Positions 1-64,000 of a DNA stretch of 64,000 nucleotides are shown piece by piece. Within the stretch, counting starts at the first letter, position 1, and every line of letters begins with the position of its first letter. The position numbers were made by a program, and so were the translations under genes. The notes beneath the pieces were generated by a model, which was not told where the DNA came from, searched no databases, and saw only the letters and a list, made by a program, of their open reading frames with translations. Source of the DNA: Desulfobacula sp. (GTDB taxonomy: Bacteria > Desulfobacterota > Desulfobacteria > Desulfobacterales > Desulfobacteraceae); NCBI GenBank assembly GCA_018645325.1, contig JABGOU010000013.1:1-64000 (forward strand), in the 5' to 3' direction.

Positions 1-141
1 TATGCCTTAAAAAACCCAATCATGGGAGCAAAGCGACCACTTCTTTGCACAAAATAAATTGGAAATTTTTAATCAGTTCAAAATAATCAGAAAATTTAAG
101 CCCATATAAAGAGACGATCAACACTCGGTATTTCGGTTTTT

Positions 142-771
142 ATGATGGGGATTGGTTATCTGGGTGCCACACAATATATTCCAATAAGTCTGGCTGTTCT
201 TATCTTTTATACCTGCCCGTTTTTTGTTGCAATTATATCCAGATTTACAGAAAATGAACCCATTACACCAAGGCGCCTGACGGCAATTATTATAGCCTTT
301 ATAGGCCTTTCACTTGCTTTGAAAGTTCAAACAACAGGAGGTCTGCAACTCCTTGGAATTATGTACGCTGTTATAGCAGCCATAGGTTTTGCAAGTTTTG
401 TTACAGTGAGCAGTCTTATGCTCAAAACGGCTGATCCCCAGGCAGTGCTCCTCCACAGCATGGCAGGGGGCACCCTGTTATTTGTGCTGTTCTTTGTATT
501 AACCAATGGTGTAGAAATTATTGGAACCCGGACGGGCTGGTTAAAAGTGAGTGGATCAGGCATCGCAATTGCTTTCGCTTATATAACATTTTTTGCAGGT
601 ATGAAAATCATAGGGCCTGTAAAAGCAACAATGATATTGAATATTGAGCCCGTCTTAACCATATGTTTAGCAGCAATACTGTTTGGGGAGCACCTTGCAA
701 ATATTCAGGTTTTCGGCGCTGTACTGGTGATTGGTGGAATAGTTTTGATTACCCGCACGCCGAAAACTTAA
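142..771 (+). pseudogene. EamA/DMT-family transporter, 5'-truncated
   Basis: The 209 residues match the C-terminal two thirds of a drug/metabolite (EamA) exporter. They hold a YIPISLAVLIFYTCPFFVA-type helix, then several hydrophobic helices, and end with the typical last helix (ILFGEHLANIQVFGAVLVIGGIVLI). EamA proteins usually have about 290-300 residues and ten helices; here roughly the first 75-80 residues are missing. The frame is open upstream only to an in-frame TAA at 97-99, and bases 1-99 show no recognisable EamA sequence in any forward frame. I therefore read this as a truncated remnant rather than a gene simply cut by the window edge. A shorter functional protein starting at one of the two adjacent ATGs at 142-147 cannot be excluded. 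Confidence 0.6.
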
Positions 772-912
772 ACTTTCTGTATTTGAAAATAATCATTAAA
801 AATAATAATTTTATTGTAAATTCTTACATAATGTGGGTAAAAAATGATCCGAGAATAAAAAATCTGGGACAACAGCCTTCAAAAAGATAAACATCCGGGA
901 TTTAATTAAACC

Positions 913-1488
913 ATGGATAAAGAAAAGTATATTAGCAATATTAAGTCATCTGTTCAAAAAGGATCTCACCCCGGGCCTCCAGAGGATGATTTATTTCAAC
1001 CCACAAGCGTTATAGCACTGCTTGTTTTTAATCAGGAGGTTGTTGAGCTGGTATTTATCCAGAAAGCAGATGTGGAGGGATACCCATGGGCCAACCAGAT
1101 GGCGTTTCCAGGCGGTCATAAAGACAGGAAGGATCGCTCAACAAAGGATACTGCCTTAAGGGAACTTGACGAAGAAATGGGGATAAATCGAAAAAACGTT
1201 GAGGTTATAGGTTCTCTTGGGCACTTTCAAACTATTAACAACAAAGACATTGAAGCCTGGCTCGGTATCTGGAATCAAAAAGAAACTATTCATTATGACA
1301 AGACTGAAATAGCAAGAGTATTCCAGATTCCGCTAAAGTATTTGCTTGATCTGCACAAAAAAAAAGCATTTCATGGACCAACACCAAATGTCATGCTCCT
1401 GACATACCCTTTTGAAGATGTTTTAATCTGGGGGGTAACTGCAAAAATTTTATACCATCTTATAGAGGTGTTGTTAAAAAACGATTAG
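913..1488 (+). CDS. Nudix hydrolase (CoA pyrophosphatase-like)
   Basis: A 191-residue protein with the Nudix region MAFPGGHKD...ALRELDEEMGI around residues 58-86. The REXXEEXG part of the Nudix box is intact. The spacing between the glycine pair and REL is longer than in MutT and resembles the COG0494/NudL (CoA pyrophosphatase) group, which opens with an N-terminal segment like SSVLV(L/I)F. The expected reaction is hydrolysis of a nucleoside diphosphate linked to another moiety; the actual substrate cannot be read from the sequence. The gene stands alone and converges with the small membrane protein on the other strand. No strong ribosome binding site precedes the ATG. Confidence 0.75.
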   Translation: MDKEKYISNIKSSVQKGSHPGPPEDDLFQPTSVIALLVFNQEVVELVFIQKADVEGYPWANQMAFPGGHKDRKDRSTKDTALRELDEEMGINRKNVEVIGSLGHFQTINNKDIEAWLGIWNQKETIHYDKTEIARVFQIPLKYLLDLHKKKAFHGPTPNVMLLTYPFEDVLIWGVTAKILYHLIEVLLKND

Positions 1489-1506
1489 TTAGTGCCTGAT
1501 CGGGAA

Positions 1507-1755
1507 CTAGTTGTTTTTTGACCGCCGTTTAACTCTTAAAAATGTTTTAATCACCAGAATTAAGCTTAAAAATGCCAGAAAAATGGGGAACCAGACATGT
1601 TCATGGAAGCTTGAATTCCCCGACCCCACTATAATACCTGCAATTGCAAAGATAAATATAAAGACCATAATCACAATAAGGGTCCAGCATGCAGAATTTG
1701 AATCATACCAGGATGTTATGGTTTTTCTAAAGAATGGATTTTGGTCTAATTGCAT
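1507..1755 (-). CDS. small two-helix membrane protein of unknown function
   Basis: This 82-residue reading frame has a short polar N-terminus, a hydrophobic helix (about residues 23-45), a short loop and a second helix (about 55-71), then a basic tail ending VKRRSKNN. The pattern fits an integral membrane protein with a positive-inside C-terminus. A GGAAG sequence lies five bases before the ATG on the minus strand. The overlapping plus-strand frame has no such features, so I prefer this strand. No family was recognised. Confidence 0.55.
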   Translation of the reverse strand: MQLDQNPFFRKTITSWYDSNSACWTLIVIMVFIFIFAIAGIIVGSGNSSFHEHVWFPIFLAFLSLILVIKTFLRVKRRSKNN

Positions 1756-1804
1756 TTATACTTCCATTAAATAATGATTAAACCACAACATATAGATTTT
1801 TTTC

Positions 1805-1839
1805 TTGACAAACACCAATATGTTGATTAAGTCTATGGT
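1805..1839 (+). promoter_or_regulatory. candidate nrdD promoter with an NrdR-like box
   Basis: TTGACA at 1805-1810 is followed after 16 bases by TTAAGT (1827-1832), a plausible sigma70-type promoter about 90 bases before nrdD. Within the spacer, CAATATGTTG (1816-1825) matches the core of the NrdR box (CwAtATaTwG) at nine of ten positions. NrdR boxes normally occur as a pair spaced by about three helical turns, and no convincing second box was found, so the assignment is tentative. Confidence 0.3.
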
Positions 1840-1926
1840 TCAGTGTGCCTGGTAACTTTATTTTATCATCATTCTGTCGCTGACAAAAGATATGTTAATT
1901 TCAATCAGATTTCAAGAGGTGGATAC

Positions 1927-4026
1927 ATGTTTGAGCAAATTAAAAAACGGGATGGTAGAATATCGGAATTTGATTCCTCTAAAATCACTCATGCCATTAA
2001 AAAAGCAGGCGAGGCAACGGGTGAATTCAATGAAAGAGAAGCCAGGAAAATGACTATGAAAGTTGTCACACTGGCAAGAGACATGCGTCTTGGGATAATT
2101 CCTGAAGTAGAGGAAATCCAGGACATTGTGGAAAGAGTCCTTTTGGATTCCCCGTTTTATAAAACAGCCAAAGCCTATATTATTTATCGGGAGCAGCACA
2201 ACCAGATCAGAAAAATTGCAATTAATGAAAATGTAGGGCTCATGGAATCCTATATCAGGAGAATGGACTGGAAAGTAAAAGAAAACAGCAATATGAGTTA
2301 TTCTCTCCAGGGATTGAACAACTACATATCTTCAGATATTACAGCAGAATACTGGCTCAACAAAATTTATCCACCACATATCAGAGATGCGCACTACAAA
2401 GGAGATCTTCATATTCATGATTTAAGCCTTTTGTCAGTATATTGCGTGGGTTGGGATTTACAGGACCTGCTGGCCGAAGGTTTTAAAGGAGTGGCCGGAA
2501 AAGTGGAGTCTTCTCCCCCTAAACATTTCAGAAGTGCACTGGGGCAGATTGTCAACTTTTTCTATACATTGCAGGGCGAGGCTGCAGGGGCCCAGGCCAT
2601 GTCCAACTTTGACACGCTTTTAGCACCGTTTATAAGAGAAGACAAATTAACTTACAAAAATGTTAAGCAAGCCCTTCAGGAGTTTATATTTAATATCAAT
2701 ATTCCTACAAGGGTCGGATTCCAGACACCGTTTACCAATATCACCATGGATCTGAATGTTCCATCCACTTTAAAGGATTCTCCAATCATGATAGGTGGAA
2801 AATATAAACAAAAAACCTATTCAGAATATCAAAAAGAAATGGATACTCTGAATGCAGCCTTTGCAGAAGTCATGATGGAAGGGGATGCAAAAGGCCGGGT
2901 GTTTACCTTCCCGATCCCTACATATAATATTACCGAAGATTTTGACTGGACCAACCCCAATCTTGAGAATATATGGAAAATGACGGGGAAATACGGTATT
3001 CCATATTTTTCAAATTTCGTTAATTCAGATATGGATCCTGAGGATGCCCGTTCCATGTGCTGCAGGTTGAGACTGGACAACAGGGAACTGAGAAAAAGAG
3101 GCGGCGGTCTTTTCGGTGCCAACCCCCTGACCGGTTCCATTGGTGTTGTAACTCTGAACCTGCCGAGAATCAGTTATCTGGCAAAGAATGAGGCTGATTT
3201 TCTTGAACGCCTGGATACTCTGATACAAATTGCAGCAGACTCATTGAGTATTAAACGAAAAATTCTTGAAAAATTTACCCTGGGTGATCTTTATCCCTAT
3301 TCAAAATTCTATTTAAGAAAAATCAAAGAGAGCACAGGCGTTTACTGGCGCAACCATTTTTCCACCATTGGCATCCTGGGAATGAATGAGGCCTGTATCA
3401 ACTTTATGGGTGAAAACATTGCTTCACAAAATGGTCAGGATTTCAGCGTAAAAATAATGGATCACATCAGAACCAGGATTGAAAAATTACAGGAAGAAAC
3501 CGATGAAATCTTCAATCTTGAAGCAACTCCGGCCGAAGGAACCACATACAGGTTTGCCAGTATGGACAAGGCCAAATTTGAAAATATCATCTGTGCCAAT
3601 GAAGAAGAATATAAACAGGGGAAAAACCCTTTTTATACCAATTCCACCCATCTGCCGGTAAACCATACTGATGGCATCTTTGAAGCCCTTGAACTTCAGG
3701 ACAGACTGCAGGTCAAATATACGGGCGGAACTGTTCAGCACCTTTTCTTAGGTGAAGAAGTTACAGACACAGCCGTGGTGAAAAATGTAGTGAAAAAAGT
3801 GGCCAATGCATTTAAACTCCCCTATTTTACATTGACCCCAACTTTCAGTGTATGTCCTTCCCATGGATATATTTCAGGTGAACATGAAAGATGTGAAACC
3901 TGTAATGCGGAAACGGAAGTGTACTCAAGAGTCGTGGGGTACTTAAGACCTGTTGGACAATGGAATAATGGAAAACAGACGGAATTTTGCATGCGTAAAA
4001 CATTTAACGTCTCTAAAGTGGCCTGA
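1927..4026 (+). CDS. nrdD: anaerobic (class III) ribonucleoside-triphosphate reductase
   Basis: NrdD reduces ribonucleoside triphosphates to deoxyribonucleotides under anoxia, using a glycyl radical made by NrdG. The 699-residue protein starts with an ATP-cone (FEQIKKRDGRISEFDSSKI onwards, residues 1-90) for allosteric control and continues with the catalytic barrel. Near the C-terminus a cysteine cluster (CPSHGY...CETC) forms the zinc site, and RVVGYLRP carries the radical glycine (about G671). I chose ATG 1927, preceded by AGAGGTGG, over an upstream in-frame start at 1843, because the ATP-cone begins immediately after it and the extra 28 residues look non-coding. It is followed after 14 bases by nrdG. 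Confidence 0.96.
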   Translation: MFEQIKKRDGRISEFDSSKITHAIKKAGEATGEFNEREARKMTMKVVTLARDMRLGIIPEVEEIQDIVERVLLDSPFYKTAKAYIIYREQHNQIRKIAINENVGLMESYIRRMDWKVKENSNMSYSLQGLNNYISSDITAEYWLNKIYPPHIRDAHYKGDLHIHDLSLLSVYCVGWDLQDLLAEGFKGVAGKVESSPPKHFRSALGQIVNFFYTLQGEAAGAQAMSNFDTLLAPFIREDKLTYKNVKQALQEFIFNINIPTRVGFQTPFTNITMDLNVPSTLKDSPIMIGGKYKQKTYSEYQKEMDTLNAAFAEVMMEGDAKGRVFTFPIPTYNITEDFDWTNPNLENIWKMTGKYGIPYFSNFVNSDMDPEDARSMCCRLRLDNRELRKRGGGLFGANPLTGSIGVVTLNLPRISYLAKNEADFLERLDTLIQIAADSLSIKRKILEKFTLGDLYPYSKFYLRKIKESTGVYWRNHFSTIGILGMNEACINFMGENIASQNGQDFSVKIMDHIRTRIEKLQEETDEIFNLEATPAEGTTYRFASMDKAKFENIICANEEEYKQGKNPFYTNSTHLPVNHTDGIFEALELQDRLQVKYTGGTVQHLFLGEEVTDTAVVKNVVKKVANAFKLPYFTLTPTFSVCPSHGYISGEHERCETCNAETEVYSRVVGYLRPVGQWNNGKQTEFCMRKTFNVSKVA

Positions 4027-4040
4027 TAAAGGAAAAAAAA

Positions 4041-4745
4041 GTGGATATAGGTGGATTTCAAAAAACCTCCTTAATTGACTTTCCTGAAACCATAGCATGC
4101 ATCATTTTTACACAGGGGTGTAATTTCATATGCCCATATTGCCATAATCCCGATCTTGTTGCCGACCCTCAAAAAAGGGTCGGCAATTTTTATGATGAAA
4201 CTGAAATTTTCAGATTCTTAAAAAAAAGACAAGGATTTATAGAAGGGGTTGTTATAACAGGCGGAGAGCCAACATTGCAAACTGATCTTTTCTTTTTTTG
4301 CCAAAAAATAAAAGACATGGGGTATAAATTAAAACTGGACAGTAATGGGGCCAGGCCCCGGGTACTGGAAAACCTTATTAAAAATAAACTTGTTGATTTT
4401 ATCTCAATGGATATAAAAACCAACCTTGAAAACTATCACCTTGTGATTCCTGAAAAATTTGATACTGCAAATATTGTCGAAAGCACCCGTATTTTAATGG
4501 ACAAAGCCCCTGCATACGAGTTCAGAACTACCTGCACAAGACCATTTGTCAGCAAAAAAATTATGGATGATATTGGAAAAATGATTTCTGGTGCCCCAAA
4601 ATATATTCTTCAGAAGTGTTCAAGGAAAGTAAGCGTTCTTGATCCTGATTTTTTATCAACAGATAAAAATTTTTTTTCTGATAAAGAAATGATTGAACTT
4701 CAAAATACAATTAATAAATATGTTACGGCATCAATTATTCGTTAA
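4041..4745 (+). CDS. nrdG: anaerobic ribonucleotide reductase activating protein (radical SAM)
   Basis: The 234-residue protein uses S-adenosylmethionine and a 4Fe-4S cluster to install the glycyl radical on NrdD. The cluster ligands are visible as CNFICPYC (C27, C31, C34), the CX3CX2C radical SAM motif. They are followed by TGGEPTLQ, the SAM-binding GGE motif. The start is GTG at 4041 with GGAAA just upstream, giving the expected N-terminus (GGFQKTSLIDFPETIACIIF). It belongs to the NrdG2/TIGR02495 type common in strict anaerobes. Its position directly after nrdD implies co-transcription. Confidence 0.93.
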   Translation: MDIGGFQKTSLIDFPETIACIIFTQGCNFICPYCHNPDLVADPQKRVGNFYDETEIFRFLKKRQGFIEGVVITGGEPTLQTDLFFFCQKIKDMGYKLKLDSNGARPRVLENLIKNKLVDFISMDIKTNLENYHLVIPEKFDTANIVESTRILMDKAPAYEFRTTCTRPFVSKKIMDDIGKMISGAPKYILQKCSRKVSVLDPDFLSTDKNFFSDKEMIELQNTINKYVTASIIR

Positions 4746-4809
4746 AGACAAGCAATTTAGTTCAAGTTATAAAATTTGGAGTCCTAAAGCCGCTGAAAAG
4801 GAATCATCC

Positions 4810-5967
4810 ATGGAATATCCCCTTGTAAAGGCCTGTATTGATCTTGATGCCATCCAAAAGAATATTCAAAATCTAAAACAAATCACAAATAAAAAATCTA
4901 AATTCATGGCTGTGATTAAAGCTGATGCCTATGGACATGGGGCAGTTCAGATTGCCAAAGCAGCAGTAAAACAAGGTGTTGAATGGCTGGGAGTTGCAAG
5001 GTTCAATGAAGCTGAGCAAATCCGGAAAGAGACCATCAAAATACCTATACTGGTCCTGGGATATACCCACCCTTCCCAGGCAGCAATGATAAACGATCTT
5101 GATCTTGTGACGACTGTGTATGACCTTAAGATGGCAAAGGCCTTGTCCAACAAAGCAAAATCCTTAAACAGACCTGTTAAAGTGCATCTAAAGATTGATA
5201 CGGGAATGGGCAGGGTGGGAATGATTATCAGGAACAATAAGGCTGAGAAAACAGTAAACCAAAAAGTAGTAAAAGAAATTGAGAAGATTCTAAAATTACC
5301 GGGTATTGAGATTAATGGTATATATACCCATTTTGCTGCTGCCGATCACGAGGATAAGGCCTATACAAACTCACAGATAGAGTTGTTTACATCTTTGCTG
5401 GATGATTTAAAGAAAAAAGGCATTGAATTTAAAATCTGCCATGCTGCAAACAGTGCCGGCATAATCGAATTTCCTGGTTCTCATTTTGATATGGTTAGAG
5501 CTGGTATTTCCATTTATGGACTTTATCCTTCATGTGAAGTGGATAGATCAAAAGTAAAACTTGTGCCGGCCATGAAGCTTGTATCAGTTGTTACGAGTGT
5601 CAGAAAGGTTTCCAAAGGATTTAACGTCAGCTATGGAATGACCCATACAACAAGGAATGTGACAAAGCTTGCCTCTGTGCCTGTCGGATATGGAGATGGG
5701 TTTTCAAGGCAATTTTCATCCAATTGCTTTATGCTGGTAAAAGGGTGCAGAGTGCCTGTGGTAGGGAGGGTCTGCATGGATCAAACCATGATTGATGTGG
5801 GAGACATCTCAAATATAAACATTGGCGACGAAGTTGTGTTGATAGGCTCCCAGGGGAATGAGACCATTGGAGCAGATGAACTGGGAGCCAGGATTAATAC
5901 TATAAATTATGAAATTGTATCCGGCTTAACATCCAGGGTAGAAAGGATTTATTCAGATTATATTTAA
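4810..5967 (+). CDS. alr: alanine racemase
   Basis: A PLP-dependent enzyme that interconverts L- and D-alanine to supply D-alanine for peptidoglycan. The PLP lysine lies in AVIKADAYGHG (K37). The C-terminal beta domain carries VSYGMTHTT with the second catalytic tyrosine, then VGRVCMDQTMIDVGD, and the typical ending INYEIVSGLTSRVERIY. I start it at ATG 4810, which has AAGGAA upstream and gives 385 residues, the usual family size. The longer frame back to 4693 would overlap nrdG and adds a non-homologous extension. It may be co-transcribed with nrdDG; the gap is 64 bases. Confidence 0.94.
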   Translation: MEYPLVKACIDLDAIQKNIQNLKQITNKKSKFMAVIKADAYGHGAVQIAKAAVKQGVEWLGVARFNEAEQIRKETIKIPILVLGYTHPSQAAMINDLDLVTTVYDLKMAKALSNKAKSLNRPVKVHLKIDTGMGRVGMIIRNNKAEKTVNQKVVKEIEKILKLPGIEINGIYTHFAAADHEDKAYTNSQIELFTSLLDDLKKKGIEFKICHAANSAGIIEFPGSHFDMVRAGISIYGLYPSCEVDRSKVKLVPAMKLVSVVTSVRKVSKGFNVSYGMTHTTRNVTKLASVPVGYGDGFSRQFSSNCFMLVKGCRVPVVGRVCMDQTMIDVGDISNINIGDEVVLIGSQGNETIGADELGARINTINYEIVSGLTSRVERIYSDYI

Positions 5968-6007
5968 TTCTTGTACTCTATGGTTCTTTTTAATTTTTAC
6001 CAACCTT

Positions 6008-6143
6008 GTAATTGTTCAGCCCGTTTAAAAAAGGTATCTTCAAAGCCCTGTCTGATGGATATTTGTAGGAGGTTAAGCGTTTAGCATCGAACCGAAATAT
6101 CCATCAGACAGGGCGGTTTCAAGCGTAAGAGCTGAATAATTAC
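6008..6143. mobile_element. IS66-type MITE, copy 1
   Basis: A 136-bp element bounded by GTAATTGTTCAGC and GCTGAATAATTAC (13-bp terminal inverted repeats, one mismatch). An inner perfect 20-bp inverted repeat lies at 6045-6064 and 6095-6114 around a 30-base loop containing AGGAGGTTAAGCG. The flanks CCAACCTT and AAAATCTT match at five of eight positions, perhaps a decayed 8-bp target duplication. It encodes nothing. It lies between alr and a sensor kinase and may act as a terminator-like hairpin for alr. Confidence 0.85.
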
Positions 6144-6303
6144 AAAATCTTGTTTGAATTTTCAAATTTGCTTTTAAGATTCACTTTGCAATAAAGATTT
6201 ATCTATTATAGGATGATTTTTATTAAAATTAATAGAAATATTAAGCCCTTCCGGCAATCTTATGGTTTGGGAATGGATCAGATAAAATTTATAACAGGTT
6301 GTG

Positions 6304-8544
6304 ATGGAAAAAAAATATTCATATTTCGAAAAAATTAAATGCTTACCATCTGTCCTGTTTGAAAAAATGCTTCATATGGGCAAAGAAGAGATTGAAAGCC
6401 TTTCTTATTGGCGCGCACGAATCCTGTTTTCAATTCTTTTTCCAGGTGTATTGATCGGCCTCTTTATTTTTATCTTAGCCATTCCAATGCTGATTAAAAA
6501 CAACCTCATGAATTTGCTGATTTTTTATGCAATCGCCTTGATAATGAGTGTTTTTCTTTTGATTTCTGCCCATATTAGCTTTGCTGTTCGCGCAGCAATC
6601 ACTCTCATAATTGTATATGGTGTTGGTTTGACAATTATTATTTTTACAGGTCCTTTAAGCGGTGGACCAGCATGGCTGTTTTGTTTTTCAATTTTTACAG
6701 GAATTTTATTGGGCTCACGAGCTGCTCTTACTGCTGTTTTAATAAATGCAATAACCTTATCAATTATCAGCTATTTCATGATTAACAAAAATTGGGGCCA
6801 GTCCTTTCCTTTTTTTGTCTCTCCACAACGAATGTATTTAGCAGGGATTAGTTTTCTGTTTTTAAACGCTCTTTTGGCTATTTGTGTATCTGTTGTTGTT
6901 AAAGGCGTGACACGATTCCATGAAAAAGAAAAAAACCTGGCAAGATCATTAAAAAAAGAACAAGCACGATTAATAGCAGCTAAAAATAAACTGGAAAAAG
7001 AATTTCAGGACCGCATACACAAAGAAAATGAATTGTTTGATAGTGAAAAAAGATTCCGCATGCTCTTTGAAGAGGCGCCGGATACAATCTTTATTATAGC
7101 TATGGATGATCGGATAATTGACGCCAATAAAACTGCGACAAAGATGCTCGGCTATGTGCGGGAGGAATTCCAGACAATGACCATAGCTGATATTCAAGCC
7201 CCGGAAGTGCGTGGCAAACCAGGAAGCATCATTCAAAACAGGCTGACCCAGGGGTCCTTTTTTGAGGCTTTGGATATACACAAGAACGGTACTATTGTGC
7301 CAGTTGAGGTCCACCATCACAGAATGCGTATTGAAGAGGAGGACATCGTTCTATCTGTGGTACGGGATATCACGGAGCGCAAACAGGCAGAAAAGGAAAA
7401 AAGAGAATCTCAAAAAATCATAGGCGAACATAAAAAACTTGCTTTTGTCGGGCAGATAGCCGGGAAAATAGCCCATGATTTCAATAATATCCTGGGCGTT
7501 ATCATGGGAAATACAGAGCTTGCACTTATGGATTGCAAGGAGACTGAAACAAGAAAAACACTTGAATTGATTTTTAAACAGACCCTTAGGGGCAAAAACT
7601 TAACAAGAAATCTTGTTGCCTTTGCAAAAGATCAGGAACCAAAACAGGAGTTTTTCAGAATAAGTGACAAAATTGACCTGGTTATAAATCTTTTAAAAAA
7701 GGATCTGGACGGCATAGAGGTTATCAAGGAAAACAAACCCGGCGTACCGGAAATGCTTGCTGATCCGGGAATGATTGAACACGCCATTGTCAATCTAATC
7801 CAAAATTCAATCCATGCCACAAGCATTAAAAATAATCCCTGCATTATTCTTAGGACATATAATTCAGATGAAAACATATGTTTTGAAATCCAGGATAATG
7901 GATGTGGAATTCCCAGAAAACATCTGGCAAGAATTTATGAGCCATCTTTCACCCTAAAGGGAACCCGGGATGTGACAGGCTCATATAAGCCCGGTATCAA
8001 GGGAACGGGCTATGGCATGGCAAATGTAAACAAATATATTGAACAGCATAAGGGTCTTCTCCAGGTTGAGTCTGAAATTGACAAAGGTACAAAATTCACC
8101 ATCTCCATGCCCATCATCAAAAAAGAATTAACAATTAAGGAAAAAAAAGAAATTCAGAACAGCACCACAGCTTTTGAAAAGTATATCCTTCTTACGGAGG
8201 ATGAAAAGGCAATATCAGATGTGCAATACGGGATATTAACCCAAGAGCCCTGTAATCACAGGGTTGATAAGGCTTTTAATGGGCAGGCTGCATTGGATTT
8301 GTTTAAAAAAAATAATTATGACCTGGTAAGCCTTGACTATATTCTTCCTGGAAAAATAAATGGGATGGATGTATATAATCATATAAGAGAAAATAACAAA
8401 ACCATTCCCATCCTGTTTATTTCCGGCAATATTGAATTTTTAGAGTCCATAAAAGAGTTAAAACAAAAAGATGCTCATATGGATCACCTGTCAAAACCCT
8501 GCCGGAATAAGGATTATCTTAACCGGATAAACCAATTGCTATAA
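6304..8544 (+). CDS. membrane-bound PAS hybrid histidine kinase
   Basis: A 746-residue signalling protein. The N-terminus has about six membrane helices (residues 40-205), then a coiled coil, and a PAS domain (about 245-365, ending SVVRDITERKQAE). The kinase core has H-box KIAHDFNN (H391), a short N-box region (NSIHATS), G1 DNGCGIP and G2 GTGYGMANV. The C-terminus is a receiver domain with the phospho-acceptor in SLDYILPG (about D678) and the lysine in LSKPC. There is no output domain or partner regulator next to it, so the downstream target is unknown. The start is GTG ATG at 6301/6304; the ATG is used here. Confidence 0.88.
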   Translation: MEKKYSYFEKIKCLPSVLFEKMLHMGKEEIESLSYWRARILFSILFPGVLIGLFIFILAIPMLIKNNLMNLLIFYAIALIMSVFLLISAHISFAVRAAITLIIVYGVGLTIIIFTGPLSGGPAWLFCFSIFTGILLGSRAALTAVLINAITLSIISYFMINKNWGQSFPFFVSPQRMYLAGISFLFLNALLAICVSVVVKGVTRFHEKEKNLARSLKKEQARLIAAKNKLEKEFQDRIHKENELFDSEKRFRMLFEEAPDTIFIIAMDDRIIDANKTATKMLGYVREEFQTMTIADIQAPEVRGKPGSIIQNRLTQGSFFEALDIHKNGTIVPVEVHHHRMRIEEEDIVLSVVRDITERKQAEKEKRESQKIIGEHKKLAFVGQIAGKIAHDFNNILGVIMGNTELALMDCKETETRKTLELIFKQTLRGKNLTRNLVAFAKDQEPKQEFFRISDKIDLVINLLKKDLDGIEVIKENKPGVPEMLADPGMIEHAIVNLIQNSIHATSIKNNPCIILRTYNSDENICFEIQDNGCGIPRKHLARIYEPSFTLKGTRDVTGSYKPGIKGTGYGMANVNKYIEQHKGLLQVESEIDKGTKFTISMPIIKKELTIKEKKEIQNSTTAFEKYILLTEDEKAISDVQYGILTQEPCNHRVDKAFNGQAALDLFKKNNYDLVSLDYILPGKINGMDVYNHIRENNKTIPILFISGNIEFLESIKELKQKDAHMDHLSKPCRNKDYLNRINQLL

Positions 8545-8656
8545 AAAAAATCCTGCTTTTATACCCAGGCATTCCCTATAAAATTTTTAACCTGATTCCG
8601 GGAAAATCCTTTGAAACAATACCAGTGGTAGAGCTGGTAAAAGTATTGAAACAAAT

Positions 8657-9160
8657 TTAAAACGGCCAGAAGCTGTTGTCATTCCATATGTTTTCAATCA
8701 ATGATGCTTCAAGGGCCATAAGTTTTTTTAAATGGGTTTTTTCCCAAACAGAAAGCCAGTGGTACATTTTTTTTTCTTCGGGATCAATGGCTTCTTTCTC
8801 CCTTTCACTATACATTTTAATAGCTTTTTGTTCAAAACTTATGGCTGCGGTAATTGCAGTGGCTTCAAAGCTGGCTGCATTGATTTTGTCTTTTAAACTT
8901 TCATCAAGAATATCCGGAGCTGTTATGGCTCCTCCATCATTTTCAAAACCGCCTGCCATGAATTTGCCATCTTTCATCAAGGCTTTAAACTGTTTTTCCA
9001 GAATATTCATGTGTTCTAGTTCATCATTGGCAAGATCTTTAAAAAAGTCTTTGACAGCTTCATCTTTTGCATGATCCATTGCCTTTTCATAAAGGCTTTT
9101 GCCTTTTCTTTCTATGAGGAATGCATTTTTTAAAATGGTTAAAGTGTTTGATTTGTCCAT
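8657..9160 (-). CDS. ferritin-like (rubrerythrin-type) diiron protein
   Basis: A 167-residue four-helix protein. Carboxylate/histidine ligands appear as LIERKGKSLYEKA in helix 1, DELEHM in helix 2, SFEQKAIKMYSERE in helix 3 and VWEKTHLKKL in helix 4, the E...EXXH pattern of ferritin-like diiron proteins. It lacks the C-terminal CXXC rubredoxin domain of classical rubrerythrin. Such proteins in anaerobes are linked to peroxide or oxygen defence, but the exact reaction is not shown here. AGGAGA lies upstream of the ATG. It is convergent with the preceding kinase gene. Confidence 0.8.
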   Translation of the reverse strand: MDKSNTLTILKNAFLIERKGKSLYEKAMDHAKDEAVKDFFKDLANDELEHMNILEKQFKALMKDGKFMAGGFENDGGAITAPDILDESLKDKINAASFEATAITAAISFEQKAIKMYSEREKEAIDPEEKKMYHWLSVWEKTHLKKLMALEASLIENIWNDNSFWPF

Positions 9161-9311
9161 ATTTATTCTCCTGTTTCAGGTTGAAGGATAAAGGCAGTAA
9201 AAATAAGATACCATGATGTTATAGGAAATATCAAGACGACATAAGATTTGAATTGCTGTATAATCGGTAAAATTGTTGAATTGGCCGGCTTAAAGAAAAG
9301 CGGCAAAGAAT

Positions 9312-10223
9312 TTATTCAGATTCAGATTCCGGATAAACCATTTTACCGGTATAGGACAAATCATAACCACCGAATTCTTTTGCAGTGGCTTGAATCACCT
9401 TTCCTTTTAACAAAGATAGAAAAAGCTGAATTCCCTTATCAAAAAATCTATCTTTATGAATTAAAAAATCAAAGCGTTCCCAGCAAATTGGAATAAAATC
9501 AAGTCCTAAAATAGTTGCAACCGGTCTGATACCTGGACCGGCATCGACTCGTTCAGCCAAAATCTGTAATCCAACATCCATGTGTTTAGGCAAATTATTC
9601 TCATATCCATCTATGGCTTCGCCTCGTACTCCTGATGCTTTCAATTCTTTATCAAAAAGCTGCCGGGTACCTGTACCCAACTGCCGGTTTATGATTCTGA
9701 TACCCTGTTTGCCAAGATCTTTTACAGACCGGATGTTTTTGGGGTTCTTTTTTTGGATCATGATGCCCTGTTCCCGCAAACAAAAATTCACCACTGCCGG
9801 CATCTGGTTCATCTCGTCTTTTAAAAAAGGAAAATTATACTCTTCGTTGTCTGAGATAAGGTGACTTGCGGCAATGTGGCAGAGATCCTGCTTTAAGGCT
9901 TTCAATCCTCCCATGGAGCCGGCAATACCGAACATGGCCATGTGCTTTTCATGCTTGAGATTAAAGGTTGAAATAATCCTGTCCAATAATAAATCATTAC
10001 TACCGGCAATGAGAACAAGTCCATGATAAGGAGGAAGTTTAGCAAGTTGAGGATAATTTTGTGTGCCGACTTCTATCCACCGGCGAACCAGATCTATGGG
10101 AAAAAGCCATTTCCCCGTTACTTTTGAGGCGGGAAGACCTTTGTCAGCAATAAGTGAATATATCATTTTTTCATTTACATTTAAAAACTTTGCAGCTTCT
10201 TTTGTTGAAAGCATTTCACTCAT
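9312..10223 (-). CDS. HTH regulator with periplasmic-binding-like ligand domain
   Basis: The first about 55 residues (LSTKEAAKFLNVNEKMIYSLIADKGLPASKVTGKWLF, abbreviated) form an excisionase/MerR-type HTH_17 DNA-binding domain. The rest (about residues 65-300) is a cytoplasmic substrate-binding-protein fold of the PBP-like family (PF12727), with the hallmark GTGTRQLFD near residue 180. This architecture occurs in regulators that sense molybdate/tungstate or related small ligands. The ligand here is not known. GGGAGG precedes the ATG. It lies 20 bases downstream of aroK on the same strand, suggesting one transcript. No molybdate transporter is adjacent, though mobB lies 3.5 kb away. Confidence 0.78.
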   Translation of the reverse strand: MSEMLSTKEAAKFLNVNEKMIYSLIADKGLPASKVTGKWLFPIDLVRRWIEVGTQNYPQLAKLPPYHGLVLIAGSNDLLLDRIISTFNLKHEKHMAMFGIAGSMGGLKALKQDLCHIAASHLISDNEEYNFPFLKDEMNQMPAVVNFCLREQGIMIQKKNPKNIRSVKDLGKQGIRIINRQLGTGTRQLFDKELKASGVRGEAIDGYENNLPKHMDVGLQILAERVDAGPGIRPVATILGLDFIPICWERFDFLIHKDRFFDKGIQLFLSLLKGKVIQATAKEFGGYDLSYTGKMVYPESESE

Positions 10224-10242
10224 TTCAAGGCCTCCCTTTATT

Positions 10243-10746
10243 TCAATATAAAGATGTCACTGCTTGTTCAACGACTTGTTCTGCCGTCATTGAGCGGCAA
10301 TCGATTTTTATGTCACAATATTTATCATATAAGGGTGTTCTTTCTTTGTAAAGGTCCACTATCTTCTGGCCGGGCCTGACTGCAACTCCCCGGGATTTAA
10401 TATCAGAAAGTCTTGTTAAAAGCATATCCAATTGAATGGAAAGATAAATAATTCTACTGATTTCACCAAGATGTCCCATGGCCTTTTGGCTGTAGACAAC
10501 GCTGCCGCCCGTTGCAATCACATGATTTTGGCACCTGATACCGGCAACATGTCTTTCTTCAATCTGTAAAAACCGATCAAGGCCTTTTTCAAAAATAATC
10601 TGGGAAAGTGTTTTTTGTTCTTTTGATTGAATTAAATCATCTGAATCAAGAAACTCAAATCCAATGTTTTGAGCTAATAAATTTCCGACTGTACTCTTGC
10701 CAACCGCAGGCATTCCAATTAATACGATATTTTTTTTAGTTTTCAT
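10243..10746 (-). CDS. aroK: shikimate kinase
   Basis: It phosphorylates shikimate at O3 with ATP in chorismate synthesis. The P-loop GMPAVGKST, shikimate-binding FLDSDD and GGSVV, and the lid region RGVAVRPG are all visible. Starting at the methionine of MKTKKNIVLIG gives 167 residues and the usual N-terminus. An upstream ATG at 10779 would add 11 residues (MELLQNIKKKL) of low complexity; neither start has a clear ribosome binding site. It precedes the HTH/PBP-like regulator. Confidence 0.85.
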   Translation of the reverse strand: MKTKKNIVLIGMPAVGKSTVGNLLAQNIGFEFLDSDDLIQSKEQKTLSQIIFEKGLDRFLQIEERHVAGIRCQNHVIATGGSVVYSQKAMGHLGEISRIIYLSIQLDMLLTRLSDIKSRGVAVRPGQKIVDLYKERTPLYDKYCDIKIDCRSMTAEQVVEQAVTSLY

Positions 10747-10988
10747 CAATTTTTTTTTAATATTTTGCAACAACTCCATTTATAAGACAACAAAATTTAA
10801 AAAAAACAAATACTATCCTTTTTTTATTAATGCAAGAAAAAGCATACCCTAAATTTGCTTGAAATGGTATATATCGATTTTTTTAGAAGCATTCAAGATG
10901 ACAATGATTATTAACGATATTTTGGAATCTGACCTTGCGCCTGTTTCATTTTGGTATAAAACAATTATTCAAGATTGATAAGGAATGT

Positions 10989-12209
10989 ATGGATTCGCAA
11001 GCAAAATCATCAGGATTTGATCTAAAACCATTGGTTATCGCTTCCATCTGTGTTCTGATTTCGGGTATAGCCTATGGGTTTGGTATGAATTTATTCCCCA
11101 TGATGATTCCTGAAATGGCCAAAGACCTATATTTAGACTATACACAGATCGGTACTATTACAGGTCTTGGTAAGGTCTCTGTTTTTTTATCCATTCCTTT
11201 GGCCGGATTTTTAACCAGCCGGATGGGGGGATTGAGACTGATTGTCGGCATGCAATTCATCGGAGCTATGCTTTTGGCAGGACTTTATGTGGTCAAGGGA
11301 TTTAAAAGCCTGTTCATATTAAACTTTTTCATCCAGGCATGGCCCATGATGACATGGGTTCCTCTGATTTCCGTGGCCGTGGACTATATCCCGGTCAGAT
11401 GGCGGGCTGCTATGCTTACATTAGCATCAAGCTCCGGGTGTTTTTTGATTTTATTTGACGGCCTGATTTCATCCTTTTTCATTGAGCACTTGCATTGGAG
11501 GTATCTTTGGTTAACCGTTTCACTGATTTGCCTTTTCTCCAGTCTTGTTTCATTGATGGGACTAAAATATGTTGATGCCTGGCATAGAACAGGTCCCTTA
11601 CAAATCAGGAAAAAAAAATCATCTCTTAAGGAAGTTTTGGGATGGCTGAAGAGCAGTAACGGTATCATCCTGAATCTGATTTTTCTGATCACCGGCTTAT
11701 CTTTTGTGACTTTCCAGGTCTATCTGGCCCCATACTTAAGAGATGAACTGCATGTCGGCCTGGATATCACTGCCTTGATGTGGTCGACCATGGGAATAAG
11801 TGGTGCTCTGGGCGGAGTATTGTTCGGTTTGATCACGGATCGCATTGGCGTTCGGATATCACAATCCTTGATTTTTTTATCCGGTCTGGGTGCAACGGCT
11901 TTTCTATTTCTTTCTACATCTTTCTTTTCCATCTTTTCAATGGCACTGCTTTTCGGCATCTCCCAGGCGACCATTTATGCAATGGGCCCGGCCTATATTT
12001 CAAAAATGCTGTCTGCCAGGCCTGCTGCCAAAGTATTTACTATCGGAACCATGACCATGACATCCGGGGCTTTGTTAGGCAATTTTTTAGGAGGATGGAG
12101 CAAGGGTATTACTGATACTTTTAACTGGCTTTATATAGCAGCGGGTACTCTTTTTGCATGTGGTGCCCTTCTCTCCCTCTTATTGACACCCGAAGACCAA
12201 TACCATTGA
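10989..12209 (+). CDS. MFS transporter
   Basis: A 406-residue major facilitator with twelve predicted membrane helices in two halves. The loop SRMGG between helices 2 and 3 and the equivalent DRIGVR between helices 8 and 9 fit the MFS A-motif. I start at ATG 10989, preceded by AAGGA; the 18 residues upstream in the same frame lack homologous character. The substrate cannot be inferred. Its 3' end abuts the remains of a kinase gene and an inverted-repeat element on the other strand. Confidence 0.85.
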   Translation: MDSQAKSSGFDLKPLVIASICVLISGIAYGFGMNLFPMMIPEMAKDLYLDYTQIGTITGLGKVSVFLSIPLAGFLTSRMGGLRLIVGMQFIGAMLLAGLYVVKGFKSLFILNFFIQAWPMMTWVPLISVAVDYIPVRWRAAMLTLASSSGCFLILFDGLISSFFIEHLHWRYLWLTVSLICLFSSLVSLMGLKYVDAWHRTGPLQIRKKKSSLKEVLGWLKSSNGIILNLIFLITGLSFVTFQVYLAPYLRDELHVGLDITALMWSTMGISGALGGVLFGLITDRIGVRISQSLIFLSGLGATAFLFLSTSFFSIFSMALLFGISQATIYAMGPAYISKMLSARPAAKVFTIGTMTMTSGALLGNFLGGWSKGITDTFNWLYIAAGTLFACGALLSLLLTPEDQYH

Positions 12210-12272
12210 AATGACACAAAATTGATTTTAAAAAACCTGTTCGAGCTTTTCCCTTGTTTCCTTTAATTTTTT

Positions 12273-12402
12273 GTAATTATTCAGCCCGGTAAAAAAAATT
12301 ATCCCCAAAACCCTGTCTGATGGATATTTGCAGGAGGTTAAGGGTTCACTCAAAAATATCCATCAGACAGGGCGGGTTCAAGCGCAATAGCTGAATAATT
12401 AC
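12273..12402. mobile_element. IS66-type MITE, copy 2, with perfect target duplication
   Basis: A 130-bp copy bounded by GTAATTATTCAGC and GCTGAATAATTAC, which are perfect terminal inverted repeats. It is flanked on both sides by AATTTTTT (12265-12272 and 12403-12410), a perfect 8-bp direct repeat. It keeps the inner inverted repeat (CCCTGTCTGATGGATATTT against its complement) and the AGGAGGTTAAG loop. It sits inside the remains of a PAS kinase gene. Confidence 0.93.
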
Positions 12403-12427
12403 AATTTTTTTAGAATTTTATGCGTTC

Positions 12428-13063
12428 CTATATGTCCCTGACAAGCCCCCTGGCTCCATCTATTTTCTTGTCATTATCTAATAGCTGAGAAAAAGATATC
12501 TCAACATTCTTTCGTTCCCCGTGTTTGAGTTTAAATTTACATTTTAATTTACCGGAGCGTTCCTCATTATGTTTAATTTTATTAAATAAAGCTTTAAAGT
12601 TGGGAATGTATTTTTCTTCAATATGGGATATAATATTAGTGCCGATGATTTCGCTTTCCTTGCATGCAAGAAGGGTGCACATGGAATTATTAATAAGTTT
12701 GAACTGCCCGTTAATATTGATTTCATAGTACCCTTCTTCAATATTTTCTAAAATAATACGGTATTTTTCTTCGGTTTTTATAAAATTTTCTTCTGCCTGT
12801 CTCCGTTTTTTTATATTTGAAGAAACATGGGAACCAAAAACAATCAACAATGTACTTCCAAACAATTGTTCATAAAATTGAAGATCGGTTCCCAGCACAA
12901 GCAATCTTAAGCTCAAATCCGGGGAGTCCAAAAAACGGATCAACACACTAAAAAACCAGAAAAAAATGGCTGCACCAATAGCAAAAGCAATTGTCGAATC
13001 TCCTATTCTTTCATCAATAGTCTTTTTTTTATTCCAAAACCTTTCATCATAAATGATGGCCAT
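12428..13063 (-). pseudogene. PAS-domain membrane sensor kinase remnant
   Basis: The 211-residue frame has two membrane helices (about residues 25-75), a coiled coil and one PAS domain (about 90-211) ending GARGLVRDI. The usual continuation of such PAS domains is TERK plus a coiled coil. Here the codon after DI is TAG, followed by GAA CGC (E R), ATA AAA TTC and TAA. On the far side of the repeat element, about 12231-12264 on the minus strand encodes LKETREKLEQVF, a typical post-PAS coiled coil, in a shifted frame. The gene is thus a decayed kinase with two nonsense codons, a frameshift and an inserted MITE; the kinase core is gone. The short membrane-PAS product might still be made. Confidence 0.7.
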
Positions 13064-13219
13064 GCTTTCTCCTAATTTTTTAACTTTTCAATTAAAATAG
13101 TATGATTTAAGAGCCTATAATTCTAATAATTTCATTAATATTAAAGCTGATCCCTATTTTGTTTTGACAAGAGCAAAAGTGAGGCAATCATTGATAGCAT
13201 AATAGATATAAACATAACT

Positions 13220-13354
13220 TTAATTGTTCAGCCCGTTAAAAAAAATTATCCCCAAAGCCCTGCCTGATGGATGTTTGCAGGAGGTTAAGCGAATAGCCTC
13301 TAAACAAATATCCATCAGGCAGGACGGGTTCAAGCGCAATAGCTGAATAATTAC
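13220..13354. mobile_element. IS66-type MITE, copy 3
   Basis: Same orientation as copies 1 and 2. The left end has lost the first G (TTAATTGTTCAGC); the right end is intact (GCTGAATAATTAC). The inner stem reads GCCCTGCCTGATGG against CCATCAGGCAGGAC. The T-A pair of other copies is replaced by C-G on both arms, a compensatory change. The loop keeps AGGAGGTTAAGCG. No perfect 8-bp target duplication remains; AACTT occurs at both borders. Confidence 0.85.
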
Positions 13355-13515
13355 AACTTAATTTTAATTGTTCTTTGGTTATTGCCAATAGCCCAAATTT
13401 CAAATATGCGTTCAGCCAGACGGTTTTTCAGCTCACAGGTTTATTAAAATTCAATAGTAAAATAAACGTAATCTGTCAATAGGGGGAAACTACAATTTAT
13501 TTTAACAAAACCCGC

Positions 13516-13617
13516 TCAGATCTGAACCTGGATAAAATCGTATATTTCAGTGCCGCAACTTTTCTTTGGGACCAGCACAAGCTCTTCCTCAGGCTTGACT
13601 TTCTCAGCCTTGAACAC
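13516..13617 (-). other. possible small ORF or gene remnant
   Basis: A GTG-initiated 33-codon frame on the minus strand reads with coding-like composition (KAEKVKPEEELVLVPKKSC then GTEIYDFIQVQI, stop at 13516-13518). The frame stays open further upstream without an ATG (PHIKFCLKI before the GTG), and there is no ribosome binding site. It may be the tail of a lost gene. No family is recognised. The remaining bases of 13064-13661 hold repeat-element copy 3 and otherwise nothing that I can identify. Confidence 0.25.
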
Positions 13618-13661
13618 TATTTTTAGGCAAAATTTAATATGAGGCTGGAGAAACCATACAC

Positions 13662-14165
13662 ATGAAGACAAAAATAATTACCATTGTTGGAAAATCCAAC
13701 TCTGGGAAAACCACCCTTCTAGAGAAACTGATTGCCCTTTTGGCACACAAAGGATACAAAATAGGATCTGTAAAGCATGCCCATGACGGATTTGAAATGG
13801 ACAAAGAAGGAAAAGACAGCTGGCGCCACAGGAAAGCCGGTGCCGAGTCCACCCTTGTTATAACGGAAAACAAAATTGCCATGATTAAAGATGACAAGAC
13901 AAGCTATATTGAAAAAATGCAATCTTATCTGTCTGACATGGATATTATTTTAGCAGAAGGATTTAAAAAACAGGCCCTTCCTAAAATAGAGATTTTCAGG
14001 ACAGGCAGCAGCCACAAAAAACCTTTGTGTATGACAGATAAAAATCTGATTGCCTTTGTTACAGATTCAGAGTACAAACCGGATGTGCCGATATTTGGTA
14101 TAGAAGATATAAATCAGATAGCCGATTTCATTGAATTTAATCTTATAAAAAAATCAGCACGGTGA
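13662..14165 (+). CDS. mobB: molybdopterin-guanine dinucleotide biosynthesis adaptor MobB
   Basis: A 167-residue GTP-binding protein with a P-loop VGKSNSGKTT (residues 9-18), SVKHAHDGFEMDKEGKDSW, which is the characteristic MobB stretch, and ILAEGFKKQALPKIE with the E-G-F motif. It assists MobA in making the bis-MGD cofactor of formate dehydrogenases and related enzymes. The TGA stop overlaps the GTG start of the next gene, so the two are co-translated. No mobA or molybdoenzyme gene is in the window. Confidence 0.92.
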   Translation: MKTKIITIVGKSNSGKTTLLEKLIALLAHKGYKIGSVKHAHDGFEMDKEGKDSWRHRKAGAESTLVITENKIAMIKDDKTSYIEKMQSYLSDMDIILAEGFKKQALPKIEIFRTGSSHKKPLCMTDKNLIAFVTDSEYKPDVPIFGIEDINQIADFIEFNLIKKSAR

Positions 14166-15037
14166 AAAACAAAATCAAACAAAACAAAAAATGGCTGATA
14201 TTTAGCACGGTCATTGCCCTGTCCTTACTTTTCATGGACTGTCTTTGCATGGCAAATCAGGATCAAACAAGGGGGTATCATTCCATTACCCAATTTAAAA
14301 ACGGGGCCATAAACTGGACTACGGGAAATATCTCGGCTGTTGGCAAAGCATCTCCCAAAGATAACAATGAAACTTCCCAAGGATCGGTTCCCGGACTGGC
14401 CAGGGCAGATGCAAATCGACAGATCATAAACATTTTAAAACAAATAAAAATCAATCCATCATTAAGCGTTGATGCCTATGCATCTAAAAATGATATCATT
14501 TTAGCGGGTATAGAAAAAACTGCAAGGGATGCAGTCATTGCAAAACAATATTACACATCTGCTCTTGCCGTGGAGATTATTATTGAAACTAGTATGTTTG
14601 GTGGCTTTTTACAATTGATATTGCCGGAAGAAATTCGACAGATACCTAAAATCAATCCGGAAATAAAAAAGAAAAAGGTTGAAATAATCGGGAAACCCGT
14701 CTACTCGGGTTTGATCGTGGATGCAACAGGGCTTGGAGTGGAACCCGTCCTTAATCCTGTTATTGTCAGTGAACAAGGTCATGATATATATTCTTCCGCT
14801 TTTATAAGCAGAGACTTTGCCGTTCAATACGGGGTAGCCAAATATCTTAGCAGTATGGATCAGGCATTAAAGGACAAAAGGATCGGAAACCATCCACTGA
14901 TTTTCAAGGGGCTTCGCAAGGAAGGAAAACCCAATACGGCCATTGTTATCAGCATGTCAGATTACAGCCTGCTGGAAAAAACAACAGAACGCCACAGTTT
15001 TTTAAAGGAATGCCGGCTTATTATTGTCAGAGATTAA
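14162..15037 (+). CDS. exported LPP20/FlgT-like protein of unknown function
   Basis: A 291-residue protein starting at GTG within the mobB stop. A signal peptide (basic NKIKQNKKW, hydrophobic LIFSTVIALSLLFMDCLCMA) is followed by NGAINWTTGNISAVGKAS and LARADANRQIINILKQIKI. That layout, W..G.I.A.G then an ADA..L helix, is known from the LPP20 family and the N-domain of FlgT. A cysteine in the signal region (MDCLC) might be lipidated, but no clean lipobox is seen. Function is unknown; coupling to mobB may be incidental. Confidence 0.6.
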   Translation: MKNKIKQNKKWLIFSTVIALSLLFMDCLCMANQDQTRGYHSITQFKNGAINWTTGNISAVGKASPKDNNETSQGSVPGLARADANRQIINILKQIKINPSLSVDAYASKNDIILAGIEKTARDAVIAKQYYTSALAVEIIIETSMFGGFLQLILPEEIRQIPKINPEIKKKKVEIIGKPVYSGLIVDATGLGVEPVLNPVIVSEQGHDIYSSAFISRDFAVQYGVAKYLSSMDQALKDKRIGNHPLIFKGLRKEGKPNTAIVISMSDYSLLEKTTERHSFLKECRLIIVRD

Positions 15038-15126
15038 CATGTGGGCCATCCTGACAGAGGCCGGATACATATTCCCTCTTTTTTTAAGCCTGTTTTGTTT
15101 GAGATCCGGCAGGTAAACTGGCCCGC

Positions 15127-15978
15127 TTATTTCTGGATCATTTTTCCCAATTCCGCAAGGGTTTCATCGGACATATTAAAAGAATGTTCCCAGGCAGGAA
15201 ATGTTTTATTGGTAACTTCTTGTTTATACGCCTTCATAGCGTCTATAATTGTGGGCCTTATCTGTGTGTACTGTTTAACAAACTTTGGTACAAACTTATC
15301 AAATAGTCCGATCATATCATGGGTGACAAGCACCTGACCGTCTACATTAGGGCCTGCTCCTATTCCGATCACCGGAATATTGACCGCCTCAGCAATAACC
15401 TCTCCAAGGGGTGCGGGTACGGCTTCGATGATCATGGAAAAGGCACCGGCATCTTCCAGGGCTCTTGCATCATCCACAATACTCTTGGCCGCTTTTGCAT
15501 CTTTGCCCTGCATTTTGAATCCGCCAAGGGCACTGGCGGTCTGGGGAGTCAGGCCAATATGTCCCTGGACAGGGATCCCTGCTTTTACAATGGCTTCAAC
15601 GGTGGGTGCAAAGTCCACGCCGCCTTCAAGCTTGACAACATCGCAGCCTCCCTCTTTCATCAGCCGGCCCGCATTGATAATAGCTTCACGCACTGAGGTG
15701 TTGTAACTCATAAATGGCATATCCCCAACAACAAGGGGTGTTTTACATCCTCGAACCACTGCCTTGATATGGTGTATCATATGTTCCATGGTGACTCCAA
15801 CAGTGCCTTCAAGCCCCATAACAACCATTCCCAGAGAATCCCCCACAAGGACGATATCCACACCTGCTTCATCTGCCATTAATCCAAAGGGATAGTCATA
15901 GGCTGTCACCATCACAAGTTTTCTGTGATCCTTTTTAGCCTGTTTGATGTCATGTATTGTTATTTTTTTCCCAGTCAT
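15127..15978 (-). CDS. panB: 3-methyl-2-oxobutanoate hydroxymethyltransferase
   Basis: The first enzyme of pantothenate synthesis; it adds a hydroxymethyl group from 5,10-methylene-THF to alpha-ketoisovalerate. Conserved blocks include MVTAYDYP, VLVGDSLGMVVMG, VVGDMPFMSYN, KLEGG, VQGHIGLTPQ and IGIGAGPNVDGQVLV. I chose the ATG at 15978, which has GGAG eight or nine bases upstream (283 residues). An ATG five codons earlier (15993) is also possible. panC and panD are not adjacent. Confidence 0.93.
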   Translation of the reverse strand: MTGKKITIHDIKQAKKDHRKLVMVTAYDYPFGLMADEAGVDIVLVGDSLGMVVMGLEGTVGVTMEHMIHHIKAVVRGCKTPLVVGDMPFMSYNTSVREAIINAGRLMKEGGCDVVKLEGGVDFAPTVEAIVKAGIPVQGHIGLTPQTASALGGFKMQGKDAKAAKSIVDDARALEDAGAFSMIIEAVPAPLGEVIAEAVNIPVIGIGAGPNVDGQVLVTHDMIGLFDKFVPKFVKQYTQIRPTIIDAMKAYKQEVTNKTFPAWEHSFNMSDETLAELGKMIQK

Positions 15979-16128
15979 TTTATTTTTCTCCATTTTTCCA
16001 TTTCTTTTTTCGATACCTGAACCCGCGCTGTTAATATCAGGCTTGTAATATCAGGTTTGTAATATCAGATTGATGCGTGAATATTTTCAGTACTCTATAC
16101 ATTGTGTTTTTATATAGTTAATTAAAGG

Positions 16129-16185
16129 TTAAATCAAGTCACTGGTCAAACCCTGATCCACCATCAAGGTAACACCTGCTGCAAT
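16129..16185 (-). pseudogene. C-terminal remnant of a short-chain dehydrogenase
   Basis: On the minus strand the bases read AAGVTLMVDQGLTSDLI then TAA (16129-16131). This matches the last strand and tail of short-chain dehydrogenases (typically TG.TL.VDGGL). The homology stops exactly at 16185/16186, where a truncated copy of the inverted-repeat element begins with GTAATTATTCAGC. The rest of the SDR gene is absent, so the element insertion, followed by a deletion, probably removed it. Confidence 0.6.
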
Positions 16186-16228
16186 GTAATTATTCAGCTC
16201 TTACGCTTGAACCCGCCCTGCCTGATGG
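16186..16228. mobile_element. IS66-type MITE, copy 4, truncated, inverted
   Basis: One end of the element in the opposite orientation: GTAATTATTCAGC, then CTTACGCTTGAACCCGCC, then CTGCCTGATGG. Sequence identity to the other copies ends at 16228, in the middle of the inner stem, where an unrelated structured segment starts. The second half of the element is missing. Confidence 0.8.
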
Positions 16229-16395
16229 GGGCTTGTTGCTACAGGCTCTGTAGGGTGTAACGTTAAGTGGTGGGAATAGTTTGAGGGAACCTAAGTTATT
16301 CCGCCACAAGTGTAGCCCGACATAGAGCATGTCAATTATTCCCATCCACCGAAGGAAAGGTAAACTGACCTGAACGGGTATGGAATAATCATAAA
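16229..16395 (+). other. structured segment resembling a group II intron domain I fragment
   Basis: This segment has complementary parts: GTGGTGGGAATA (about 16266) against TATTCCCATCCAC (about 16330-16345), with a further GGCGGAATAA-complementary stretch between them. The order AGGGTGT, stem, then CCGAAGGAAAGG...CTGACC...CGGG is reminiscent of the 5' part of bacterial group II introns (AGGGUGU, CCGAA, GAAAG, CUGA, CGGG). No intron-encoded protein or domain V/VI follows before the LarA-like gene. If the reading is right, this is an intron fragment that interrupted the repeat element. The call rests on visual resemblance only. Confidence 0.22.
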
Positions 16396-16534
16396 AAAGT
16401 TAAATGCGATTGCCCTGGACGCTATTTTATTGACAAAAAGCAAGCTGGTATCCTAAAATAAAGAACAGATATTTAATACACTAAAAAAAGTAAAATATAA
16501 TGATCCAGCTGAAAAAAGATGATAAAGGAAGATA

Positions 16535-17833
16535 ATGACAGAGAGACATTTCAAATTAAAAATCGGAAAAGGAACAGCAGATTTTTCCATTCCAGAGGAG
16601 CAACTTCTCTACGAACTTGTAGGAGAAAACCTTGCACCGCCTGAGGATTTGGCTGCAGCCTATCTAAATGCTCTGGCCCACCCCATAGACAGCCCGCCTT
16701 TAAGTGAAATTGTTAATCCAGGCGAAACTGTGGCAATTGCAGTCAGTGACATCACCCGGGTCTGGCAGCATAATGAATTGACATTACCACTCCTGATTGA
16801 CTATCTGAATCAAGCCGGTATTGCAGATAAGGACATAACTATCATCATAGCAGTTGGAGCACATCGTCAGAACACGGCCCAAGAATTGGAAGAATTATGC
16901 ACAAAAGCCATCTGCAGGCGCGTCAAAGTAATCAACCACAACGCCTGGGACAAAGACAATATGGTTTATTACGGAAAGACAAGCCGGGGGACGGAGGCAT
17001 CTTTTAATCGGGTAGTGGCAGAAGCGGACCGGGTTATTTTGACAGGAGGTGTTATTTACCATTATATGGTGGGCTATGGAGGGGGGCGCAAAAGTATTAT
17101 GCCGGGTGTGTCTTCACTCAAAACCATCCAGCAAAGCCATATGTGGGCCATGGGAAAGCGTACAGGAGATGGATCAAATCCATTGGCCGCCAATATGAAA
17201 ACCCTTGGAAATCCAGCCCACGAAGATATGATGGAAGTGGCGGCATTTGTCAAACCCGACTTCATTGTCAATGTTGTTCCCAACCTGGATGGTGATATTA
17301 CGGGTATCTTTACAGGCAATTGGATCTCGGCATGGCAAAAAGCGACTCAAATGGTTGATGAGATATTCGGGGTAACAATTGACGAGCAGGCTGACATCGT
17401 CATCGCTTCAGCCGGCGGTTACCCTAAAGACATTAACCTCTACCAGTCCCAAAAGACCATCGATAATGCAGTCTATGCCATGAAACCCGGAGGTATAGCC
17501 ATCATCCTGGCAGATTGCCCTGATATTAAAGAGCCTGGTGAATTCTTTGACTGGTTCAGCTATCCCAGTGCCTTTGATATGGAAAAGGCAGTCCGAGAAA
17601 ATTTTCTCATCTCAGGATGGGTTGCGGTTCGACAATTAGAGTATGCCAACAGGGGGCATATTATCCTGGTTACTCAAGAAAAGAACATTAAATTAGCTGA
17701 AAATGCCGGTGTCCAGGGAGTAACTAGTATGGAAGAAGCCCTGGCCATTGCATATGAAAAGTGTGACCAGAATCGTCCTAAAATTACTATTATGCCCCAA
17801 GGCGCCAATACATTTCCAATCCTTGAGACCTGA
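16535..17833 (+). CDS. LarA-like nickel-pincer racemase/epimerase family protein
   Basis: A 432-residue member of the nickel-dependent lactate racemase (LarA, DUF2088) family. Visible family motifs are AVSDITRVW, VGAHRQNT, a HYMVGYGGGRKSIMPG block, and a histidine 16 residues after the GRK lysine (SH). In LarA this lysine carries the nickel-pincer nucleotide and the histidine helps bind nickel. Many homologues act on 2-hydroxyacids other than lactate, so the substrate is open. The maturation genes larB, larC and larE are not in the window. The start has AAGGAAG upstream. It is separated from the following peptidase operon by a truncated repeat element. Confidence 0.8.
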   Translation: MTERHFKLKIGKGTADFSIPEEQLLYELVGENLAPPEDLAAAYLNALAHPIDSPPLSEIVNPGETVAIAVSDITRVWQHNELTLPLLIDYLNQAGIADKDITIIIAVGAHRQNTAQELEELCTKAICRRVKVINHNAWDKDNMVYYGKTSRGTEASFNRVVAEADRVILTGGVIYHYMVGYGGGRKSIMPGVSSLKTIQQSHMWAMGKRTGDGSNPLAANMKTLGNPAHEDMMEVAAFVKPDFIVNVVPNLDGDITGIFTGNWISAWQKATQMVDEIFGVTIDEQADIVIASAGGYPKDINLYQSQKTIDNAVYAMKPGGIAIILADCPDIKEPGEFFDWFSYPSAFDMEKAVRENFLISGWVAVRQLEYANRGHIILVTQEKNIKLAENAGVQGVTSMEEALAIAYEKCDQNRPKITIMPQGANTFPILET

Positions 17834-17840
17834 TTCGGAC

Positions 17841-17951
17841 AAACCGCCCTGTCGGATGGATATTTTTTTTCGATGCTAAACGCTTAACCTCCTGCAAATA
17901 TACATCAGACAGGGCTTTGAAATAATTTCTCTTAACGGGCTGAACAATTAC
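17841..17951. mobile_element. IS66-type MITE, copy 5, inverted and 5'-truncated
   Basis: This copy lies in reverse orientation. The inner stem (GCCCTGTCGGATGG... with ...ATACATCAGACAGGGC) contains mismatches, and the loop reads CGCTTAACCTCCT, the complement of AGGAGGTTAAGCG. The outer right end CTGAACAATTAC is kept, while the left terminal repeat is missing. It starts eight bases after the stop codon of the LarA-like gene. Confidence 0.8.
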
Positions 17952-18056
17952 TCTTTTTCTTTCTTTACCGCATTTAATAATAATGTTATTTATTCAACCT
18001 GAAAAGAGGTTTAAAAGCCCTGTTTACAGGCCCAATTGAGATCAAAGGACAAAAAG

Positions 18057-19061
18057 ATGATTAAGACGGGAAAGCAGAACCTGATAACGGATGTTCCGGG
18101 GATACAAGTCGGAAACGCTCAAGATGAGTTGATCCGAACTGGAGTCACTGTTATTTTACCTGATGAACCAGCCGTGGCCTCGGCAGATATCCGGGGAGGG
18201 GGACCGGGAACCCGTGAGACAGAGGCCCTGAACTCGGATTGTTTAGTGGATGTTGTTCATGGGATTGTCTTAAGCGGGGGATCAGCTTACGGATTGGATG
18301 CAGCAGGCGGGGTAATGGCCAGTTTAAGAGAACAAAAAATTGGTTTTAATCTGGGGGATGCCATTATCCCTATTGTTCCATCTGCTATTTTGTTTGATCT
18401 GTTAAACGGTGGAGATAAAGATTGGGGTGTCAAACCTCCTTATTTTGATCTGGGTTTCAAGGCAGCCCAGGCCATCGGCAAAGGTTTTGACCTGGGAAAT
18501 ATCGGCGCGGGTTATGGTGCAATTGCAGGCGGATTAAAAGGGGGTCTGGGCAGTGCTTCTTTTGTTTTTTCCGAAGGAGAGTCTAAGATAAGTGTTGGGG
18601 CTATTGCTGCAGTGAACTCCATGGGATCTCTTACCATGCCCGGCAGTAAAACTATGTGGGCATTTCCCTATGAGCAGAATGATGAATTGGGAAAACAGCC
18701 CATGCCTGAAAAAAATACTAAGATAGACCTGGATTTTTCCTTTGAACTGCCCCTAGGTAAAAATACAACCCTGGTGACGGTGGCAACAGATGCCGTTCTA
18801 ACCAAACCCCAGGCAAGGCGGGTTGCCATAATGGCCCAGGATGGCCTGGCAAGAGCAATCAGGCCGATTCATTCGCCATTTGACGGGGACTGTGTTTTTG
18901 TTTTATCAACAGGAAAATGTGAATTATCAGATCCTGTGGTTGGTGTATCCAAACTGGGTATGCTGGCAGCCGATTGTGTGGCACGGGCAATTTCCAGGGG
19001 GGTTTACCTGGCAGAAACTATGGGTGATTTAGAAAGCTACCGTGACCGTTACGGCAGTTAA
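18057..19061 (+). CDS. P1-family (DmpA/BapA-type) aminopeptidase
   Basis: An N-terminal-nucleophile hydrolase of 334 residues. RGGGPGTRETEAL, SGGSAYGLDAAGG, GNIGAGYGAIAGG and KNTTLVTVATDAVLTKPQ are DmpA-family landmarks. By alignment with DmpA the autocatalytic cleavage should fall between N and the first T of KNTT, releasing the threonine nucleophile. Members cleave N-terminal residues, often D-amino acids or beta-amino acids, from short peptides. ATG 18057 with AAAGGA upstream is preferred over an earlier frame start at 18036. It lies 25 bases before the dipeptide transporter, which suggests that imported peptides are its substrates. Confidence 0.86.
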   Translation: MIKTGKQNLITDVPGIQVGNAQDELIRTGVTVILPDEPAVASADIRGGGPGTRETEALNSDCLVDVVHGIVLSGGSAYGLDAAGGVMASLREQKIGFNLGDAIIPIVPSAILFDLLNGGDKDWGVKPPYFDLGFKAAQAIGKGFDLGNIGAGYGAIAGGLKGGLGSASFVFSEGESKISVGAIAAVNSMGSLTMPGSKTMWAFPYEQNDELGKQPMPEKNTKIDLDFSFELPLGKNTTLVTVATDAVLTKPQARRVAIMAQDGLARAIRPIHSPFDGDCVFVLSTGKCELSDPVVGVSKLGMLAADCVARAISRGVYLAETMGDLESYRDRYGS

Positions 19062-19086
19062 AATATTAATAATTTAAGGAGACAAC

Positions 19087-20577
19087 ATGAGTAAAATTAA
19101 AACTTTTGTTACATTAATTGTTCTAACACTGGTAATGGCCATGAATGCGTCATCAGTCATGGCCGCGAAAAATAGTTTGAACCTGGGAATGGTATTGGAA
19201 CCAACCCACCTTGATCCGACGGCAGGAGCTGCAGCTTCCATTGATGAAGTTGTTTATGCCAATATTTTTGAGGGTCTCACCCGCATTGATAAAAATGGGG
19301 CTGTAAAACCCGCTTTAGCCAAAAGCTGGACCGTGTCTGAAGATCAAAAAACCTATACCTTTAATTTACAAAAAGGCGTTTTATTCCACGACGGGGCGTC
19401 ATTTGAGGCCGATGATGTAGTCTTTTCTTTAAACAGAGCCCGTGGCGAAAATAGTGTTAATGCTCAAAAGGTTTTGTTTAAACCCATCCAGTCCGTTGAA
19501 AGCAAAGATTCTCACACAGTTGTGGTGACATTGAATCAACCAACAGGTGGATTTTTATTCAACATGGGCTGGGGAGATGCCATAATCGTAGATGAAGCCA
19601 GTGCAGGAAAAAATAAAAGTCATCCCATTGGTACGGGTCCTTTTAAATTTTCAAAATGGGTAAAAGGCGATCGAGTTGTAATGGTCAGAAACGATGCCTA
19701 TTGGGGAACACCTGCTAAATTGAAGATGGCCACAATCAAAATAATACCTGATCCGGCAGCGGCTGTTTCAGCAATGATGGCAGGTGATATTGATGGCTTT
19801 GCCAATTTCCCGGCTCCGGAAAGCCTCTCGCAGTTTAAAAGTGATCCCCGATTTAAAGTTGTAATAGGCAGTACAGAGGGAGAAACCATTCTTTCCACCA
19901 ATAATCAGCGGGGACCATTCAAAAAATTAAAAGTAAGACAGGCAGTTGCACATGCCCTTGATCGAAAGGCCATTATTGACGGAGCAATGTTTGGTTATGG
20001 AACACCCATTGGAACACATTTTGCGCCCCATCACCCTGCCTACGTTGACTTGATCAGCACCCATCCCTATGATCTTGCAAAGGCAAAACAACTTCTAACT
20101 GAAGCAGGTTATCCAGACGGATTCAAAGGAGTTATCAAGCTGCCGCCTCCCTCTTATGCAAGACGCGGTGGTGAAATTGTTGCCTCCCAGCTGAGAAAAA
20201 TCGGCATTGATTTAGAGATCATTCCCGTGGAATGGGCCCAATGGCTGGATCAGGTGTTTAAAAAACGAGATTATGATTTAACCATTGTTTCACACACAGA
20301 ACCCATGGATATCGGTATTTATGCCAGAAATGATTATTACTTTGCCTATGACAGTCCAAAATTTCAGGCCTTGATGCAAAAACTGGCTGCAACTGTTGAT
20401 ACCGATGCCCGGTATGAAATCCTGGGAGACGCCCAGAGATTGATTTCAGCAGAATGTGTCAACGGATTCATGTTCCAGCTTGCCAAACATGGTGTGTGGA
20501 ATAAAAATATCCGGGGATTATGGGAAAACAGTCCCGTTCAGGCAAATGATTTGACCGAAGTCTATTGGGTTGATTAA
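19087..20577 (+). CDS. dppA: peptide ABC transporter, periplasmic binding protein
   Basis: A family 5 extracellular solute-binding protein of 496 residues with a cleavable signal peptide (MSKIKTFVTLIVLTLVMAMN...SSVMAA). The typical motifs are LDPTAGAAASIDEVVYANIFEGL, LAKSWTVSEDQKTYTFNLQKGVLFHDG and HPIGTGPFKFSKW. It captures peptides (or similar ligands such as nickel complexes or opines) in the periplasm for the DppBCDF pump. AAGGAGA precedes the ATG. A strong hairpin separates it from dppB, which fits the usual excess of binding protein over membrane components. Confidence 0.9.
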   Translation: MSKIKTFVTLIVLTLVMAMNASSVMAAKNSLNLGMVLEPTHLDPTAGAAASIDEVVYANIFEGLTRIDKNGAVKPALAKSWTVSEDQKTYTFNLQKGVLFHDGASFEADDVVFSLNRARGENSVNAQKVLFKPIQSVESKDSHTVVVTLNQPTGGFLFNMGWGDAIIVDEASAGKNKSHPIGTGPFKFSKWVKGDRVVMVRNDAYWGTPAKLKMATIKIIPDPAAAVSAMMAGDIDGFANFPAPESLSQFKSDPRFKVVIGSTEGETILSTNNQRGPFKKLKVRQAVAHALDRKAIIDGAMFGYGTPIGTHFAPHHPAYVDLISTHPYDLAKAKQLLTEAGYPDGFKGVIKLPPPSYARRGGEIVASQLRKIGIDLEIIPVEWAQWLDQVFKKRDYDLTIVSHTEPMDIGIYARNDYYFAYDSPKFQALMQKLAATVDTDARYEILGDAQRLISAECVNGFMFQLAKHGVWNKNIRGLWENSPVQANDLTEVYWVD

Positions 20578-20596
20578 ATCCTTCATTTAATATGCG

Positions 20597-20645
20597 ATTA
20601 TCGGTCAGCTGTCCACACTTAGTCCGTGGATAACTGACCGATAAT
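20597..20645 (+). promoter_or_regulatory. intercistronic hairpin between dppA and dppB
   Basis: ATTATCGGTCAG (20597-20608) and its exact complement CTGACCGATAAT (20634-20645) form a perfect 12-bp stem. Within it TCCAC/GTGGA can add five pairs. There is no T-run, so it is more likely a stabilising or processing hairpin that protects the dppA message and lowers dppB-F expression than a full terminator. Confidence 0.7.
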
Positions 20646-20666
20646 ATCTGGTACAAAGATACGCAA

Positions 20667-21620
20667 ATGAGAATTTTTCTGGTAAAAAGAGTCTTTACTC
20701 TGATATTGACCCTGCTGGTGGCAACCCTGGTGGTGTTTGTCGTTCTTGAAATTCTGCCGGGTGATCCGGCAGCGGTTATGCTGGGGGTTAATGCGGAAGC
20801 TGAGACACTGAACGCACTCAGGGAAGAAATGGGTCTTAACCGACCGGTCTGGGTCCGCTATACCCATTGGGTAGCCAGTTTACTTACCGGAAATCTGGGA
20901 ATATCTTATACCTACGATGTACCTGTATCAGAGCTGATTTTAAGTCGTATTACAGTAAGTTTCCCCCTGGCTATTTTGGCCATGACACTTTCAACACTCA
21001 TTGCCATCCCTTTAGGTATTATTGCCGCTTCCAATCATAATAAACCAATGGATTTTCTGGTGATGAGTTTTTCCCAGATAGGAATTGCCATTCCCAATTT
21101 CTGGTTTGCCATGCTCTTGACAATTGTGTTTTCTGTTACCTTTCGGCTGTTGCCTGCCGGCGGGTTTGCCGGTTGGGATGCAGGAATAATACCCGTTCTA
21201 AAATCTTTTTTGTTACCCACAATAGCCTTAGCCCTGCCCCAGGCAGCCATCCTGTCCAGGGTCACACGATCGGCATTGCTTGAGGTTTTAAAAGAAGATT
21301 TTATCCGCACTGCCAGGGCCAAAGGGGTAACCAACCAGGGAACATTATGGAAGCATGCTTTGCGCAATGCCCTGATACCGGTTGTCACCATAATGGGGCT
21401 TCAATTTTCTTTTTTGCTGGCCGGAACCATTATAATTGAAAATGTGTTTTATCTGCCTGGAATCGGCCGGCTGATTTTTCAGGCTATCTCCCAAAGGGAT
21501 TTGATTGTGGTAAAAAACCTGGTCATTTTATTGGCAGGGGCTGTAATCATGATCAATTTCGTTGTGGATCTTCTTTATGCTGTTATTGATCCCCGTTTGA
21601 GAGGGGGTAGCGATGCTTAG
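20667..21620 (+). CDS. dppB: peptide ABC transporter permease (DppB-type)
   Basis: A 317-residue inner-membrane permease with six predicted helices. The start MRIFLVKRVFTLILTLLVATLVVFVVLEILPGDPA is the standard DppB/OppB N-terminus. The cytoplasmic EAA loop reads EDFIRTARAKGVTN...KHALRNALIP, which contacts the ATPases. The C-terminus VDLLYAVIDPRLR is also typical. The ribosome binding site is poor (AAAGAT), consistent with lower expression than dppA. The last eight bases overlap dppC. Confidence 0.93.
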   Translation: MRIFLVKRVFTLILTLLVATLVVFVVLEILPGDPAAVMLGVNAEAETLNALREEMGLNRPVWVRYTHWVASLLTGNLGISYTYDVPVSELILSRITVSFPLAILAMTLSTLIAIPLGIIAASNHNKPMDFLVMSFSQIGIAIPNFWFAMLLTIVFSVTFRLLPAGGFAGWDAGIIPVLKSFLLPTIALALPQAAILSRVTRSALLEVLKEDFIRTARAKGVTNQGTLWKHALRNALIPVVTIMGLQFSFLLAGTIIIENVFYLPGIGRLIFQAISQRDLIVVKNLVILLAGAVIMINFVVDLLYAVIDPRLRGGSDA

Positions 21621-22461
21621 AACACTGGTTGAAATATTACGGCATGGATTAAAAAATAGAAGTTTTGTAATTGGCGGAACAATTTCACTGGCTTTTTTCC
21701 TTGTTGCTTTTCTCTCCTATTTCTGGACACCCTATCCAGTTGAAGATATTAATATTGCTGACAAATTGCTGAAACCATCCAGCCAGTATCTGCTGGGAAC
21801 GGATCACTTTGGCCGGGACATTTTATCGATGCTAATCAAAGGGGCCAGAAATTCAGTTATTGTCGCTTTTGTTGCCATTGGTATCGGTATTGGATGCGGA
21901 GTTCCTTTGGGCTTGACTGCAGCAGCCAAAAAAGGGTGGATGGATGAGTTGATCATGCGGTTCAACGATTTTACCTTTGCTTTTCCCTCCCTTATTTCCG
22001 CTATTATGATCACAGCGATCCTGGGTCCTGGATCCGTGAACTCCATCATTGCCATTGGTATATTTAATATACCTGTTTTTGCCAGGGTAGCGCGTGGTGC
22101 TGCACTAAGCATCTGGAAACGTGAATTTATTCTGGCAGCCAGGAGTGCTGGAAAAGGCCAGTTTAGAATATCCGTGGAGCATATTTTACCTAATATCTCA
22201 AGTATGCTTATTGTCCAGGCCACTATTCAGTTTGCCCTGGGTATTCTGGCGGAGGCGAGCTTAAGCTATCTTGGCTTAGGAACTCAACCGCCCATGCCGA
22301 GCTGGGGGAAAATGCTAAATGAAGCCCAGACTTTTCTGCATTTTGCACCACAACTGGCTATTTATCCCGGAATCGCCATTGCACTAACCGTCATGGGGCT
22401 GAATCTATTTGGAGACGGCCTGCGGGATGTCCTTGATCCTAAATTAAGAAGAAGCAGGTAG
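21613..22461 (+). CDS. dppC: peptide ABC transporter permease (DppC-type)
   Basis: A 282-residue permease that pairs with DppB. Landmarks are the N-terminal LLGTDHFGRDILSMLIKGARNS, the EAA loop REFILAARSAGKGQFRI...HILPN and the final GLNLFGDGLRDVLDPKLRR. It starts inside the end of dppB (GCGATGCTTAG), so the two are translationally coupled. Confidence 0.93.
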   Translation: MLRTLVEILRHGLKNRSFVIGGTISLAFFLVAFLSYFWTPYPVEDINIADKLLKPSSQYLLGTDHFGRDILSMLIKGARNSVIVAFVAIGIGIGCGVPLGLTAAAKKGWMDELIMRFNDFTFAFPSLISAIMITAILGPGSVNSIIAIGIFNIPVFARVARGAALSIWKREFILAARSAGKGQFRISVEHILPNISSMLIVQATIQFALGILAEASLSYLGLGTQPPMPSWGKMLNEAQTFLHFAPQLAIYPGIAIALTVMGLNLFGDGLRDVLDPKLRRSR

Positions 22462-22465
22462 CTTG

Positions 22466-23446
22466 ATGACTTTGCTGAAAGTACAAGACCTTTGCGTATC
22501 CTTAAAAACTGCCTATGGCAGGCAAGACGTTATCAGCAATATCAATTTTTGCCTGAATGCTGGAGAAAAGCTTGGAATTGTGGGTGAATCCGGATGTGGT
22601 AAATCCATTACAGCCCTTGCATTGATGTCTCTTTTACCGCCGGATTCCAAAACCAGAGGTAGGATCATCCTGGAAGGCCGGGATATTTTAAATTTAAATT
22701 CAAAGGAGATCTGCAGCATCCGGGGAAATAGGATCGGAATGATATTTCAGGAACCCATGACAGCATTAAATCCCGTGAAACAGATTGGTGCTCAGATTTC
22801 TGAAAGCATTGATCTGCACCTGAAGCTTAATCGGAAACAGACCCTTGAGCGGGTAACAGAGCTCATGGATAAGGTCGGGCTTCCTGTTGACCGGTTTGGA
22901 TTGAACCTTTATCCCCACCAGCTTTCCGGTGGACAGCGCCAGAGAGTGATGATTGCCATGGCAATTGCATGCAACCCTGACATTCTCATCGCTGACGAGC
23001 CGACAACGGCACTGGATGTAACTGTTCAAGAACAAATTCTGAATTTAATAAGGGATCTGGCTGATTCATCGGGCATGGCCTTGATAATGATCAGCCATGA
23101 TTTAGGCGTTATCGCCCAGACAGCCCAGAATGTAATGGTCATGTATACAGGTAATATTGTGGAAATGGGAAGCACTGTGGATGTATATCAAAATATGCTG
23201 CATCCTTATACATTCGGCCTTTTCTCCGCCATTCCCCATGCAGGCTCTTCATCACACCTGGAAAGAAAAAGACTTACCAGTATTCCAGGACAGGTACCCC
23301 AGTTGCACCAAAGACCCATAGGATGTAATTTTGCCGATCGATGCATGCGCGCTTCCAAAATATGTAAAACAAAGGAACCCATGGCCACAAGGGTGTCAGA
23401 TCATCACCAGGTTTGGTGTTATCACCCGCTAAAGGAAAAAATATAA
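22466..23446 (+). CDS. dppD: peptide ABC transporter ATPase (DppD-type)
   Basis: An ABC ATPase of 326 residues with Walker [10 protein letters not shown]-loop [10 protein letters not shown], signature [16 protein letters not shown], Walker [14 protein letters not shown] and switch ISHDLGV. The C-terminal oligopeptide-transporter extension contains the cysteine motif C...[10 protein letters not shown]...W C, which binds an iron-sulfur cluster in some members. The ATG at 22466 follows a TTG at 22463 that could also initiate. Confidence 0.93.
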
Positions 23447-23449
23447 ACG

Positions 23450-24412
23450 ATGAAACAGCCATTGGTTAAAATTGAGGGTGTGTATAAAGACTATCAACTT
23501 CCCAAAAAATACCTGTTTGAAAAAGCACCTGTTTTTCGTGCCCTGCATGGCATAAACCTGGAACTGCAAAAGGGAACCAGTTTTGGCATTGTGGGAGAAT
23601 CCGGCTGCGGAAAATCAACTTTGGCCAGAATTGTCATGGCCCTGGATGAACCAACTTTCGGGAAGGTTTTCTTTGATGGCCAGGATTTATTCAACATGCC
23701 AAAAAAAGAGTTGAGACACTTGAGGAGAAATTTTCAAATGGTTTTCCAGGATCCTTATGGATCTTTGAATCCCAGGAAAAATATTCTGGGAATCGTTGCA
23801 GAACCGCTGGATACTTTAAAAGAAAAACTTTCATTTGCCCAAAAAAAAGAACGCGTGGCCAAGATACTGGTTGAGGTGGGTCTGAATGCCACGGATACTG
23901 ATAAATTCCCCCATGAATTTTCCGGTGGTCAACGCCAGCGCATAGCCATTGCCAGAGCCTTGATTACACGCCCCTCACTGATTGTGGCAGATGAGTCCGT
24001 ATCAGCTTTGGACGTATCTGTTCAAGCCCAGGTATTGAATTTAATGATGGATCTCCAGGAAAAATATAAGCTCACCTATATGTTTATCAGCCACGATTTA
24101 AGTGTGGTTGAATATGTTACAGACCAGGTTGCAGTTATATACATGGGACAAATTGTAGAGCAGGCAACGACCAGAGCATTGTTTCAAAAGCCACTTCATC
24201 CTTACACCCAAACCTTATTAATGGCTGTTCCCGATGTGAATCCTTTAAATAAAAAACAAAAAAATAAAAACAAGGTTCCTTTATTTGAAAAAATCCATGG
24301 GAGTTGTCCATTTATCGACAGATGTATTAAAGCCACAAAAACCTGCGTTCATAATGCACCGGAGCTGCTTGAGAACCATGGCCGGTTAGTGGCCTGTTTC
24401 AATACCGACTAG
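23450..24412 (+). CDS. dppF: peptide ABC transporter ATPase (DppF-type)
   Basis: The second ATPase of the complex, 320 residues. It has Walker [17 protein letters not shown]-loop FQDPYGSLNPR, signature FSGGQRQRIAIARAL, Walker B LIVADESVSALDVS and HPYTQTLL near the C-terminus. It ends with the cysteine-rich tail GSCPFIDRCIKATKTC. With dppABCD and the P1 peptidase it completes an operon for peptide uptake and breakdown. Confidence 0.93.
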   Translation: MKQPLVKIEGVYKDYQLPKKYLFEKAPVFRALHGINLELQKGTSFGIVGESGCGKSTLARIVMALDEPTFGKVFFDGQDLFNMPKKELRHLRRNFQMVFQDPYGSLNPRKNILGIVAEPLDTLKEKLSFAQKKERVAKILVEVGLNATDTDKFPHEFSGGQRQRIAIARALITRPSLIVADESVSALDVSVQAQVLNLMMDLQEKYKLTYMFISHDLSVVEYVTDQVAVIYMGQIVEQATTRALFQKPLHPYTQTLLMAVPDVNPLNKKQKNKNKVPLFEKIHGSCPFIDRCIKATKTCVHNAPELLENHGRLVACFNTD

Positions 24413-24442
24413 TTCTTAGTGCCTGTTCAGGAAGACAGATCT

Positions 24443-24480
24443 ATTTGGGGATTTTGTTAATATTAACATTTCCCCCAAAT
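24443..24480 (+). terminator. long hairpin downstream of dppF
   Basis: ATTTGGGG and CCCCAAAT bracket a palindromic core GTTAATATTAAC, giving a 19-arm hairpin with four internal mismatches, 31 bases after dppF stops. There is no T-run, so termination would be imperfect or Rho-assisted; a repeat or binding-site role is possible. Confidence 0.4.
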
Positions 24481-24917
24481 GGTTACAAAATGCTGTGTCT
24501 GGCAATGATACAGAAAACTCTGGTCTTCTCAGTGTTCATGTTTAAATTTAGAATTTACCGGCAACATAAATAGAGACATAGTCAGCAGCGAGAAATCTTT
24601 AAAATATCGGAGCAAATCTAAACATTTTTTCTCTCATAATTTTATATAAAAGATCCTGCAAGTTATTTGCAATTTTTGGTTTGCTATAAAAATTGATAGA
24701 TACGCCGTCAAGAAAATCTTCAATTAATATTAATGTAACCTTGATTCATTTGATTGTACCTTTTCCTATATAATGGAATTTCACTTCTGTAATACCATTT
24801 GTCATGTGCCACAATTTGTTGTATCGTCATTTTTATTGACCCGTTCCCCTTAAAATGAATTTTTCTCATTTATCTTTTTCTTATTGTGATGAAACCTTCT
24901 TGATTAAAGGTGATTTC
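24481..24917. other. intergenic region upstream of the cyclase gene
   Basis: AT-rich and without a convincing gene. At 24667-24690 it contains TTTGCAATTTTTGGTTTGCT, which resembles the box found upstream of the three sensor kinases at 33-39 kb. Just after the end of dppF (about 24417-24434) lies TTAGTGCCTGTTCAGGAA, a short sequence that recurs near two other gene ends. Confidence 0.4.
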
Positions 24918-26825
24918 ATGTCCAAGAGTAAATATAAAAGAAAATTAACTGCTATCTTAAGTGCCGATGTCGTTGGCTACAGCCGGTTGATGGGAGACGA
25001 TGAAGAATTTACTATTCAGACCTTAAACGCCTATCGTGATTTAATGACCAAACTGATAGAGGATTATAGCGGCAGTGTAGTGGATGCAGTGGGCGATAAT
25101 CTTCTCGCAGAATTTACAAGTGTTGTTGATGCAGTTCAGTGTTCCGTTGCCATTCAGACCCAACTTAAAAAAGAAAATGAAAAACTTTCTGTATCTCGCC
25201 ATATGCTTTTTAGAATTGGCATTAACGTTGGAGATATAATCCAGGAAAAAGGCAGAATTTACGGAGATGGTGTCAATATAGCTGCCCGAATAGAAAGCCT
25301 TACAGAGCCTGGTGGTGTATGTGTTTCAAGAGGTGCCTACGATCATATTAAAAAAAAACTGGGTTTTGGATATGAATACATCGGGGAACACGCAGTTAAA
25401 AATATTTCTGATCCTGTCAGGGTGTACAAGGTGCTCATGGACACGAAGGATGCTGGAAGAAGAATTAAAGAAGTATCAGTCCCTCCGGCAAAAAAGAGGC
25501 AGTTAAAAAAGTGGCTGTCCAGGGTTTCTGTTTTGATAATATTAATTTTGTCCACAATATTTGCAGGATTTTACTGGAAATATATATATCTGCCTGCACC
25601 TGCTGACATTGATCCTGATACTAAGATGGAATTCAATTTTCCAACGGGTCCTTCCATTGCTGTACTCCCTTTCGTCAATATGAGCAAAGACCCGGAACAG
25701 GAGTATCTTTGTGATGGAATCACAGAAAATATAATTGCAGCCCTTGCCCAGACAAAACAATTCATTGTGATCGCCCGCAATTCTACATTTGCCTATAAAA
25801 ATAAATCCATAAATGTTCAGCAAATTGGTCAGGAACTGGGAGCCAGATATTTGATCGAAGGCAGTATTCAAAAATTAGATGATCGTTATCGATTTGTGGT
25901 CCAGCTTATAGATACTGAAACAGAGGCTCACATCTGGGCTGAGCGTTATGATCGGGAAGCTGAAGATATTTTTAATTTGCAGGATGAAATAACATTGGAA
26001 ATCCTGAAAGCTGTCAGGATCAAGCTAACTGATTCATGGCTTGAAGGAATCACAAAAAAGGGAATTGGTGATATCAACAGCTTTATTAAATTTCAAAAGG
26101 TCAGTAGATATATTCTAAATCCAACAAAGGGGGGGTATGCTTCCGCATTAAAAAATACTGAAGAAATAATAACTGCCAATCCTGAATTTTCAAGCGGGTA
26201 CGCCCAGTTATCATTTGTTTACATTAGTGCTATCTATTCGTTCCATTGTGAACCCGTTGAAGTTTGTATGCTTAAAGCCACAGAAGCAGTTAATAAAGCT
26301 TTATCCCTGGATGAGGACAACTGGTATGCACACCAGGCGTTAGGATGGATTTTTTTAATAAAAAAGGAACATGTTAATGCCATTGTATCATTCAAAAAGG
26401 TCATTGAGATTAACCCCAACTTCCCCGCTGCATATTGGGCCATTGGAAATGCATTCAACGATCTTGACCAACCGTTAAAAGGATTAGAAAACATTAAAAT
26501 AGCCATTCGTCTCGATCCTGTTGCTCAGCAATTTTATTCAATTAGTTTAGGAATCTCATACATGAAGTTAAAGCAGTATGAAAATGCAATCAAAATTTTT
26601 AGCAGCATTCTGAAACGCCAGCCAGATAATTGGATGGCATCTTTATATCTGGCAATCACTTACGATTATTCTGGACAGCCCCAAAATGCAAAAACAACGA
26701 TAAAAAACTTTCTTAATTTAAGGCCGAATTTTTCCATAAAAAATTATAAAGTGATGGCGCCGAAAAACCAAGACCAGTTTGAGAAAGCGGTCAAAGCCCT
26801 TAGAAAAGCAGGCTTGCCTGAATAG
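24918..26825 (+). CDS. class III adenylate/guanylate cyclase with TolB-like and TPR domains
   Basis: A 635-residue protein. Residues 5-170 form a class III cyclase catalytic domain: metal-binding aspartates in SADVVGYS (D17) and AVGDNLLAEF (D60), and ESLTEPGGVCVS near the end of the domain. A membrane helix follows (about 205-225), then a TolB-N-like segment (SIAVLPFVNMSKDPEQEYL) and several TPRs up to the C-terminus. It should make cAMP (or cGMP) in the cytoplasm under control of the C-terminal, probably periplasmic, part. I start at ATG 24918 with AGGTGA upstream. It converges with a gene whose product ends in a cyclic-nucleotide-binding domain. Confidence 0.86.
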   Translation: MSKSKYKRKLTAILSADVVGYSRLMGDDEEFTIQTLNAYRDLMTKLIEDYSGSVVDAVGDNLLAEFTSVVDAVQCSVAIQTQLKKENEKLSVSRHMLFRIGINVGDIIQEKGRIYGDGVNIAARIESLTEPGGVCVSRGAYDHIKKKLGFGYEYIGEHAVKNISDPVRVYKVLMDTKDAGRRIKEVSVPPAKKRQLKKWLSRVSVLIILILSTIFAGFYWKYIYLPAPADIDPDTKMEFNFPTGPSIAVLPFVNMSKDPEQEYLCDGITENIIAALAQTKQFIVIARNSTFAYKNKSINVQQIGQELGARYLIEGSIQKLDDRYRFVVQLIDTETEAHIWAERYDREAEDIFNLQDEITLEILKAVRIKLTDSWLEGITKKGIGDINSFIKFQKVSRYILNPTKGGYASALKNTEEIITANPEFSSGYAQLSFVYISAIYSFHCEPVEVCMLKATEAVNKALSLDEDNWYAHQALGWIFLIKKEHVNAIVSFKKVIEINPNFPAAYWAIGNAFNDLDQPLKGLENIKIAIRLDPVAQQFYSISLGISYMKLKQYENAIKIFSSILKRQPDNWMASLYLAITYDYSGQPQNAKTTIKNFLNLRPNFSIKNYKVMAPKNQDQFEKAVKALRKAGLPE

Positions 26826-26978
26826 TAGGGGCAACCTTCTGAATTATAATTAAACTTGCCCTTATATTTTGTGGTTTCTGAGAACTATATTTTTTGACCA
26901 GATTTTAAACTATATTGGTCCAATAACTTTATCCTAAGCCATTCTTGTATATATACCCCAGCTAAAATTAAGATTAAC

Positions 26979-29900
26979 TTATTGTGTCTCTTTCACTCTT
27001 TTGTGTAAATGCCGGATACGCCGACTTAATACCGAACAAATCTGAAGGGCAATCCTTGGATACGCCATGACGGTTTCTTTGAATTCTCGTTTATGAAGAA
27101 TTAAAAATCTCGATTTCTTTGTGGTTCGTATGGTGGCAGAACGAAGTGAATTATCTATTAGAGCCATTTCTCCAAATGCTCCTCCTGGGTCAATTTTATC
27201 AATGATCACCTGTTTTTCATCGGGCAGTTCCATGATAACGTCTACCTCTCCATCAATAATTAAAAATACGGTTTCACCTATATCGTTCTGCTTTATGACA
27301 GTTTTTTCGGCGGGATAGTCAAATTCTTTTGTGACTGAAGCAATGGTTGCAAGCTCAATGACATTGAGTCCTGAAAATATTTCTATTTCTTTTAAAAGAA
27401 GCAGTTTGTCTGCAAAGAATAATTCAGTGCCATGTTTTATGGCATTTTTTGAGTCTTTGTTCTTTTTCCTAAGCGTCATTTTTACTTCTTCTATAATAAT
27501 ACGGTTATTTGATGCTTCCAGTTTCTCCAGCAGTTCATGACCTTCAAGAAGAGAGGGATGATCCTGGGCCAGGCTCAGTCCCATTAAAACATCCACCCAG
27601 TCTTCTGATGATATCAGGGTGATAAATACCTCTTTTCCATATCTGTCAAATCTTGGAATTTTTGTTACTTTTTTCCCTTCTGCCAATGCCACAGTCAGGT
27701 TGGGACTTTCAAGCAAAGGCAGCATGGTATTAAAAAGTTTCTTATCTAAAATATCGCTCAAAAGTTCAATAGCATTGGCTCTTTGACGGGTATCAGGTGA
27801 AAAGATCCCTCTCCAGGCGGTTCGCATACGTCCTGTCTGGTCATGAATTGCAAGAACTCTGATAATATTTTCAAGTTCTAATTCTTTTTTCTGAACCAAA
27901 TGTTCCATGACCTGATTTCTGAATCTGCTTTCAGGCAGATTCTCAAGATGATGGCTCATGGCAATGTAATTATAACAAGTTTTCAAATGCTCTTTCACAA
28001 ATATAAACACATCAAGGTCTTTAATATCAAGCATCTCCAGCAATTCAAACAATTCTTGACGAATATGGGTGGAAGGAAATGCCAACGATTGAATCAAAAG
28101 TTTATTATTTTCATAGATTGATTCCCGAATTTTCTTTTTTCCGAGTTCCCGTATGGTTTTAGAACGGTCTCCCAGCAAAAGTACTGCCTTTAATAATGTG
28201 GGTTCATCCTTAATTTCAAATGCATCCAGGGCAGTGAATCTTATTTCTTCTATCTCATTGGACAAAAATTGCATCACCATATGGTTTAAGTTATCTGCTT
28301 TAAGTCTGGATAATGCAATAATAGTGTCTGGAATTAAAGGTTCCAAACCATCCTGATACAAAATATTTTCTAAAACCGGAATATAGTCAATTTTCCCGGT
28401 TAGGCCTGCACTGATAATACCTGATTTGCGTAATTCCATATTTTTTGATAACACCATTTTATTAATAATTTTTTCATATTCAACAGAATTATTAAAATAC
28501 ATGCAGCCAATGGCAAATCCCCTGACAACCGGATTTTCATTATTTTCAAACAGCTTTAAATCTATTTTTTTGACATCTTCAAAGCGATGCAGAACTGCAA
28601 GCTTTAAAATGGCAATGGTCAGTTCAGTCTTTTTGGGGTCTAATAAATTTAAAATCTGATCCCTTGAAGTCCTGAAAAATTCTGGAGAAAGCATCTTTAC
28701 CAACGCAATTTTTGTGAGATCATCTTGATTATTAATATTTGTGAGGATGATGGCATCAAAATCATCAATTGAGAAATTGTTTAAAAGTCTTGCATACCAG
28801 ACAGCATCATCCCCTTTTGCAGATAAAAAAGATTTTTTGAGTTCATCTAATGCCGTTCCCTCTTTAAACACCTGAATCAGTTCTTCAGGATCAAGCCTCT
28901 TTAAATCCAACAGATTGTTAGCAACAAGGTCCTTTAAAATCTTGGCGTATTTATGCTTTAAGAGAACTGATGCTGCTATCCAGGTGATCAAAAAAGGTAA
29001 TGCGACAAGGGTCAGGTATCTGGGATGTATATGGTTCTGAGAAAAAAGAATTAGCCCCGAGCTTAATAGAATTGCTGCTCTCACAACGGTTCCTTTTAAA
29101 AAAGGACGGATCATTCGTTTGTATGATAGAGGGAAAAGCCCTATCAAAATTTCTTTGGAGGGCAGCCAAATAGTGGTTTTGATAATGTTAGTTGATATCC
29201 TGGCATACATGGCTGAAAACATGCCAAAATTTAGCAGGAACCCAAAAAGGGCAATAATATAGTTAAAAGGATGAAACATCAAAGCGACAGGCAGTCCCCA
29301 TCTTCCATAAATTCTACCAACAAATAAAAGAATTAAAAGGTTGATGATATTAAGCCATCCTCTGAAATAAGCAAAAAACCGAAGCATATCGGTTTCAGAA
29401 GCAAAATAATCATTAATGGCGTAGTAAAACTGGTAGTTCATGATGGTGAGAATCACATTGGGCATAAAGTTTAAAATCAGTACGATTTTTAAAAGTGTTG
29501 ATTTTTTTAATAAAGGGAGGATGGTTTTGAACTCTTCGGCCATGGAAGCTTTTTTCTTTCCTGTCTCTTTTTTTTCTCCAGAAAATACAAGTGCGGAAAA
29601 TTGTCGCCCCATCATTTCGACCAGAACAGCTCCCATAAAGGTAGTAGCCGTATAAAGATATAAAAGATTATCTAATGAAAAAGCACGGTCAAAGAATCGG
29701 GTGCCAAAGCTGCTTATAATCAATCCGAGCACACCGCCTGCCGATAAAAGGGTAAACAACCGTTTTGATTGCCGAGTGTTAAAAAAATCACTGGCAAGAT
29801 TCCAGAACAGCAGAGCCTGCAGCAATTCAAATTGATTTTTAAGCATAAACAGTATCGGGTAAATAATTTCGAATCCAAGAGGAATCAGTATTCTTACAAT

Positions 29901-30188
29901 AACCACACTGATACCGCTGAAAAGAAACAAGGAAGATAAGAGTCGGATGCCTGTCACTTTGCTCATAAATACTGTTAAAAAGCCGGTGACAACAAAAGTC
30001 AGTATGGAATTAATCATAGTGACAATGGGCAGAAATTCAACTCCGTATCGTTTTAGAAAAGCAGTTTCAGCAAAATTATTCAGTATCATGCCCGAGCTTC
30101 GGACAAGGAAAAGCAAGGCGGTTGTCCACAACAGCAGACTGACCTCGTCTTCATAAACTTTCAATAATGAAAGTACCTTTTGTCGCAT
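26979..30188 (-). CDS. transporter-like membrane protein with HEAT repeats and cNMP-binding domain
   Basis: A 1069-residue three-part protein. The first about 440 residues hold about twelve membrane helices of the NTP/NDP-exchange (TlcC-like)/MFS type. Residues about 440-900 are predicted HEAT-like repeats (for example VRGFAIGCMYFNN, TIRELGKKKIRES). Residues about 925-1050 form a cyclic-nucleotide-binding domain with phosphate cassette FGEMALIDNSLRSATI, whose E and R residues are conserved for cAMP/cGMP binding. A GAGG lies seven bases before the ATG. Nucleotide transport is not shown; the membrane part may only be structural or sensory. Its neighbour, the cyclase, is an obvious candidate source of ligand. 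Confidence 0.8.
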   Translation of the reverse strand: MRQKVLSLLKVYEDEVSLLLWTTALLFLVRSSGMILNNFAETAFLKRYGVEFLPIVTMINSILTFVVTGFLTVFMSKVTGIRLLSSLFLFSGISVVIVRILIPLGFEIIYPILFMLKNQFELLQALLFWNLASDFFNTRQSKRLFTLLSAGGVLGLIISSFGTRFFDRAFSLDNLLYLYTATTFMGAVLVEMMGRQFSALVFSGEKKETGKKKASMAEEFKTILPLLKKSTLLKIVLILNFMPNVILTIMNYQFYYAINDYFASETDMLRFFAYFRGWLNIINLLILLFVGRIYGRWGLPVALMFHPFNYIIALFGFLLNFGMFSAMYARISTNIIKTTIWLPSKEILIGLFPLSYKRMIRPFLKGTVVRAAILLSSGLILFSQNHIHPRYLTLVALPFLITWIAASVLLKHKYAKILKDLVANNLLDLKRLDPEELIQVFKEGTALDELKKSFLSAKGDDAVWYARLLNNFSIDDFDAIILTNINNQDDLTKIALVKMLSPEFFRTSRDQILNLLDPKKTELTIAILKLAVLHRFEDVKKIDLKLFENNENPVVRGFAIGCMYFNNSVEYEKIINKMVLSKNMELRKSGIISAGLTGKIDYIPVLENILYQDGLEPLIPDTIIALSRLKADNLNHMVMQFLSNEIEEIRFTALDAFEIKDEPTLLKAVLLLGDRSKTIRELGKKKIRESIYENNKLLIQSLAFPSTHIRQELFELLEMLDIKDLDVFIFVKEHLKTCYNYIAMSHHLENLPESRFRNQVMEHLVQKKELELENIIRVLAIHDQTGRMRTAWRGIFSPDTRQRANAIELLSDILDKKLFNTMLPLLESPNLTVALAEGKKVTKIPRFDRYGKEVFITLISSEDWVDVLMGLSLAQDHPSLLEGHELLEKLEASNNRIIIEEVKMTLRKKNKDSKNAIKHGTELFFADKLLLLKEIEIFSGLNVIELATIASVTKEFDYPAEKTVIKQNDIGETVFLIIDGEVDVIMELPDEKQVIIDKIDPGGAFGEMALIDNSLRSATIRTTKKSRFLILHKREFKETVMAYPRIALQICSVLSRRIRHLHKRVKETQ

Positions 30189-30719
30189 TAAGTAGCCTCA
30201 GAGGCATTTAAACCTCTCACACTTGTTGTTGATGGTTTAAAAACTTAATTATTCAGAAAGTGGTTGATTTGGAAGAATAGGATTCGGGTGAAGGAAAATC
30301 TGATATCAAATCAGGATGAGCTGTTGTTCAGACAACACGAATATACAAATTGCTTCTTGTGAGGTCAAGGTCTTAGTACGGAAACAACTGATCTAAACTG
30401 ACCACTTGAATTCACAGGACTCAGTCCTGACGAAATTTGGGAGCCACTACATCTGGTGTCTTATGTTTTTCCATAATGGAACTTTCCATTCCGATATATA
30501 AACCAGGACATTGACACGGGCAATTTTTCCATATTACACTTACTAATATATTTACATCATTCTGCCAGATTTCAGAAAATTATTTTCAGGGTTTGAATTG
30601 CTGGAAAGTATATCTCCAAGCATGTAGCGTCTTTTTTAATATTTTCCGGGGCAATATATAGGATGGACATATAAAGTGTGCTAATCTCCCCTGGAACAAG
30701 CAATCTGATAATTAGACAC
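30189..30719. other. gene-free region upstream of mazEF
   Basis: No coding region was recognised. A perfect inverted repeat CAGGACT-C-AGTCCTG lies at 30415-30429. Nearby, ACATCTGGTGT (about 30449) is the exact complement of an 11-mer at about 35656, upstream of a sensor kinase. Confidence 0.4.
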
Positions 30720-30748
30720 TTGACTTTATCCCATGGTGTAATTACAAT
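30720..30748 (+). promoter_or_regulatory. mazEF promoter
   Basis: TTGACT (30720-30725) and TACAAT (30743-30748) are separated by 17 bases, a near-consensus sigma70 promoter. The expected transcript starts about 35 bases before mazE, which has GAGGGA as ribosome binding site. Confidence 0.6.
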
Positions 30749-30787
30749 ACATACATAATAAATCAGCAATAGTGTGAGGGAAAAAAT

Positions 30788-31060
30788 ATGGAAAAACAAA
30801 ACCGCACAAGAGACATTAAATTAGTCCCTATTGGAAATTCCAAAGGAGTTCGCATACCTAAATTGCTTCTTCAAAAATATGGTTTCAATCAATCCCTTTT
30901 ACTTGAGGAAACAGAGAGGGGACTGCTGCTTCGAAAGAAAGATGACAACACACTTTCCTGGGAAGATACCTATAAGGCCATGGCTGATGAAAAAGAAAAT
31001 TGGGATGATTTTGACACAACCCTTCTGGACGGATTGGATGATGAAGAATTTGAAATTTAA
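30788..31060 (+). CDS. mazE: MazE-type (AbrB/SpoVT) antitoxin
   Basis: A 90-residue protein. Residues 10-50 form a swapped-hairpin AbrB DNA-binding fold (IKLVPIGNSKGVRIPKLLLQKYGF), and the acidic C-terminal tail (DEKENWDDFDTTLLDGLDDEEFEI) is suited to binding and blocking the basic toxin. It precedes and overlaps the toxin gene, the classic antitoxin-toxin order, and probably represses its own promoter. Confidence 0.88.
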   Translation: MEKQNRTRDIKLVPIGNSKGVRIPKLLLQKYGFNQSLLLEETERGLLLRKKDDNTLSWEDTYKAMADEKENWDDFDTTLLDGLDDEEFEI

Positions 31061-31376
31061 AAGATATGAAATATACTTTGCTGATCTCAATCCTTCAATG
31101 GGCAGTGAAATAAAAAAAATACGTCCCGTTGTCATCATTAGCCAGGATGAAATGAATAAATATTTAGAAACTGTTGTCATTTGCCCTTTAACCTCACAAT
31201 TGCATTTGCAATGGAGAAGCCGTCTCCAAATCAGATGTGCTAATAAAAAGGCAGAAATAGCTGTTGATCAGATACGTACCATTAGTAAGCTGAGATTAAA
31301 AAAGAAGATTGATCGGTTATCGACTTTAGAAGCTGCTCAATTACGAAAACTGATAACTGATATGTATGGAGAATAA
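31038..31376 (+). CDS. mazF: MazF/PemK-type endoribonuclease toxin
   Basis: A protein of about 112 residues, KRYEIYFADLNPSMGSEIKKIRPVVIIS being the MazF N-terminus. It continues with VVICPLTSQ and EIAVDQIRTISKLRL, which fits the active-site region of PemK/MazF toxins that cut mRNA at specific sequences. Two adjacent ATGs (31038 and 31041) can start it. Either start lies inside the last 23 bases of mazE, so translation is coupled to the antitoxin. Confidence 0.88.
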   Translation: MMKNLKFKRYEIYFADLNPSMGSEIKKIRPVVIISQDEMNKYLETVVICPLTSQLHLQWRSRLQIRCANKKAEIAVDQIRTISKLRLKKKIDRLSTLEAAQLRKLITDMYGE

Positions 31377-31391
31377 TGAATTTCCTAAATC

Positions 31392-32621
31392 TTAGGTCCT
31401 GTTCAGGAAACGATAGGTTGTCAAAAGATAAATTTTGAGAGATTCAAACATTTCTTCGATCTGTACATATTCATCCGTCTGATGGGGTAAATGCCTTGGA
31501 CCCGGGCCATTGACCAGGGATGGTATACCTTTTAAATCTCTTAAAAAAGTCCCGTCTGTGGCGCCTGGAACTCCATTATAAACAGGTTCCCTGCCCGTGA
31601 TATCTGTGTACGCCTCTGCTGCAATCATGACAATGGGCTCATCTTTTTCCATACTCACGACAGGCTTATCAGCTATAAATTCTATTTGCGCATTCAAATC
31701 AGGATCATCTGCAGCAAGTTGGTTGAGGATCTCCTTCAACTGCATCTTGATTTGTTCATGAGCCTGACCCGGAATGGTTCTTATATCAACATATCCCACA
31801 GATTCCGATGGCATTACATTCAATTGTGTGGGCTCACCTGGCGGGGGTGACTGAACCACAGTAAACGTCACAGAGGGCCAACCCAAAAACTCGTCCTTGC
31901 CGCAACGATCCATTTCAGCTTTTTCAAAGGCTTCAAAAGCCAGAATGATCCTTGCCATTCGAACACTGGTATTAATCCCGGTCAATGGCATAGCCCCGTG
32001 GGCCATTTTACCTTTAACCTTGACTATGGCTCGCAAAGCTCCTTTCATACTCAGGCAGAGCTGATTTTCTTCCGGTTCCGACACAAGGCAGGCATCCACA
32101 TCATCAGCATGCCCCTTTTTAATATAATCCTGAATTCCCAGCATCAGGTCTTCTTCATCGCATACTATACCAAGTCTCATCTTTCCCTTGAAATCAATTT
32201 TGGACTTCATCATGGCTTTGACCGTCAAAAGGTTAACGGCCAGACCCGCCTTCATATCACAGGATCCCCTGCCGTATATTTTACCTTCATGGATCTCTCC
32301 TCCAAAAGGATCATGCTGCCAGAGATCTTTATTGCCCTCGGAAACCACATCAGTATGACCTTCAAACATCAAACAGGGCCCGGGCTTACCCGAGTCAATG
32401 GTAACAATAATGTTCTCCCTTAAGGGAACCACCTCCTGGACAAGTGGTTTTACTCCAAGTTCTCTTTGTATCCAGTCAGCTATAAACCGGACGACCCCGG
32501 CTTCTGTATTTCCTGTCTCAGGACGAATCACTGAATCAATCCTAACCAAATCCTGGGTCAAACGAACCAGTTCATCCTTATTGATAAAGCCGAGAAGTCT
32601 TTTTTCTATTTCTTTGATCAT
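31392..32621 (-). CDS. M20-family metallopeptidase (ArgE/DapE-like)
   Basis: A 409-residue zinc amidohydrolase. Metal and catalytic motifs are FEGHTDVVSEGN, GRGSCDMKAG, VCDEEDLMLG and, at the end, GATDGTFL and GPRHLPHQTDEYV. Relatives deacylate N-acyl amino acids (acetylornithine, succinyl-diaminopimelate) or cleave dipeptides; the substrate here is uncertain. AAAGGAA precedes the ATG. It converges with mazF, leaving a 15-base gap. Confidence 0.87.
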   Translation of the reverse strand: MIKEIEKRLLGFINKDELVRLTQDLVRIDSVIRPETGNTEAGVVRFIADWIQRELGVKPLVQEVVPLRENIIVTIDSGKPGPCLMFEGHTDVVSEGNKDLWQHDPFGGEIHEGKIYGRGSCDMKAGLAVNLLTVKAMMKSKIDFKGKMRLGIVCDEEDLMLGIQDYIKKGHADDVDACLVSEPEENQLCLSMKGALRAIVKVKGKMAHGAMPLTGINTSVRMARIILAFEAFEKAEMDRCGKDEFLGWPSVTFTVVQSPPPGEPTQLNVMPSESVGYVDIRTIPGQAHEQIKMQLKEILNQLAADDPDLNAQIEFIADKPVVSMEKDEPIVMIAAEAYTDITGREPVYNGVPGATDGTFLRDLKGIPSLVNGPGPRHLPHQTDEYVQIEEMFESLKIYLLTTYRFLNRT

Positions 32622-33186
32622 ACGGCTATTCCTTTATCATTTCATATATACGTTCAAAATCAATCTAAGCGGGGCAATAACCATTAATAGTTAACAACTA
32701 TATAATTTACAACACAGTCAATGAAGATTGCAAGGATATAACGGCCACCAACAGGTCAATTGCAAAATCTTGTATAGGGTTTCGATTCAGAATTCCCAAG
32801 ACTTTTAATAATAATAGTCAATACCCTAAAAACACCGACCAACCCAGCTGATCGATAGACATAATCTGCACCATAGCAGAATGGATATCCCCTTCCTTTT
32901 ATCTCCAATTATGTTGCGACTTTTTTTTGTTGCGTGATTTTCTTCTAAAGATTTTTTAAAAGATGTAATTTGTTTGATTTTACTCGTTTCTAATGATACC
33001 TGAATACGCAGGAGGAAAACCTCTAAAATCATACAAAAATTTTGCAATCTTCAACTTTTTAATGTAACGTTCATTAAAATAACTTTTACGGATACAATTT
33101 GGATCATTGAATACTGGCGGAATTGTCAACAACGCAAGTTATATTTGAATTTTAATGTGGAAGAAAAGTTCAGGATATTCAAATAG
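32622..33186. other. intergenic region upstream of the first kinase of the cluster
   Basis: Gene-free and AT-rich. At about 33038-33110 it carries TTTTGCAATCTTCAACTTTTTAATGTAA, continuing to TTACGGATACAATTTGGAT. This is clearly related to the region upstream of the kinase at 35948 (TTTTGCAAG...CTTTTTGATGTAAGG...TTACACATACAATTTGAT). It is a probable shared promoter or leader. Confidence 0.45.
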
Positions 33187-35301
33187 ATGATATTTTCAAG
33201 TATTATTGGATTGGTCAACAATGCTGCACTCTTGTTAGCACTTAGCCTTATTTATGAAATATTTCACAATATACCCCAAACTACAGAAAACGCTGTCCGG
33301 GAAATTCTTACAGGAATTGTCATAGGTGTAATCGGAATTGCTATTATGATGAATCCCTGGATGTTTATGCCAGGGGTTGTATTTGACACTCGCTCGGTGC
33401 TTCTAAGTATATCAGGGCTTTTTTTAGGAACAGTTCCCACGCTTTTAGCAATGTTCATGACTGGAGGCTTTCGTCTGTATCTAAGCGGGGCCGGGCAGTG
33501 GACAGGTGTTGCTGTTATTATAACATCCGGTGGAATCGGTTTGGTTTGGAGATATCTATGGCATAACAAAGAATTAGACATATCCACACGTGAATTGTAT
33601 CTTTTCGGCATTGTTGTCCATATTGCCATGCTACTCTGGATGTTTTCACTGCCTTGGCCAGTTGCAAAGGGAGTTCTTTCTAAAATCAGTCTTCCCGTGT
33701 TATTGATTTTTCCTGTAACCACAGCACTTCTGGGTTGGTTGATGATAAATCGTGGATCGCGCAAACGCGCGGAGGAAGCTTTACGTCAGAGTGAGGCAGA
33801 TTTAAAGGAATCTCAACGGACTGCTCATGTAGGCAGTTGGCGTTTGGACCTTGTGAGCAATCATGTCGTTTGGTCGGAAGAACTTTATAGAATGTATGGT
33901 TTTGATCCTACATCTCCTCCACCCCCTTATACCGAACATCAGAAACTGTTCACCCCTGAGAGTTGGAAGAAATTGTCTACGGCCCTGAATAACACTAAAG
34001 ATACTGGAATCCCCTACGAGCTTGAGTTGGAAACACTGCGAGAAGATGGGAACCGGGGATGGATGTGGGTGCATGGAGAGGTCGTTCGTGATGCAAGAGG
34101 TGCAATTGTTGGATTAAGGGGAGCTGCTCAGGATATCACAGAGCGCAAACAAATGGAGGAACAACTTAGACAATCTCAAAAAATGGAATCCATCGGCATT
34201 CTGGCAGGCGGCATTGCCCATGATTTTAATAATATTATGGGTATTATTCTGGGGAACACAGAGCTGGCTTTAGAGGATGTTCCAGAATCGAACCCGACTC
34301 ATACCAACTTAGAAGAGATCAGAAAGGCAAGCCTTCGGGCAGCAAGTATTGTAAAACAGCTTTTAAGCTTCACCCGCATAACGGACCAGAAACTGCAACC
34401 AATAGAAATTGCACCGGTTATTAAAGATGCGCTCAAGTTTTTGCGGTCAACCATTCCAGCTACCATAGATATTGAGCAGGATATTTGTGTCACAGATGAA
34501 ACGATTCTTGCAGATCCAACCCAGATCAACTAGATCATGATGAACCTTTGTATCAACGCTTCCTATGCCATGGAACAAACCGGTGGAAAGCTTACCATCA
34601 CTGTTGAAAATGTGCTTTTAGGCAATAGTTTAGCCAAAGACTATCCTGATTTAAAAAGCGGTAAGTATGTAAAGATAGCGGTAAGCGATACAGGCCCGGG
34701 AATAGATTCCAAAATTATAGACCGCATTTTTGAACCCTATTTCACAACCAAGGAGATTGGTAAAGGTTCTGGTATGGGGTTGGCCGTAGTACATGGCATT
34801 GTCAAGAGCCATAGCGGATCTATTAAAGTTGACAGCACCCTTGGTAAAGGCACTCAATTCAGCATACTTTTTCCGTTGGCACAGGGAAAAGCAGCCGTTG
34901 AAGCAGAAACAATTCAGGAAATTCCCAGGGGAAGTGAAACCATATTATTTGTGGATGATGAAATATCAATTGTAAATATGGTGCAAAGAATGTTCGAGCG
35001 TCTTGGATACAAAGTTCAAACCGCCACGACACCACAAGATGCTCTGGATCGGTTTGCCTTAAATCCCGATCATTTTGACCTGGTCATAACTGACATGACC
35101 ATGCCCCAGATGACGGGTGTTAAGTTATCTGAAAAACTGATGGAAATTCGCCCTGATATTCCCATTATCGTCTGCACCGGTCACAGTGCCCTTGTTGATG
35201 AAGAAAAGGCTAAAGAATTGGGGTTGGCAGCCTATATCATGAAACCAATTAGTATACGGGAAACTGCCCAGACCATTCGAAAAGTGCTGGATAGAAAGTA
35301 A
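33187..35301 (+). pseudogene. hybrid histidine kinase interrupted by an in-frame amber codon
   Basis: The reading frame spans 704 codons with a TAG at 34531-34533 (codon 449). The order is a 5TMR-LYT-type membrane sensor (FDTRSVLLSISGLFLGTVPT), a PAS domain ending AAQDITERK, H-box GIAHDFNN (H345), then DPTQIN-TAG-IMMNLCINA. After the TAG come G1 DTGPGID, G2 GSGMGLAVV and a receiver (LVITDMTMPQMTG). The close paralogue 2.7 kb downstream has CAG at the same codon, so the change is a single Q-to-amber substitution in the N-box. Without suppression the product lacks its ATPase domain. I class it as a pseudogene unless amber readthrough or pyrrolysine insertion occurs in this organism. Confidence 0.85.
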
Positions 35302-35947
35302 AATTTAATTCAAGGAAAATGGTTATAGTTTTTACTCTTGAAATTTTTCATAAATTGCATAATTGCTGGAGCATTCCTTTAACTTTTAATTAAAATCAGA
35401 ATCTGTATCTTGTGCTTGGGAACAATTTTGGTCTGTTATTTGATATTAAATTATATGGACCAAGACCAGCAACATAAGCAGTTCTTCCAAATTCGACGTA
35501 CCAATATATATATTCATTCAAATTAAAAAATTATACCCCAGACCTGAACAATAATGTTTTTGATCTCCAATTGTGCTTTAATGGACCTGTGTTCAATTTG
35601 ATTTTTCTTATTTCCATATAATTTATTTTTTAATCTGGAGATGAAAAATTTGTCTACACCAGATGTGGTGGTCTATAATTGTTTTTAAAAGCGAGAACTG
35701 GAGAAAGAAGCGCTCGGTAAATTGTAGAATTTGACTCCTGACAGATAATACCGGTGCTCATAAGGAAACAGGATCAAATCATTTTTTTTGCAAGATCCAG
35801 CTTTTTGATGTAAGGTTTTTTAGAAATCCTTACACATACAATTTGATTTTATAGAATCCTTGTTGTAATGCTGATATAAGATCTTCTCTCTTTGGGTGAA
35901 TATTAATTTAGAACATATCTGATCTAAACAATGGTGGAAAAATATTT
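35302..35947. other. intergenic region with conserved upstream blocks
   Basis: No gene recognised. It holds a 58-bp block (35695-35752) with five mismatches to 38831-38888 upstream of the next kinase. It also holds a second box (about 35788-35860) shared with the region before 33187, including a hairpin TGTAAGG...CCTTACA. Confidence 0.5.
35695..35752 (+). repeat. 58-bp conserved upstream block, copy 1
   Basis: It begins GAACTGG, contains AAGAAGCGCTCGGTAA and ends CTCCTGACAGATAATACC. It is 53/58 identical to the block at 38831-38888. Both copies precede hybrid kinase genes by 140-196 bases and are followed by a TTTTGCAA...TTTTTGAT box. Confidence 0.75.
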
Positions 35948-38650
35948 ATGAAACAAAAATTAACTTATGAAGAACAGGAAAGCAGGATCAAGGATCTTGA
36001 AAGAAATGAAGCTTACTATAAATTACTTGCTGATCATTCTGTTGATATGATCAGTAAACATGATCCTGAAGGCAATTATACCTACTCATCTCCTGCATGT
36101 TTTGATCTCATCGGTTATACCTCCAATGAGTTAATTGGTCGAAATGCATATGACCTTTTCCATCCAGACGACATTGAAGAAATTAAAAAAAGCCATGAGC
36201 AAGTTGTAAATAGTAGGGTTGTTTACACTGTTTCCTATCGAATCAGGCATAAACAAGGACACTATGTTTGGGTTGAAACAGTTAGTACGATAGTAACTGA
36301 TCCAGATTCTGGCGAGATAAAAGAAATTATATGTACAACTCGAGATATTTCGAAACGCCGACAAATTGAAGAAAGTTTGCTACTAAAAGAAAAAATAATT
36401 TCATCCTCAGCGATTGCTATTACTATAGGAGATCTCGATGGTAATTTAATATATGGGAATCCCTATTTTATTGATAGATGGGGTTTTGAATCTCCTGAAG
36501 ATTTTGTAGGCAAACCCTTTTGGAATTTTTGGATGGTGGAAGAAAAGCTTGAGCAGATTATGCATACCATCAAAAGCGGAAAGCCTTGGGAAGATGAAAA
36601 TAAGGCCATCCGGAAGGACGGCAGCACTTTTTGTGTGCATGTTACTGCCGTTGCCGTATTTAATGATAAGGGCCAACCCATTGCATTGACTTCTACCTCA
36701 ACAGATATAACTGATAGAAAAAAGACAGAAGAGAAATTAAATGAACAGACAAATACCCTGAATGATATCCTTGAATGTGCGGCTGATGGTATCTGTGTTT
36801 GCCATAATATAATTGAAGAGCCCTTTGTTAAATTCACTCATTGGAATCCGAAAATGAATCAAATCACGGGATATTCCATTGATGAAATTAATCGACTCGG
36901 CTGGTATCAAAGTATGTATTCTAATCCAGAGGTTCAGAAAAAGGCTATTGAAAGAATGGCCAGCATGCGATTAGGTGATGATATCATATCTGAAGAGTGG
37001 GTCATCACAACAAAAAATAAAACTCAGAAGGTCCTGTCCATATCAACTTCAGTTATAACAAAAGAAAATGATGAAATTCACGTTATGGCTGTAATGCAAG
37101 ATATCAGCGAGAGGAGACACTACCAGGATCAACTTATTGCTTCGCAAAAAGAATGGGAAGATATCTTTCAGGCAATCGGTCAACCAACAATAATACTTGA
37201 CCCGCAAAATGGCATTATAAAAGCCAACAAAGCCGCACTGAATATAACGGGGCTGTCTGAAAAGCAGTTAACAGGCAGAAAGTGTTTTGACATTTTTCAT
37301 ACAACGGTTAGGCCGCCTGAGTCGTGTCCAATGGAAGCGCTTCTGCATAAAGGCTCACTTGAAACTGTTGAGATGGTAATGGAGGCGCTCGGCGGCACTT
37401 TTTTGGTATCTTGTACACCCATTATCGATACAAACGGAAACATTGAAAAGATTATACACATTGCAACGGATATAACTGAGACAAAGAAGTTGGAATCGCA
37501 CCTTCGTCAAGCCTTAAAAATGGAGTCCATCGGCACCCTGACAGGTGGCATTGCCCACGATTTTAATAATATTATGGGTATTATTATGGGAAATGCTGAA
37601 CTGGCTTTAGCGGATGTCCCTGAATGGAACCCGGGTCATTCCAACCTTGAAGAGATCAAAAAAGCAAGTCTTCGGGCAGCAAATATTGTAAGACAGCTTT
37701 TAAGCTTCACCCGCATAACCGACCAGAAACTGCAATCCATGGAAATTGCATCGGTTATTAAAGATGCGCTCAAGTTTTTGAGATCAACGATTCCAACCAC
37801 CATAGGTATTGAGCAGAATATTTCTGTCACAGATGAAACGATTCTTGCAGACCCAACCCAGATCAACCAGATCATGATGAACCTTTGTATCAACGCGTCC
37901 CATGCCATGGAACAAAGCGGCGGAAATATTACCATCATAGTTGAAAATGTGACTTTGGACGATAATTCAGCCAAAGACTATCCTGATTTAAAAAGTGGCA
38001 AGTACGTCAAGGTAGTGGTAAGCGATACAGGCCCGGGAATCGACCCCAAGATCATAGACCGAATTTTTGACCCCTATTTTACCACAAAAGGGGTGGGCAA
38101 AGGTTCTGGTATGGGGTTGGCCGTGGTGCATGGAATTGTAAAGAATCATAGCGGATATATTACAGTTGACAGCAGTTCTGGCAAAGGCACCACGTTCAGC
38201 ATACTTTTTCCGTTGGCACAAGGAAAATCAGTAGTTGAAGAAGAAACGATTCAGGAAATTCCCAGGGGAAGTGAAAGCATATTATTTGTGGATGATGAAA
38301 TATCCATTGTAAATATGGTGCAAAGAATGTTCGAGCGCCTGGGATACAAAGTTCAAACGGCCACGACACCGCAGGATGCGCTGGATCGATTTACCTTAAA
38401 CCCCAGTTATTTTGATCTGGTTATAACGGACATGACCATGCCCCAGATGACGGGTGTTAAGTTGTCTGAAAAGTTAATGGATATCCGCCCTGATATTCCC
38501 ATCATTATCTGTACAGGCCATAGTGCCCTTGTTGATGAAGAAAAGGCAAAAGAATTGGGGTTAGCAGCCTACTTAATGAAGCCAATCAACATGAAGGAAA
38601 CAGCCCAGACCATTCGAAAAATACTGGATAAAAAGGAATATACCTTTTAA
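35948..38650 (+). CDS. cytoplasmic multi-PAS hybrid histidine kinase
   Basis: A 900-residue protein with no membrane helices. Four PAS domains occupy about residues 20-525 (ends visible as TTRDISKRRQ, TSTDITDRKKTEE, VMQDISERRHY, IATDITETKKLE). They are followed by H-box GIAHDFNN (H537), N-box NQIMMNLCINASHA, G1 DTGPGID, G2 GKGSGMGLAVV, and a C-terminal receiver with FVDDE, TDMTMPQMTG (acceptor D) and MKPI. From the H-box onward it is nearly identical to the interrupted kinase upstream, which points to recent duplication with exchange of the sensor part. Its targets are unknown. Confidence 0.9.
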   Translation: MKQKLTYEEQESRIKDLERNEAYYKLLADHSVDMISKHDPEGNYTYSSPACFDLIGYTSNELIGRNAYDLFHPDDIEEIKKSHEQVVNSRVVYTVSYRIRHKQGHYVWVETVSTIVTDPDSGEIKEIICTTRDISKRRQIEESLLLKEKIISSSAIAITIGDLDGNLIYGNPYFIDRWGFESPEDFVGKPFWNFWMVEEKLEQIMHTIKSGKPWEDENKAIRKDGSTFCVHVTAVAVFNDKGQPIALTSTSTDITDRKKTEEKLNEQTNTLNDILECAADGICVCHNIIEEPFVKFTHWNPKMNQITGYSIDEINRLGWYQSMYSNPEVQKKAIERMASMRLGDDIISEEWVITTKNKTQKVLSISTSVITKENDEIHVMAVMQDISERRHYQDQLIASQKEWEDIFQAIGQPTIILDPQNGIIKANKAALNITGLSEKQLTGRKCFDIFHTTVRPPESCPMEALLHKGSLETVEMVMEALGGTFLVSCTPIIDTNGNIEKIIHIATDITETKKLESHLRQALKMESIGTLTGGIAHDFNNIMGIIMGNAELALADVPEWNPGHSNLEEIKKASLRAANIVRQLLSFTRITDQKLQSMEIASVIKDALKFLRSTIPTTIGIEQNISVTDETILADPTQINQIMMNLCINASHAMEQSGGNITIIVENVTLDDNSAKDYPDLKSGKYVKVVVSDTGPGIDPKIIDRIFDPYFTTKGVGKGSGMGLAVVHGIVKNHSGYITVDSSSGKGTTFSILFPLAQGKSVVEEETIQEIPRGSESILFVDDEISIVNMVQRMFERLGYKVQTATTPQDALDRFTLNPSYFDLVITDMTMPQMTGVKLSEKLMDIRPDIPIIICTGHSALVDEEKAKELGLAAYLMKPINMKETAQTIRKILDKKEYTF

Positions 38651-39027
38651 GGGTAATGGCTATATGGCTCGCTATTCCAGTCTTTTAAAATTACAGAATA
38701 GCAGAGATATTCTTCTAATTTTTTTATTAAAACATGGCCCCATGAATCTTCCAGTATAGTTGAATTTCTAACCAGAGTCTAAAAAATAGCCCATACCATA
38801 TGTGGTAAGCTTACCTTTCCCCGAAATTCCGAACTGGTGAAAGAAGCGCTCGGTAATTTTTCGAATTTAACTCCTGACAGATAATACCCCATATATTCAC
38901 TGTGAAATCTACTAAAATCACAATTAATTTTGCAATTTCTGGTTTTTTGATATACTATTTTTTCAAAATGTTACATTGATTCTCAAAGAATTTTCTATGG
39001 AGGGTAGACAAAATACGATTCTTTAGA
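38651..39027. other. intergenic region with conserved upstream blocks
   Basis: Gene-free. It holds the second copy of the 58-bp block and, at about 38935-38965, TTTTGCAATTTCTGGTTTTTTGATAT, the same box as before the other kinases. GGAGGG at 38999-39004 has no start codon at a suitable distance. Confidence 0.45.
38831..38888 (+). repeat. 58-bp conserved upstream block, copy 2
   Basis: Matches 35695-35752 with five substitutions and no gaps, including an invariant AAGAAGCGCTCGGTAA and CTCCTGACAGATAATACC. It may be a regulator site, a leader RNA or a small RNA gene; nothing in it decides between these. Confidence 0.75.
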
Positions 39028-41841
39028 ATGCCATTTATCATTATTTTTATATTCATTTTTGCCTGCCCAATAAATGGATACTCAGAAAACGGGAATTCTC
39101 AGGAAGTTGTTGCTGCTGTTTTACGTGATTGGCAGCCACATTATCTGACCGACTCAAAAACCAGTAAACCTGCTGGATTTGCCATTGATATGATGAATAA
39201 GGTCGCTGAATTAAGTGGCTTTGAAATTCGATATGCCGTTTATAATGATTGGCCTGATGCTGTTGAAGCTGTACAAAAAGGCCAGGCAGTTTTGTTGCCA
39301 AATATGGGAATAACAGCAGAGCGGCAAAAATTATATGATTTCACTATGCCGTATGAAACATTTCGCATCAGTGCCTTTGTCCGACAAGCAACTTCCAATA
39401 TAGATAAATTAAGTCAGTTGAATGAGAAAAAGGCAGGCGCTGTTGAGACTAACCAGGGGATGACTCTCCTTAAAAATCAAGGTGTGTCAAATATTCAAGC
39501 CTACAAATCGCCTGAAGAACTTTTTATGGCATTAGTTTCAGGTGGGATTGATGTGGCGGTTTATCCTGAACAGGTATTTCAAGGGCTTGCCATTCGCATG
39601 GGACTTGATAACAAGATTAAAATTATTGGACAACCGCTTCAAGAGATCAAACGGGGTATTGCAATCCGCAAAGGGGAGCCAAAATTATTTCAGAGATTAG
39701 AGACTGCTGTTCAGCAACTCATGAAATCGCCTGAATATAAGACCATTTATGAAAAATGGCATGGCAAACCAAAATCTTTCTGGAACGTTAAAAGGGTTAT
39801 CCTTTTGATGGGTGCCCTTTTCGGCCTGATCACTGCTATCTTGCTGTTATGGAGATATGTTTCTATTATAAAACTGAATAAGGCTTTAGATAAAACAGTC
39901 ACTAAACTTAAAGAGACCCAGGAATATTTAAACGAATCTATCTTACGTCAAAAAGAAGCTGTCAAGGCCTCGAATGTTGGTTTATGGGACTGGGACCTCA
40001 TTACCAATAAAGTCATCTTTTCAATCGAATGGAAAAAGCAAATTGGGTACAAAGACCATGAAATTGACAATGACTTTAAGGAATGGGAAAATCGTGTGCA
40101 CCCCGATGATCTGGTGCCGACACTCGAAAAGGTAAAATATAGCATCGCCAATGCCCAGCAGAATCATCAATCAGAATTCCGGTTTCTGCACAAGGACGGC
40201 TCCTATCGATGGATTCTGACTCAAGGGTCCGTCATTCAGGATACCTCTGGCCGCTCGATAAGAATGCTGGGCTCCCACATTGACATCACTGAGCGCAAAC
40301 AAGATGAAAAACGACTCGATAATGCTATTAAATATATTCAAACGATATTAGACAACGCACCAGTAGGTATTGCCACTTTAAGGGCAGATGGTGAAATTGT
40401 AACAACAAACATTTCATTGGCAAAAATTATTGGAGGCCCCATAGAAGGAATTGTAGGCCGAAACATTCATGAAATTGAGTCATGGAGAACCTCGGGTATG
40501 TTGGCGGCTGCCGAAGATGTACTCAGCAGTGGCCTCGAAAAGAACCTCGACTTTCATTATATTTCCAGTTTCGACAAGGAATGCTGGGTGTCCAGCCTTT
40601 TTATCCCCTTTACACATGAGAATGAACAGCAATTGTTATTAATGATGACTGACATTTCTAAATCCAAGCGTGCCGAGGGAAAAAACAAGAAGTTACAGGA
40701 ACAGTTGCAGCAAGCCCAGAAGATGGAATCAGTAGGTCGCCTGGCAGGCGGGGTGGCGCATGATTATAATAATGCCCTCACTTCGATCATGGGATTCACT
40801 GAACTTGCCATGATGGATGCAGATCCCAAAGGGCCATTGCATGCTGATCTTTCTCAGGTTCTCAAGTCTGCTAAACGCGCTAAGGATATTACCCGGCAAC
40901 TTTTGGCCTTTGCCAGGAAACAGACAATTGCCCCGGTTGTTCTTGATCTGAACGAAACAGTGGAAAGTATGTTCAAAATGCTCCGTCGTCTCATTGGTGA
41001 GGACATTGACCTTGTGTGGATGCCAGGCAAGGTCCTGGGGAATGTCAAGATGGACCCCTCCCAGATCGACCAGATTCTGGCCAACCTGTGTGTCAATGCC
41101 AGAGATGCCATTGAAGGAGTTGGCAAGATCACCATTGAAACGGGCAAGATCACATTTGATGAGGCCTATTGTGCCGATCATACCGGTTTTATCCCAGGTG
41201 AATTTGTTTTATTAGCTGTAAGCGACAACGGTTGCGGTATGGACAAAGAAATACTGAACAATATTTTTGAACCGTTTTTCACCACAAAACCTGTAGATAA
41301 AGGAACAGGTCTGGGACTTTCCACAGTCTTTGGCATTGTCAAGCAGAACAACGGGTTTATAAATGTCTACAGCGAACCGGGCAAAGGAACAAGTGTAAAA
41401 ATATACTTGCCTTTGTACGAGGACGAAGCGGTCGAGATCCAGAGGGGAAGCACGGGGAAAATACCCCAGGGTCAAGGTGAAACCATCCTGCTGGTTGAGG
41501 ATGATCTTTCCATCCTGAAACTTGCTCAAAAAATCCTCGAAAGACTGAATTACACCGTTTTGATTGCTGGCACACCAAAAGAGGGCATAAAACTGGCACA
41601 AGACCATACAGGTGAAATTTACCTGCTTGTAACGGATGTGATTATGCCTGAAATGAATGGGCTTGAACTGTCAAAACAATTGAAACAATTTTATCCAGAC
41701 CTGAAATGTATCTTCATGTCCGGGTACACTGCCAATGCCATAGCTCATCATGGCGTTCTGGATGAAGGGGTACACTTTGTTCAGAAACCGTTCGCCAAAA
41801 AAGACCTGGCATCAATAGTCAGAAAAGTGCTGGATCAATAG
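39028..41841 (+). CDS. hybrid histidine kinase with periplasmic solute-binding sensor
   Basis: A 937-residue kinase. A signal sequence leads into a family 3 solute-binding domain (about residues 25-245; GFAIDMMNKVAELSGFEI, LPNMGITAERQKLYDFTMPY), then a membrane helix (about 253-275) and two PAS domains (about 310-425 and 435-545). The kinase core has GGVAHDYNN (H578), N-box ILANLCVNARDAIEG, DNGCGMD and GTGLGLSTV. A receiver (VEDDLSIL, VTDVIMPEMNG, FVQKPF) ends it. The sensor probably binds an amino acid-like ligand. The ATG at 39028 has no good ribosome binding site. Confidence 0.9.
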   Translation: MPFIIIFIFIFACPINGYSENGNSQEVVAAVLRDWQPHYLTDSKTSKPAGFAIDMMNKVAELSGFEIRYAVYNDWPDAVEAVQKGQAVLLPNMGITAERQKLYDFTMPYETFRISAFVRQATSNIDKLSQLNEKKAGAVETNQGMTLLKNQGVSNIQAYKSPEELFMALVSGGIDVAVYPEQVFQGLAIRMGLDNKIKIIGQPLQEIKRGIAIRKGEPKLFQRLETAVQQLMKSPEYKTIYEKWHGKPKSFWNVKRVILLMGALFGLITAILLLWRYVSIIKLNKALDKTVTKLKETQEYLNESILRQKEAVKASNVGLWDWDLITNKVIFSIEWKKQIGYKDHEIDNDFKEWENRVHPDDLVPTLEKVKYSIANAQQNHQSEFRFLHKDGSYRWILTQGSVIQDTSGRSIRMLGSHIDITERKQDEKRLDNAIKYIQTILDNAPVGIATLRADGEIVTTNISLAKIIGGPIEGIVGRNIHEIESWRTSGMLAAAEDVLSSGLEKNLDFHYISSFDKECWVSSLFIPFTHENEQQLLLMMTDISKSKRAEGKNKKLQEQLQQAQKMESVGRLAGGVAHDYNNALTSIMGFTELAMMDADPKGPLHADLSQVLKSAKRAKDITRQLLAFARKQTIAPVVLDLNETVESMFKMLRRLIGEDIDLVWMPGKVLGNVKMDPSQIDQILANLCVNARDAIEGVGKITIETGKITFDEAYCADHTGFIPGEFVLLAVSDNGCGMDKEILNNIFEPFFTTKPVDKGTGLGLSTVFGIVKQNNGFINVYSEPGKGTSVKIYLPLYEDEAVEIQRGSTGKIPQGQGETILLVEDDLSILKLAQKILERLNYTVLIAGTPKEGIKLAQDHTGEIYLLVTDVIMPEMNGLELSKQLKQFYPDLKCIFMSGYTANAIAHHGVLDEGVHFVQKPFAKKDLASIVRKVLDQ

Positions 41842-42015
41842 AAAAAGTTGCTTAAAACCTGGCTCTATGATTGTTTGTTCCAAAGATGAAGATCTTCTGG
41901 CAATATTCGTTAGGGATAATTAACCTTGATTTTAATGATGCTATAGATATTTGATCAATTATTATTTATGGTAGAATAAATAATAAAAGAAATCCATGGA
42001 TGTCATCAAAAAAAA

Positions 42016-42462
42016 ATGAAAAAAGAAATTAAAAATCCTTTTCCCGATGGCAATTGTTTCTTTTGTGGAATCAATAATAAATTTGGTTTGAAACTTAAGT
42101 TTTATTGGGATGGAGAAAATAAAGAAGCCTCTACTGAATATCTGCCTGCCAACCACTTTACCGGCCAGGGGAATATACTTCATGGAGCGATTCAAATGGG
42201 TCTTCTTGATGAAATCATGGGATGGACCAGCTATGCATTTACTGAAAAAATGGCTGTTACATCTGATATCAATGTCAAATTTTTAAAGCCAACATATATT
42301 AATGGAGAAAAAATAAGCATTACATGCCAGGTGATTTCAAAAGAAGGTCCGAAGATAAAAATGCATGCAAAGCTTTTCAATATTAAAGGTGCTGTCTGCA
42401 CAACTGCGGAAGGAAGTTACCATCTTCTATCATCAGAAAAATATAGAGATAGTATTCAATGA
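42016..42462 (+). CDS. PaaI-family hotdog thioesterase
   Basis: A 148-residue single hotdog-fold protein. The active-site helix reads HGAIQMGLLDEIMGWTSY, with the conserved HG and an acidic residue, followed by VTSDINVKFLKPTYINGE, typical of PaaI/YigI-like acyl-CoA thioesterases. It has an N-terminal cysteine pair CFFCG seen in some family members. It probably hydrolyses an acyl-CoA of unknown chain. Its end overlaps the next gene's ATG (ATGA). Confidence 0.82.
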   Translation: MKKEIKNPFPDGNCFFCGINNKFGLKLKFYWDGENKEASTEYLPANHFTGQGNILHGAIQMGLLDEIMGWTSYAFTEKMAVTSDINVKFLKPTYINGEKISITCQVISKEGPKIKMHAKLFNIKGAVCTTAEGSYHLLSSEKYRDSIQ

Positions 42463-42920
42463 TAAAGATAGTACCTTTTGAAAACATACATGCCACAGCA
42501 TTCAAACAATTGAATATAGAATGGCTTGAGGCTTACGAACTTTTTGAGCCTACTGATTTAAAATATCTTGACAATCCACAGTTGAATATCCTTGAACAAG
42601 GCGGCAGGATTTTAATGGCCATAACCGATAATGCTGTTATCGGCACTTGCGCAATTATAATAGAAACAAGTGATACTGCTGAACTTGCAAAACTGGCTGT
42701 TTCTCCCTATGCCCAGGGAAAAGGAGTTGGTCGTATGCTGGTCATGGAGTCCTTAAAAGAGGCCAGTAAAATGGGATTTAAAAAAATAATCCTTGTTTCA
42801 AATAAAAAATTGAATAGGGCTATCCAGTTGTATGAGTCCTTCGGGTTCAAACATATGCCAATCCCCCAAAATGCAATATACAAAACAGCTAATATTTATA
42901 TGGAATTGCAAATCAATTAA
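42459..42920 (+). CDS. GNAT-family N-acetyltransferase
   Basis: A 153-residue GNAT protein. The acetyl-CoA-binding motif A is AELAKLAVSPYAQGKGVGRML (Q/RxxGxG/A as QGKGVG), and the C-terminal RAIQLYESFGFKHMP is the motif B region. The acceptor is unknown. It is translationally coupled to the thioesterase before it. Confidence 0.88.
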   Translation: MIKIVPFENIHATAFKQLNIEWLEAYELFEPTDLKYLDNPQLNILEQGGRILMAITDNAVIGTCAIIIETSDTAELAKLAVSPYAQGKGVGRMLVMESLKEASKMGFKKIILVSNKKLNRAIQLYESFGFKHMPIPQNAIYKTANIYMELQIN

Positions 42921-43385
42921 AAATTTTTCAAGAAAACCGCCTCATTATTAATTATTTCCAAACCCATCCTTTCTTCGTCAAGTTTATTGACTCTTCTTTG
43001 AAATGATCACTTCACAACAATTTTTTTATAAATAAATGAGACCATATTGAAAAGCAATTAACAATTAATGAAATGATTGTCTATAATTGTTTAAAAGAGG
43101 TAATTATCTTAAATTATGGCTCAGTATCCACATTGGCCCTTCCATTCCTGCCTGTTTTAATAGCATTGTTAGTAATCAATGATACTTGCATGGGTTGGGT
43201 ATCCAGGATACAAAAATTTTCCAAGTTACCTTGTTTTGTTCAAAGATTTTTTATTAAACTTAATTGAGCTGAACAAAATAAAGACAAGCTTGCGTTAAGG
43301 TCATAATCGTTGACTTATCTCCGGTTAAAAGATATTGAAAGTTTTATTATTTAAGTAAAAACGCCATATAATTAGAGGATTTGCC
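42921..43385. other. gene-free stretch between the GNAT and HD genes
   Basis: AT-rich with no recognised gene. A 64-codon frame (43073-43267) has no ribosome binding site or recognisable family. GTCTATAATTGTTTAAAAG (43079-43097) resembles GTCTATAATTGTTTTTAAAAG upstream of the kinase at 35948, possibly a shared promoter element. Confidence 0.35.
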
Positions 43386-43964
43386 ATGAATACTTATATT
43401 CCCTCAAGAGAAGATGCATACATATTATTAAAAAAATATAATAAAAAAGAAGGACTCATACGTCATGCCCTTTCAGTTGAATCAGTCATGGCCCATTTTG
43501 CACGACACTTTAATGAAGATGAGGAAAAATGGCGGGTCATAGGTCTGGTGCATGACCTTGATTATGAAATGTATCCTCAAGAACATTGCCATAAATGCAT
43601 TGAATTGTTCAAAGAATACAATTGGCCTGAAGACTATATTCGTGCGGTCGTAAGCCATGGATGGGGAATTTGTACGGATGTAAAACCTGAAACCAATCTT
43701 GAGAAAACGCTTTATGCCATTGATGAACTAACCGGTCTTGTGGCAAGTTCAGCTCTTGTCAGACCCTCTAAAAGTATTCTTGATATCAAGGCAAAATCAG
43801 TAAAAAAGAAATTTAAGGACAAGCGGTTTGCCGCAGCCGTTGACCGGCAGGTAATCCTGAATGGTGCCAAATTCTTAGATATGGATCTTTCCGAACTCAT
43901 CACTCAGGTCATATTGGGAATGAGACCTGTAGCAGAAAAAATAGGATTAAAAGGAAATTTATAA
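43386..43964 (+). CDS. HD-domain phosphohydrolase-like protein
   Basis: A 192-residue HD-superfamily protein. Metal ligands appear as LIRHALSVESVM (H), GLVHDLDYE (HD), and VVSHGWG (H), with a later aspartate in YAIDELTGL. It resembles the HDIG-type hydrolases of COG2316, for which no reaction is settled. The typical ATG is preceded by AGAGGA. A rho-independent terminator follows. Confidence 0.8.
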   Translation: MNTYIPSREDAYILLKKYNKKEGLIRHALSVESVMAHFARHFNEDEEKWRVIGLVHDLDYEMYPQEHCHKCIELFKEYNWPEDYIRAVVSHGWGICTDVKPETNLEKTLYAIDELTGLVASSALVRPSKSILDIKAKSVKKKFKDKRFAAAVDRQVILNGAKFLDMDLSELITQVILGMRPVAEKIGLKGNL

Positions 43965-43966
43965 TT

Positions 43967-44008
43967 CCCCCGCCATTGGGATATCCAAATGGCAGGGGAG
44001 ACTTTTTT
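43967..44008 (+). terminator. rho-independent terminator, probably bidirectional
   Basis: CCCCCGCCATT (43967-43977) pairs with AATGGCAGGGG (43988-43998), and TTTTTT follows at 44003-44008. It lies between the HD gene and the convergent acyl-CoA dehydrogenase gene. Confidence 0.8.
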
Positions 44009-44023
44009 GCTATTTTGCCCGGT

Positions 44024-45835
44024 TTAGTCAAAAGAAGCTTCATCCATGGTCAAGGCGGCATCTGAAAGGGCCTGGACAGAAGCCATTCTTCCCATGGTTA
44101 CTGGCAACACAGCCTCCATATAGAACCTTGCACAGGTCACAATCCCTTTATAAAAGGCCTGATTTTTTTGACCGGTATTTTTTTTAAGGGCATTTACAGC
44201 TGTAAGTGCCCGCCACAAATGCATCCATCCCATAACCACGTCCCCGGTTGCTTCCAGAAAAGGATGGGCATGGGCAAATGCTGAGGTATATTTTTCAGAC
44301 ATGGCAGCACCCCCTATACTCAGAGCGGTTATACCAAGGGCTTCAACCGCTTTGGCAAGGGAATCCGACATAAATTCCAATGATTCTATTTTTTTTGCAT
44401 CTTTAATAGTCTTGCCCATTTCATTTAGAAGGCCTTTAAATACCAGACCCTTTTTCATGCCCAGCTTGCGTACCAGAAAATCCATGGCCTGGATACCATC
44501 CGTTCCCTCATAGATGGAGGCTATTTTCACATCCCTGACCAATTGCTCCACTGGAAATTCCTTTGTATATCCATATCCGCCAAACACCTGCACGGCCTGG
44601 ACACAAACCTCAAACCCCCGCTCGGCACAACAGGACTTGATCACGGGGGTCAAAAGTTCGATCATATCTCCTGCCAGCTCCCTTTGGGTTTCATCAAAAG
44701 CATTTTCTTTCTTGTCAAAGCACAGAGACACATAATAAACAAGGCTTCTCATCCCGTCCACATGGGCCTTCATCCAGGTGAGCATCCTTCTTACATCCGG
44801 GTGGCGTATAATTGGGATGGATTCAGCCTCTGGATTCCTGCTTTCTGCCAGGTCTTTGCCCTGGACCCTGTGTCGAGCATAATCAAGAGCATATAGATAG
44901 GCAAGTGATGCTGTGGTGCTGCCCTGGAAACCAACGCTGAGCCTTGCCTCATTCATCATGTGGAACATGATTTCAAGGCCTTTGTTTTCTTCACCCAGAA
45001 GAAATCCCCGGCATTCTCCCTTTGAACCCAGAGCCATTGCGCAGGTGGCAGATCCATGGAATCCCATTTTTTCTTCAATTCCCACACACTGAATATCATT
45101 ATGTTTTCCAAGGGTTTTGTCTTTATTGACCCAGATTTTCGGGACAATGAAAATAGAGATCCCCCGGCTGCCTTTGGGAGCGCCTTCAATTCGTGCCAGG
45201 ACCGGGTGAATGATATTATCAGCCAGGTCATGTTCACCAGCAGTGATAAAAATTTTATTTCCAATAATGGAATACGTATTGTCATCATTTTTCCGGGCCG
45301 TTGTTGTGATGGCACCAACTTCCGTTCCTGCCTCAGACTCGGTCAGGAGCATGGTACCGGACCATCTGGATGTATACAGATTTTCAACGAACATTTTTTT
45401 TAACGTGTCCGTTCCAAAGAGTTCAATCATTTTCCCCGTGCCATGGCCCATATTGATATACCCGCTCAAGGAATAATTAGCGCCCACAATATAATCCAGG
45501 ATGGCAATACTGATCAGAAAAGGTAAACCCTGGCCTCCCCACTCGGGATCTTCCATGGTAGATGTCAGGTCTGATTCCCGCAGCACCTTTCTGGCCCTGT
45601 GAAAGGAATCAGGCACCATTACTTTTCCATTTTCAAACCTCACCCCCTGTTTGTCTCCATCTCTCAGGGTGGGTAAAATTTCTTTGATCGCCACTTTCCG
45701 GGCTTCGGAAATAATCATGCCAAAAATTTTTTTTGAAAACCCTTTATATTTTTTATAGGTCAATAATTCTTCAGCATTGAATTGTTCATAAAGAATGAAT
45801 TCTATTTCTTTTTGATCCGCAATAAGTTGAGCCAT
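44024..45835 (-). CDS. acyl-CoA dehydrogenase (large, FadE-like)
   Basis: A 603-residue flavoprotein of the long acyl-CoA dehydrogenase type. Core motifs are MLLTESEAGTEVGAITT, the FAD/substrate loop EEKMGFHGSATCAMALG, and VQAVQVFGGYGYTKEFPVEQLVRDVKIASIYEGTDGIQ near residue 430. An additional C-terminal domain (PF12806-like, about residues 470-600) follows. It catalyses alpha,beta-dehydrogenation of an acyl-CoA and passes electrons to ETF, whose genes lie at the head of this operon. AAAGGAA precedes the ATG. Confidence 0.93.
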   Translation of the reverse strand: MAQLIADQKEIEFILYEQFNAEELLTYKKYKGFSKKIFGMIISEARKVAIKEILPTLRDGDKQGVRFENGKVMVPDSFHRARKVLRESDLTSTMEDPEWGGQGLPFLISIAILDYIVGANYSLSGYINMGHGTGKMIELFGTDTLKKMFVENLYTSRWSGTMLLTESEAGTEVGAITTTARKNDDNTYSIIGNKIFITAGEHDLADNIIHPVLARIEGAPKGSRGISIFIVPKIWVNKDKTLGKHNDIQCVGIEEKMGFHGSATCAMALGSKGECRGFLLGEENKGLEIMFHMMNEARLSVGFQGSTTASLAYLYALDYARHRVQGKDLAESRNPEAESIPIIRHPDVRRMLTWMKAHVDGMRSLVYYVSLCFDKKENAFDETQRELAGDMIELLTPVIKSCCAERGFEVCVQAVQVFGGYGYTKEFPVEQLVRDVKIASIYEGTDGIQAMDFLVRKLGMKKGLVFKGLLNEMGKTIKDAKKIESLEFMSDSLAKAVEALGITALSIGGAAMSEKYTSAFAHAHPFLEATGDVVMGWMHLWRALTAVNALKKNTGQKNQAFYKGIVTCARFYMEAVLPVTMGRMASVQALSDAALTMDEASFD

Positions 45836-45875
45836 GTTCTTTCCTTTCTTAAGCTTAAAATATCCATTAAAAAAA

Positions 45876-46943
45876 TCACAAATCAGATGATTCTATTAGC
45901 TTGAGAGCTGTTTTTTCAAGGTTTATAACCGCAAAAATCAACAGGGCAAACCGCTTGTTATTCGTTATCTTGTGAAAAAAGCGGTAATAAATCTGCTGGG
46001 CAATTACCGCCAGCCGGAACAGACCAAAACAATAATAAAAATCAAAATGCCTCGTACTCCTGCCAGTTTGTTTTTCATATTGATCCAGTATTTCCTGCCG
46101 TGTCAGAGCACCTTCCATATGGGTGGGCATGGTTCGCATCACCTGCATGTGTTCAGGATCATTTTTTTCCACCCAATAAGCAAGTGAGTTGCCCAGGTCC
46201 ATCAAAGGATCACCACAAGTGGTCATTTCCCAGTCAAGGACACCAATAATTTTTCCAGGGTCGGCAGGGTCCAGAACCACATTATCAAACTTATAATCAT
46301 TGTGTACAATGCAAGGGTGATCCGTATCCTTTGGCTTTTTGTCCCCAAGCCAGTCCATGATGGGTTCAAAATCCGGTGCATCATCTGTTTTTGCCCTGCG
46401 ATACCGGGCTGCCCACCCTTCCACCTGTCGTTGAACATACCCTTCAGGTTTTCCAATAAAATCCAGACCTGCTTTTTTTATATCAATGGCATGGAGATCT
46501 GCCAGAAGATTTGTGAGCGCCCTGCAAAGGTTTTCTGCCTGGTCCCTTGAAAAACAAAGACCTTTGGGCATGTCTTTTCGAAGGATGATACCGGATAATT
46601 TTTCCATGACAAAAAAAGGGGCTCCGATAATTGATGTATCGTCAGTATATGCCAGGGGCTCCGGGCAGTAAGGAAATACGGGGTACAATGCTTTAAGCAC
46701 ACGGTATTCGCGTCCCATGTCGTGCCCTGCCTTTACCATGGCACCAATGGGGGGTCGTCTCAGCACCATCTTTTTACCCCCTATATCAATTAAATAGGTC
46801 AGGTTGGAAAATCCTCCTGGAAACTGGGTTATGACAATATTACCTTTAAGACCATTTATATTCTCATGCAAAAATGTTTTTACCCTGCCAGGGTCAATTT
46901 CCTCTCCAGGTCTGATAGTTCCTGCTTTGTCTGTTACCTGCAT
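45876..46943 (-). CDS. phosphotransferase-family (APH-like) protein
   Basis: A 355-residue protein kinase-like fold of the aminoglycoside-phosphotransferase type. Catalytic loop CIVHNDYKFDNVVL and metal-binding VLDWEMTTCGDPLMDLG are intact. The same module is fused to acyl-CoA dehydrogenase in ACAD10/ACAD11, where it phosphorylates 4-hydroxyacyl-CoA. Its place between two acyl-CoA dehydrogenase genes makes that role likely here too, but this is inference. GAGGAAG precedes the ATG. Confidence 0.87.
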   Translation of the reverse strand: MQVTDKAGTIRPGEEIDPGRVKTFLHENINGLKGNIVITQFPGGFSNLTYLIDIGGKKMVLRRPPIGAMVKAGHDMGREYRVLKALYPVFPYCPEPLAYTDDTSIIGAPFFVMEKLSGIILRKDMPKGLCFSRDQAENLCRALTNLLADLHAIDIKKAGLDFIGKPEGYVQRQVEGWAARYRRAKTDDAPDFEPIMDWLGDKKPKDTDHPCIVHNDYKFDNVVLDPADPGKIIGVLDWEMTTCGDPLMDLGNSLAYWVEKNDPEHMQVMRTMPTHMEGALTRQEILDQYEKQTGRSTRHFDFYYCFGLFRLAVIAQQIYYRFFHKITNNKRFALLIFAVINLEKTALKLIESSDL

Positions 46944-46998
46944 GACTTCTTCCTCTTATGTTGGCCTGCATGTGTTGATGGCATAATCATCCTTTGCT

Positions 46999-47685
46999 TC
47001 AGGCGCAGCCTTCCTGTCCCGGAGCCAGGCAGAAGGCTTCCACAAGCCCCATCAAATGACCGGCAAACTGATCTACTGATATGTTTAATTTTTTGTATTT
47101 CCACCGTTTTAAATACCATTCCTGCTGCATGGCCTTGATCATACTGGCTGTCAATTCATGGTTTCCGGGTTTGAAAACGCCTTGCTTTTCTCCCTCCACA
47201 AGAATATTTGTAAGGATTTTCTGGGTATGATCTTCCATGGATTTGACCGCCTTAATATTCCGGGCTTCCATAAAGGTAAAATAAAACCAGGGCCGGAATA
47301 ATTCAGATAGAAAAACATGGGCTTTGATCACAGCCTTTAACCTTTCCCAGGGATTATTATGACTTTTTAAAACCTTTTCAAGATCTTTTTTTATAATAGA
47401 CCATCCCTGGATCTGTATAATATCCTGAAGATCTTCTTTTCCTTTGAAATAGGCATACAAAGACCCCAGACTCATACCGGTTTTCTGGCTTAAAGCACGC
47501 ATACTCATGGCTTGAAAGCCCTTTTTATAGGAAATATTGAAAACAGCATTAAAGATTTTTTCCAAATTGTTTACAGCGGTTTTTTCTTTTTTAATCAGAA
47601 TTATTCCTTTATTGTTACGATACACCTCCCGTGAAATATCCCTGTTTGAAACTTCATATATTTTTTTAAACTCTTTGTAATCCAT
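46999..47685 (-). CDS. TetR-family transcriptional regulator
   Basis: A 228-residue repressor. An unusually long N-terminal extension (about 40 residues) precedes the HTH (AMSMRALSQKTGMSLGSLYAYFKGKEDL). The rest is a helical ligand-binding domain. Lying inside the acyl-CoA oxidation operon, it probably responds to an acyl-CoA and represses the etfB promoter, where a GAACGTTC site overlaps the -35 region. GAGGAA precedes the ATG. Confidence 0.88.
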   Translation of the reverse strand: MDYKEFKKIYEVSNRDISREVYRNNKGIILIKKEKTAVNNLEKIFNAVFNISYKKGFQAMSMRALSQKTGMSLGSLYAYFKGKEDLQDIIQIQGWSIIKKDLEKVLKSHNNPWERLKAVIKAHVFLSELFRPWFYFTFMEARNIKAVKSMEDHTQKILTNILVEGEKQGVFKPGNHELTASMIKAMQQEWYLKRWKYKKLNISVDQFAGHLMGLVEAFCLAPGQEGCA

Positions 47686-47711
47686 CTATATTTCCTCAAA
47701 AATCATTGTAA

Positions 47712-48914
47712 TCATTTTACTTTCCCATATGTTTTTAAAATCCGTTTTGCCAGAGAAATTTTATGGACCTCGTCTGCACCATCATAAATCCGGGCTGCCC
47801 GTTCATGACGATAAAAATAGGCAAGGATGGTATCATCGGTCATTCCAAGGCCTCCATGGGCCTGAAGCGCCCGGTCCACAATTTTATTCATGGTGTTGGC
47901 AACCACAAACTTGATCATGGAAATGGAATCCCTGGCCCGGGAGGCACCCATGGTATCAATCTGCCAGGCAGAATTAAGGGTCAAAAGCCTTGCTGCCTGC
48001 ATCTCGGCTGCAGATTCTGCAATCCAGTTTTGAATAGTCTGTGTATTACCAAGAGTTTTCCCTGAAGGAGAAATCACCCTTTCCCCGGCCCTTTTACAAA
48101 GAAGATCAAAGGCCCGCCTGCAGATGCCCAGCCATCGCATACAATGATGAATCCTCCCTGGTCCCAGCCGGTCCTGAGCAATAATAAAGCCCTGGCCTTC
48201 AGGTCCCAGCAGATTTTTTTGTGGCACCCGGCAGGACTCAAACAAGATTTCACCATGGCTTGAGTAATCACTGCCTGCATGGCCCATAACAGGAATATTC
48301 CTCACATGGTTAAACCCTTTTGCAGCTGTTGGGACGATAATCATGCTGGCCTTAAGATAATTGGATGCCTCAGGATTGGTGACGGCCATGACAATGGCAA
48401 AATCTGCCCCATCCGCTGCCGTGGTATACCATTTATGACCATTGATGACGTATTCGTCTCCATCCTTTACGGCAGTGGTTTCCAGCATGACTGGATTGGA
48501 TCCCGGCATGTCCACCTCCGTCATGGCAAAACAGGACCGGATGTCTCCTTTTACCAAAGGATTAAGATAACGTTGTTTTTGTTCGCAAGTTCCATGGAGA
48601 TGCAGGATTTCAACATTGCCAGCATCCGGGGCCTGGCACCAGAATACATAATGACCCAGGGGAGAACGTCCCAGAGCCTCGGATACAAGACCGTGCTCAA
48701 GAAGTGAAAGTCCCATTCCCCCGCACTCAACCGGAAAATTGGGGGCCCAGAGTTCCATTTTTTTTACCAGGTCCTGTTTTTTTTTGAGTACTGGCAAAAG
48801 GTCTTTAAAATCCTTTACCAGAAATTGGGGTTCAAGAGGTATGAGTTCTTTTTCCACAAATTCATTGATCATATCCACAATGATCTGAATCTTATCTGAA
48901 ATCTTAAAATCCAC
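47712..48914 (-). CDS. acyl-CoA dehydrogenase (400-residue type)
   Basis: A standard-length acyl-CoA dehydrogenase. Visible motifs are RSCFAMTEVDMPGSNPVMLET, EYVINGHKWYTTAADGADF, GPGRIHHCMRWLG, and the FAD-binding QAHGGLGMTDDTILAYFYRHERAARIYDGADEVH. The GTG start at 48914 has AAGGAG in ideal position. It follows etfA directly on the minus strand. The substrate is not determined; branched or aromatic acyl-CoAs are possible. Confidence 0.92.
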   Translation of the reverse strand: MDFKISDKIQIIVDMINEFVEKELIPLEPQFLVKDFKDLLPVLKKKQDLVKKMELWAPNFPVECGGMGLSLLEHGLVSEALGRSPLGHYVFWCQAPDAGNVEILHLHGTCEQKQRYLNPLVKGDIRSCFAMTEVDMPGSNPVMLETTAVKDGDEYVINGHKWYTTAADGADFAIVMAVTNPEASNYLKASMIIVPTAAKGFNHVRNIPVMGHAGSDYSSHGEILFESCRVPQKNLLGPEGQGFIIAQDRLGPGRIHHCMRWLGICRRAFDLLCKRAGERVISPSGKTLGNTQTIQNWIAESAAEMQAARLLTLNSAWQIDTMGASRARDSISMIKFVVANTMNKIVDRALQAHGGLGMTDDTILAYFYRHERAARIYDGADEVHKISLAKRILKTYGKVK

Positions 48915-48925
48915 TAGTATCTCCT

Positions 48926-50029
48926 TTATTCCTTTTTTGTATGCAGCTCTTCGTCTCTAATGACCCGGCTTTTTATTTTACCCATATTTGATACAGGATC
49001 AGACTCGAGTAATTTTGTGTCAACCAGATTTAAAAAAGCATGGATAAATTCAATTACATCCTCTGTAATGCACAGGTCTGAGTATCGGGATATGGGGGCT
49101 TTATAGTTTTTATTGATACTTATTACAAATTTGGCATCCTTTATACCGGCGATATGCTGGGATGAGCCTGAAATGCCACAGGCAATATAGACTTTAGGAG
49201 CAATAGTTGTACCTGTGATACCCACCTGGTGCTCATACCCGATCCATCCCATGTCAACCAGAGGCCGGGAAGCACCCACAGCTGATGAAAAAAAGCATTT
49301 CGCAAATCTGAACACTATATTCAGATTTTTTTCTTCTCCCAGGCCTCTGCCGGCGGCCACAACGACTTTTGCCACTTTCAGGGCCTGGTTTTCACAGGAT
49401 CTTTTTAAAACCTGCTGATGTTGGATACGACTTTTATCGCCGGAGCCGCAATTAAAAAAAAATTTTCTAATATCCACCTGACCCGGTTTCCCGGATTTAT
49501 GGATATAAGGCTTGAACACCCCGGGCATAAGGGTCAGCATAACAGGTCTTTTTGGGTCTGGTTGTACAAGCATATTTTTCTTATTGTTAAACACGGAACG
49601 CGAATAAATCAGCCCTTTTTCATCGGATCCAATGCCGTTGACTCCTGGTATGGACGCGGCTTCCAGCCCCAGGGCAAGGCCCGGGGCAAAATCGCGTCCC
49701 TGGGAAGTATGGGCTGCCAGTATATGTGAGGGATTCATTTTTCTGATCAGCTGCCCAAGGCAGGCAATATAAATTTCACTGGTATAGGTTTTAAGTTCGG
49801 GTATCTCAAGTCCTATGATGTTCAAGCTGGTTTGTTTTAAAAATTCTTTTACCAGGGGTTTTGGGTTGTCTGAAGGAATAATGATATAAACATCCGGGGT
49901 ATTGATATCAGAAGATTCTTTTTTTTGAGAAAAATCAGCCTTGATTTGAAGGGCTGCAGCAGCAAGTTCCCAGGTCACCTTTCGTACCCTGTTTTCAAAA
50001 ATCTCTGCAATTACCAGTATCTGCTTCAT
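48926..50029 (-). CDS. etfA: electron transfer flavoprotein alpha subunit
   Basis: The FAD-binding subunit of ETF, 367 residues. Domain II shows GRGLGEEKNL, SSAVGASRPLVDMGWIGYEHQVGITGTTIAPKVYIACGISGSSQHIAG (abbreviated) and INKNYKAPISRYSDLCI, the FAD site. It overlaps the etfB stop by four bases (ATGA), so the two are coupled. It takes electrons from the adjacent acyl-CoA dehydrogenases. The usual membrane ETF oxidoreductase is not in the window. Confidence 0.94.
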   Translation of the reverse strand: MKQILVIAEIFENRVRKVTWELAAAALQIKADFSQKKESSDINTPDVYIIIPSDNPKPLVKEFLKQTSLNIIGLEIPELKTYTSEIYIACLGQLIRKMNPSHILAAHTSQGRDFAPGLALGLEAASIPGVNGIGSDEKGLIYSRSVFNNKKNMLVQPDPKRPVMLTLMPGVFKPYIHKSGKPGQVDIRKFFFNCGSGDKSRIQHQQVLKRSCENQALKVAKVVVAAGRGLGEEKNLNIVFRFAKCFFSSAVGASRPLVDMGWIGYEHQVGITGTTIAPKVYIACGISGSSQHIAGIKDAKFVISINKNYKAPISRYSDLCITEDVIEFIHAFLNLVDTKLLESDPVSNMGKIKSRVIRDEELHTKKE

Positions 50030-50763
50030 ATCAGATCTTTTTTCCTTAAAAAAGAAAACAATTGCTCTGCTTTATCAGATAAAGATCCTTCCAATAAACG
50101 GCCGGACCTTGTTTTTTCAGGGTCTTGCATACCTGCAAAAGATTCTCTTGCACGGACAGGCGTGGGAAAAAGATCAGCTTGTGCAAAGGTTATGATCTGT
50201 TTTTGGTTTGCTGACAGCATATTGGACAGGCAGGGATACCTGGGATTATTGATACCGGCTTGAATGGTCAACACAGCAGGCAGCCGTATCGCAATGCAGT
50301 CCCGGAATCCGTTTTCCATCTCCCGTTCAACTTGCATTATATTGTCCGTGGTTGGCAGGGTGGTTTTTATCACACCAGTGGCACAGGGCATGCCCAAAAT
50401 TTGGGCCAGCATGGGACCGGTCTGTCCTGCCATCATATCCTCTGACATAATCCCTGCCAGGATCAAGTCATATGGTATTTTTCCGGCCACTGCCGCCAGC
50501 ATGGAAGCCGTCACAAAAGAAGAATCATATCCTGAATCTTCTTTAACAATATGATATCCCCTGTCAGCCCCCATACCAAAGGCTCGTCTGATTATTTTTT
50601 TGACCCCGGATGATCCGGCCGTTACTATGTCCACAGAAACCGGCTCCATCATTGCGGCACTAAATTGTTCTTTTAACAAAATGGCCTCTTCAAGGGCATG
50701 CGCATCAAAAAGATTCATCTCCCCTTCATCACCCACCTGTTTTATACAGACCAGAATTTTCAT
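50026..50763 (-). CDS. etfB: electron transfer flavoprotein beta subunit
   Basis: A 245-residue subunit beginning MKILVCIKQVGDEGEMNLFDAHALEEAI, the EtfB N-terminus. It contains ILAGIMSEDMMAGQTGPMLAQILGMPCATGV, the AMP-binding signature region. It heads the operon etfB-etfA-acd-tetR-phosphotransferase-acd. The C-terminal arm is somewhat divergent (RSGRLLEGSLSDKAEQLFSFL). Confidence 0.92.
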   Translation of the reverse strand: MKILVCIKQVGDEGEMNLFDAHALEEAILLKEQFSAAMMEPVSVDIVTAGSSGVKKIIRRAFGMGADRGYHIVKEDSGYDSSFVTASMLAAVAGKIPYDLILAGIMSEDMMAGQTGPMLAQILGMPCATGVIKTTLPTTDNIMQVEREMENGFRDCIAIRLPAVLTIQAGINNPRYPCLSNMLSANQKQIITFAQADLFPTPVRARESFAGMQDPEKTRSGRLLEGSLSDKAEQLFSFLRKKDLI

Positions 50764-50788
50764 ACCCCATAATATCCCTGGGATCTTA

Positions 50789-50820
50789 TTATATCAATAA
50801 AAAAAAGAACGAACGTTCAT
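50789..50820 (-). promoter_or_regulatory. etfB promoter with palindromic TetR-type operator
   Basis: On the minus strand a TATAAT hexamer (within 50789-50796) lies about 27 bases before the etfB ATG. Just upstream, at 50807-50818, lies GAACGTTCGTTC, whose GAACGTTC (50811-50818) is a perfect palindrome in the -35 position. Occupation would block RNA polymerase. The TetR encoded in the operon is the natural candidate. Confidence 0.5.
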
Positions 50821-50874
50821 ATTTAAAAATCGAGACTGGTTCTCAAAAATAATTTATGCCAAGTTTCTTACTTC

Positions 50875-50988
50875 GTAATTGTTCAGCCCGCTAAAAAAAG
50901 TTATCCCCAAAGCCCTGTCTGATGGATATTTGCAGGAGGTTTAGCATCGAAACAAATATCCATCAGACAGGGCGAGCTGAATAATTAC
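50875..50988. mobile_element. IS66-type MITE, copy 6, with perfect target duplication
   Basis: A 114-bp copy bounded by GTAATTGTTCAGC and GCTGAATAATTAC and flanked on both sides by CTTACTTC (50867-50874 and 50989-50996), a perfect 8-bp duplication. The inner stem is perfect. Compared with other copies it lacks about 15 bases between stem and right end (GGTTCAAGCGCAATA) and has a shortened loop (AGGAGGTTTAGCATCG). Its end supplies the TAA stop codon of hisHF. Confidence 0.95.
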
Positions 50989-52562
50989 CTTACTTCTATC
51001 TTATTTTTGGCAAGATAATCTTTTACTCTTTGAATCGGAACCTCTTTTCTGTGAAATATACCGGCGGCCAGAGCTGCATCTGCATTTGTTTTTTCAAAAA
51101 CTTCAACAAAATGATCTTCACATCCAGCACCGCTTGATGCAATTACAGGTATTAAAACAGCATTTTTGACTGCCAAAATTAATTCAAGGTCAAACCCTGA
51201 ATTTGTTCCGTCTTTATCAATACAATTGAGAAGAATTTCCCCGGCGCCAAGATCCTGACAGGCTTTTGCAAGTGCAACCGCGTCAATATCTCTCGTGATT
51301 CTTCCCCCCTGAACCGTGCATTGATACCAGCAATAGGCTTCATTGTCCGGGCCTGGAAAATCAGTTTTAATTACATGGTGTTTTTTCGCATCACAAGGCG
51401 AGTGGACATAAACTCTTTTGGGATCAATGGAAATCACAACAGCCTGATTGCCGTAGATCCTGGAAATTTGTTCAATAGAACTTTTCCCGGATTTTTTCCC
51501 TGTTTTAATATATTCTTCAGCAATGTATACAGCATCGCTGCCAATGGATATTTTATCAGCACCAGATCTAAAATACCGGGCAGCAACTTCAAGTGCCGTA
51601 TAAGATTTACCTTTATTGTCTGTATAATCCCTGATGCCTCCCCCAATGGTAAGCGGCACAAAAACGTTTCGACTGGTTTTTTCAAGGACATCTATCATTG
51701 GCATGTCTTTTAAAGGAAAGTCCCTGAATCCCGTGATATTTAAAAAAGTGATTTCATCGGCACCTTCTTTGTAGTATCGTCCGGCAAGTTCTACAGGTTT
51801 ACCAAGGTTCCTGACATTACCTTTTTGCCTTACATCATACTGATCCCCTTTGGTCACTACAAGATCGCCATTATCATTGGCCCTGACATCCAGGCAGGCA
51901 ATGATTCTTTTTGAAAATCCTGTTCCTTTGATATTGACTTTTTTTCGGGATTTCAGGTCCTTTTGATAAATAAAATTTTTCAGCAGTTTGATACCGCTGT
52001 TCCCGCTTTTTTCCGGATGGAACTGGGTACCTATAATATTGCCTTTCTGTACACTGCTCACAAATTCATAATCATAAGTTGTGGTGGTTAATACAACAGA
52101 CTCATTTGCCGGCACTATATGATAGGAGTGGACAAAATAAAATTTTGTATCGTGTGCAACTCCTTTAAAAACAGGTGAATCCTTTCTCAGGTTCACCCCG
52201 TTCCATCCAATATGGGGAACGGCCAGCTTAGTTCTGAACTGCTTGACACTGCCCTTGAATATCCCCAGACTTTCATTCCCTGACAAATCTTCCTCACTGC
52301 CCTCAAAAAGGGCCTGCATGCCAAGGCAGATACCAAAAAAAGGTTTATCAGCCTTAAGATATTCCCTTAACGGATGTATATAATCTTTTTCATGGAGAAT
52401 TTTGATCATGTTTTCGTAATTTCCCACACCGGGAAATAATAATTTTTGGGCATCAAGAATATCAGAAGGTCTTGTGACGAATTTTATTTTTCCGCCCAGC
52501 TTTTCAATGGCATTGGCAACACTTCTGACATTACCGGCACCGTAATCAAGTAAGGTAATCAT
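50985..52562 (-). CDS. hisHF: imidazole glycerol phosphate synthase, fused HisH-HisF (eukaryotic HIS7 type)
   Basis: Residues 1-205 are the glutamine amidotransferase HisH ([10 protein letters not shown], catalytic C79 in GICLGMQ, His/Glu in FHPEKSG). Residues 215-525 are the HisF cyclase (ACLDVRAND with the catalytic Asp, [30 protein letters not shown]). Insertions in the HisF half, such as [39 protein letters not shown] and [15 protein letters not shown], are those of yeast and plant HIS7 rather than stand-alone bacterial HisF. The protein makes IGP and AICAR from PRFAR and glutamine. No other his gene is nearby. AAGGATAG precedes the ATG; the stop lies in an inserted repeat element. Confidence 0.95.
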
Positions 52563-52590
52563 ATTATTTTTCTATCCTTAAAATATGGCA

Positions 52591-53826
52591 TTATCTTATC
52601 AACAAGCTCGCATTTTCAATACAGACCATATCATTTTGAAATTTTTTAACCAGGTTTTGTATCCTGGTCTTTTTTATTTTTGTTACACCGATTTTATGGC
52701 AGATTTTATCATCCAGAGACGTTTTTAGAAAGATCTTTATCCGGCCTGTTTTTGCCATCATGGATAATGCAGTGCCCCCGTTGCCCTTATAATCTTTTTT
52801 TAGAATATCAAAAGCCATACTAAAATCATGATAATTAAAATACTCCATAAAGGCATCAGATCCAATGCCATCAATGCACTCTGCCAGAACGATCAGACTG
52901 CCTTTGTCCTTTACAAACATGGCTGCGTTATTGATTGCCTTATGGCCTTGTATAAAATTAATATCTTTGGGAAATCCTCCGCATGAGGCAATGACCAGTT
53001 CATATTGTTTATTTATATTTGCCTTATAAAAAGGATCAAGGCATTTGCATGCATTTAAAAAATCATTATATGTATTTCCCGCAATAAGCCTGGTAACCCG
53101 TCCTTTTGAATTAAGAATCCCGTGAATTGAAAGCCTCTGGTTTTTAATCACATCATCAATCTGCTTTAAATCCTCTGCCAATGGATTGTTTTCAAAATTT
53201 CCGGGCCAACATCCAGGGCTTAGTTTTTCTAAAGATTTATCAAGAAAAAGCCCATGGTTATGATAAATATCAGGCTTGTACCCAAGTCCTGGAAACAATA
53301 ATTTTCTGCCACCCCCATATCCGGCAAAATAGTGATGGGACAAAGCCCCGAAAGTAATGATAAGATCACTTTCAAGAATATCTTTTCTAACATGAACCAT
53401 TGTGCCGTGATCCGTTTTGCCAAGATATCTGAAAAGGGTTTTATCATTGCAGTCATGATGAATAAATCTGTATTCCTGATATATCCTTCCATAGGCTTTC
53501 AGGCACTCTTCATCGTCCTGTTTAGCATGTGTGCCGTAAGCGATAAAAATTTGAATCCAGCTTTTTTGGATTCCCTTTTGAAAGAGGATATCCAAAACCC
53601 ATGGCAGATAGGTCTTATAATCGCAAAGCCTTGTTTTGTCTGCCACTACAATGGAAACAGCCCTGCAATCAGAAATATTTTCCGGCAGGTGCAAAGAAAA
53701 TTTGTCTGCAAACTTTTCCCGGCTGATCTGAAAGTCAGGTTCCTTTATGCTTAAAGTATTAGTTTTATCGGGGACCTCAATGGCATAAGAACCTTTGCCA
53801 TATCTGAATTCAATATTTTTAAGCAT
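52591..53826 (-). CDS. LarA-like nickel-pincer racemase/epimerase family protein
   Basis: A second, divergent LarA-family protein of 411 residues. It has VADKTRLCDY in place of DxTR, AYGTHAKQDDEE, the HYFAGYGGGRKLLFPG block with the pincer-binding lysine, and a histidine 16 residues further on (NH). VIASCGGFPKDINFIQGHKAINNA is the C-terminal family signature. The substrate is unknown. It lies 28 bases upstream of hisHF on the same strand and may be co-transcribed with it. GAGG precedes the ATG. Confidence 0.78.
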   Translation of the reverse strand: MLKNIEFRYGKGSYAIEVPDKTNTLSIKEPDFQISREKFADKFSLHLPENISDCRAVSIVVADKTRLCDYKTYLPWVLDILFQKGIQKSWIQIFIAYGTHAKQDDEECLKAYGRIYQEYRFIHHDCNDKTLFRYLGKTDHGTMVHVRKDILESDLIITFGALSHHYFAGYGGGRKLLFPGLGYKPDIYHNHGLFLDKSLEKLSPGCWPGNFENNPLAEDLKQIDDVIKNQRLSIHGILNSKGRVTRLIAGNTYNDFLNACKCLDPFYKANINKQYELVIASCGGFPKDINFIQGHKAINNAAMFVKDKGSLIVLAECIDGIGSDAFMEYFNYHDFSMAFDILKKDYKGNGGTALSMMAKTGRIKIFLKTSLDDKICHKIGVTKIKKTRIQNLVKKFQNDMVCIENASLLIR

Positions 53827-53859
53827 AAATCCTCTATGGATTGTGTAATAGGTGGGGTG

Positions 53860-55239
53860 CTAAAAATCAATACTTCCCGGAGTTCTGGGAAAGGGTATGA
53901 CGTCCCTTATATTATTGATACCCGTAATCATCATTAAAAACCTTTCAAACCCCATGCCAAACCCTGAATGGGGTGCTGAACCAAATTTTCTGGAATCCAG
54001 GTACCACCAATAATCTTCCATTGGCATATTCATTTCTTCCATTCTTTTTTCCAGCACAAAAATCCGCTCTTCCCTCTGGCTTCCCCCGATGAGTTCTCCG
54101 ATTCTGGGAACAAGAAGGTCCACTGCAGCAACTGTTTTTTCATCATCATTCATCCGCATGTAAAAGGGTTTGATTTCTTTTGGATAATCTGTGAGAAAAA
54201 CCGGTTTCTTAAAATAAACTTCTGCCAGATACCTTTCATGTTCTGATTGCAGATCCGTTCCATATTCTACGGGAAATTCAAACTTGTGTCTGGATTTAAC
54301 CAGGATTTCAATGGCCTGGGTATAGGTAATCCTGCCGAATTCAAGGTTTAAAATGGTATCAAAAAGTTTGGGTAATGATTTATCCACAAAACTTGTAAAA
54401 AGATTTATGTCCTCGCTGCATTCATTTATGGCATGTTGGGTGAGATATTTAACAAGTTCCTCACCATGATCCATGTTCTCTTTTAAGTCGCAAAATGCCA
54501 TTTCCGGTTCCAGCATCCAGAATTCTGCCACATGACGGCTGGTATTAGAATTTTCCGCCCTGAATGTCGGACCGAAAGTATAGACATCCCCCAGGGCAAG
54601 GGCAAACATCTCTGCCGACAACTGGCCTGAAACAGTCAGGTTTGATTCCTGGCCAAAAAAATCTTCTTTAAAATCCATTCTGCCTAGTTTTTTAACCGCC
54701 CCAGGGTCAAGGTTTGTTACCCTGAACATTTCACCCGCACCTTCGGCATCCGATCCTGTAATCAAGGGAGCTGTCAGATACCTGAATCCTTTTTCCCGGT
54801 AGAATTTATGAATGGCAAATGCCATTTCCGACCTGATACGAAAAGTGGCACCATACTTATTTGTCCGTGGCCTTAAGTGGGCAATGGTTCTTAAAAATTC
54901 ATCAGAATGTCTTTTTTTCTGAAGGGGATAGGATTCAGGGGCCAGATTGATAATCTCAACGGCTGATGCCTGGATTTCCCATTTCTGTCCCTTTCCCGGA
55001 GATTCAACAAGCTGTCCTCTAACCGATAGAGAGGTTCCCGTTGTAATAGTTTGTATATAAGAATAATTTGCCAGATCATTATTTGCAATGGCCTGGATAT
55101 TTTTAAGGCATGACCCGTCATTTATCTCCATGAAACAAAATTCTTTTGAATCTCTTTTGGTCCTTACCCAACCTTTGATAAGGATTTCTCCAGGGGTTTT
55201 TTCAAGCTTTAACAGCAAATTGATTTTTGTTCTTTTCAT
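53860..55239 (-). CDS. asnS: asparaginyl-tRNA synthetase
   Basis: A class IIb aminoacyl-tRNA synthetase of 459 residues. The N-terminal OB fold (GWVRTKRDSKEFCFMEINDGS) binds the anticodon. The catalytic core shows FRAENSNTSRHVAEFWMLEPEMAF (motif 2 region) and FGSAPHSGFGMGFERFLMMITG (motif 3). I start at ATG 55239, because GCAGGAT lies seven bases upstream; the frame extends five codons further to a TTG. The presence of asnS means Asn-tRNA is made directly. Confidence 0.94.
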   Translation of the reverse strand: MKRTKINLLLKLEKTPGEILIKGWVRTKRDSKEFCFMEINDGSCLKNIQAIANNDLANYSYIQTITTGTSLSVRGQLVESPGKGQKWEIQASAVEIINLAPESYPLQKKRHSDEFLRTIAHLRPRTNKYGATFRIRSEMAFAIHKFYREKGFRYLTAPLITGSDAEGAGEMFRVTNLDPGAVKKLGRMDFKEDFFGQESNLTVSGQLSAEMFALALGDVYTFGPTFRAENSNTSRHVAEFWMLEPEMAFCDLKENMDHGEELVKYLTQHAINECSEDINLFTSFVDKSLPKLFDTILNLEFGRITYTQAIEILVKSRHKFEFPVEYGTDLQSEHERYLAEVYFKKPVFLTDYPKEIKPFYMRMNDDEKTVAAVDLLVPRIGELIGGSQREERIFVLEKRMEEMNMPMEDYWWYLDSRKFGSAPHSGFGMGFERFLMMITGINNIRDVIPFPRTPGSIDF

Positions 55240-55323
55240 TGCTTTATCCTGCAAAAAATAATATATTAAAAAATTTGATTATATCTAACTTATTAAAATT
55301 ATATTTATTAGAATTTCACTATC

Positions 55324-57831
55324 ATGCATAAGAAAAATTATCAAGATATCCTTGCACTGGTCCAGACTCCTACACGATATTTAGGCAATGAGATAAATGC
55401 TATTAAAAAAGATCTGGGAAAAGTGGATTTAACATTTGGACTGGTTTTCCCCGACCTGTATGAAATAGGAACTTCCCATTTTGGACTCCAGATTCTTTAT
55501 TCCATTTTAAATGCCCAAAAAAACATTGCTGCAGAACGATTTTTCACACCAGCGCCGGACCTGGAAGCCTATCTTTTGGAAAAAAAAATTCCCTGTTTAT
55601 CAATGGAATCCCAGAGGCAGCTAAAAGAATTTGATATCATAGGAGTAAGCCTTCTTTATGAGTTGAACTTTACCAATATTTTAACCATGTTCAGCTTGTC
55701 ACAGATCCCATTTTATTCAAGGGAACGAGAAAGTGCTTTTCCCCTTATAATCGGGGGAGGCCCATGCTCTTTCAATCCTGAACCCCTGGCTGATTTTTTT
55801 GATGCTTTTGTTATTGGAGACGGTGAAGAAGTTGCCGTTCAGATTTCAAATAAGGTTATTGAATTCAAGCAGCAGGGAGATGGGCAAAAAAAGACTCTGC
55901 TCAAACTCTTGTCAAAAATAGATGGGGTCTATGTCCCTTCATTTTTTGAACCCCTTTATAACCAGAACGGCATTCAAACACTATCACCTTTATTTGACGA
56001 TTATAAAACCGTTAAAAGAGCCTTTTTGCCGAGTCTTACAAAAGAAAATTTCCCTGACTCTCCCATTCTTCCCTTTGCCAAGCCCATCCATGACAGGATG
56101 CGGCTGGAGATCGCCCGGGGCTGTTCAAGAGGATGCCGCTTTTGCCAGGCCGGAATGATATACAGGCCGGTCAGGGAAAGATCATTGGAAGACCTGATAG
56201 AAATCGCACAGGCTTCTTTAAAAACAACGGGGCATTCCGATATCTCTCTTTTGTCCCTGAGCACGGGGGATTATTCAAATCTGCCACAATTAATGGAACG
56301 GCTGCTTGACCTTAGCCAGGGATATTGTAATGCCATATCGCTTCCTTCCATCAGGGCGGAAAAATTAACCCCGGAACTGATGAATATTATACAAAAGGTC
56401 AGAAAAACCGGATTTACCATTGCACCGGAAGCAGGAACTCAGCGTTTAAGAGATATCATCAATAAAAACCTGACTGAAGAAAGCATTACGGCAACGGTTG
56501 AAAATGCATTCAACCTTGGCTGGAAAAACATCAAACTCTATTTCATGATGGGGCTCCCCTTTGAAACACCAGCTGACATAGAGGCTATCTGCAGTCTTTC
56601 CAAAAAACTTGCCTCATCCTATGCCAAGGGCAAAAAAACCATTAACGTCAGTGCAAACTCTTTTATTCCCAAAGCCCATACCCCTTTTCAAAGATGCGCA
56701 CAGATAAGCCTGGCTGAGACAAAGGAAAAACTGCAATACCTGAAAGACAATTTAAGGCACGGCAGGGTTAATCTCAAATGGCAGGACCCTGAGATGAGTA
56801 TGGTTGAAGGTGTCTGGGCCAGGGGGGATAGAAAATTATCAAAACTTTTAGTGGCTGCCTTTGAAAAAGGATGCCGGATGGACGGCTGGAATGAAAAGTT
56901 TGATTTCTCGTTGTGGCAGGCAGCATTTGAAAAAACCGGAATTGACCCCTTGTTTTATACCACCCGTAAAAGGGATGATGATGAACCCCTTCCCTGGGAT
57001 GTAATTGATTCAGGGGTATTGCCTGATTTTTTAAAAAAAGAATTTCAAAAGGCCAAAGAATCATCCCTTACACCAGACTGCAGGGAAAACGAGTGCTCAG
57101 GATGTGGTGTCTGTGATTTTAAAAAAATTAAACCCGTTCTGTATGAAATCCGGGAGACGGATGAAAAAAAAGACAGCATCCAGGACAAAGGTCTTAAAAA
57201 AATGCCGGATGATGCCTTTAAAAAATTTGAATTAACCTTTTCAAAACTTGGAAAGGCAAGATTTTTCGGACACCTTGAACTTGCCACCATTTTTCAAAGA
57301 GCAGTTAAAAGGGCTGGGTTGACGGCCAAGTATTCACAAGGATTTAACCCTTCCATGCGGCTTTCCTTTGAAAATGCCCTGCCCGTTGGAATGGAAAGTG
57401 AAGAAGAGATTCTCTATATCTACCTTGAAAAAGATATTTCACCTGATACAATTATTGACGTCTTTAACCAGACACTTCCTGAAGGCCTTTGTATCAAGGG
57501 ATGCAAACCTTTTAACAGGCTTAAGAAAATAAACCATGATACCTCTTCATATATCATTCAATTTTTTGACCACGGTCTTGAAAAAGAACGAGTGGCTGCT
57601 TTTCTGGATTTACCCGAATTTATTGTTAATGACCTGAGCAAAAAAAAGAAAATAAGAAAAACTGATCTGCGCAAATCAGTGGAAAAAATATCTTTTATTG
57701 ATTTACAAACTATTAAAATGGTTTTAAAAAAATATAATGAACGAAATGTAAGGCCCTTTGAAATTCTGACAAAATATTTTAATTTGGATGATGATGCAGT
57801 AAAAAAAGCAAGGATAAAAAAGATAACCTAG
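55324..57831 (+). CDS. TIGR03960-family radical SAM protein fused to DUF2344
   Basis: An 835-residue fusion. Residues 1-240 form a B12-binding-like domain. A radical SAM domain follows with CSRGCRFCQAG (C267, C271, C274). A cysteine patch ECSGCGVCDF lies near residue 595, and a C-terminal DUF2344/TIGR03936 domain runs from about residue 635 (LTFSKLGKARFFGHLELATIFQRAVKRAG). The same fusion is usual before RNase G in many anaerobes; it probably modifies tRNA or ribosome-linked RNA, but no reaction is proven. It starts at ATG 55324 without a clear ribosome binding site and diverges from asnS. Confidence 0.88.
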   Translation: MHKKNYQDILALVQTPTRYLGNEINAIKKDLGKVDLTFGLVFPDLYEIGTSHFGLQILYSILNAQKNIAAERFFTPAPDLEAYLLEKKIPCLSMESQRQLKEFDIIGVSLLYELNFTNILTMFSLSQIPFYSRERESAFPLIIGGGPCSFNPEPLADFFDAFVIGDGEEVAVQISNKVIEFKQQGDGQKKTLLKLLSKIDGVYVPSFFEPLYNQNGIQTLSPLFDDYKTVKRAFLPSLTKENFPDSPILPFAKPIHDRMRLEIARGCSRGCRFCQAGMIYRPVRERSLEDLIEIAQASLKTTGHSDISLLSLSTGDYSNLPQLMERLLDLSQGYCNAISLPSIRAEKLTPELMNIIQKVRKTGFTIAPEAGTQRLRDIINKNLTEESITATVENAFNLGWKNIKLYFMMGLPFETPADIEAICSLSKKLASSYAKGKKTINVSANSFIPKAHTPFQRCAQISLAETKEKLQYLKDNLRHGRVNLKWQDPEMSMVEGVWARGDRKLSKLLVAAFEKGCRMDGWNEKFDFSLWQAAFEKTGIDPLFYTTRKRDDDEPLPWDVIDSGVLPDFLKKEFQKAKESSLTPDCRENECSGCGVCDFKKIKPVLYEIRETDEKKDSIQDKGLKKMPDDAFKKFELTFSKLGKARFFGHLELATIFQRAVKRAGLTAKYSQGFNPSMRLSFENALPVGMESEEEILYIYLEKDISPDTIIDVFNQTLPEGLCIKGCKPFNRLKKINHDTSSYIIQFFDHGLEKERVAAFLDLPEFIVNDLSKKKKIRKTDLRKSVEKISFIDLQTIKMVLKKYNERNVRPFEILTKYFNLDDDAVKKARIKKIT

Positions 57832-57875
57832 GTGTGACCTTCAGGTTAAAGGTCACACGTAACCTATTAGGTTAC
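57832..57875 (+). promoter_or_regulatory. two tandem hairpins in the rng leader
   Basis: GTGTGACCTT (57832-57841) pairs with AAGGTCACAC (57849-57858), a perfect 10-bp stem. Directly after it GTAACCTA-T-TAGGTTAC (57859-57875) forms a second palindrome. They fill the 65-base gap before the RNase G start. No T-run follows, so a role in processing or autoregulation by RNase G is possible. Confidence 0.6.
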
Positions 57876-57896
57876 AAGTAAAACAAGGATAAACCC

Positions 57897-59468
57897 ATGT
57901 TAAAAGAACTTGTTGTAAATTCCGCTCCCCATGAAACCCGTGTTGCACTTCTTGAAAACGGCACCATTGTTGAAGTTTTCATTGAAAGGGAAGATGAAAC
58001 ATCCATTGCCGGGAACATCTATAAAGGAAGGGTACAAAGGGTTCTTCCGGGAATGCAGGCGGCATTCGTGGATATCGGGTTTGACCAGGCAGCGTTTATT
58101 TATGTAGATGATGTCCTGGACACGGCCAGCTATACAATGTATCAGAAATTTGAGCAGGACAATGATGTGGAGGTGGATACTGAATCTGATGACCAGAATA
58201 TTGAAACTCCTGATATGGTGCAAAATCATACCTCCTGGAAAGCCTCTTTAAACACGGGGTGCAGCATTGAAGATTTGCTGACGGAAGGCCAGGAAATCAT
58301 GGTCCAGGTAGCAAAATCATCCATTGGTTCCAAAGGTCCCCGGGTCACAACTCACATCTCTCTGGCTGGCCGTTACATGGTATTGCTGCCCACTGTTGAC
58401 CATATCGGAATTTCAAAAAAAATAGGGAACGAGACTGAAAGAACACGGTTAAAAGACCTTTTATTATCTATCAGGAAAAATAATTTCGGATATATATTCA
58501 GAACCCAGGCCCAGGGAATTGATGAGGAAACCATTAAAAAAGAATTAAATTTTTTAAATAAAACCTGGGAAGACATTCTGGCAAAAAACAAGAAAGCATC
58601 TGCTACATCCATTGTTTATAAAGAGCTTACAGTAACCTTCAGGGCCATCAGGGATCTTCTGGCTGATGAAGCTGATAAGCTGATTATTGATTCCAAAGAA
58701 GAATATACAAAGGTTCAAAATTTTTTAAAAAGACTGATGCCTGATGTGAATTTGTCAGTGGAGCTTTACCAGGGAAGAGAATCCATTTTTGATGCCTATA
58801 ACATTGAAGGGGATGTAGCAAGGGCATTAAAGAAAAAAGTATGGCTCAAATCCGGTGGCTATCTTATCATCGAGCAGACAGAAGCACTTGCGGCCATAGA
58901 TGTGAACACTGGCCGGTATGTGGGAAAGCACAATTTTGATGAAACCGTCCTTAAAACCAATCTTGAGGCTGTCAAAGAGATTGCCTACCAGATAAGACTT
59001 CGGAACATCGGCGGCATTATTATTATTGACTTTATCGACATGAAAAAAGAACAGCACAAGGAAAAAGTCATGGCCCATATGAACGATGCAATGAAAAAAG
59101 ACAAAAGCCAGACCAATGTCCTGCCCCTGACAGAGCTTGGACTTATACAGATGACCCGCAAAAGAATCCGGCGAAACCTGACCAGAACCCTTTGCAAACC
59201 ATGTTTCTATTGCAATGGAGACGGACATCTTATGTCAGGAAAATCCATCTGCCATAAAATTTACAGAGATCTTGTCAGCGAAGCCGGGGATATGATGGGT
59301 AATAGATTCACGGTAAAAGTTCACCCTGAGATCGCTCAATTGCTTCATGGTAGAGAAAAACATCTGATTTCATCCCTTGAAAAACAATTTTTAAAACCCA
59401 TTGCAATTTATCCGGAGCCCCATTACCACATGGAAGAATACCATATCTTTGAATCCCTGATAAAATAA
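57897..59468 (+). CDS. rng: ribonuclease E/G family endoribonuclease
   Basis: A 523-residue RNase G. The S1 domain starts at about residue 35 (GNIYKGRVQRVLPGMQAAFVDIG) and is interrupted by an acidic insert of about 35 residues (NDVEVDTESDDQNIETPD). The catalytic DNase I-like domain shows AAIDVNTGRYVG and GIIIIDFIDM with metal-binding aspartates. The Zn-link is CKPCFYCNGDG. It processes rRNA precursors and turns over mRNA. AAGGAT precedes the ATG. Its place after the TIGR03960 protein is conserved in many bacteria. Confidence 0.94.
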   Translation: MLKELVVNSAPHETRVALLENGTIVEVFIEREDETSIAGNIYKGRVQRVLPGMQAAFVDIGFDQAAFIYVDDVLDTASYTMYQKFEQDNDVEVDTESDDQNIETPDMVQNHTSWKASLNTGCSIEDLLTEGQEIMVQVAKSSIGSKGPRVTTHISLAGRYMVLLPTVDHIGISKKIGNETERTRLKDLLLSIRKNNFGYIFRTQAQGIDEETIKKELNFLNKTWEDILAKNKKASATSIVYKELTVTFRAIRDLLADEADKLIIDSKEEYTKVQNFLKRLMPDVNLSVELYQGRESIFDAYNIEGDVARALKKKVWLKSGGYLIIEQTEALAAIDVNTGRYVGKHNFDETVLKTNLEAVKEIAYQIRLRNIGGIIIIDFIDMKKEQHKEKVMAHMNDAMKKDKSQTNVLPLTELGLIQMTRKRIRRNLTRTLCKPCFYCNGDGHLMSGKSICHKIYRDLVSEAGDMMGNRFTVKVHPEIAQLLHGREKHLISSLEKQFLKPIAIYPEPHYHMEEYHIFESLIK

Positions 59469-59492
59469 TCAAAATTGAACCCCAGTTCATTC

Positions 59493-59560
59493 TTGACAAT
59501 TTTTAAAAAATCAATTAATGTGATTTGTTTATTAAGGTTTGCAGGGTTAAGACATATAAT
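59493..59560 (+). promoter_or_regulatory. rpmH operon promoter region
   Basis: TTGACA (59493-59498) with TAATGT 17 bases later (59516-59521) is one candidate promoter. A second -10-like TATAAT lies at 59555-59560, 30 bases before rpmH, without a clear -35. The ribosomal protein gene thus probably has its own promoter or promoters after rng. Confidence 0.45.
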
Positions 59561-59590
59561 AAGTAAATTTAAGTTAAGGATTGTGAATTT

Positions 59591-59725
59591 ATGAAACGAA
59601 CATTTCAGCCGAGTAACCGGAAAAGGACTAGAAAACATGGATTTCTTAAAAGAATGTCCACAACCGGCGGAAGGCGTGTAATTAATGCCAGAAGAGCAAA
59701 AGGAAGAAAAAAACTTACCGTTTAA
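59591..59725 (+). CDS. rpmH: 50S ribosomal protein L34
   Basis: A 44-residue basic protein beginning [19 protein letters not shown] and continuing [25 protein letters not shown], an unmistakable L34. It is short, and lies 13 bases upstream of rnpA in the conserved order rpmH-rnpA-yidD-yidC. AAGGA lies upstream of the ATG. Confidence 0.98.
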
Positions 59726-59738
59726 TTAAAGGAATTTA

Positions 59739-60098
59739 TTGAGTAACTTTTGTTTTCCAAAAAAGGTAAGGCTCTTGAAAAGAGCTCAATTTTTAACTCT
59801 TTCAAAACAAGGGAAAAAAGTACATACAACAAGTTTTTTAGCAATTGTACTTAAAGGAACAGCTCAAAACAATCGAATTGGCATTACAGTATCAAAGAAA
59901 GTAGGAAATGCAGTAGAGCGTAACAGGATAAAAAGAATTATTAGAGAATATTTCAGACACAATAAAGAGAACATTTCAGAGCCCAATGATATAAATATCA
60001 TTGCAAAGAAAGGTCTGACTACGCTATCCAACAGGAAGATTATAGAGAAGCTTGATAAACTTTTTACAAAAATAGCATTAATTAATATCAACAAATGA
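59739..60098 (+). CDS. rnpA: ribonuclease P protein component
   Basis: A 119-residue basic protein that assists RNase P RNA in tRNA 5' maturation. The family signature is [18 protein letters not shown], preceded by RIGITVSKK. The start is TTG at 59739 with AAGGAA four bases upstream; no ATG fits the family N-terminus. Its stop overlaps the ATG of yidD. Confidence 0.95.
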
Positions 60099-60304
60099 AA
60101 AAGCTATTATTCATATTTATTAAATTTTATCAATATTTTATATCACCTTTAACAGGACGAAATTGCCGTTATTACCCGACCTGTTCGGCATATGCCCTTG
60201 AGGCGGTTGAAAAATACGGCAGCTTTAAAGGTATAACTCTTGCCGTAAAAAGAGTTGCGCGTTGTCATCCATTCCATGCAGGAGGGTTTGATCCTGTTCC
60301 ATAA
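60095..60304 (+). CDS. yidD: membrane protein insertion efficiency factor YidD
   Basis: A 69-residue protein with the invariant [21 protein letters not shown] segment and [13 protein letters not shown] at the end. It starts within the last codons of rnpA (ATGA overlap). It is thought to help YidC insert membrane proteins. Confidence 0.95.
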
Positions 60305-60380
60305 TTTATCCGGACGTAAGACTGTTTTCCTTTCTAATTAAAGTGAAGTGCCATCACAACTTTTAGGTTTAGGAGAGAGA

Positions 60381-62063
60381 ATGGATGAACAAAAACGATT
60401 ATTATTAGCTGTCGTGCTTTCAGTGGTAGTCCTTGTAGGATATCAGACATTTTTTGTAAAGCCGCCCGTGCCGAATAATCTTCCCCAGGAAGTTCAAAAC
60501 CAGAATGCTGATCAGCAGCAGGTTCAGAAAAAAAGCCAGAATGTATCCGAGTATAAGGCTGAATCAAGCGTTTTACCTCAGAAAACAGAACTGCAGAATA
60601 AAAATTACCGGACTATATCCGTATCAACCCCTCTTTATGATATTGCCATTTCCGAATATGGTGCTGCAGTAAGAAGCTTTGAATTAAAAGATTTTAAGGC
60701 CACAAACAAAAAAGATTCTCCATTAAAACAATTGGTGCCGGAACAACTTGTTTCCGGAACTCTGTTTTTTGATCTTAAAGACAAGTCCATTCCAGGATTA
60801 AAAGATGCAATCTACAAAGCAAATATTGATACCAGTGAGACCTCTGTTGTTAAAGGTGAAAAAACCATTGAATTTATTTTAGGAACATCCAGAGGAATTG
60901 TGGTAAAAAAGATTTTTACTTTTAAGGCAGATTCATACATGATTGATTGTGATATCGTTTTTCAAAACGGATCCGACATGCCCTTAAAAGATTCTCTTGT
61001 GATTTCAACTCCTGGATTTTTTGATGAAGAAACCAAAAAAAGATCCAGATTTGCATTTGAAGGGCCAGTGGTTTTTATTAATGAAGAATATACGGCCATT
61101 GACCCTGATGACATAGAAGAAAAGAGCACCTATGACGGGGAAATAGGCTGGTCCGGATATTCGGAACGCTATTTTATGACAGCCGTCATGCCCGGAAAAA
61201 ACAATGCCGGGGGTGAGATTGATGCAGCTATAAAGCTTTCCTTTAAAAATGATATCATCACCACAGATTATATCCAGAAAATGGATCGGCTGGATCCGGG
61301 TCAACAAGGAGGCTACTCCTTTATTTTCTATATGGGCCCGAAAAGCCTGAAGATTTTGGGAAGCTATGACAACAGCCTTAAAAATGCAATTAATTTAGGT
61401 TTTTTTAATGTAATTGCCAAGCCTCTTTTAATAACCATGAACATGATTTATAGCGTTATTCCAAACTATGGCGTGGCCATTATTCTTTTAACGATTCTCA
61501 TTAAACTTATTTTCTGGCCCCTTGGAACAAAGAGCTATAAATCAATGAATGAAATGAAAAAAGTCCAGCCATTGATGATGGAGATTCGGGAAAAATATAA
61601 AAATGACAAACAGAAAATGAATCAGGAAATTATGGGGCTTTACAAAACCTATAAAGTCAACCCGGCAAGCGGTTGTCTTCCCTTACTGGTTCAAATGCCT
61701 ATTTTCTTTGCGCTTTACAGGATGCTCTACCAGGCCATTGAGTTGAGACACGCACCATTTGTCGGATGGATAACGGACTTGTCCGCTCCGGACAGACTGT
61801 TTCATTTTAATTTTTCAATTCCAATGATGCAGGAGCCCTATGGTATTCCCATGCTGACTCTTTTAATGGGAGCCTCCTTTTTATTACAGCAGAAAATGAC
61901 TCCAACAGCTGGAGATCCCATGCAGGCTAAAATGATGATGCTAATGCCGATATTTATGACCGTAATTTTTATCAATTTTCCGGCAGGACTGGTTCTGTAT
62001 ATGTTTGTTAACAATATCATATCCATGGGACAGCAGTATTATATTCAAAAGAAACTTTCGTAA
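60381..62063 (+). CDS. yidC: membrane protein insertase YidC/Oxa1
   Basis: A 560-residue inner-membrane insertase of the Gram-negative type. The N-terminal helix is followed by a large periplasmic beta domain (about residues 60-345) and the conserved Oxa1 core with five helices (YGVAIILLTILIKLIFWPLG; NPASGCLPLLVQMPIFFALYRML; MPIFMTVIFINFPAGLVLYMFVNN). ATG 60381 has AGGAGAG immediately upstream, which decides the start over the frame opening at 60348. Confidence 0.96.
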   Translation: MDEQKRLLLAVVLSVVVLVGYQTFFVKPPVPNNLPQEVQNQNADQQQVQKKSQNVSEYKAESSVLPQKTELQNKNYRTISVSTPLYDIAISEYGAAVRSFELKDFKATNKKDSPLKQLVPEQLVSGTLFFDLKDKSIPGLKDAIYKANIDTSETSVVKGEKTIEFILGTSRGIVVKKIFTFKADSYMIDCDIVFQNGSDMPLKDSLVISTPGFFDEETKKRSRFAFEGPVVFINEEYTAIDPDDIEEKSTYDGEIGWSGYSERYFMTAVMPGKNNAGGEIDAAIKLSFKNDIITTDYIQKMDRLDPGQQGGYSFIFYMGPKSLKILGSYDNSLKNAINLGFFNVIAKPLLITMNMIYSVIPNYGVAIILLTILIKLIFWPLGTKSYKSMNEMKKVQPLMMEIREKYKNDKQKMNQEIMGLYKTYKVNPASGCLPLLVQMPIFFALYRMLYQAIELRHAPFVGWITDLSAPDRLFHFNFSIPMMQEPYGIPMLTLLMGASFLLQQKMTPTAGDPMQAKMMMLMPIFMTVIFINFPAGLVLYMFVNNIISMGQQYYIQKKLS

Positions 62064-62075
62064 GCAGGAGGAAAT

Positions 62076-62966
62076 ATGCCACAAACTCAGGACTTCAGCG
62101 GAAAAGATATTGATATCGCAATTAAAAATGCCTGTAAAAAATTAAAAATTTCTAAAAATGAATTAAAATATGATGTGATTTCAGAAGGAGCTTCTGGAAT
62201 TTTTGGAATTGTCGGCAGAAAAGATGCCAAAATAAGAATTACTCTTCCGGATATTGACTTGGAGGCCCAAGAAGAGCTGGAAGGGATAAAATCCTTTGTG
62301 GATGAGGCTTTTGGAGAAGAAACAAGACTTGAAAAACCTCGAAAAAAAGTGTCTAAATCTTCTAAAGGACCTAAGTCTTCCGAAAAATCCAAACCTTCCA
62401 AAGAATCCAAACCTTCCAAAGAATCCAGGCCATTTAAAGAATCCAGGCCATTTGAAGAACCCGAACCAGTTGATGTCTCTAAAGAAGCTATTGAACTTGG
62501 CAGCGAAGCATTACAAAAAATGGCAGACCTGATCACTGATGATGCCAAGGTTAGTGCCGACACACAAGCTAACAGGCTTACTCTAAGCATTGAAGGCGGA
62601 AATTCCGGTATTCTGATCGGCAGAAAAGGCCAGACCCTCGATGCTATGCAGTTTTTAACTGATAAGATTATCAATCGGAAAAGTGAAGCCAGGGTAAGGG
62701 TCAAGGTGGATATCGAGGGATATATGGAAACCCGTAAATCCAATCTTAAACACCTGGCCTATAAAATGGCAGAAAAAGCAAAAAAATCAGGACGTCCTGC
62801 AACCATCAACCAGATGAGTGCCCAGGACAGGCGTATTGTACATCTGGCTTTAAAAGATGACAATCAGATAAGAACCCAGAGCATGGGTGACGGTTACTAT
62901 AGAAGACTTGTGATTTTCCCTAAAAAGAAAAATTCATTTAGAGGGAAAAGACGGTTAAAAAAATAA
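62076..62966 (+). CDS. jag: RNA-binding protein Jag/KhpB
   Basis: A 296-residue protein with a Jag N-terminal domain (residues 5-60: KDIDIAIKNACKKLKI, SEGASGIFGIVGRKDA), a charged linker, and a KH domain (about 145-225, GILIGRKGQTLDAMQFL with the GRKG motif). An R3H domain (about 230-290, MSAQDRRIVHLALKDD...RTQSMGDGYYRRLVI) ends it. The linker contains four 18-bp tandem repeats. AGGAGG lies before the ATG. The position after yidC is conserved. Confidence 0.95.
   Translation: MPQTQDFSGKDIDIAIKNACKKLKISKNELKYDVISEGASGIFGIVGRKDAKIRITLPDIDLEAQEELEGIKSFVDEAFGEETRLEKPRKKVSKSSKGPKSSEKSKPSKESKPSKESRPFKESRPFEEPEPVDVSKEAIELGSEALQKMADLITDDAKVSADTQANRLTLSIEGGNSGILIGRKGQTLDAMQFLTDKIINRKSEARVRVKVDIEGYMETRKSNLKHLAYKMAEKAKKSGRPATINQMSAQDRRIVHLALKDDNQIRTQSMGDGYYRRLVIFPKKKNSFRGKRRLKK
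62382..62453 (+). repeat. four 18-bp tandem repeats in the jag linker
   Basis: Four in-frame units of AAAGAATCC plus AAACCTTCC or AGGCCATTT encode variants of the hexapeptide KESKPS or KESRPF. Copies 1-2 and 3-4 pair as near-identical, suggesting expansion by slippage. Unit number may vary between strains without affecting the domains. Confidence 0.85.
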
Positions 62967-62972
62967 AACACC

Positions 62973-64000
62973 ATGAATGATACAATTGCCGCAATAGCAA
63001 CTCCCTACGGAAGCGGCGGTATTGGTGTCATACGTATATCCGGCTCAAAGGCCTTTGATATCGCATCAAAGATTTTTTCAAAAACAAAAAATCAAATTTG
63101 CGGAATAAATAAATTAGACTCTCACAGAGTCTATCATGGATATATTTTCGATACTAAAAGCATGGAGATCCTGGACGAGGTTTTACTGATTCCCATGAAA
63201 GGGCCTTCCTCATACACAGCAGAGGATGTTGTGGAAATTCAGGCCCATTCCGGAACCATTGTTTTAAGAACCATTCTTAATGAAATCCTCTCACAGGGCG
63301 CAAGGCTTTCCGAACCAGGAGAATTTACAAAACGCGCCTTTTTAAACCAGAGAATTGACCTGACCCAGGCAGAAGCAGTGGCTGATATTATTAATGCAAA
63401 ATCAGAAAAATCGCTGAAATTTGCCGCATCTCAAAATCTTGGGGTATTAAAAAGAGATATAAGGGAATTACGAGAAAATCTCATTGTTTTTTTGTCCCTG
63501 CTTGAGGCAAATATTGATTTTCCAGATGATGTAGTCCCATTTGAACCATCCCAAAAAGAAATTGGAATAATTGACAAGGTACTTGAAAAATGCCGGGGGT
63601 TTATCCAACAGCATGAAGATGCCTGTTTTTTAAAAGATGGTATACGCATTACCATCTGCGGGGCACCTAACGTTGGAAAATCAAGCCTTATGAACCGCCT
63701 CATTGAAAAGGACAGGTCCATTGTAACCACCTTTCCCGGAACAACAAGAGACCCCATTGAAGAGGGGTTGAATATCAGCGGTATACCCTTTGTGATTATA
63801 GATACTGCAGGAATCCACCAGACTGATGATCTTGTGGAAATTATCGGTATTGAAAAAGCCATGGACCACATTACAGCATCAGACATTGTGCTGTTCATGA
63901 AAGAGCCGGGAATAGTGTTTTCAGAAAAGGAACTGGAAAAACTAGTACCCCTGGAAAATCCATCGGACAAAAAAATTATTTTTGTGATTAATAAAATTGA
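62973..64000 (+). CDS. mnmE: tRNA modification GTPase MnmE (partial, runs off the window)
   Basis: The first 342 codons of MnmE (TrmE), which with MnmG modifies U34 of certain tRNAs. The start MNDTIAAIATPYGSGGIGVIRISG is the tetrahydrofolate-binding domain. Visible further on are PGEFTKRAFLNQRIDLTQAEAVADIINAKSE (helical domain) and the G domain GAPNVGKSSLMNRLIEKDRSIVT...GTTRD with G3 DTAG. The gene has no stop before base 64000, and its C-terminal CxGK motif lies beyond the window. Confidence 0.95.
   Translation, partial: MNDTIAAIATPYGSGGIGVIRISGSKAFDIASKIFSKTKNQICGINKLDSHRVYHGYIFDTKSMEILDEVLLIPMKGPSSYTAEDVVEIQAHSGTIVLRTILNEILSQGARLSEPGEFTKRAFLNQRIDLTQAEAVADIINAKSEKSLKFAASQNLGVLKRDIRELRENLIVFLSLLEANIDFPDDVVPFEPSQKEIGIIDKVLEKCRGFIQQHEDACFLKDGIRITICGAPNVGKSSLMNRLIEKDRSIVTTFPGTTRDPIEEGLNISGIPFVIIDTAGIHQTDDLVEIIGIEKAMDHITASDIVLFMKEPGIVFSEKELEKLVPLENPSDKKIIFVINKI

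Follow-up and report, generated by a model that had tools for sequence, protein, structure and literature searches.

Six related non-coding copies of a short repeat lie between positions 6008 and 50988 of the 64,000-nucleotide Desulfobacula sequence analysed here (referred to as the window). The repeat raises two questions: what kind of element it is, and what has moved it. The first-pass annotation took it for an IS66-type MITE mobilised in trans.

All six places noted in that annotation hold real copies, and four of these are two-ended. The copy at 16186 is a fragment, and the copy at 17841-17951 is without one terminus. The coordinates are listed in Table 1. Direct reading of the sequence bears out the perfect 8-bp repeats reported for copies 2 and 6, and both octamers (AATTTTTT and CTTACTTC, respectively) abut the element borders exactly. 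No duplication had been claimed for copies 1 and 3, and neither has one.

Table 1. Copies of the element and their target duplications in the window.
Feature	Position	Strand	Description
Copy 1	6008..6143	+	Full, 136 bp; both 13-bp ends exact; without 8-bp duplication
Copy 2	12273..12402	+	Full, 130 bp; AATTTTTT on each flank
Copy 2, left 8-bp target duplication	12265..12272	.	AATTTTTT
Copy 2, right 8-bp target duplication	12403..12410	.	AATTTTTT
Copy 3	13220..13354	+	Full, 135 bp; left end starts with T, not G; without 8-bp duplication
Copy 4	16186..16228	-	Fragment of ~43 bp, right end only; compared with the consensus by eye
Copy 5	about 17841/17845..17951	-	Left end kept, right terminus missing; inner boundary approximate; compared with the consensus by eye
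Copy 6	50875..50988	+	Two-ended, 114 bp, internally shortened; CTTACTTC on each flank; empty site in a congener
Copy 6, left 8-bp target duplication	50867..50874	.	CTTACTTC
Copy 6, right 8-bp target duplication	50989..50996	.	CTTACTTC

The window belongs to an assembly (G000) of 4,385,846 bases (4.39 Mb) in 157 contigs that is approximately 90% complete. A genome-wide search for the terminal repeat, as the first-pass annotation had proposed, returned 198 exact occurrences of the 13-bp end GTAATTRTTCAGC, compared with 0 for the reversed-pattern control. The location of 196 of the 198 was established, in 136 places. The 130 places outside the window were fetched and analysed together with the window. 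Two ends were paired when they lay 55-320 bp apart with no more than three mismatches per pair, which gave 101 pairs. One chance pair in the window (45763-46007) was removed, leaving 100 two-ended copies. A recount by genome coordinate gave 197 distinct exact ends and no doubled pairs.

An exact 8-bp target duplication is present at 63 of the 100 two-ended copies; 500 shuffles gave a mean of 0.8-0.9 and a maximum of 4. The number rises to 86 with up to one mismatch (control 3.0) and to 95 with up to two (control 11.7). Flank lengths of 2 to 14 were tested, and a length of 8 alone deviates from shuffled pairing. The duplicated octamers are AT-rich, with a start that favours A and an end that favours T, and all 100 flank pairs are distinct. 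The duplication is thus found well beyond the two copies first noticed, and a lack of it elsewhere in the genome is what the first-pass annotation had held would tell against its reading. Several contigs of the assembly terminate at this repeat (for example, C32, C138, C141, C149, and C153), which the element now accounts for to the benefit of annotators.

A consensus of 135 bp was built from 94 copies of 125-140 bp. The identity of these copies to the consensus ranges from 84.7 to 99.3%, with a median of 95.6%. The element has 13-bp terminal inverted repeats (GTAATTRTTCAGC), is shorter than about 300 bp, and lacks a transposase gene. It is dispersed in high copy number, makes a duplication of constant length (8 bp), and has an empty site for copy 6, described next.

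Comparison of filled and empty sites, another check proposed in the first-pass annotation, was made across the genus and for the copy 6 insertion only. A search with the region 50300-51600 gave a match in 24 of 26 genus genomes, its own included; the match in G011 is to the element itself only. Nineteen loci were checked against a model of the empty site, and 11 were aligned around it. In congener G014 (locus L191) both flanks are conserved, a single CTTATTTC is present, and the element is absent, which makes this an empty orthologous site. In most of the other aligned loci the gene side aligns to the border and the opposite side is diverged. One of the 11 loci (L205) has a few bases that align inside the element region, and this was taken as alignment noise.

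A gene with GATase and His_biosynth domains has copy 6 at its 3' end. The terminal repeat of the copy provides the stop codon of that gene, and the protein ends in KIEVR followed by the stop. In the modelled empty site, the gene reads three codons further. Single copies could affect neighbouring genes. No cellular function was detected for the element, which looks like a molecular parasite.

Related copies occur in few other genomes. A 130-nt copy used as query matched 7 of 58 genomes, its own included, among the best 15 or fewer candidates per genome. In that search, full-length matches are present in four MITE-bearing genomes (G000, G014, G021, and G011), and short matches of 24-33 nt in three (G004, G008, and G013), those of G013 and G004 being of 24 nt only. 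At the level of the order, the consensus matched 3 of 389 sampled genomes and 1 of 150 genera among the best two candidates per listed genome; G021 is absent from the genomes listed there. The inner 21-mer was not found as an exact match in viral contigs, copy 2 was not found in plasmids, and a scan of viral contigs with one protein of the window gave no match.

The copies in the other genomes carry the same duplication. Nineteen loci were fetched from G014, 1 from G011, and 20 from G021, a genome with 40 exact ends. Exact 8-bp duplications flank 14 of 17 copies in G014 (shuffled mean 0.88), counted without L248 (short flank) and L259 (identity below 75%). In G021 the count is 11 of 18 loci (shuffled mean 0.53), taken without L277 and L278 and with the poor alignments L275 and L279 kept and scored as misses. 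The one copy fetched from G011 has an exact duplication as well. Two G021 loci (L264 and L271) match G000 at 100% identity across 200 bp of flank per side and may be mis-binned contigs; without them, the G021 count is 9 of 16. One further pair (L265 and L159) has 88% in common across 145 bp of flanking DNA, which lies on different sides of the element in the two loci.

The repeat is a MITE: a DNA element of 135 bp that is non-autonomous, is bounded by inverted repeats of 13 bp, and encodes no transposase. The transposase that moved it was looked for among its relatives. A PF03050 profile search of the 26 genus genomes gave a match in 15. In G001, an intact element of 1759 bp lies at positions 757-2515 of locus L022, with ends GTAATTATTCAGC and GTAACTATTCAGC and the target duplication TATAATTT. 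It has a single ORF of 471 amino acids that matches NF033517 (transpos_IS66) with 290.8 bits, the cut-off being 180, and also PF03050. The first-pass annotation had tied its reading to an IS66 element with similar ends in the genome or in relatives, and the G001 element is one, complete with 8-bp duplications. The single ORF and the ends suggest a place for this element in the ISBst12 group, because ISDge4 of Deinococcus geothermalis, a member of that group, has the same type of ends (GTGACTACTCAGCA/GTAACTGCTCAGCA), a single ORF, and an 8-bp repeat in the available text of its description (PMC12898284).

The G001 element is itself repeated. G001 contains 21 exact ends, all of the form GTAATTATTCAGC (20 beyond that of L022) and all with IS-type interiors; 11 are left ends and 10 are right ends of L022-like copies. 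One of the right ends (L213) is IS-like for about 23 bases only. Six left-right pairs in the right orientation have a common 8-bp duplication, compared with a shuffled mean of 0.07 and a maximum of 2 in 2000 shuffles. In 18 of the 21 ends, 113-133 bases remain to the contig end, the pattern to be expected when an assembly breaks at a repeated element. Homologous transposases of 80-82% identity are present in G001 again, in G013, and in G004 (a fragment). A transposase identical to that of L022 is also found in the record 'MAG: Deltaproteobacteria bacterium isolate GH13'.

Several features connect the MITE with this element. The ends of both start with GTAA, and both make 8-bp duplications. The left end of the L022 element is identical to the MITE right end (GTAATTATTCAGC) over 13 bases, and the usual MITE left end (GTAATTGTTCAGC) is one base away from it. 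Many of the copies in G014 have the right end GTAACTATTCAGC, the same as the right end of the L022 element. Together, the 8-bp duplications, the copies in congeners, the empty site, and the G001 element with matching ends make the repeat a MITE that most likely owes its mobility to an ISBst12-type transposase of the IS66 family. We hold it to be highly probable, from these sequence comparisons, that an IS66-type (ISBst12-like) transposase is the mover, past or present. An IS66 DDE transposase of the ISBst12 branch would recognise the GTAAYTRTTCAGC ends in trans and would insert the element by way of 8-bp staggered cuts.

Other families, IS6 and IS256 for example, also make 8-bp duplications. 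The MITE might have been moved by such a transposase, with its IS66-like ends a product of convergence, and the four MITE-bearing assemblies yielded no IS66 element with ends that match. This is improbable. Convergence would have to account for a MITE right end that equals not only the left end of L022 but all 21 exact G001 ends, for a left end one base off, and for the many G014 copies that end as L022 does. It would also have to account for the same duplication length and the same AT-rich targets in the MITE and the G001 element, and for the ends and 8-bp repeat of ISDge4 (PMC12898284).

Mobilisation by an IS66-type transposase leaves the whereabouts of the partner to be considered. Matches to an ISBst12-type transposase number 0 in G000 and 0 in G011, and those in G014 and G021 are distant only (28% and 30% identical, respectively). 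In G000, PF03050 is represented only by fragments on C106, a stretch with eight loose GTAA ends of 3 mismatches each and no convincing pairing. An intact partner was not found in this assembly, which is about 90% complete and in 157 contigs. The reading of the first-pass annotation is supported by the 8-bp duplications at most copies and by an IS66-family element with the same ends and duplications in a congener; mobilisation in trans is its probable part, as the search of the same assembly gave no intact IS66 element that matches.

The ends tell the same story. In G000, 191 of 197 exact ends examined (from 198) are MITE-type, and the remaining 6 have less than 75% identity over the next 40 bases, none resembling an IS end. 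Among 49 GTAACT-type ends listed in the four MITE-bearing genomes, 30 were inspected; 26 of these are MITE-type, 3 are of another type, and 1 is too short. One of the non-MITE ends (L281 in G014) comes closest to the left end of the IS, at 57%, which was taken as chance. No stubs of a G001-like element at contig ends are present among the inspected G000 ends. Conversely, the MITE query gave no match in G001, and no full MITE was found in the IS-bearing congeners G001, G013, and G004, among the best 15 or fewer candidates per genome.

An alignment of the MITE with the L022 element shows only the terminal repeat and short chance matches. An origin of the MITE by internal deletion of an L022-type element is thus not supported. 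Mobilisation in trans by this kind of partner is what we infer. Against a simple account of it, no IS with these ends was found in any of the four MITE-bearing assemblies, no full MITE was found in the IS-bearing congeners, and the MITE and the IS have only the terminal repeat in common. Given an assembly without a match to the transposase, inspected ends of which none is convincingly IS-type, and unlike interiors, the partner may be missing from the assemblies, may have been lost from the MITE-carrying genomes, or a relative with the same ends may have served.

It is conceivable, though we lean slightly against it, that this is an IS66-linked MITE of more than 100 copies that has only the 13-bp terminal repeat in common with the one transposon found to match it, and that it survives as an orphan in species without that transposon while relatives carry the transposon without the MITE. 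In that case an ISBst12-type transposase would need no more than the 13-bp end for recognition.

The fold and the gene context bear on a different origin, in which the cell retains the copies as REP/BIME-like hairpins or as regulatory RNA hairpins such as terminators or mRNA stabilisers. The interior holds a perfect 21-bp inverted repeat enclosing 27 bases, and the consensus as RNA has a very stable predicted fold (-63.2 kcal/mol). The copies are also mostly intergenic. By a simple ORF heuristic applied to the 99 of 100 copies whose flanks were long enough (raw counts throughout), 88 lie between ORFs, 3 fall within a modelled ORF, and 8 have an ORF to just one side. The 88 comprise 47 in tandem, 21 in convergent, and 20 in divergent gene pairs, and in tandem pairs the element runs along the left-hand gene 25 times and opposes it 22 times. 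No marked preference for gene pair or orientation is seen, which speaks against this origin. The copies occupy AT-rich sites, mostly between genes, and carry 8-bp target duplications; the gene context fits insertion with selection against gene disruption.

The stem itself gives little sign of covariation. Standard pairs occupy 5930 of 6312 stem pair cells (129 copies, four genomes), and two-sided changes occur in 13 of the 6312, too few to show selection on the stem as RNA. An Rfam scan of the window gave no family at gathering score, and neither compensatory change nor a known RNA family points to a REP/BIME or regulatory RNA. With most copies flanked by 8-bp duplications and an empty site in a congener, a terminator, REP, or RNA element as the origin is largely refuted, and we consider it very unlikely.

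That the six copies are chance or unrelated AT-rich repeats is effectively impossible: such DNA contains many loose matches to the 13-mer (50 in the window with up to 3 mismatches, 38.2 expected, 2 of 100 shuffles reaching 50) and would not have been decisive, the decisive observation being exact, paired ends, and the exact-end count, the 8-bp duplications, and the recurrence of the whole 135-bp element at a median identity of 95.6% rule this out.

As a MITE probably mobilised by IS66, the element provides a case from that family with many copies. Its 100 two-ended insertions, together with the identically ended IS of a congener, could reveal the minimum of end sequence that an IS66 transposase needs. 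The system could also show how such an element persists after its partner is gone.

MITEs are a known kind of element, reported with IS982 (PMC9769881), IS1182 (PMC11578231), and other families, and the present family is new as far as the available text of these sources extends. No IS66-linked MITE was found in the open-access papers searched, to the extent of their available text; subscription journals and ISfinder lay outside that search. MITECca01 goes with ISCca4 of the IS982 family (PMC9769881), MITEPye1 with IS1182 (PMC11578231), and MITEPsy3, 102 bp in length, with ISPsy25, listed as IS630 (PMC6053426). All three are short and gene-less like the present element, and two of them have a high copy number. 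MITECca01 and MITEPye1 have terminal inverted repeats (PMC9769881, PMC11578231), and MITEPye1 has a long stem-loop fold (PMC11578231). They differ from the present MITE in that their transposase families are other than IS66. MITECca01 differs further in that it retains a little sequence of its parent IS, which is intact in the same genome (PMC9769881).

The MITE resembles the ISBst12 group, as described for ISDge4, in its GTAACT..TCAGC-type ends and 8-bp direct repeat (PMC12898284). The single transposase ORF of that group is found in the congeneric G001 element, whereas the MITE is 135 bp long, is without a transposase gene, and has an interior unlike that of the congeneric IS. The G001 element is unlike the MITE in its length of 1759 bp, and its 471-aa transposase, and it was not found in the MITE-carrying assemblies. 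It is like the MITE in its AT-rich 8-bp duplications and in a left end that is the MITE right end over 13 bases.

Among the loci L282-L310, with ends GTAACTATTCAGC, there is apparently a second MITE subfamily. These copies have the right end GTAACTATTCAGC, and the inner sequence GCCCTATCCGATGG is often present. Copies ending in GTAACTATTCAGC were found in all four of the MITE-bearing genomes.

Copy 6 (50875..50988, plus strand) adjoins a GATase/His_biosynth gene on the minus strand. The stop codon of this gene comes from the copy 6 terminal repeat (50985-50999), which leaves the modelled C-terminus 3 residues shorter. The large ORF of the window is listed in the table below; a scan of viral contigs gave no confirmed relative.

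Coordinates and content of the large ORF and the further IS66-type element
Feature	Location	Description
1069-aa ORF	window, 26979-30188	Pfam: C-terminal cyclic-nucleotide-binding domain only
Further IS66-type element	G021, L034 1335-2897	1563 bp, 475-aa open frame

Two MITE copies of G021 (L264 and L271) have 200-bp flanks on each side that are identical to those of two copies (L058 and L129) of G000, the assembly of the window. G021 and G000 are different species-level genomes, and mis-binning of the contigs concerned is possible.

In the congener G001, the single-ORF IS66-family element is present in multiple copies (L022 and L210-L230). This element breaks the assembly 113-133 bases inward from 18 of the 21 exact ends. 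The MITE-bearing G021 also carries an IS66-type element (L034), which has ends GTAATCGTTCACG/GTATTCGTTCACG and the target duplication AAAAAAGG. Compared with the MITE left end, one of its ends has 3 mismatches and the other 4 over the 13 bases.
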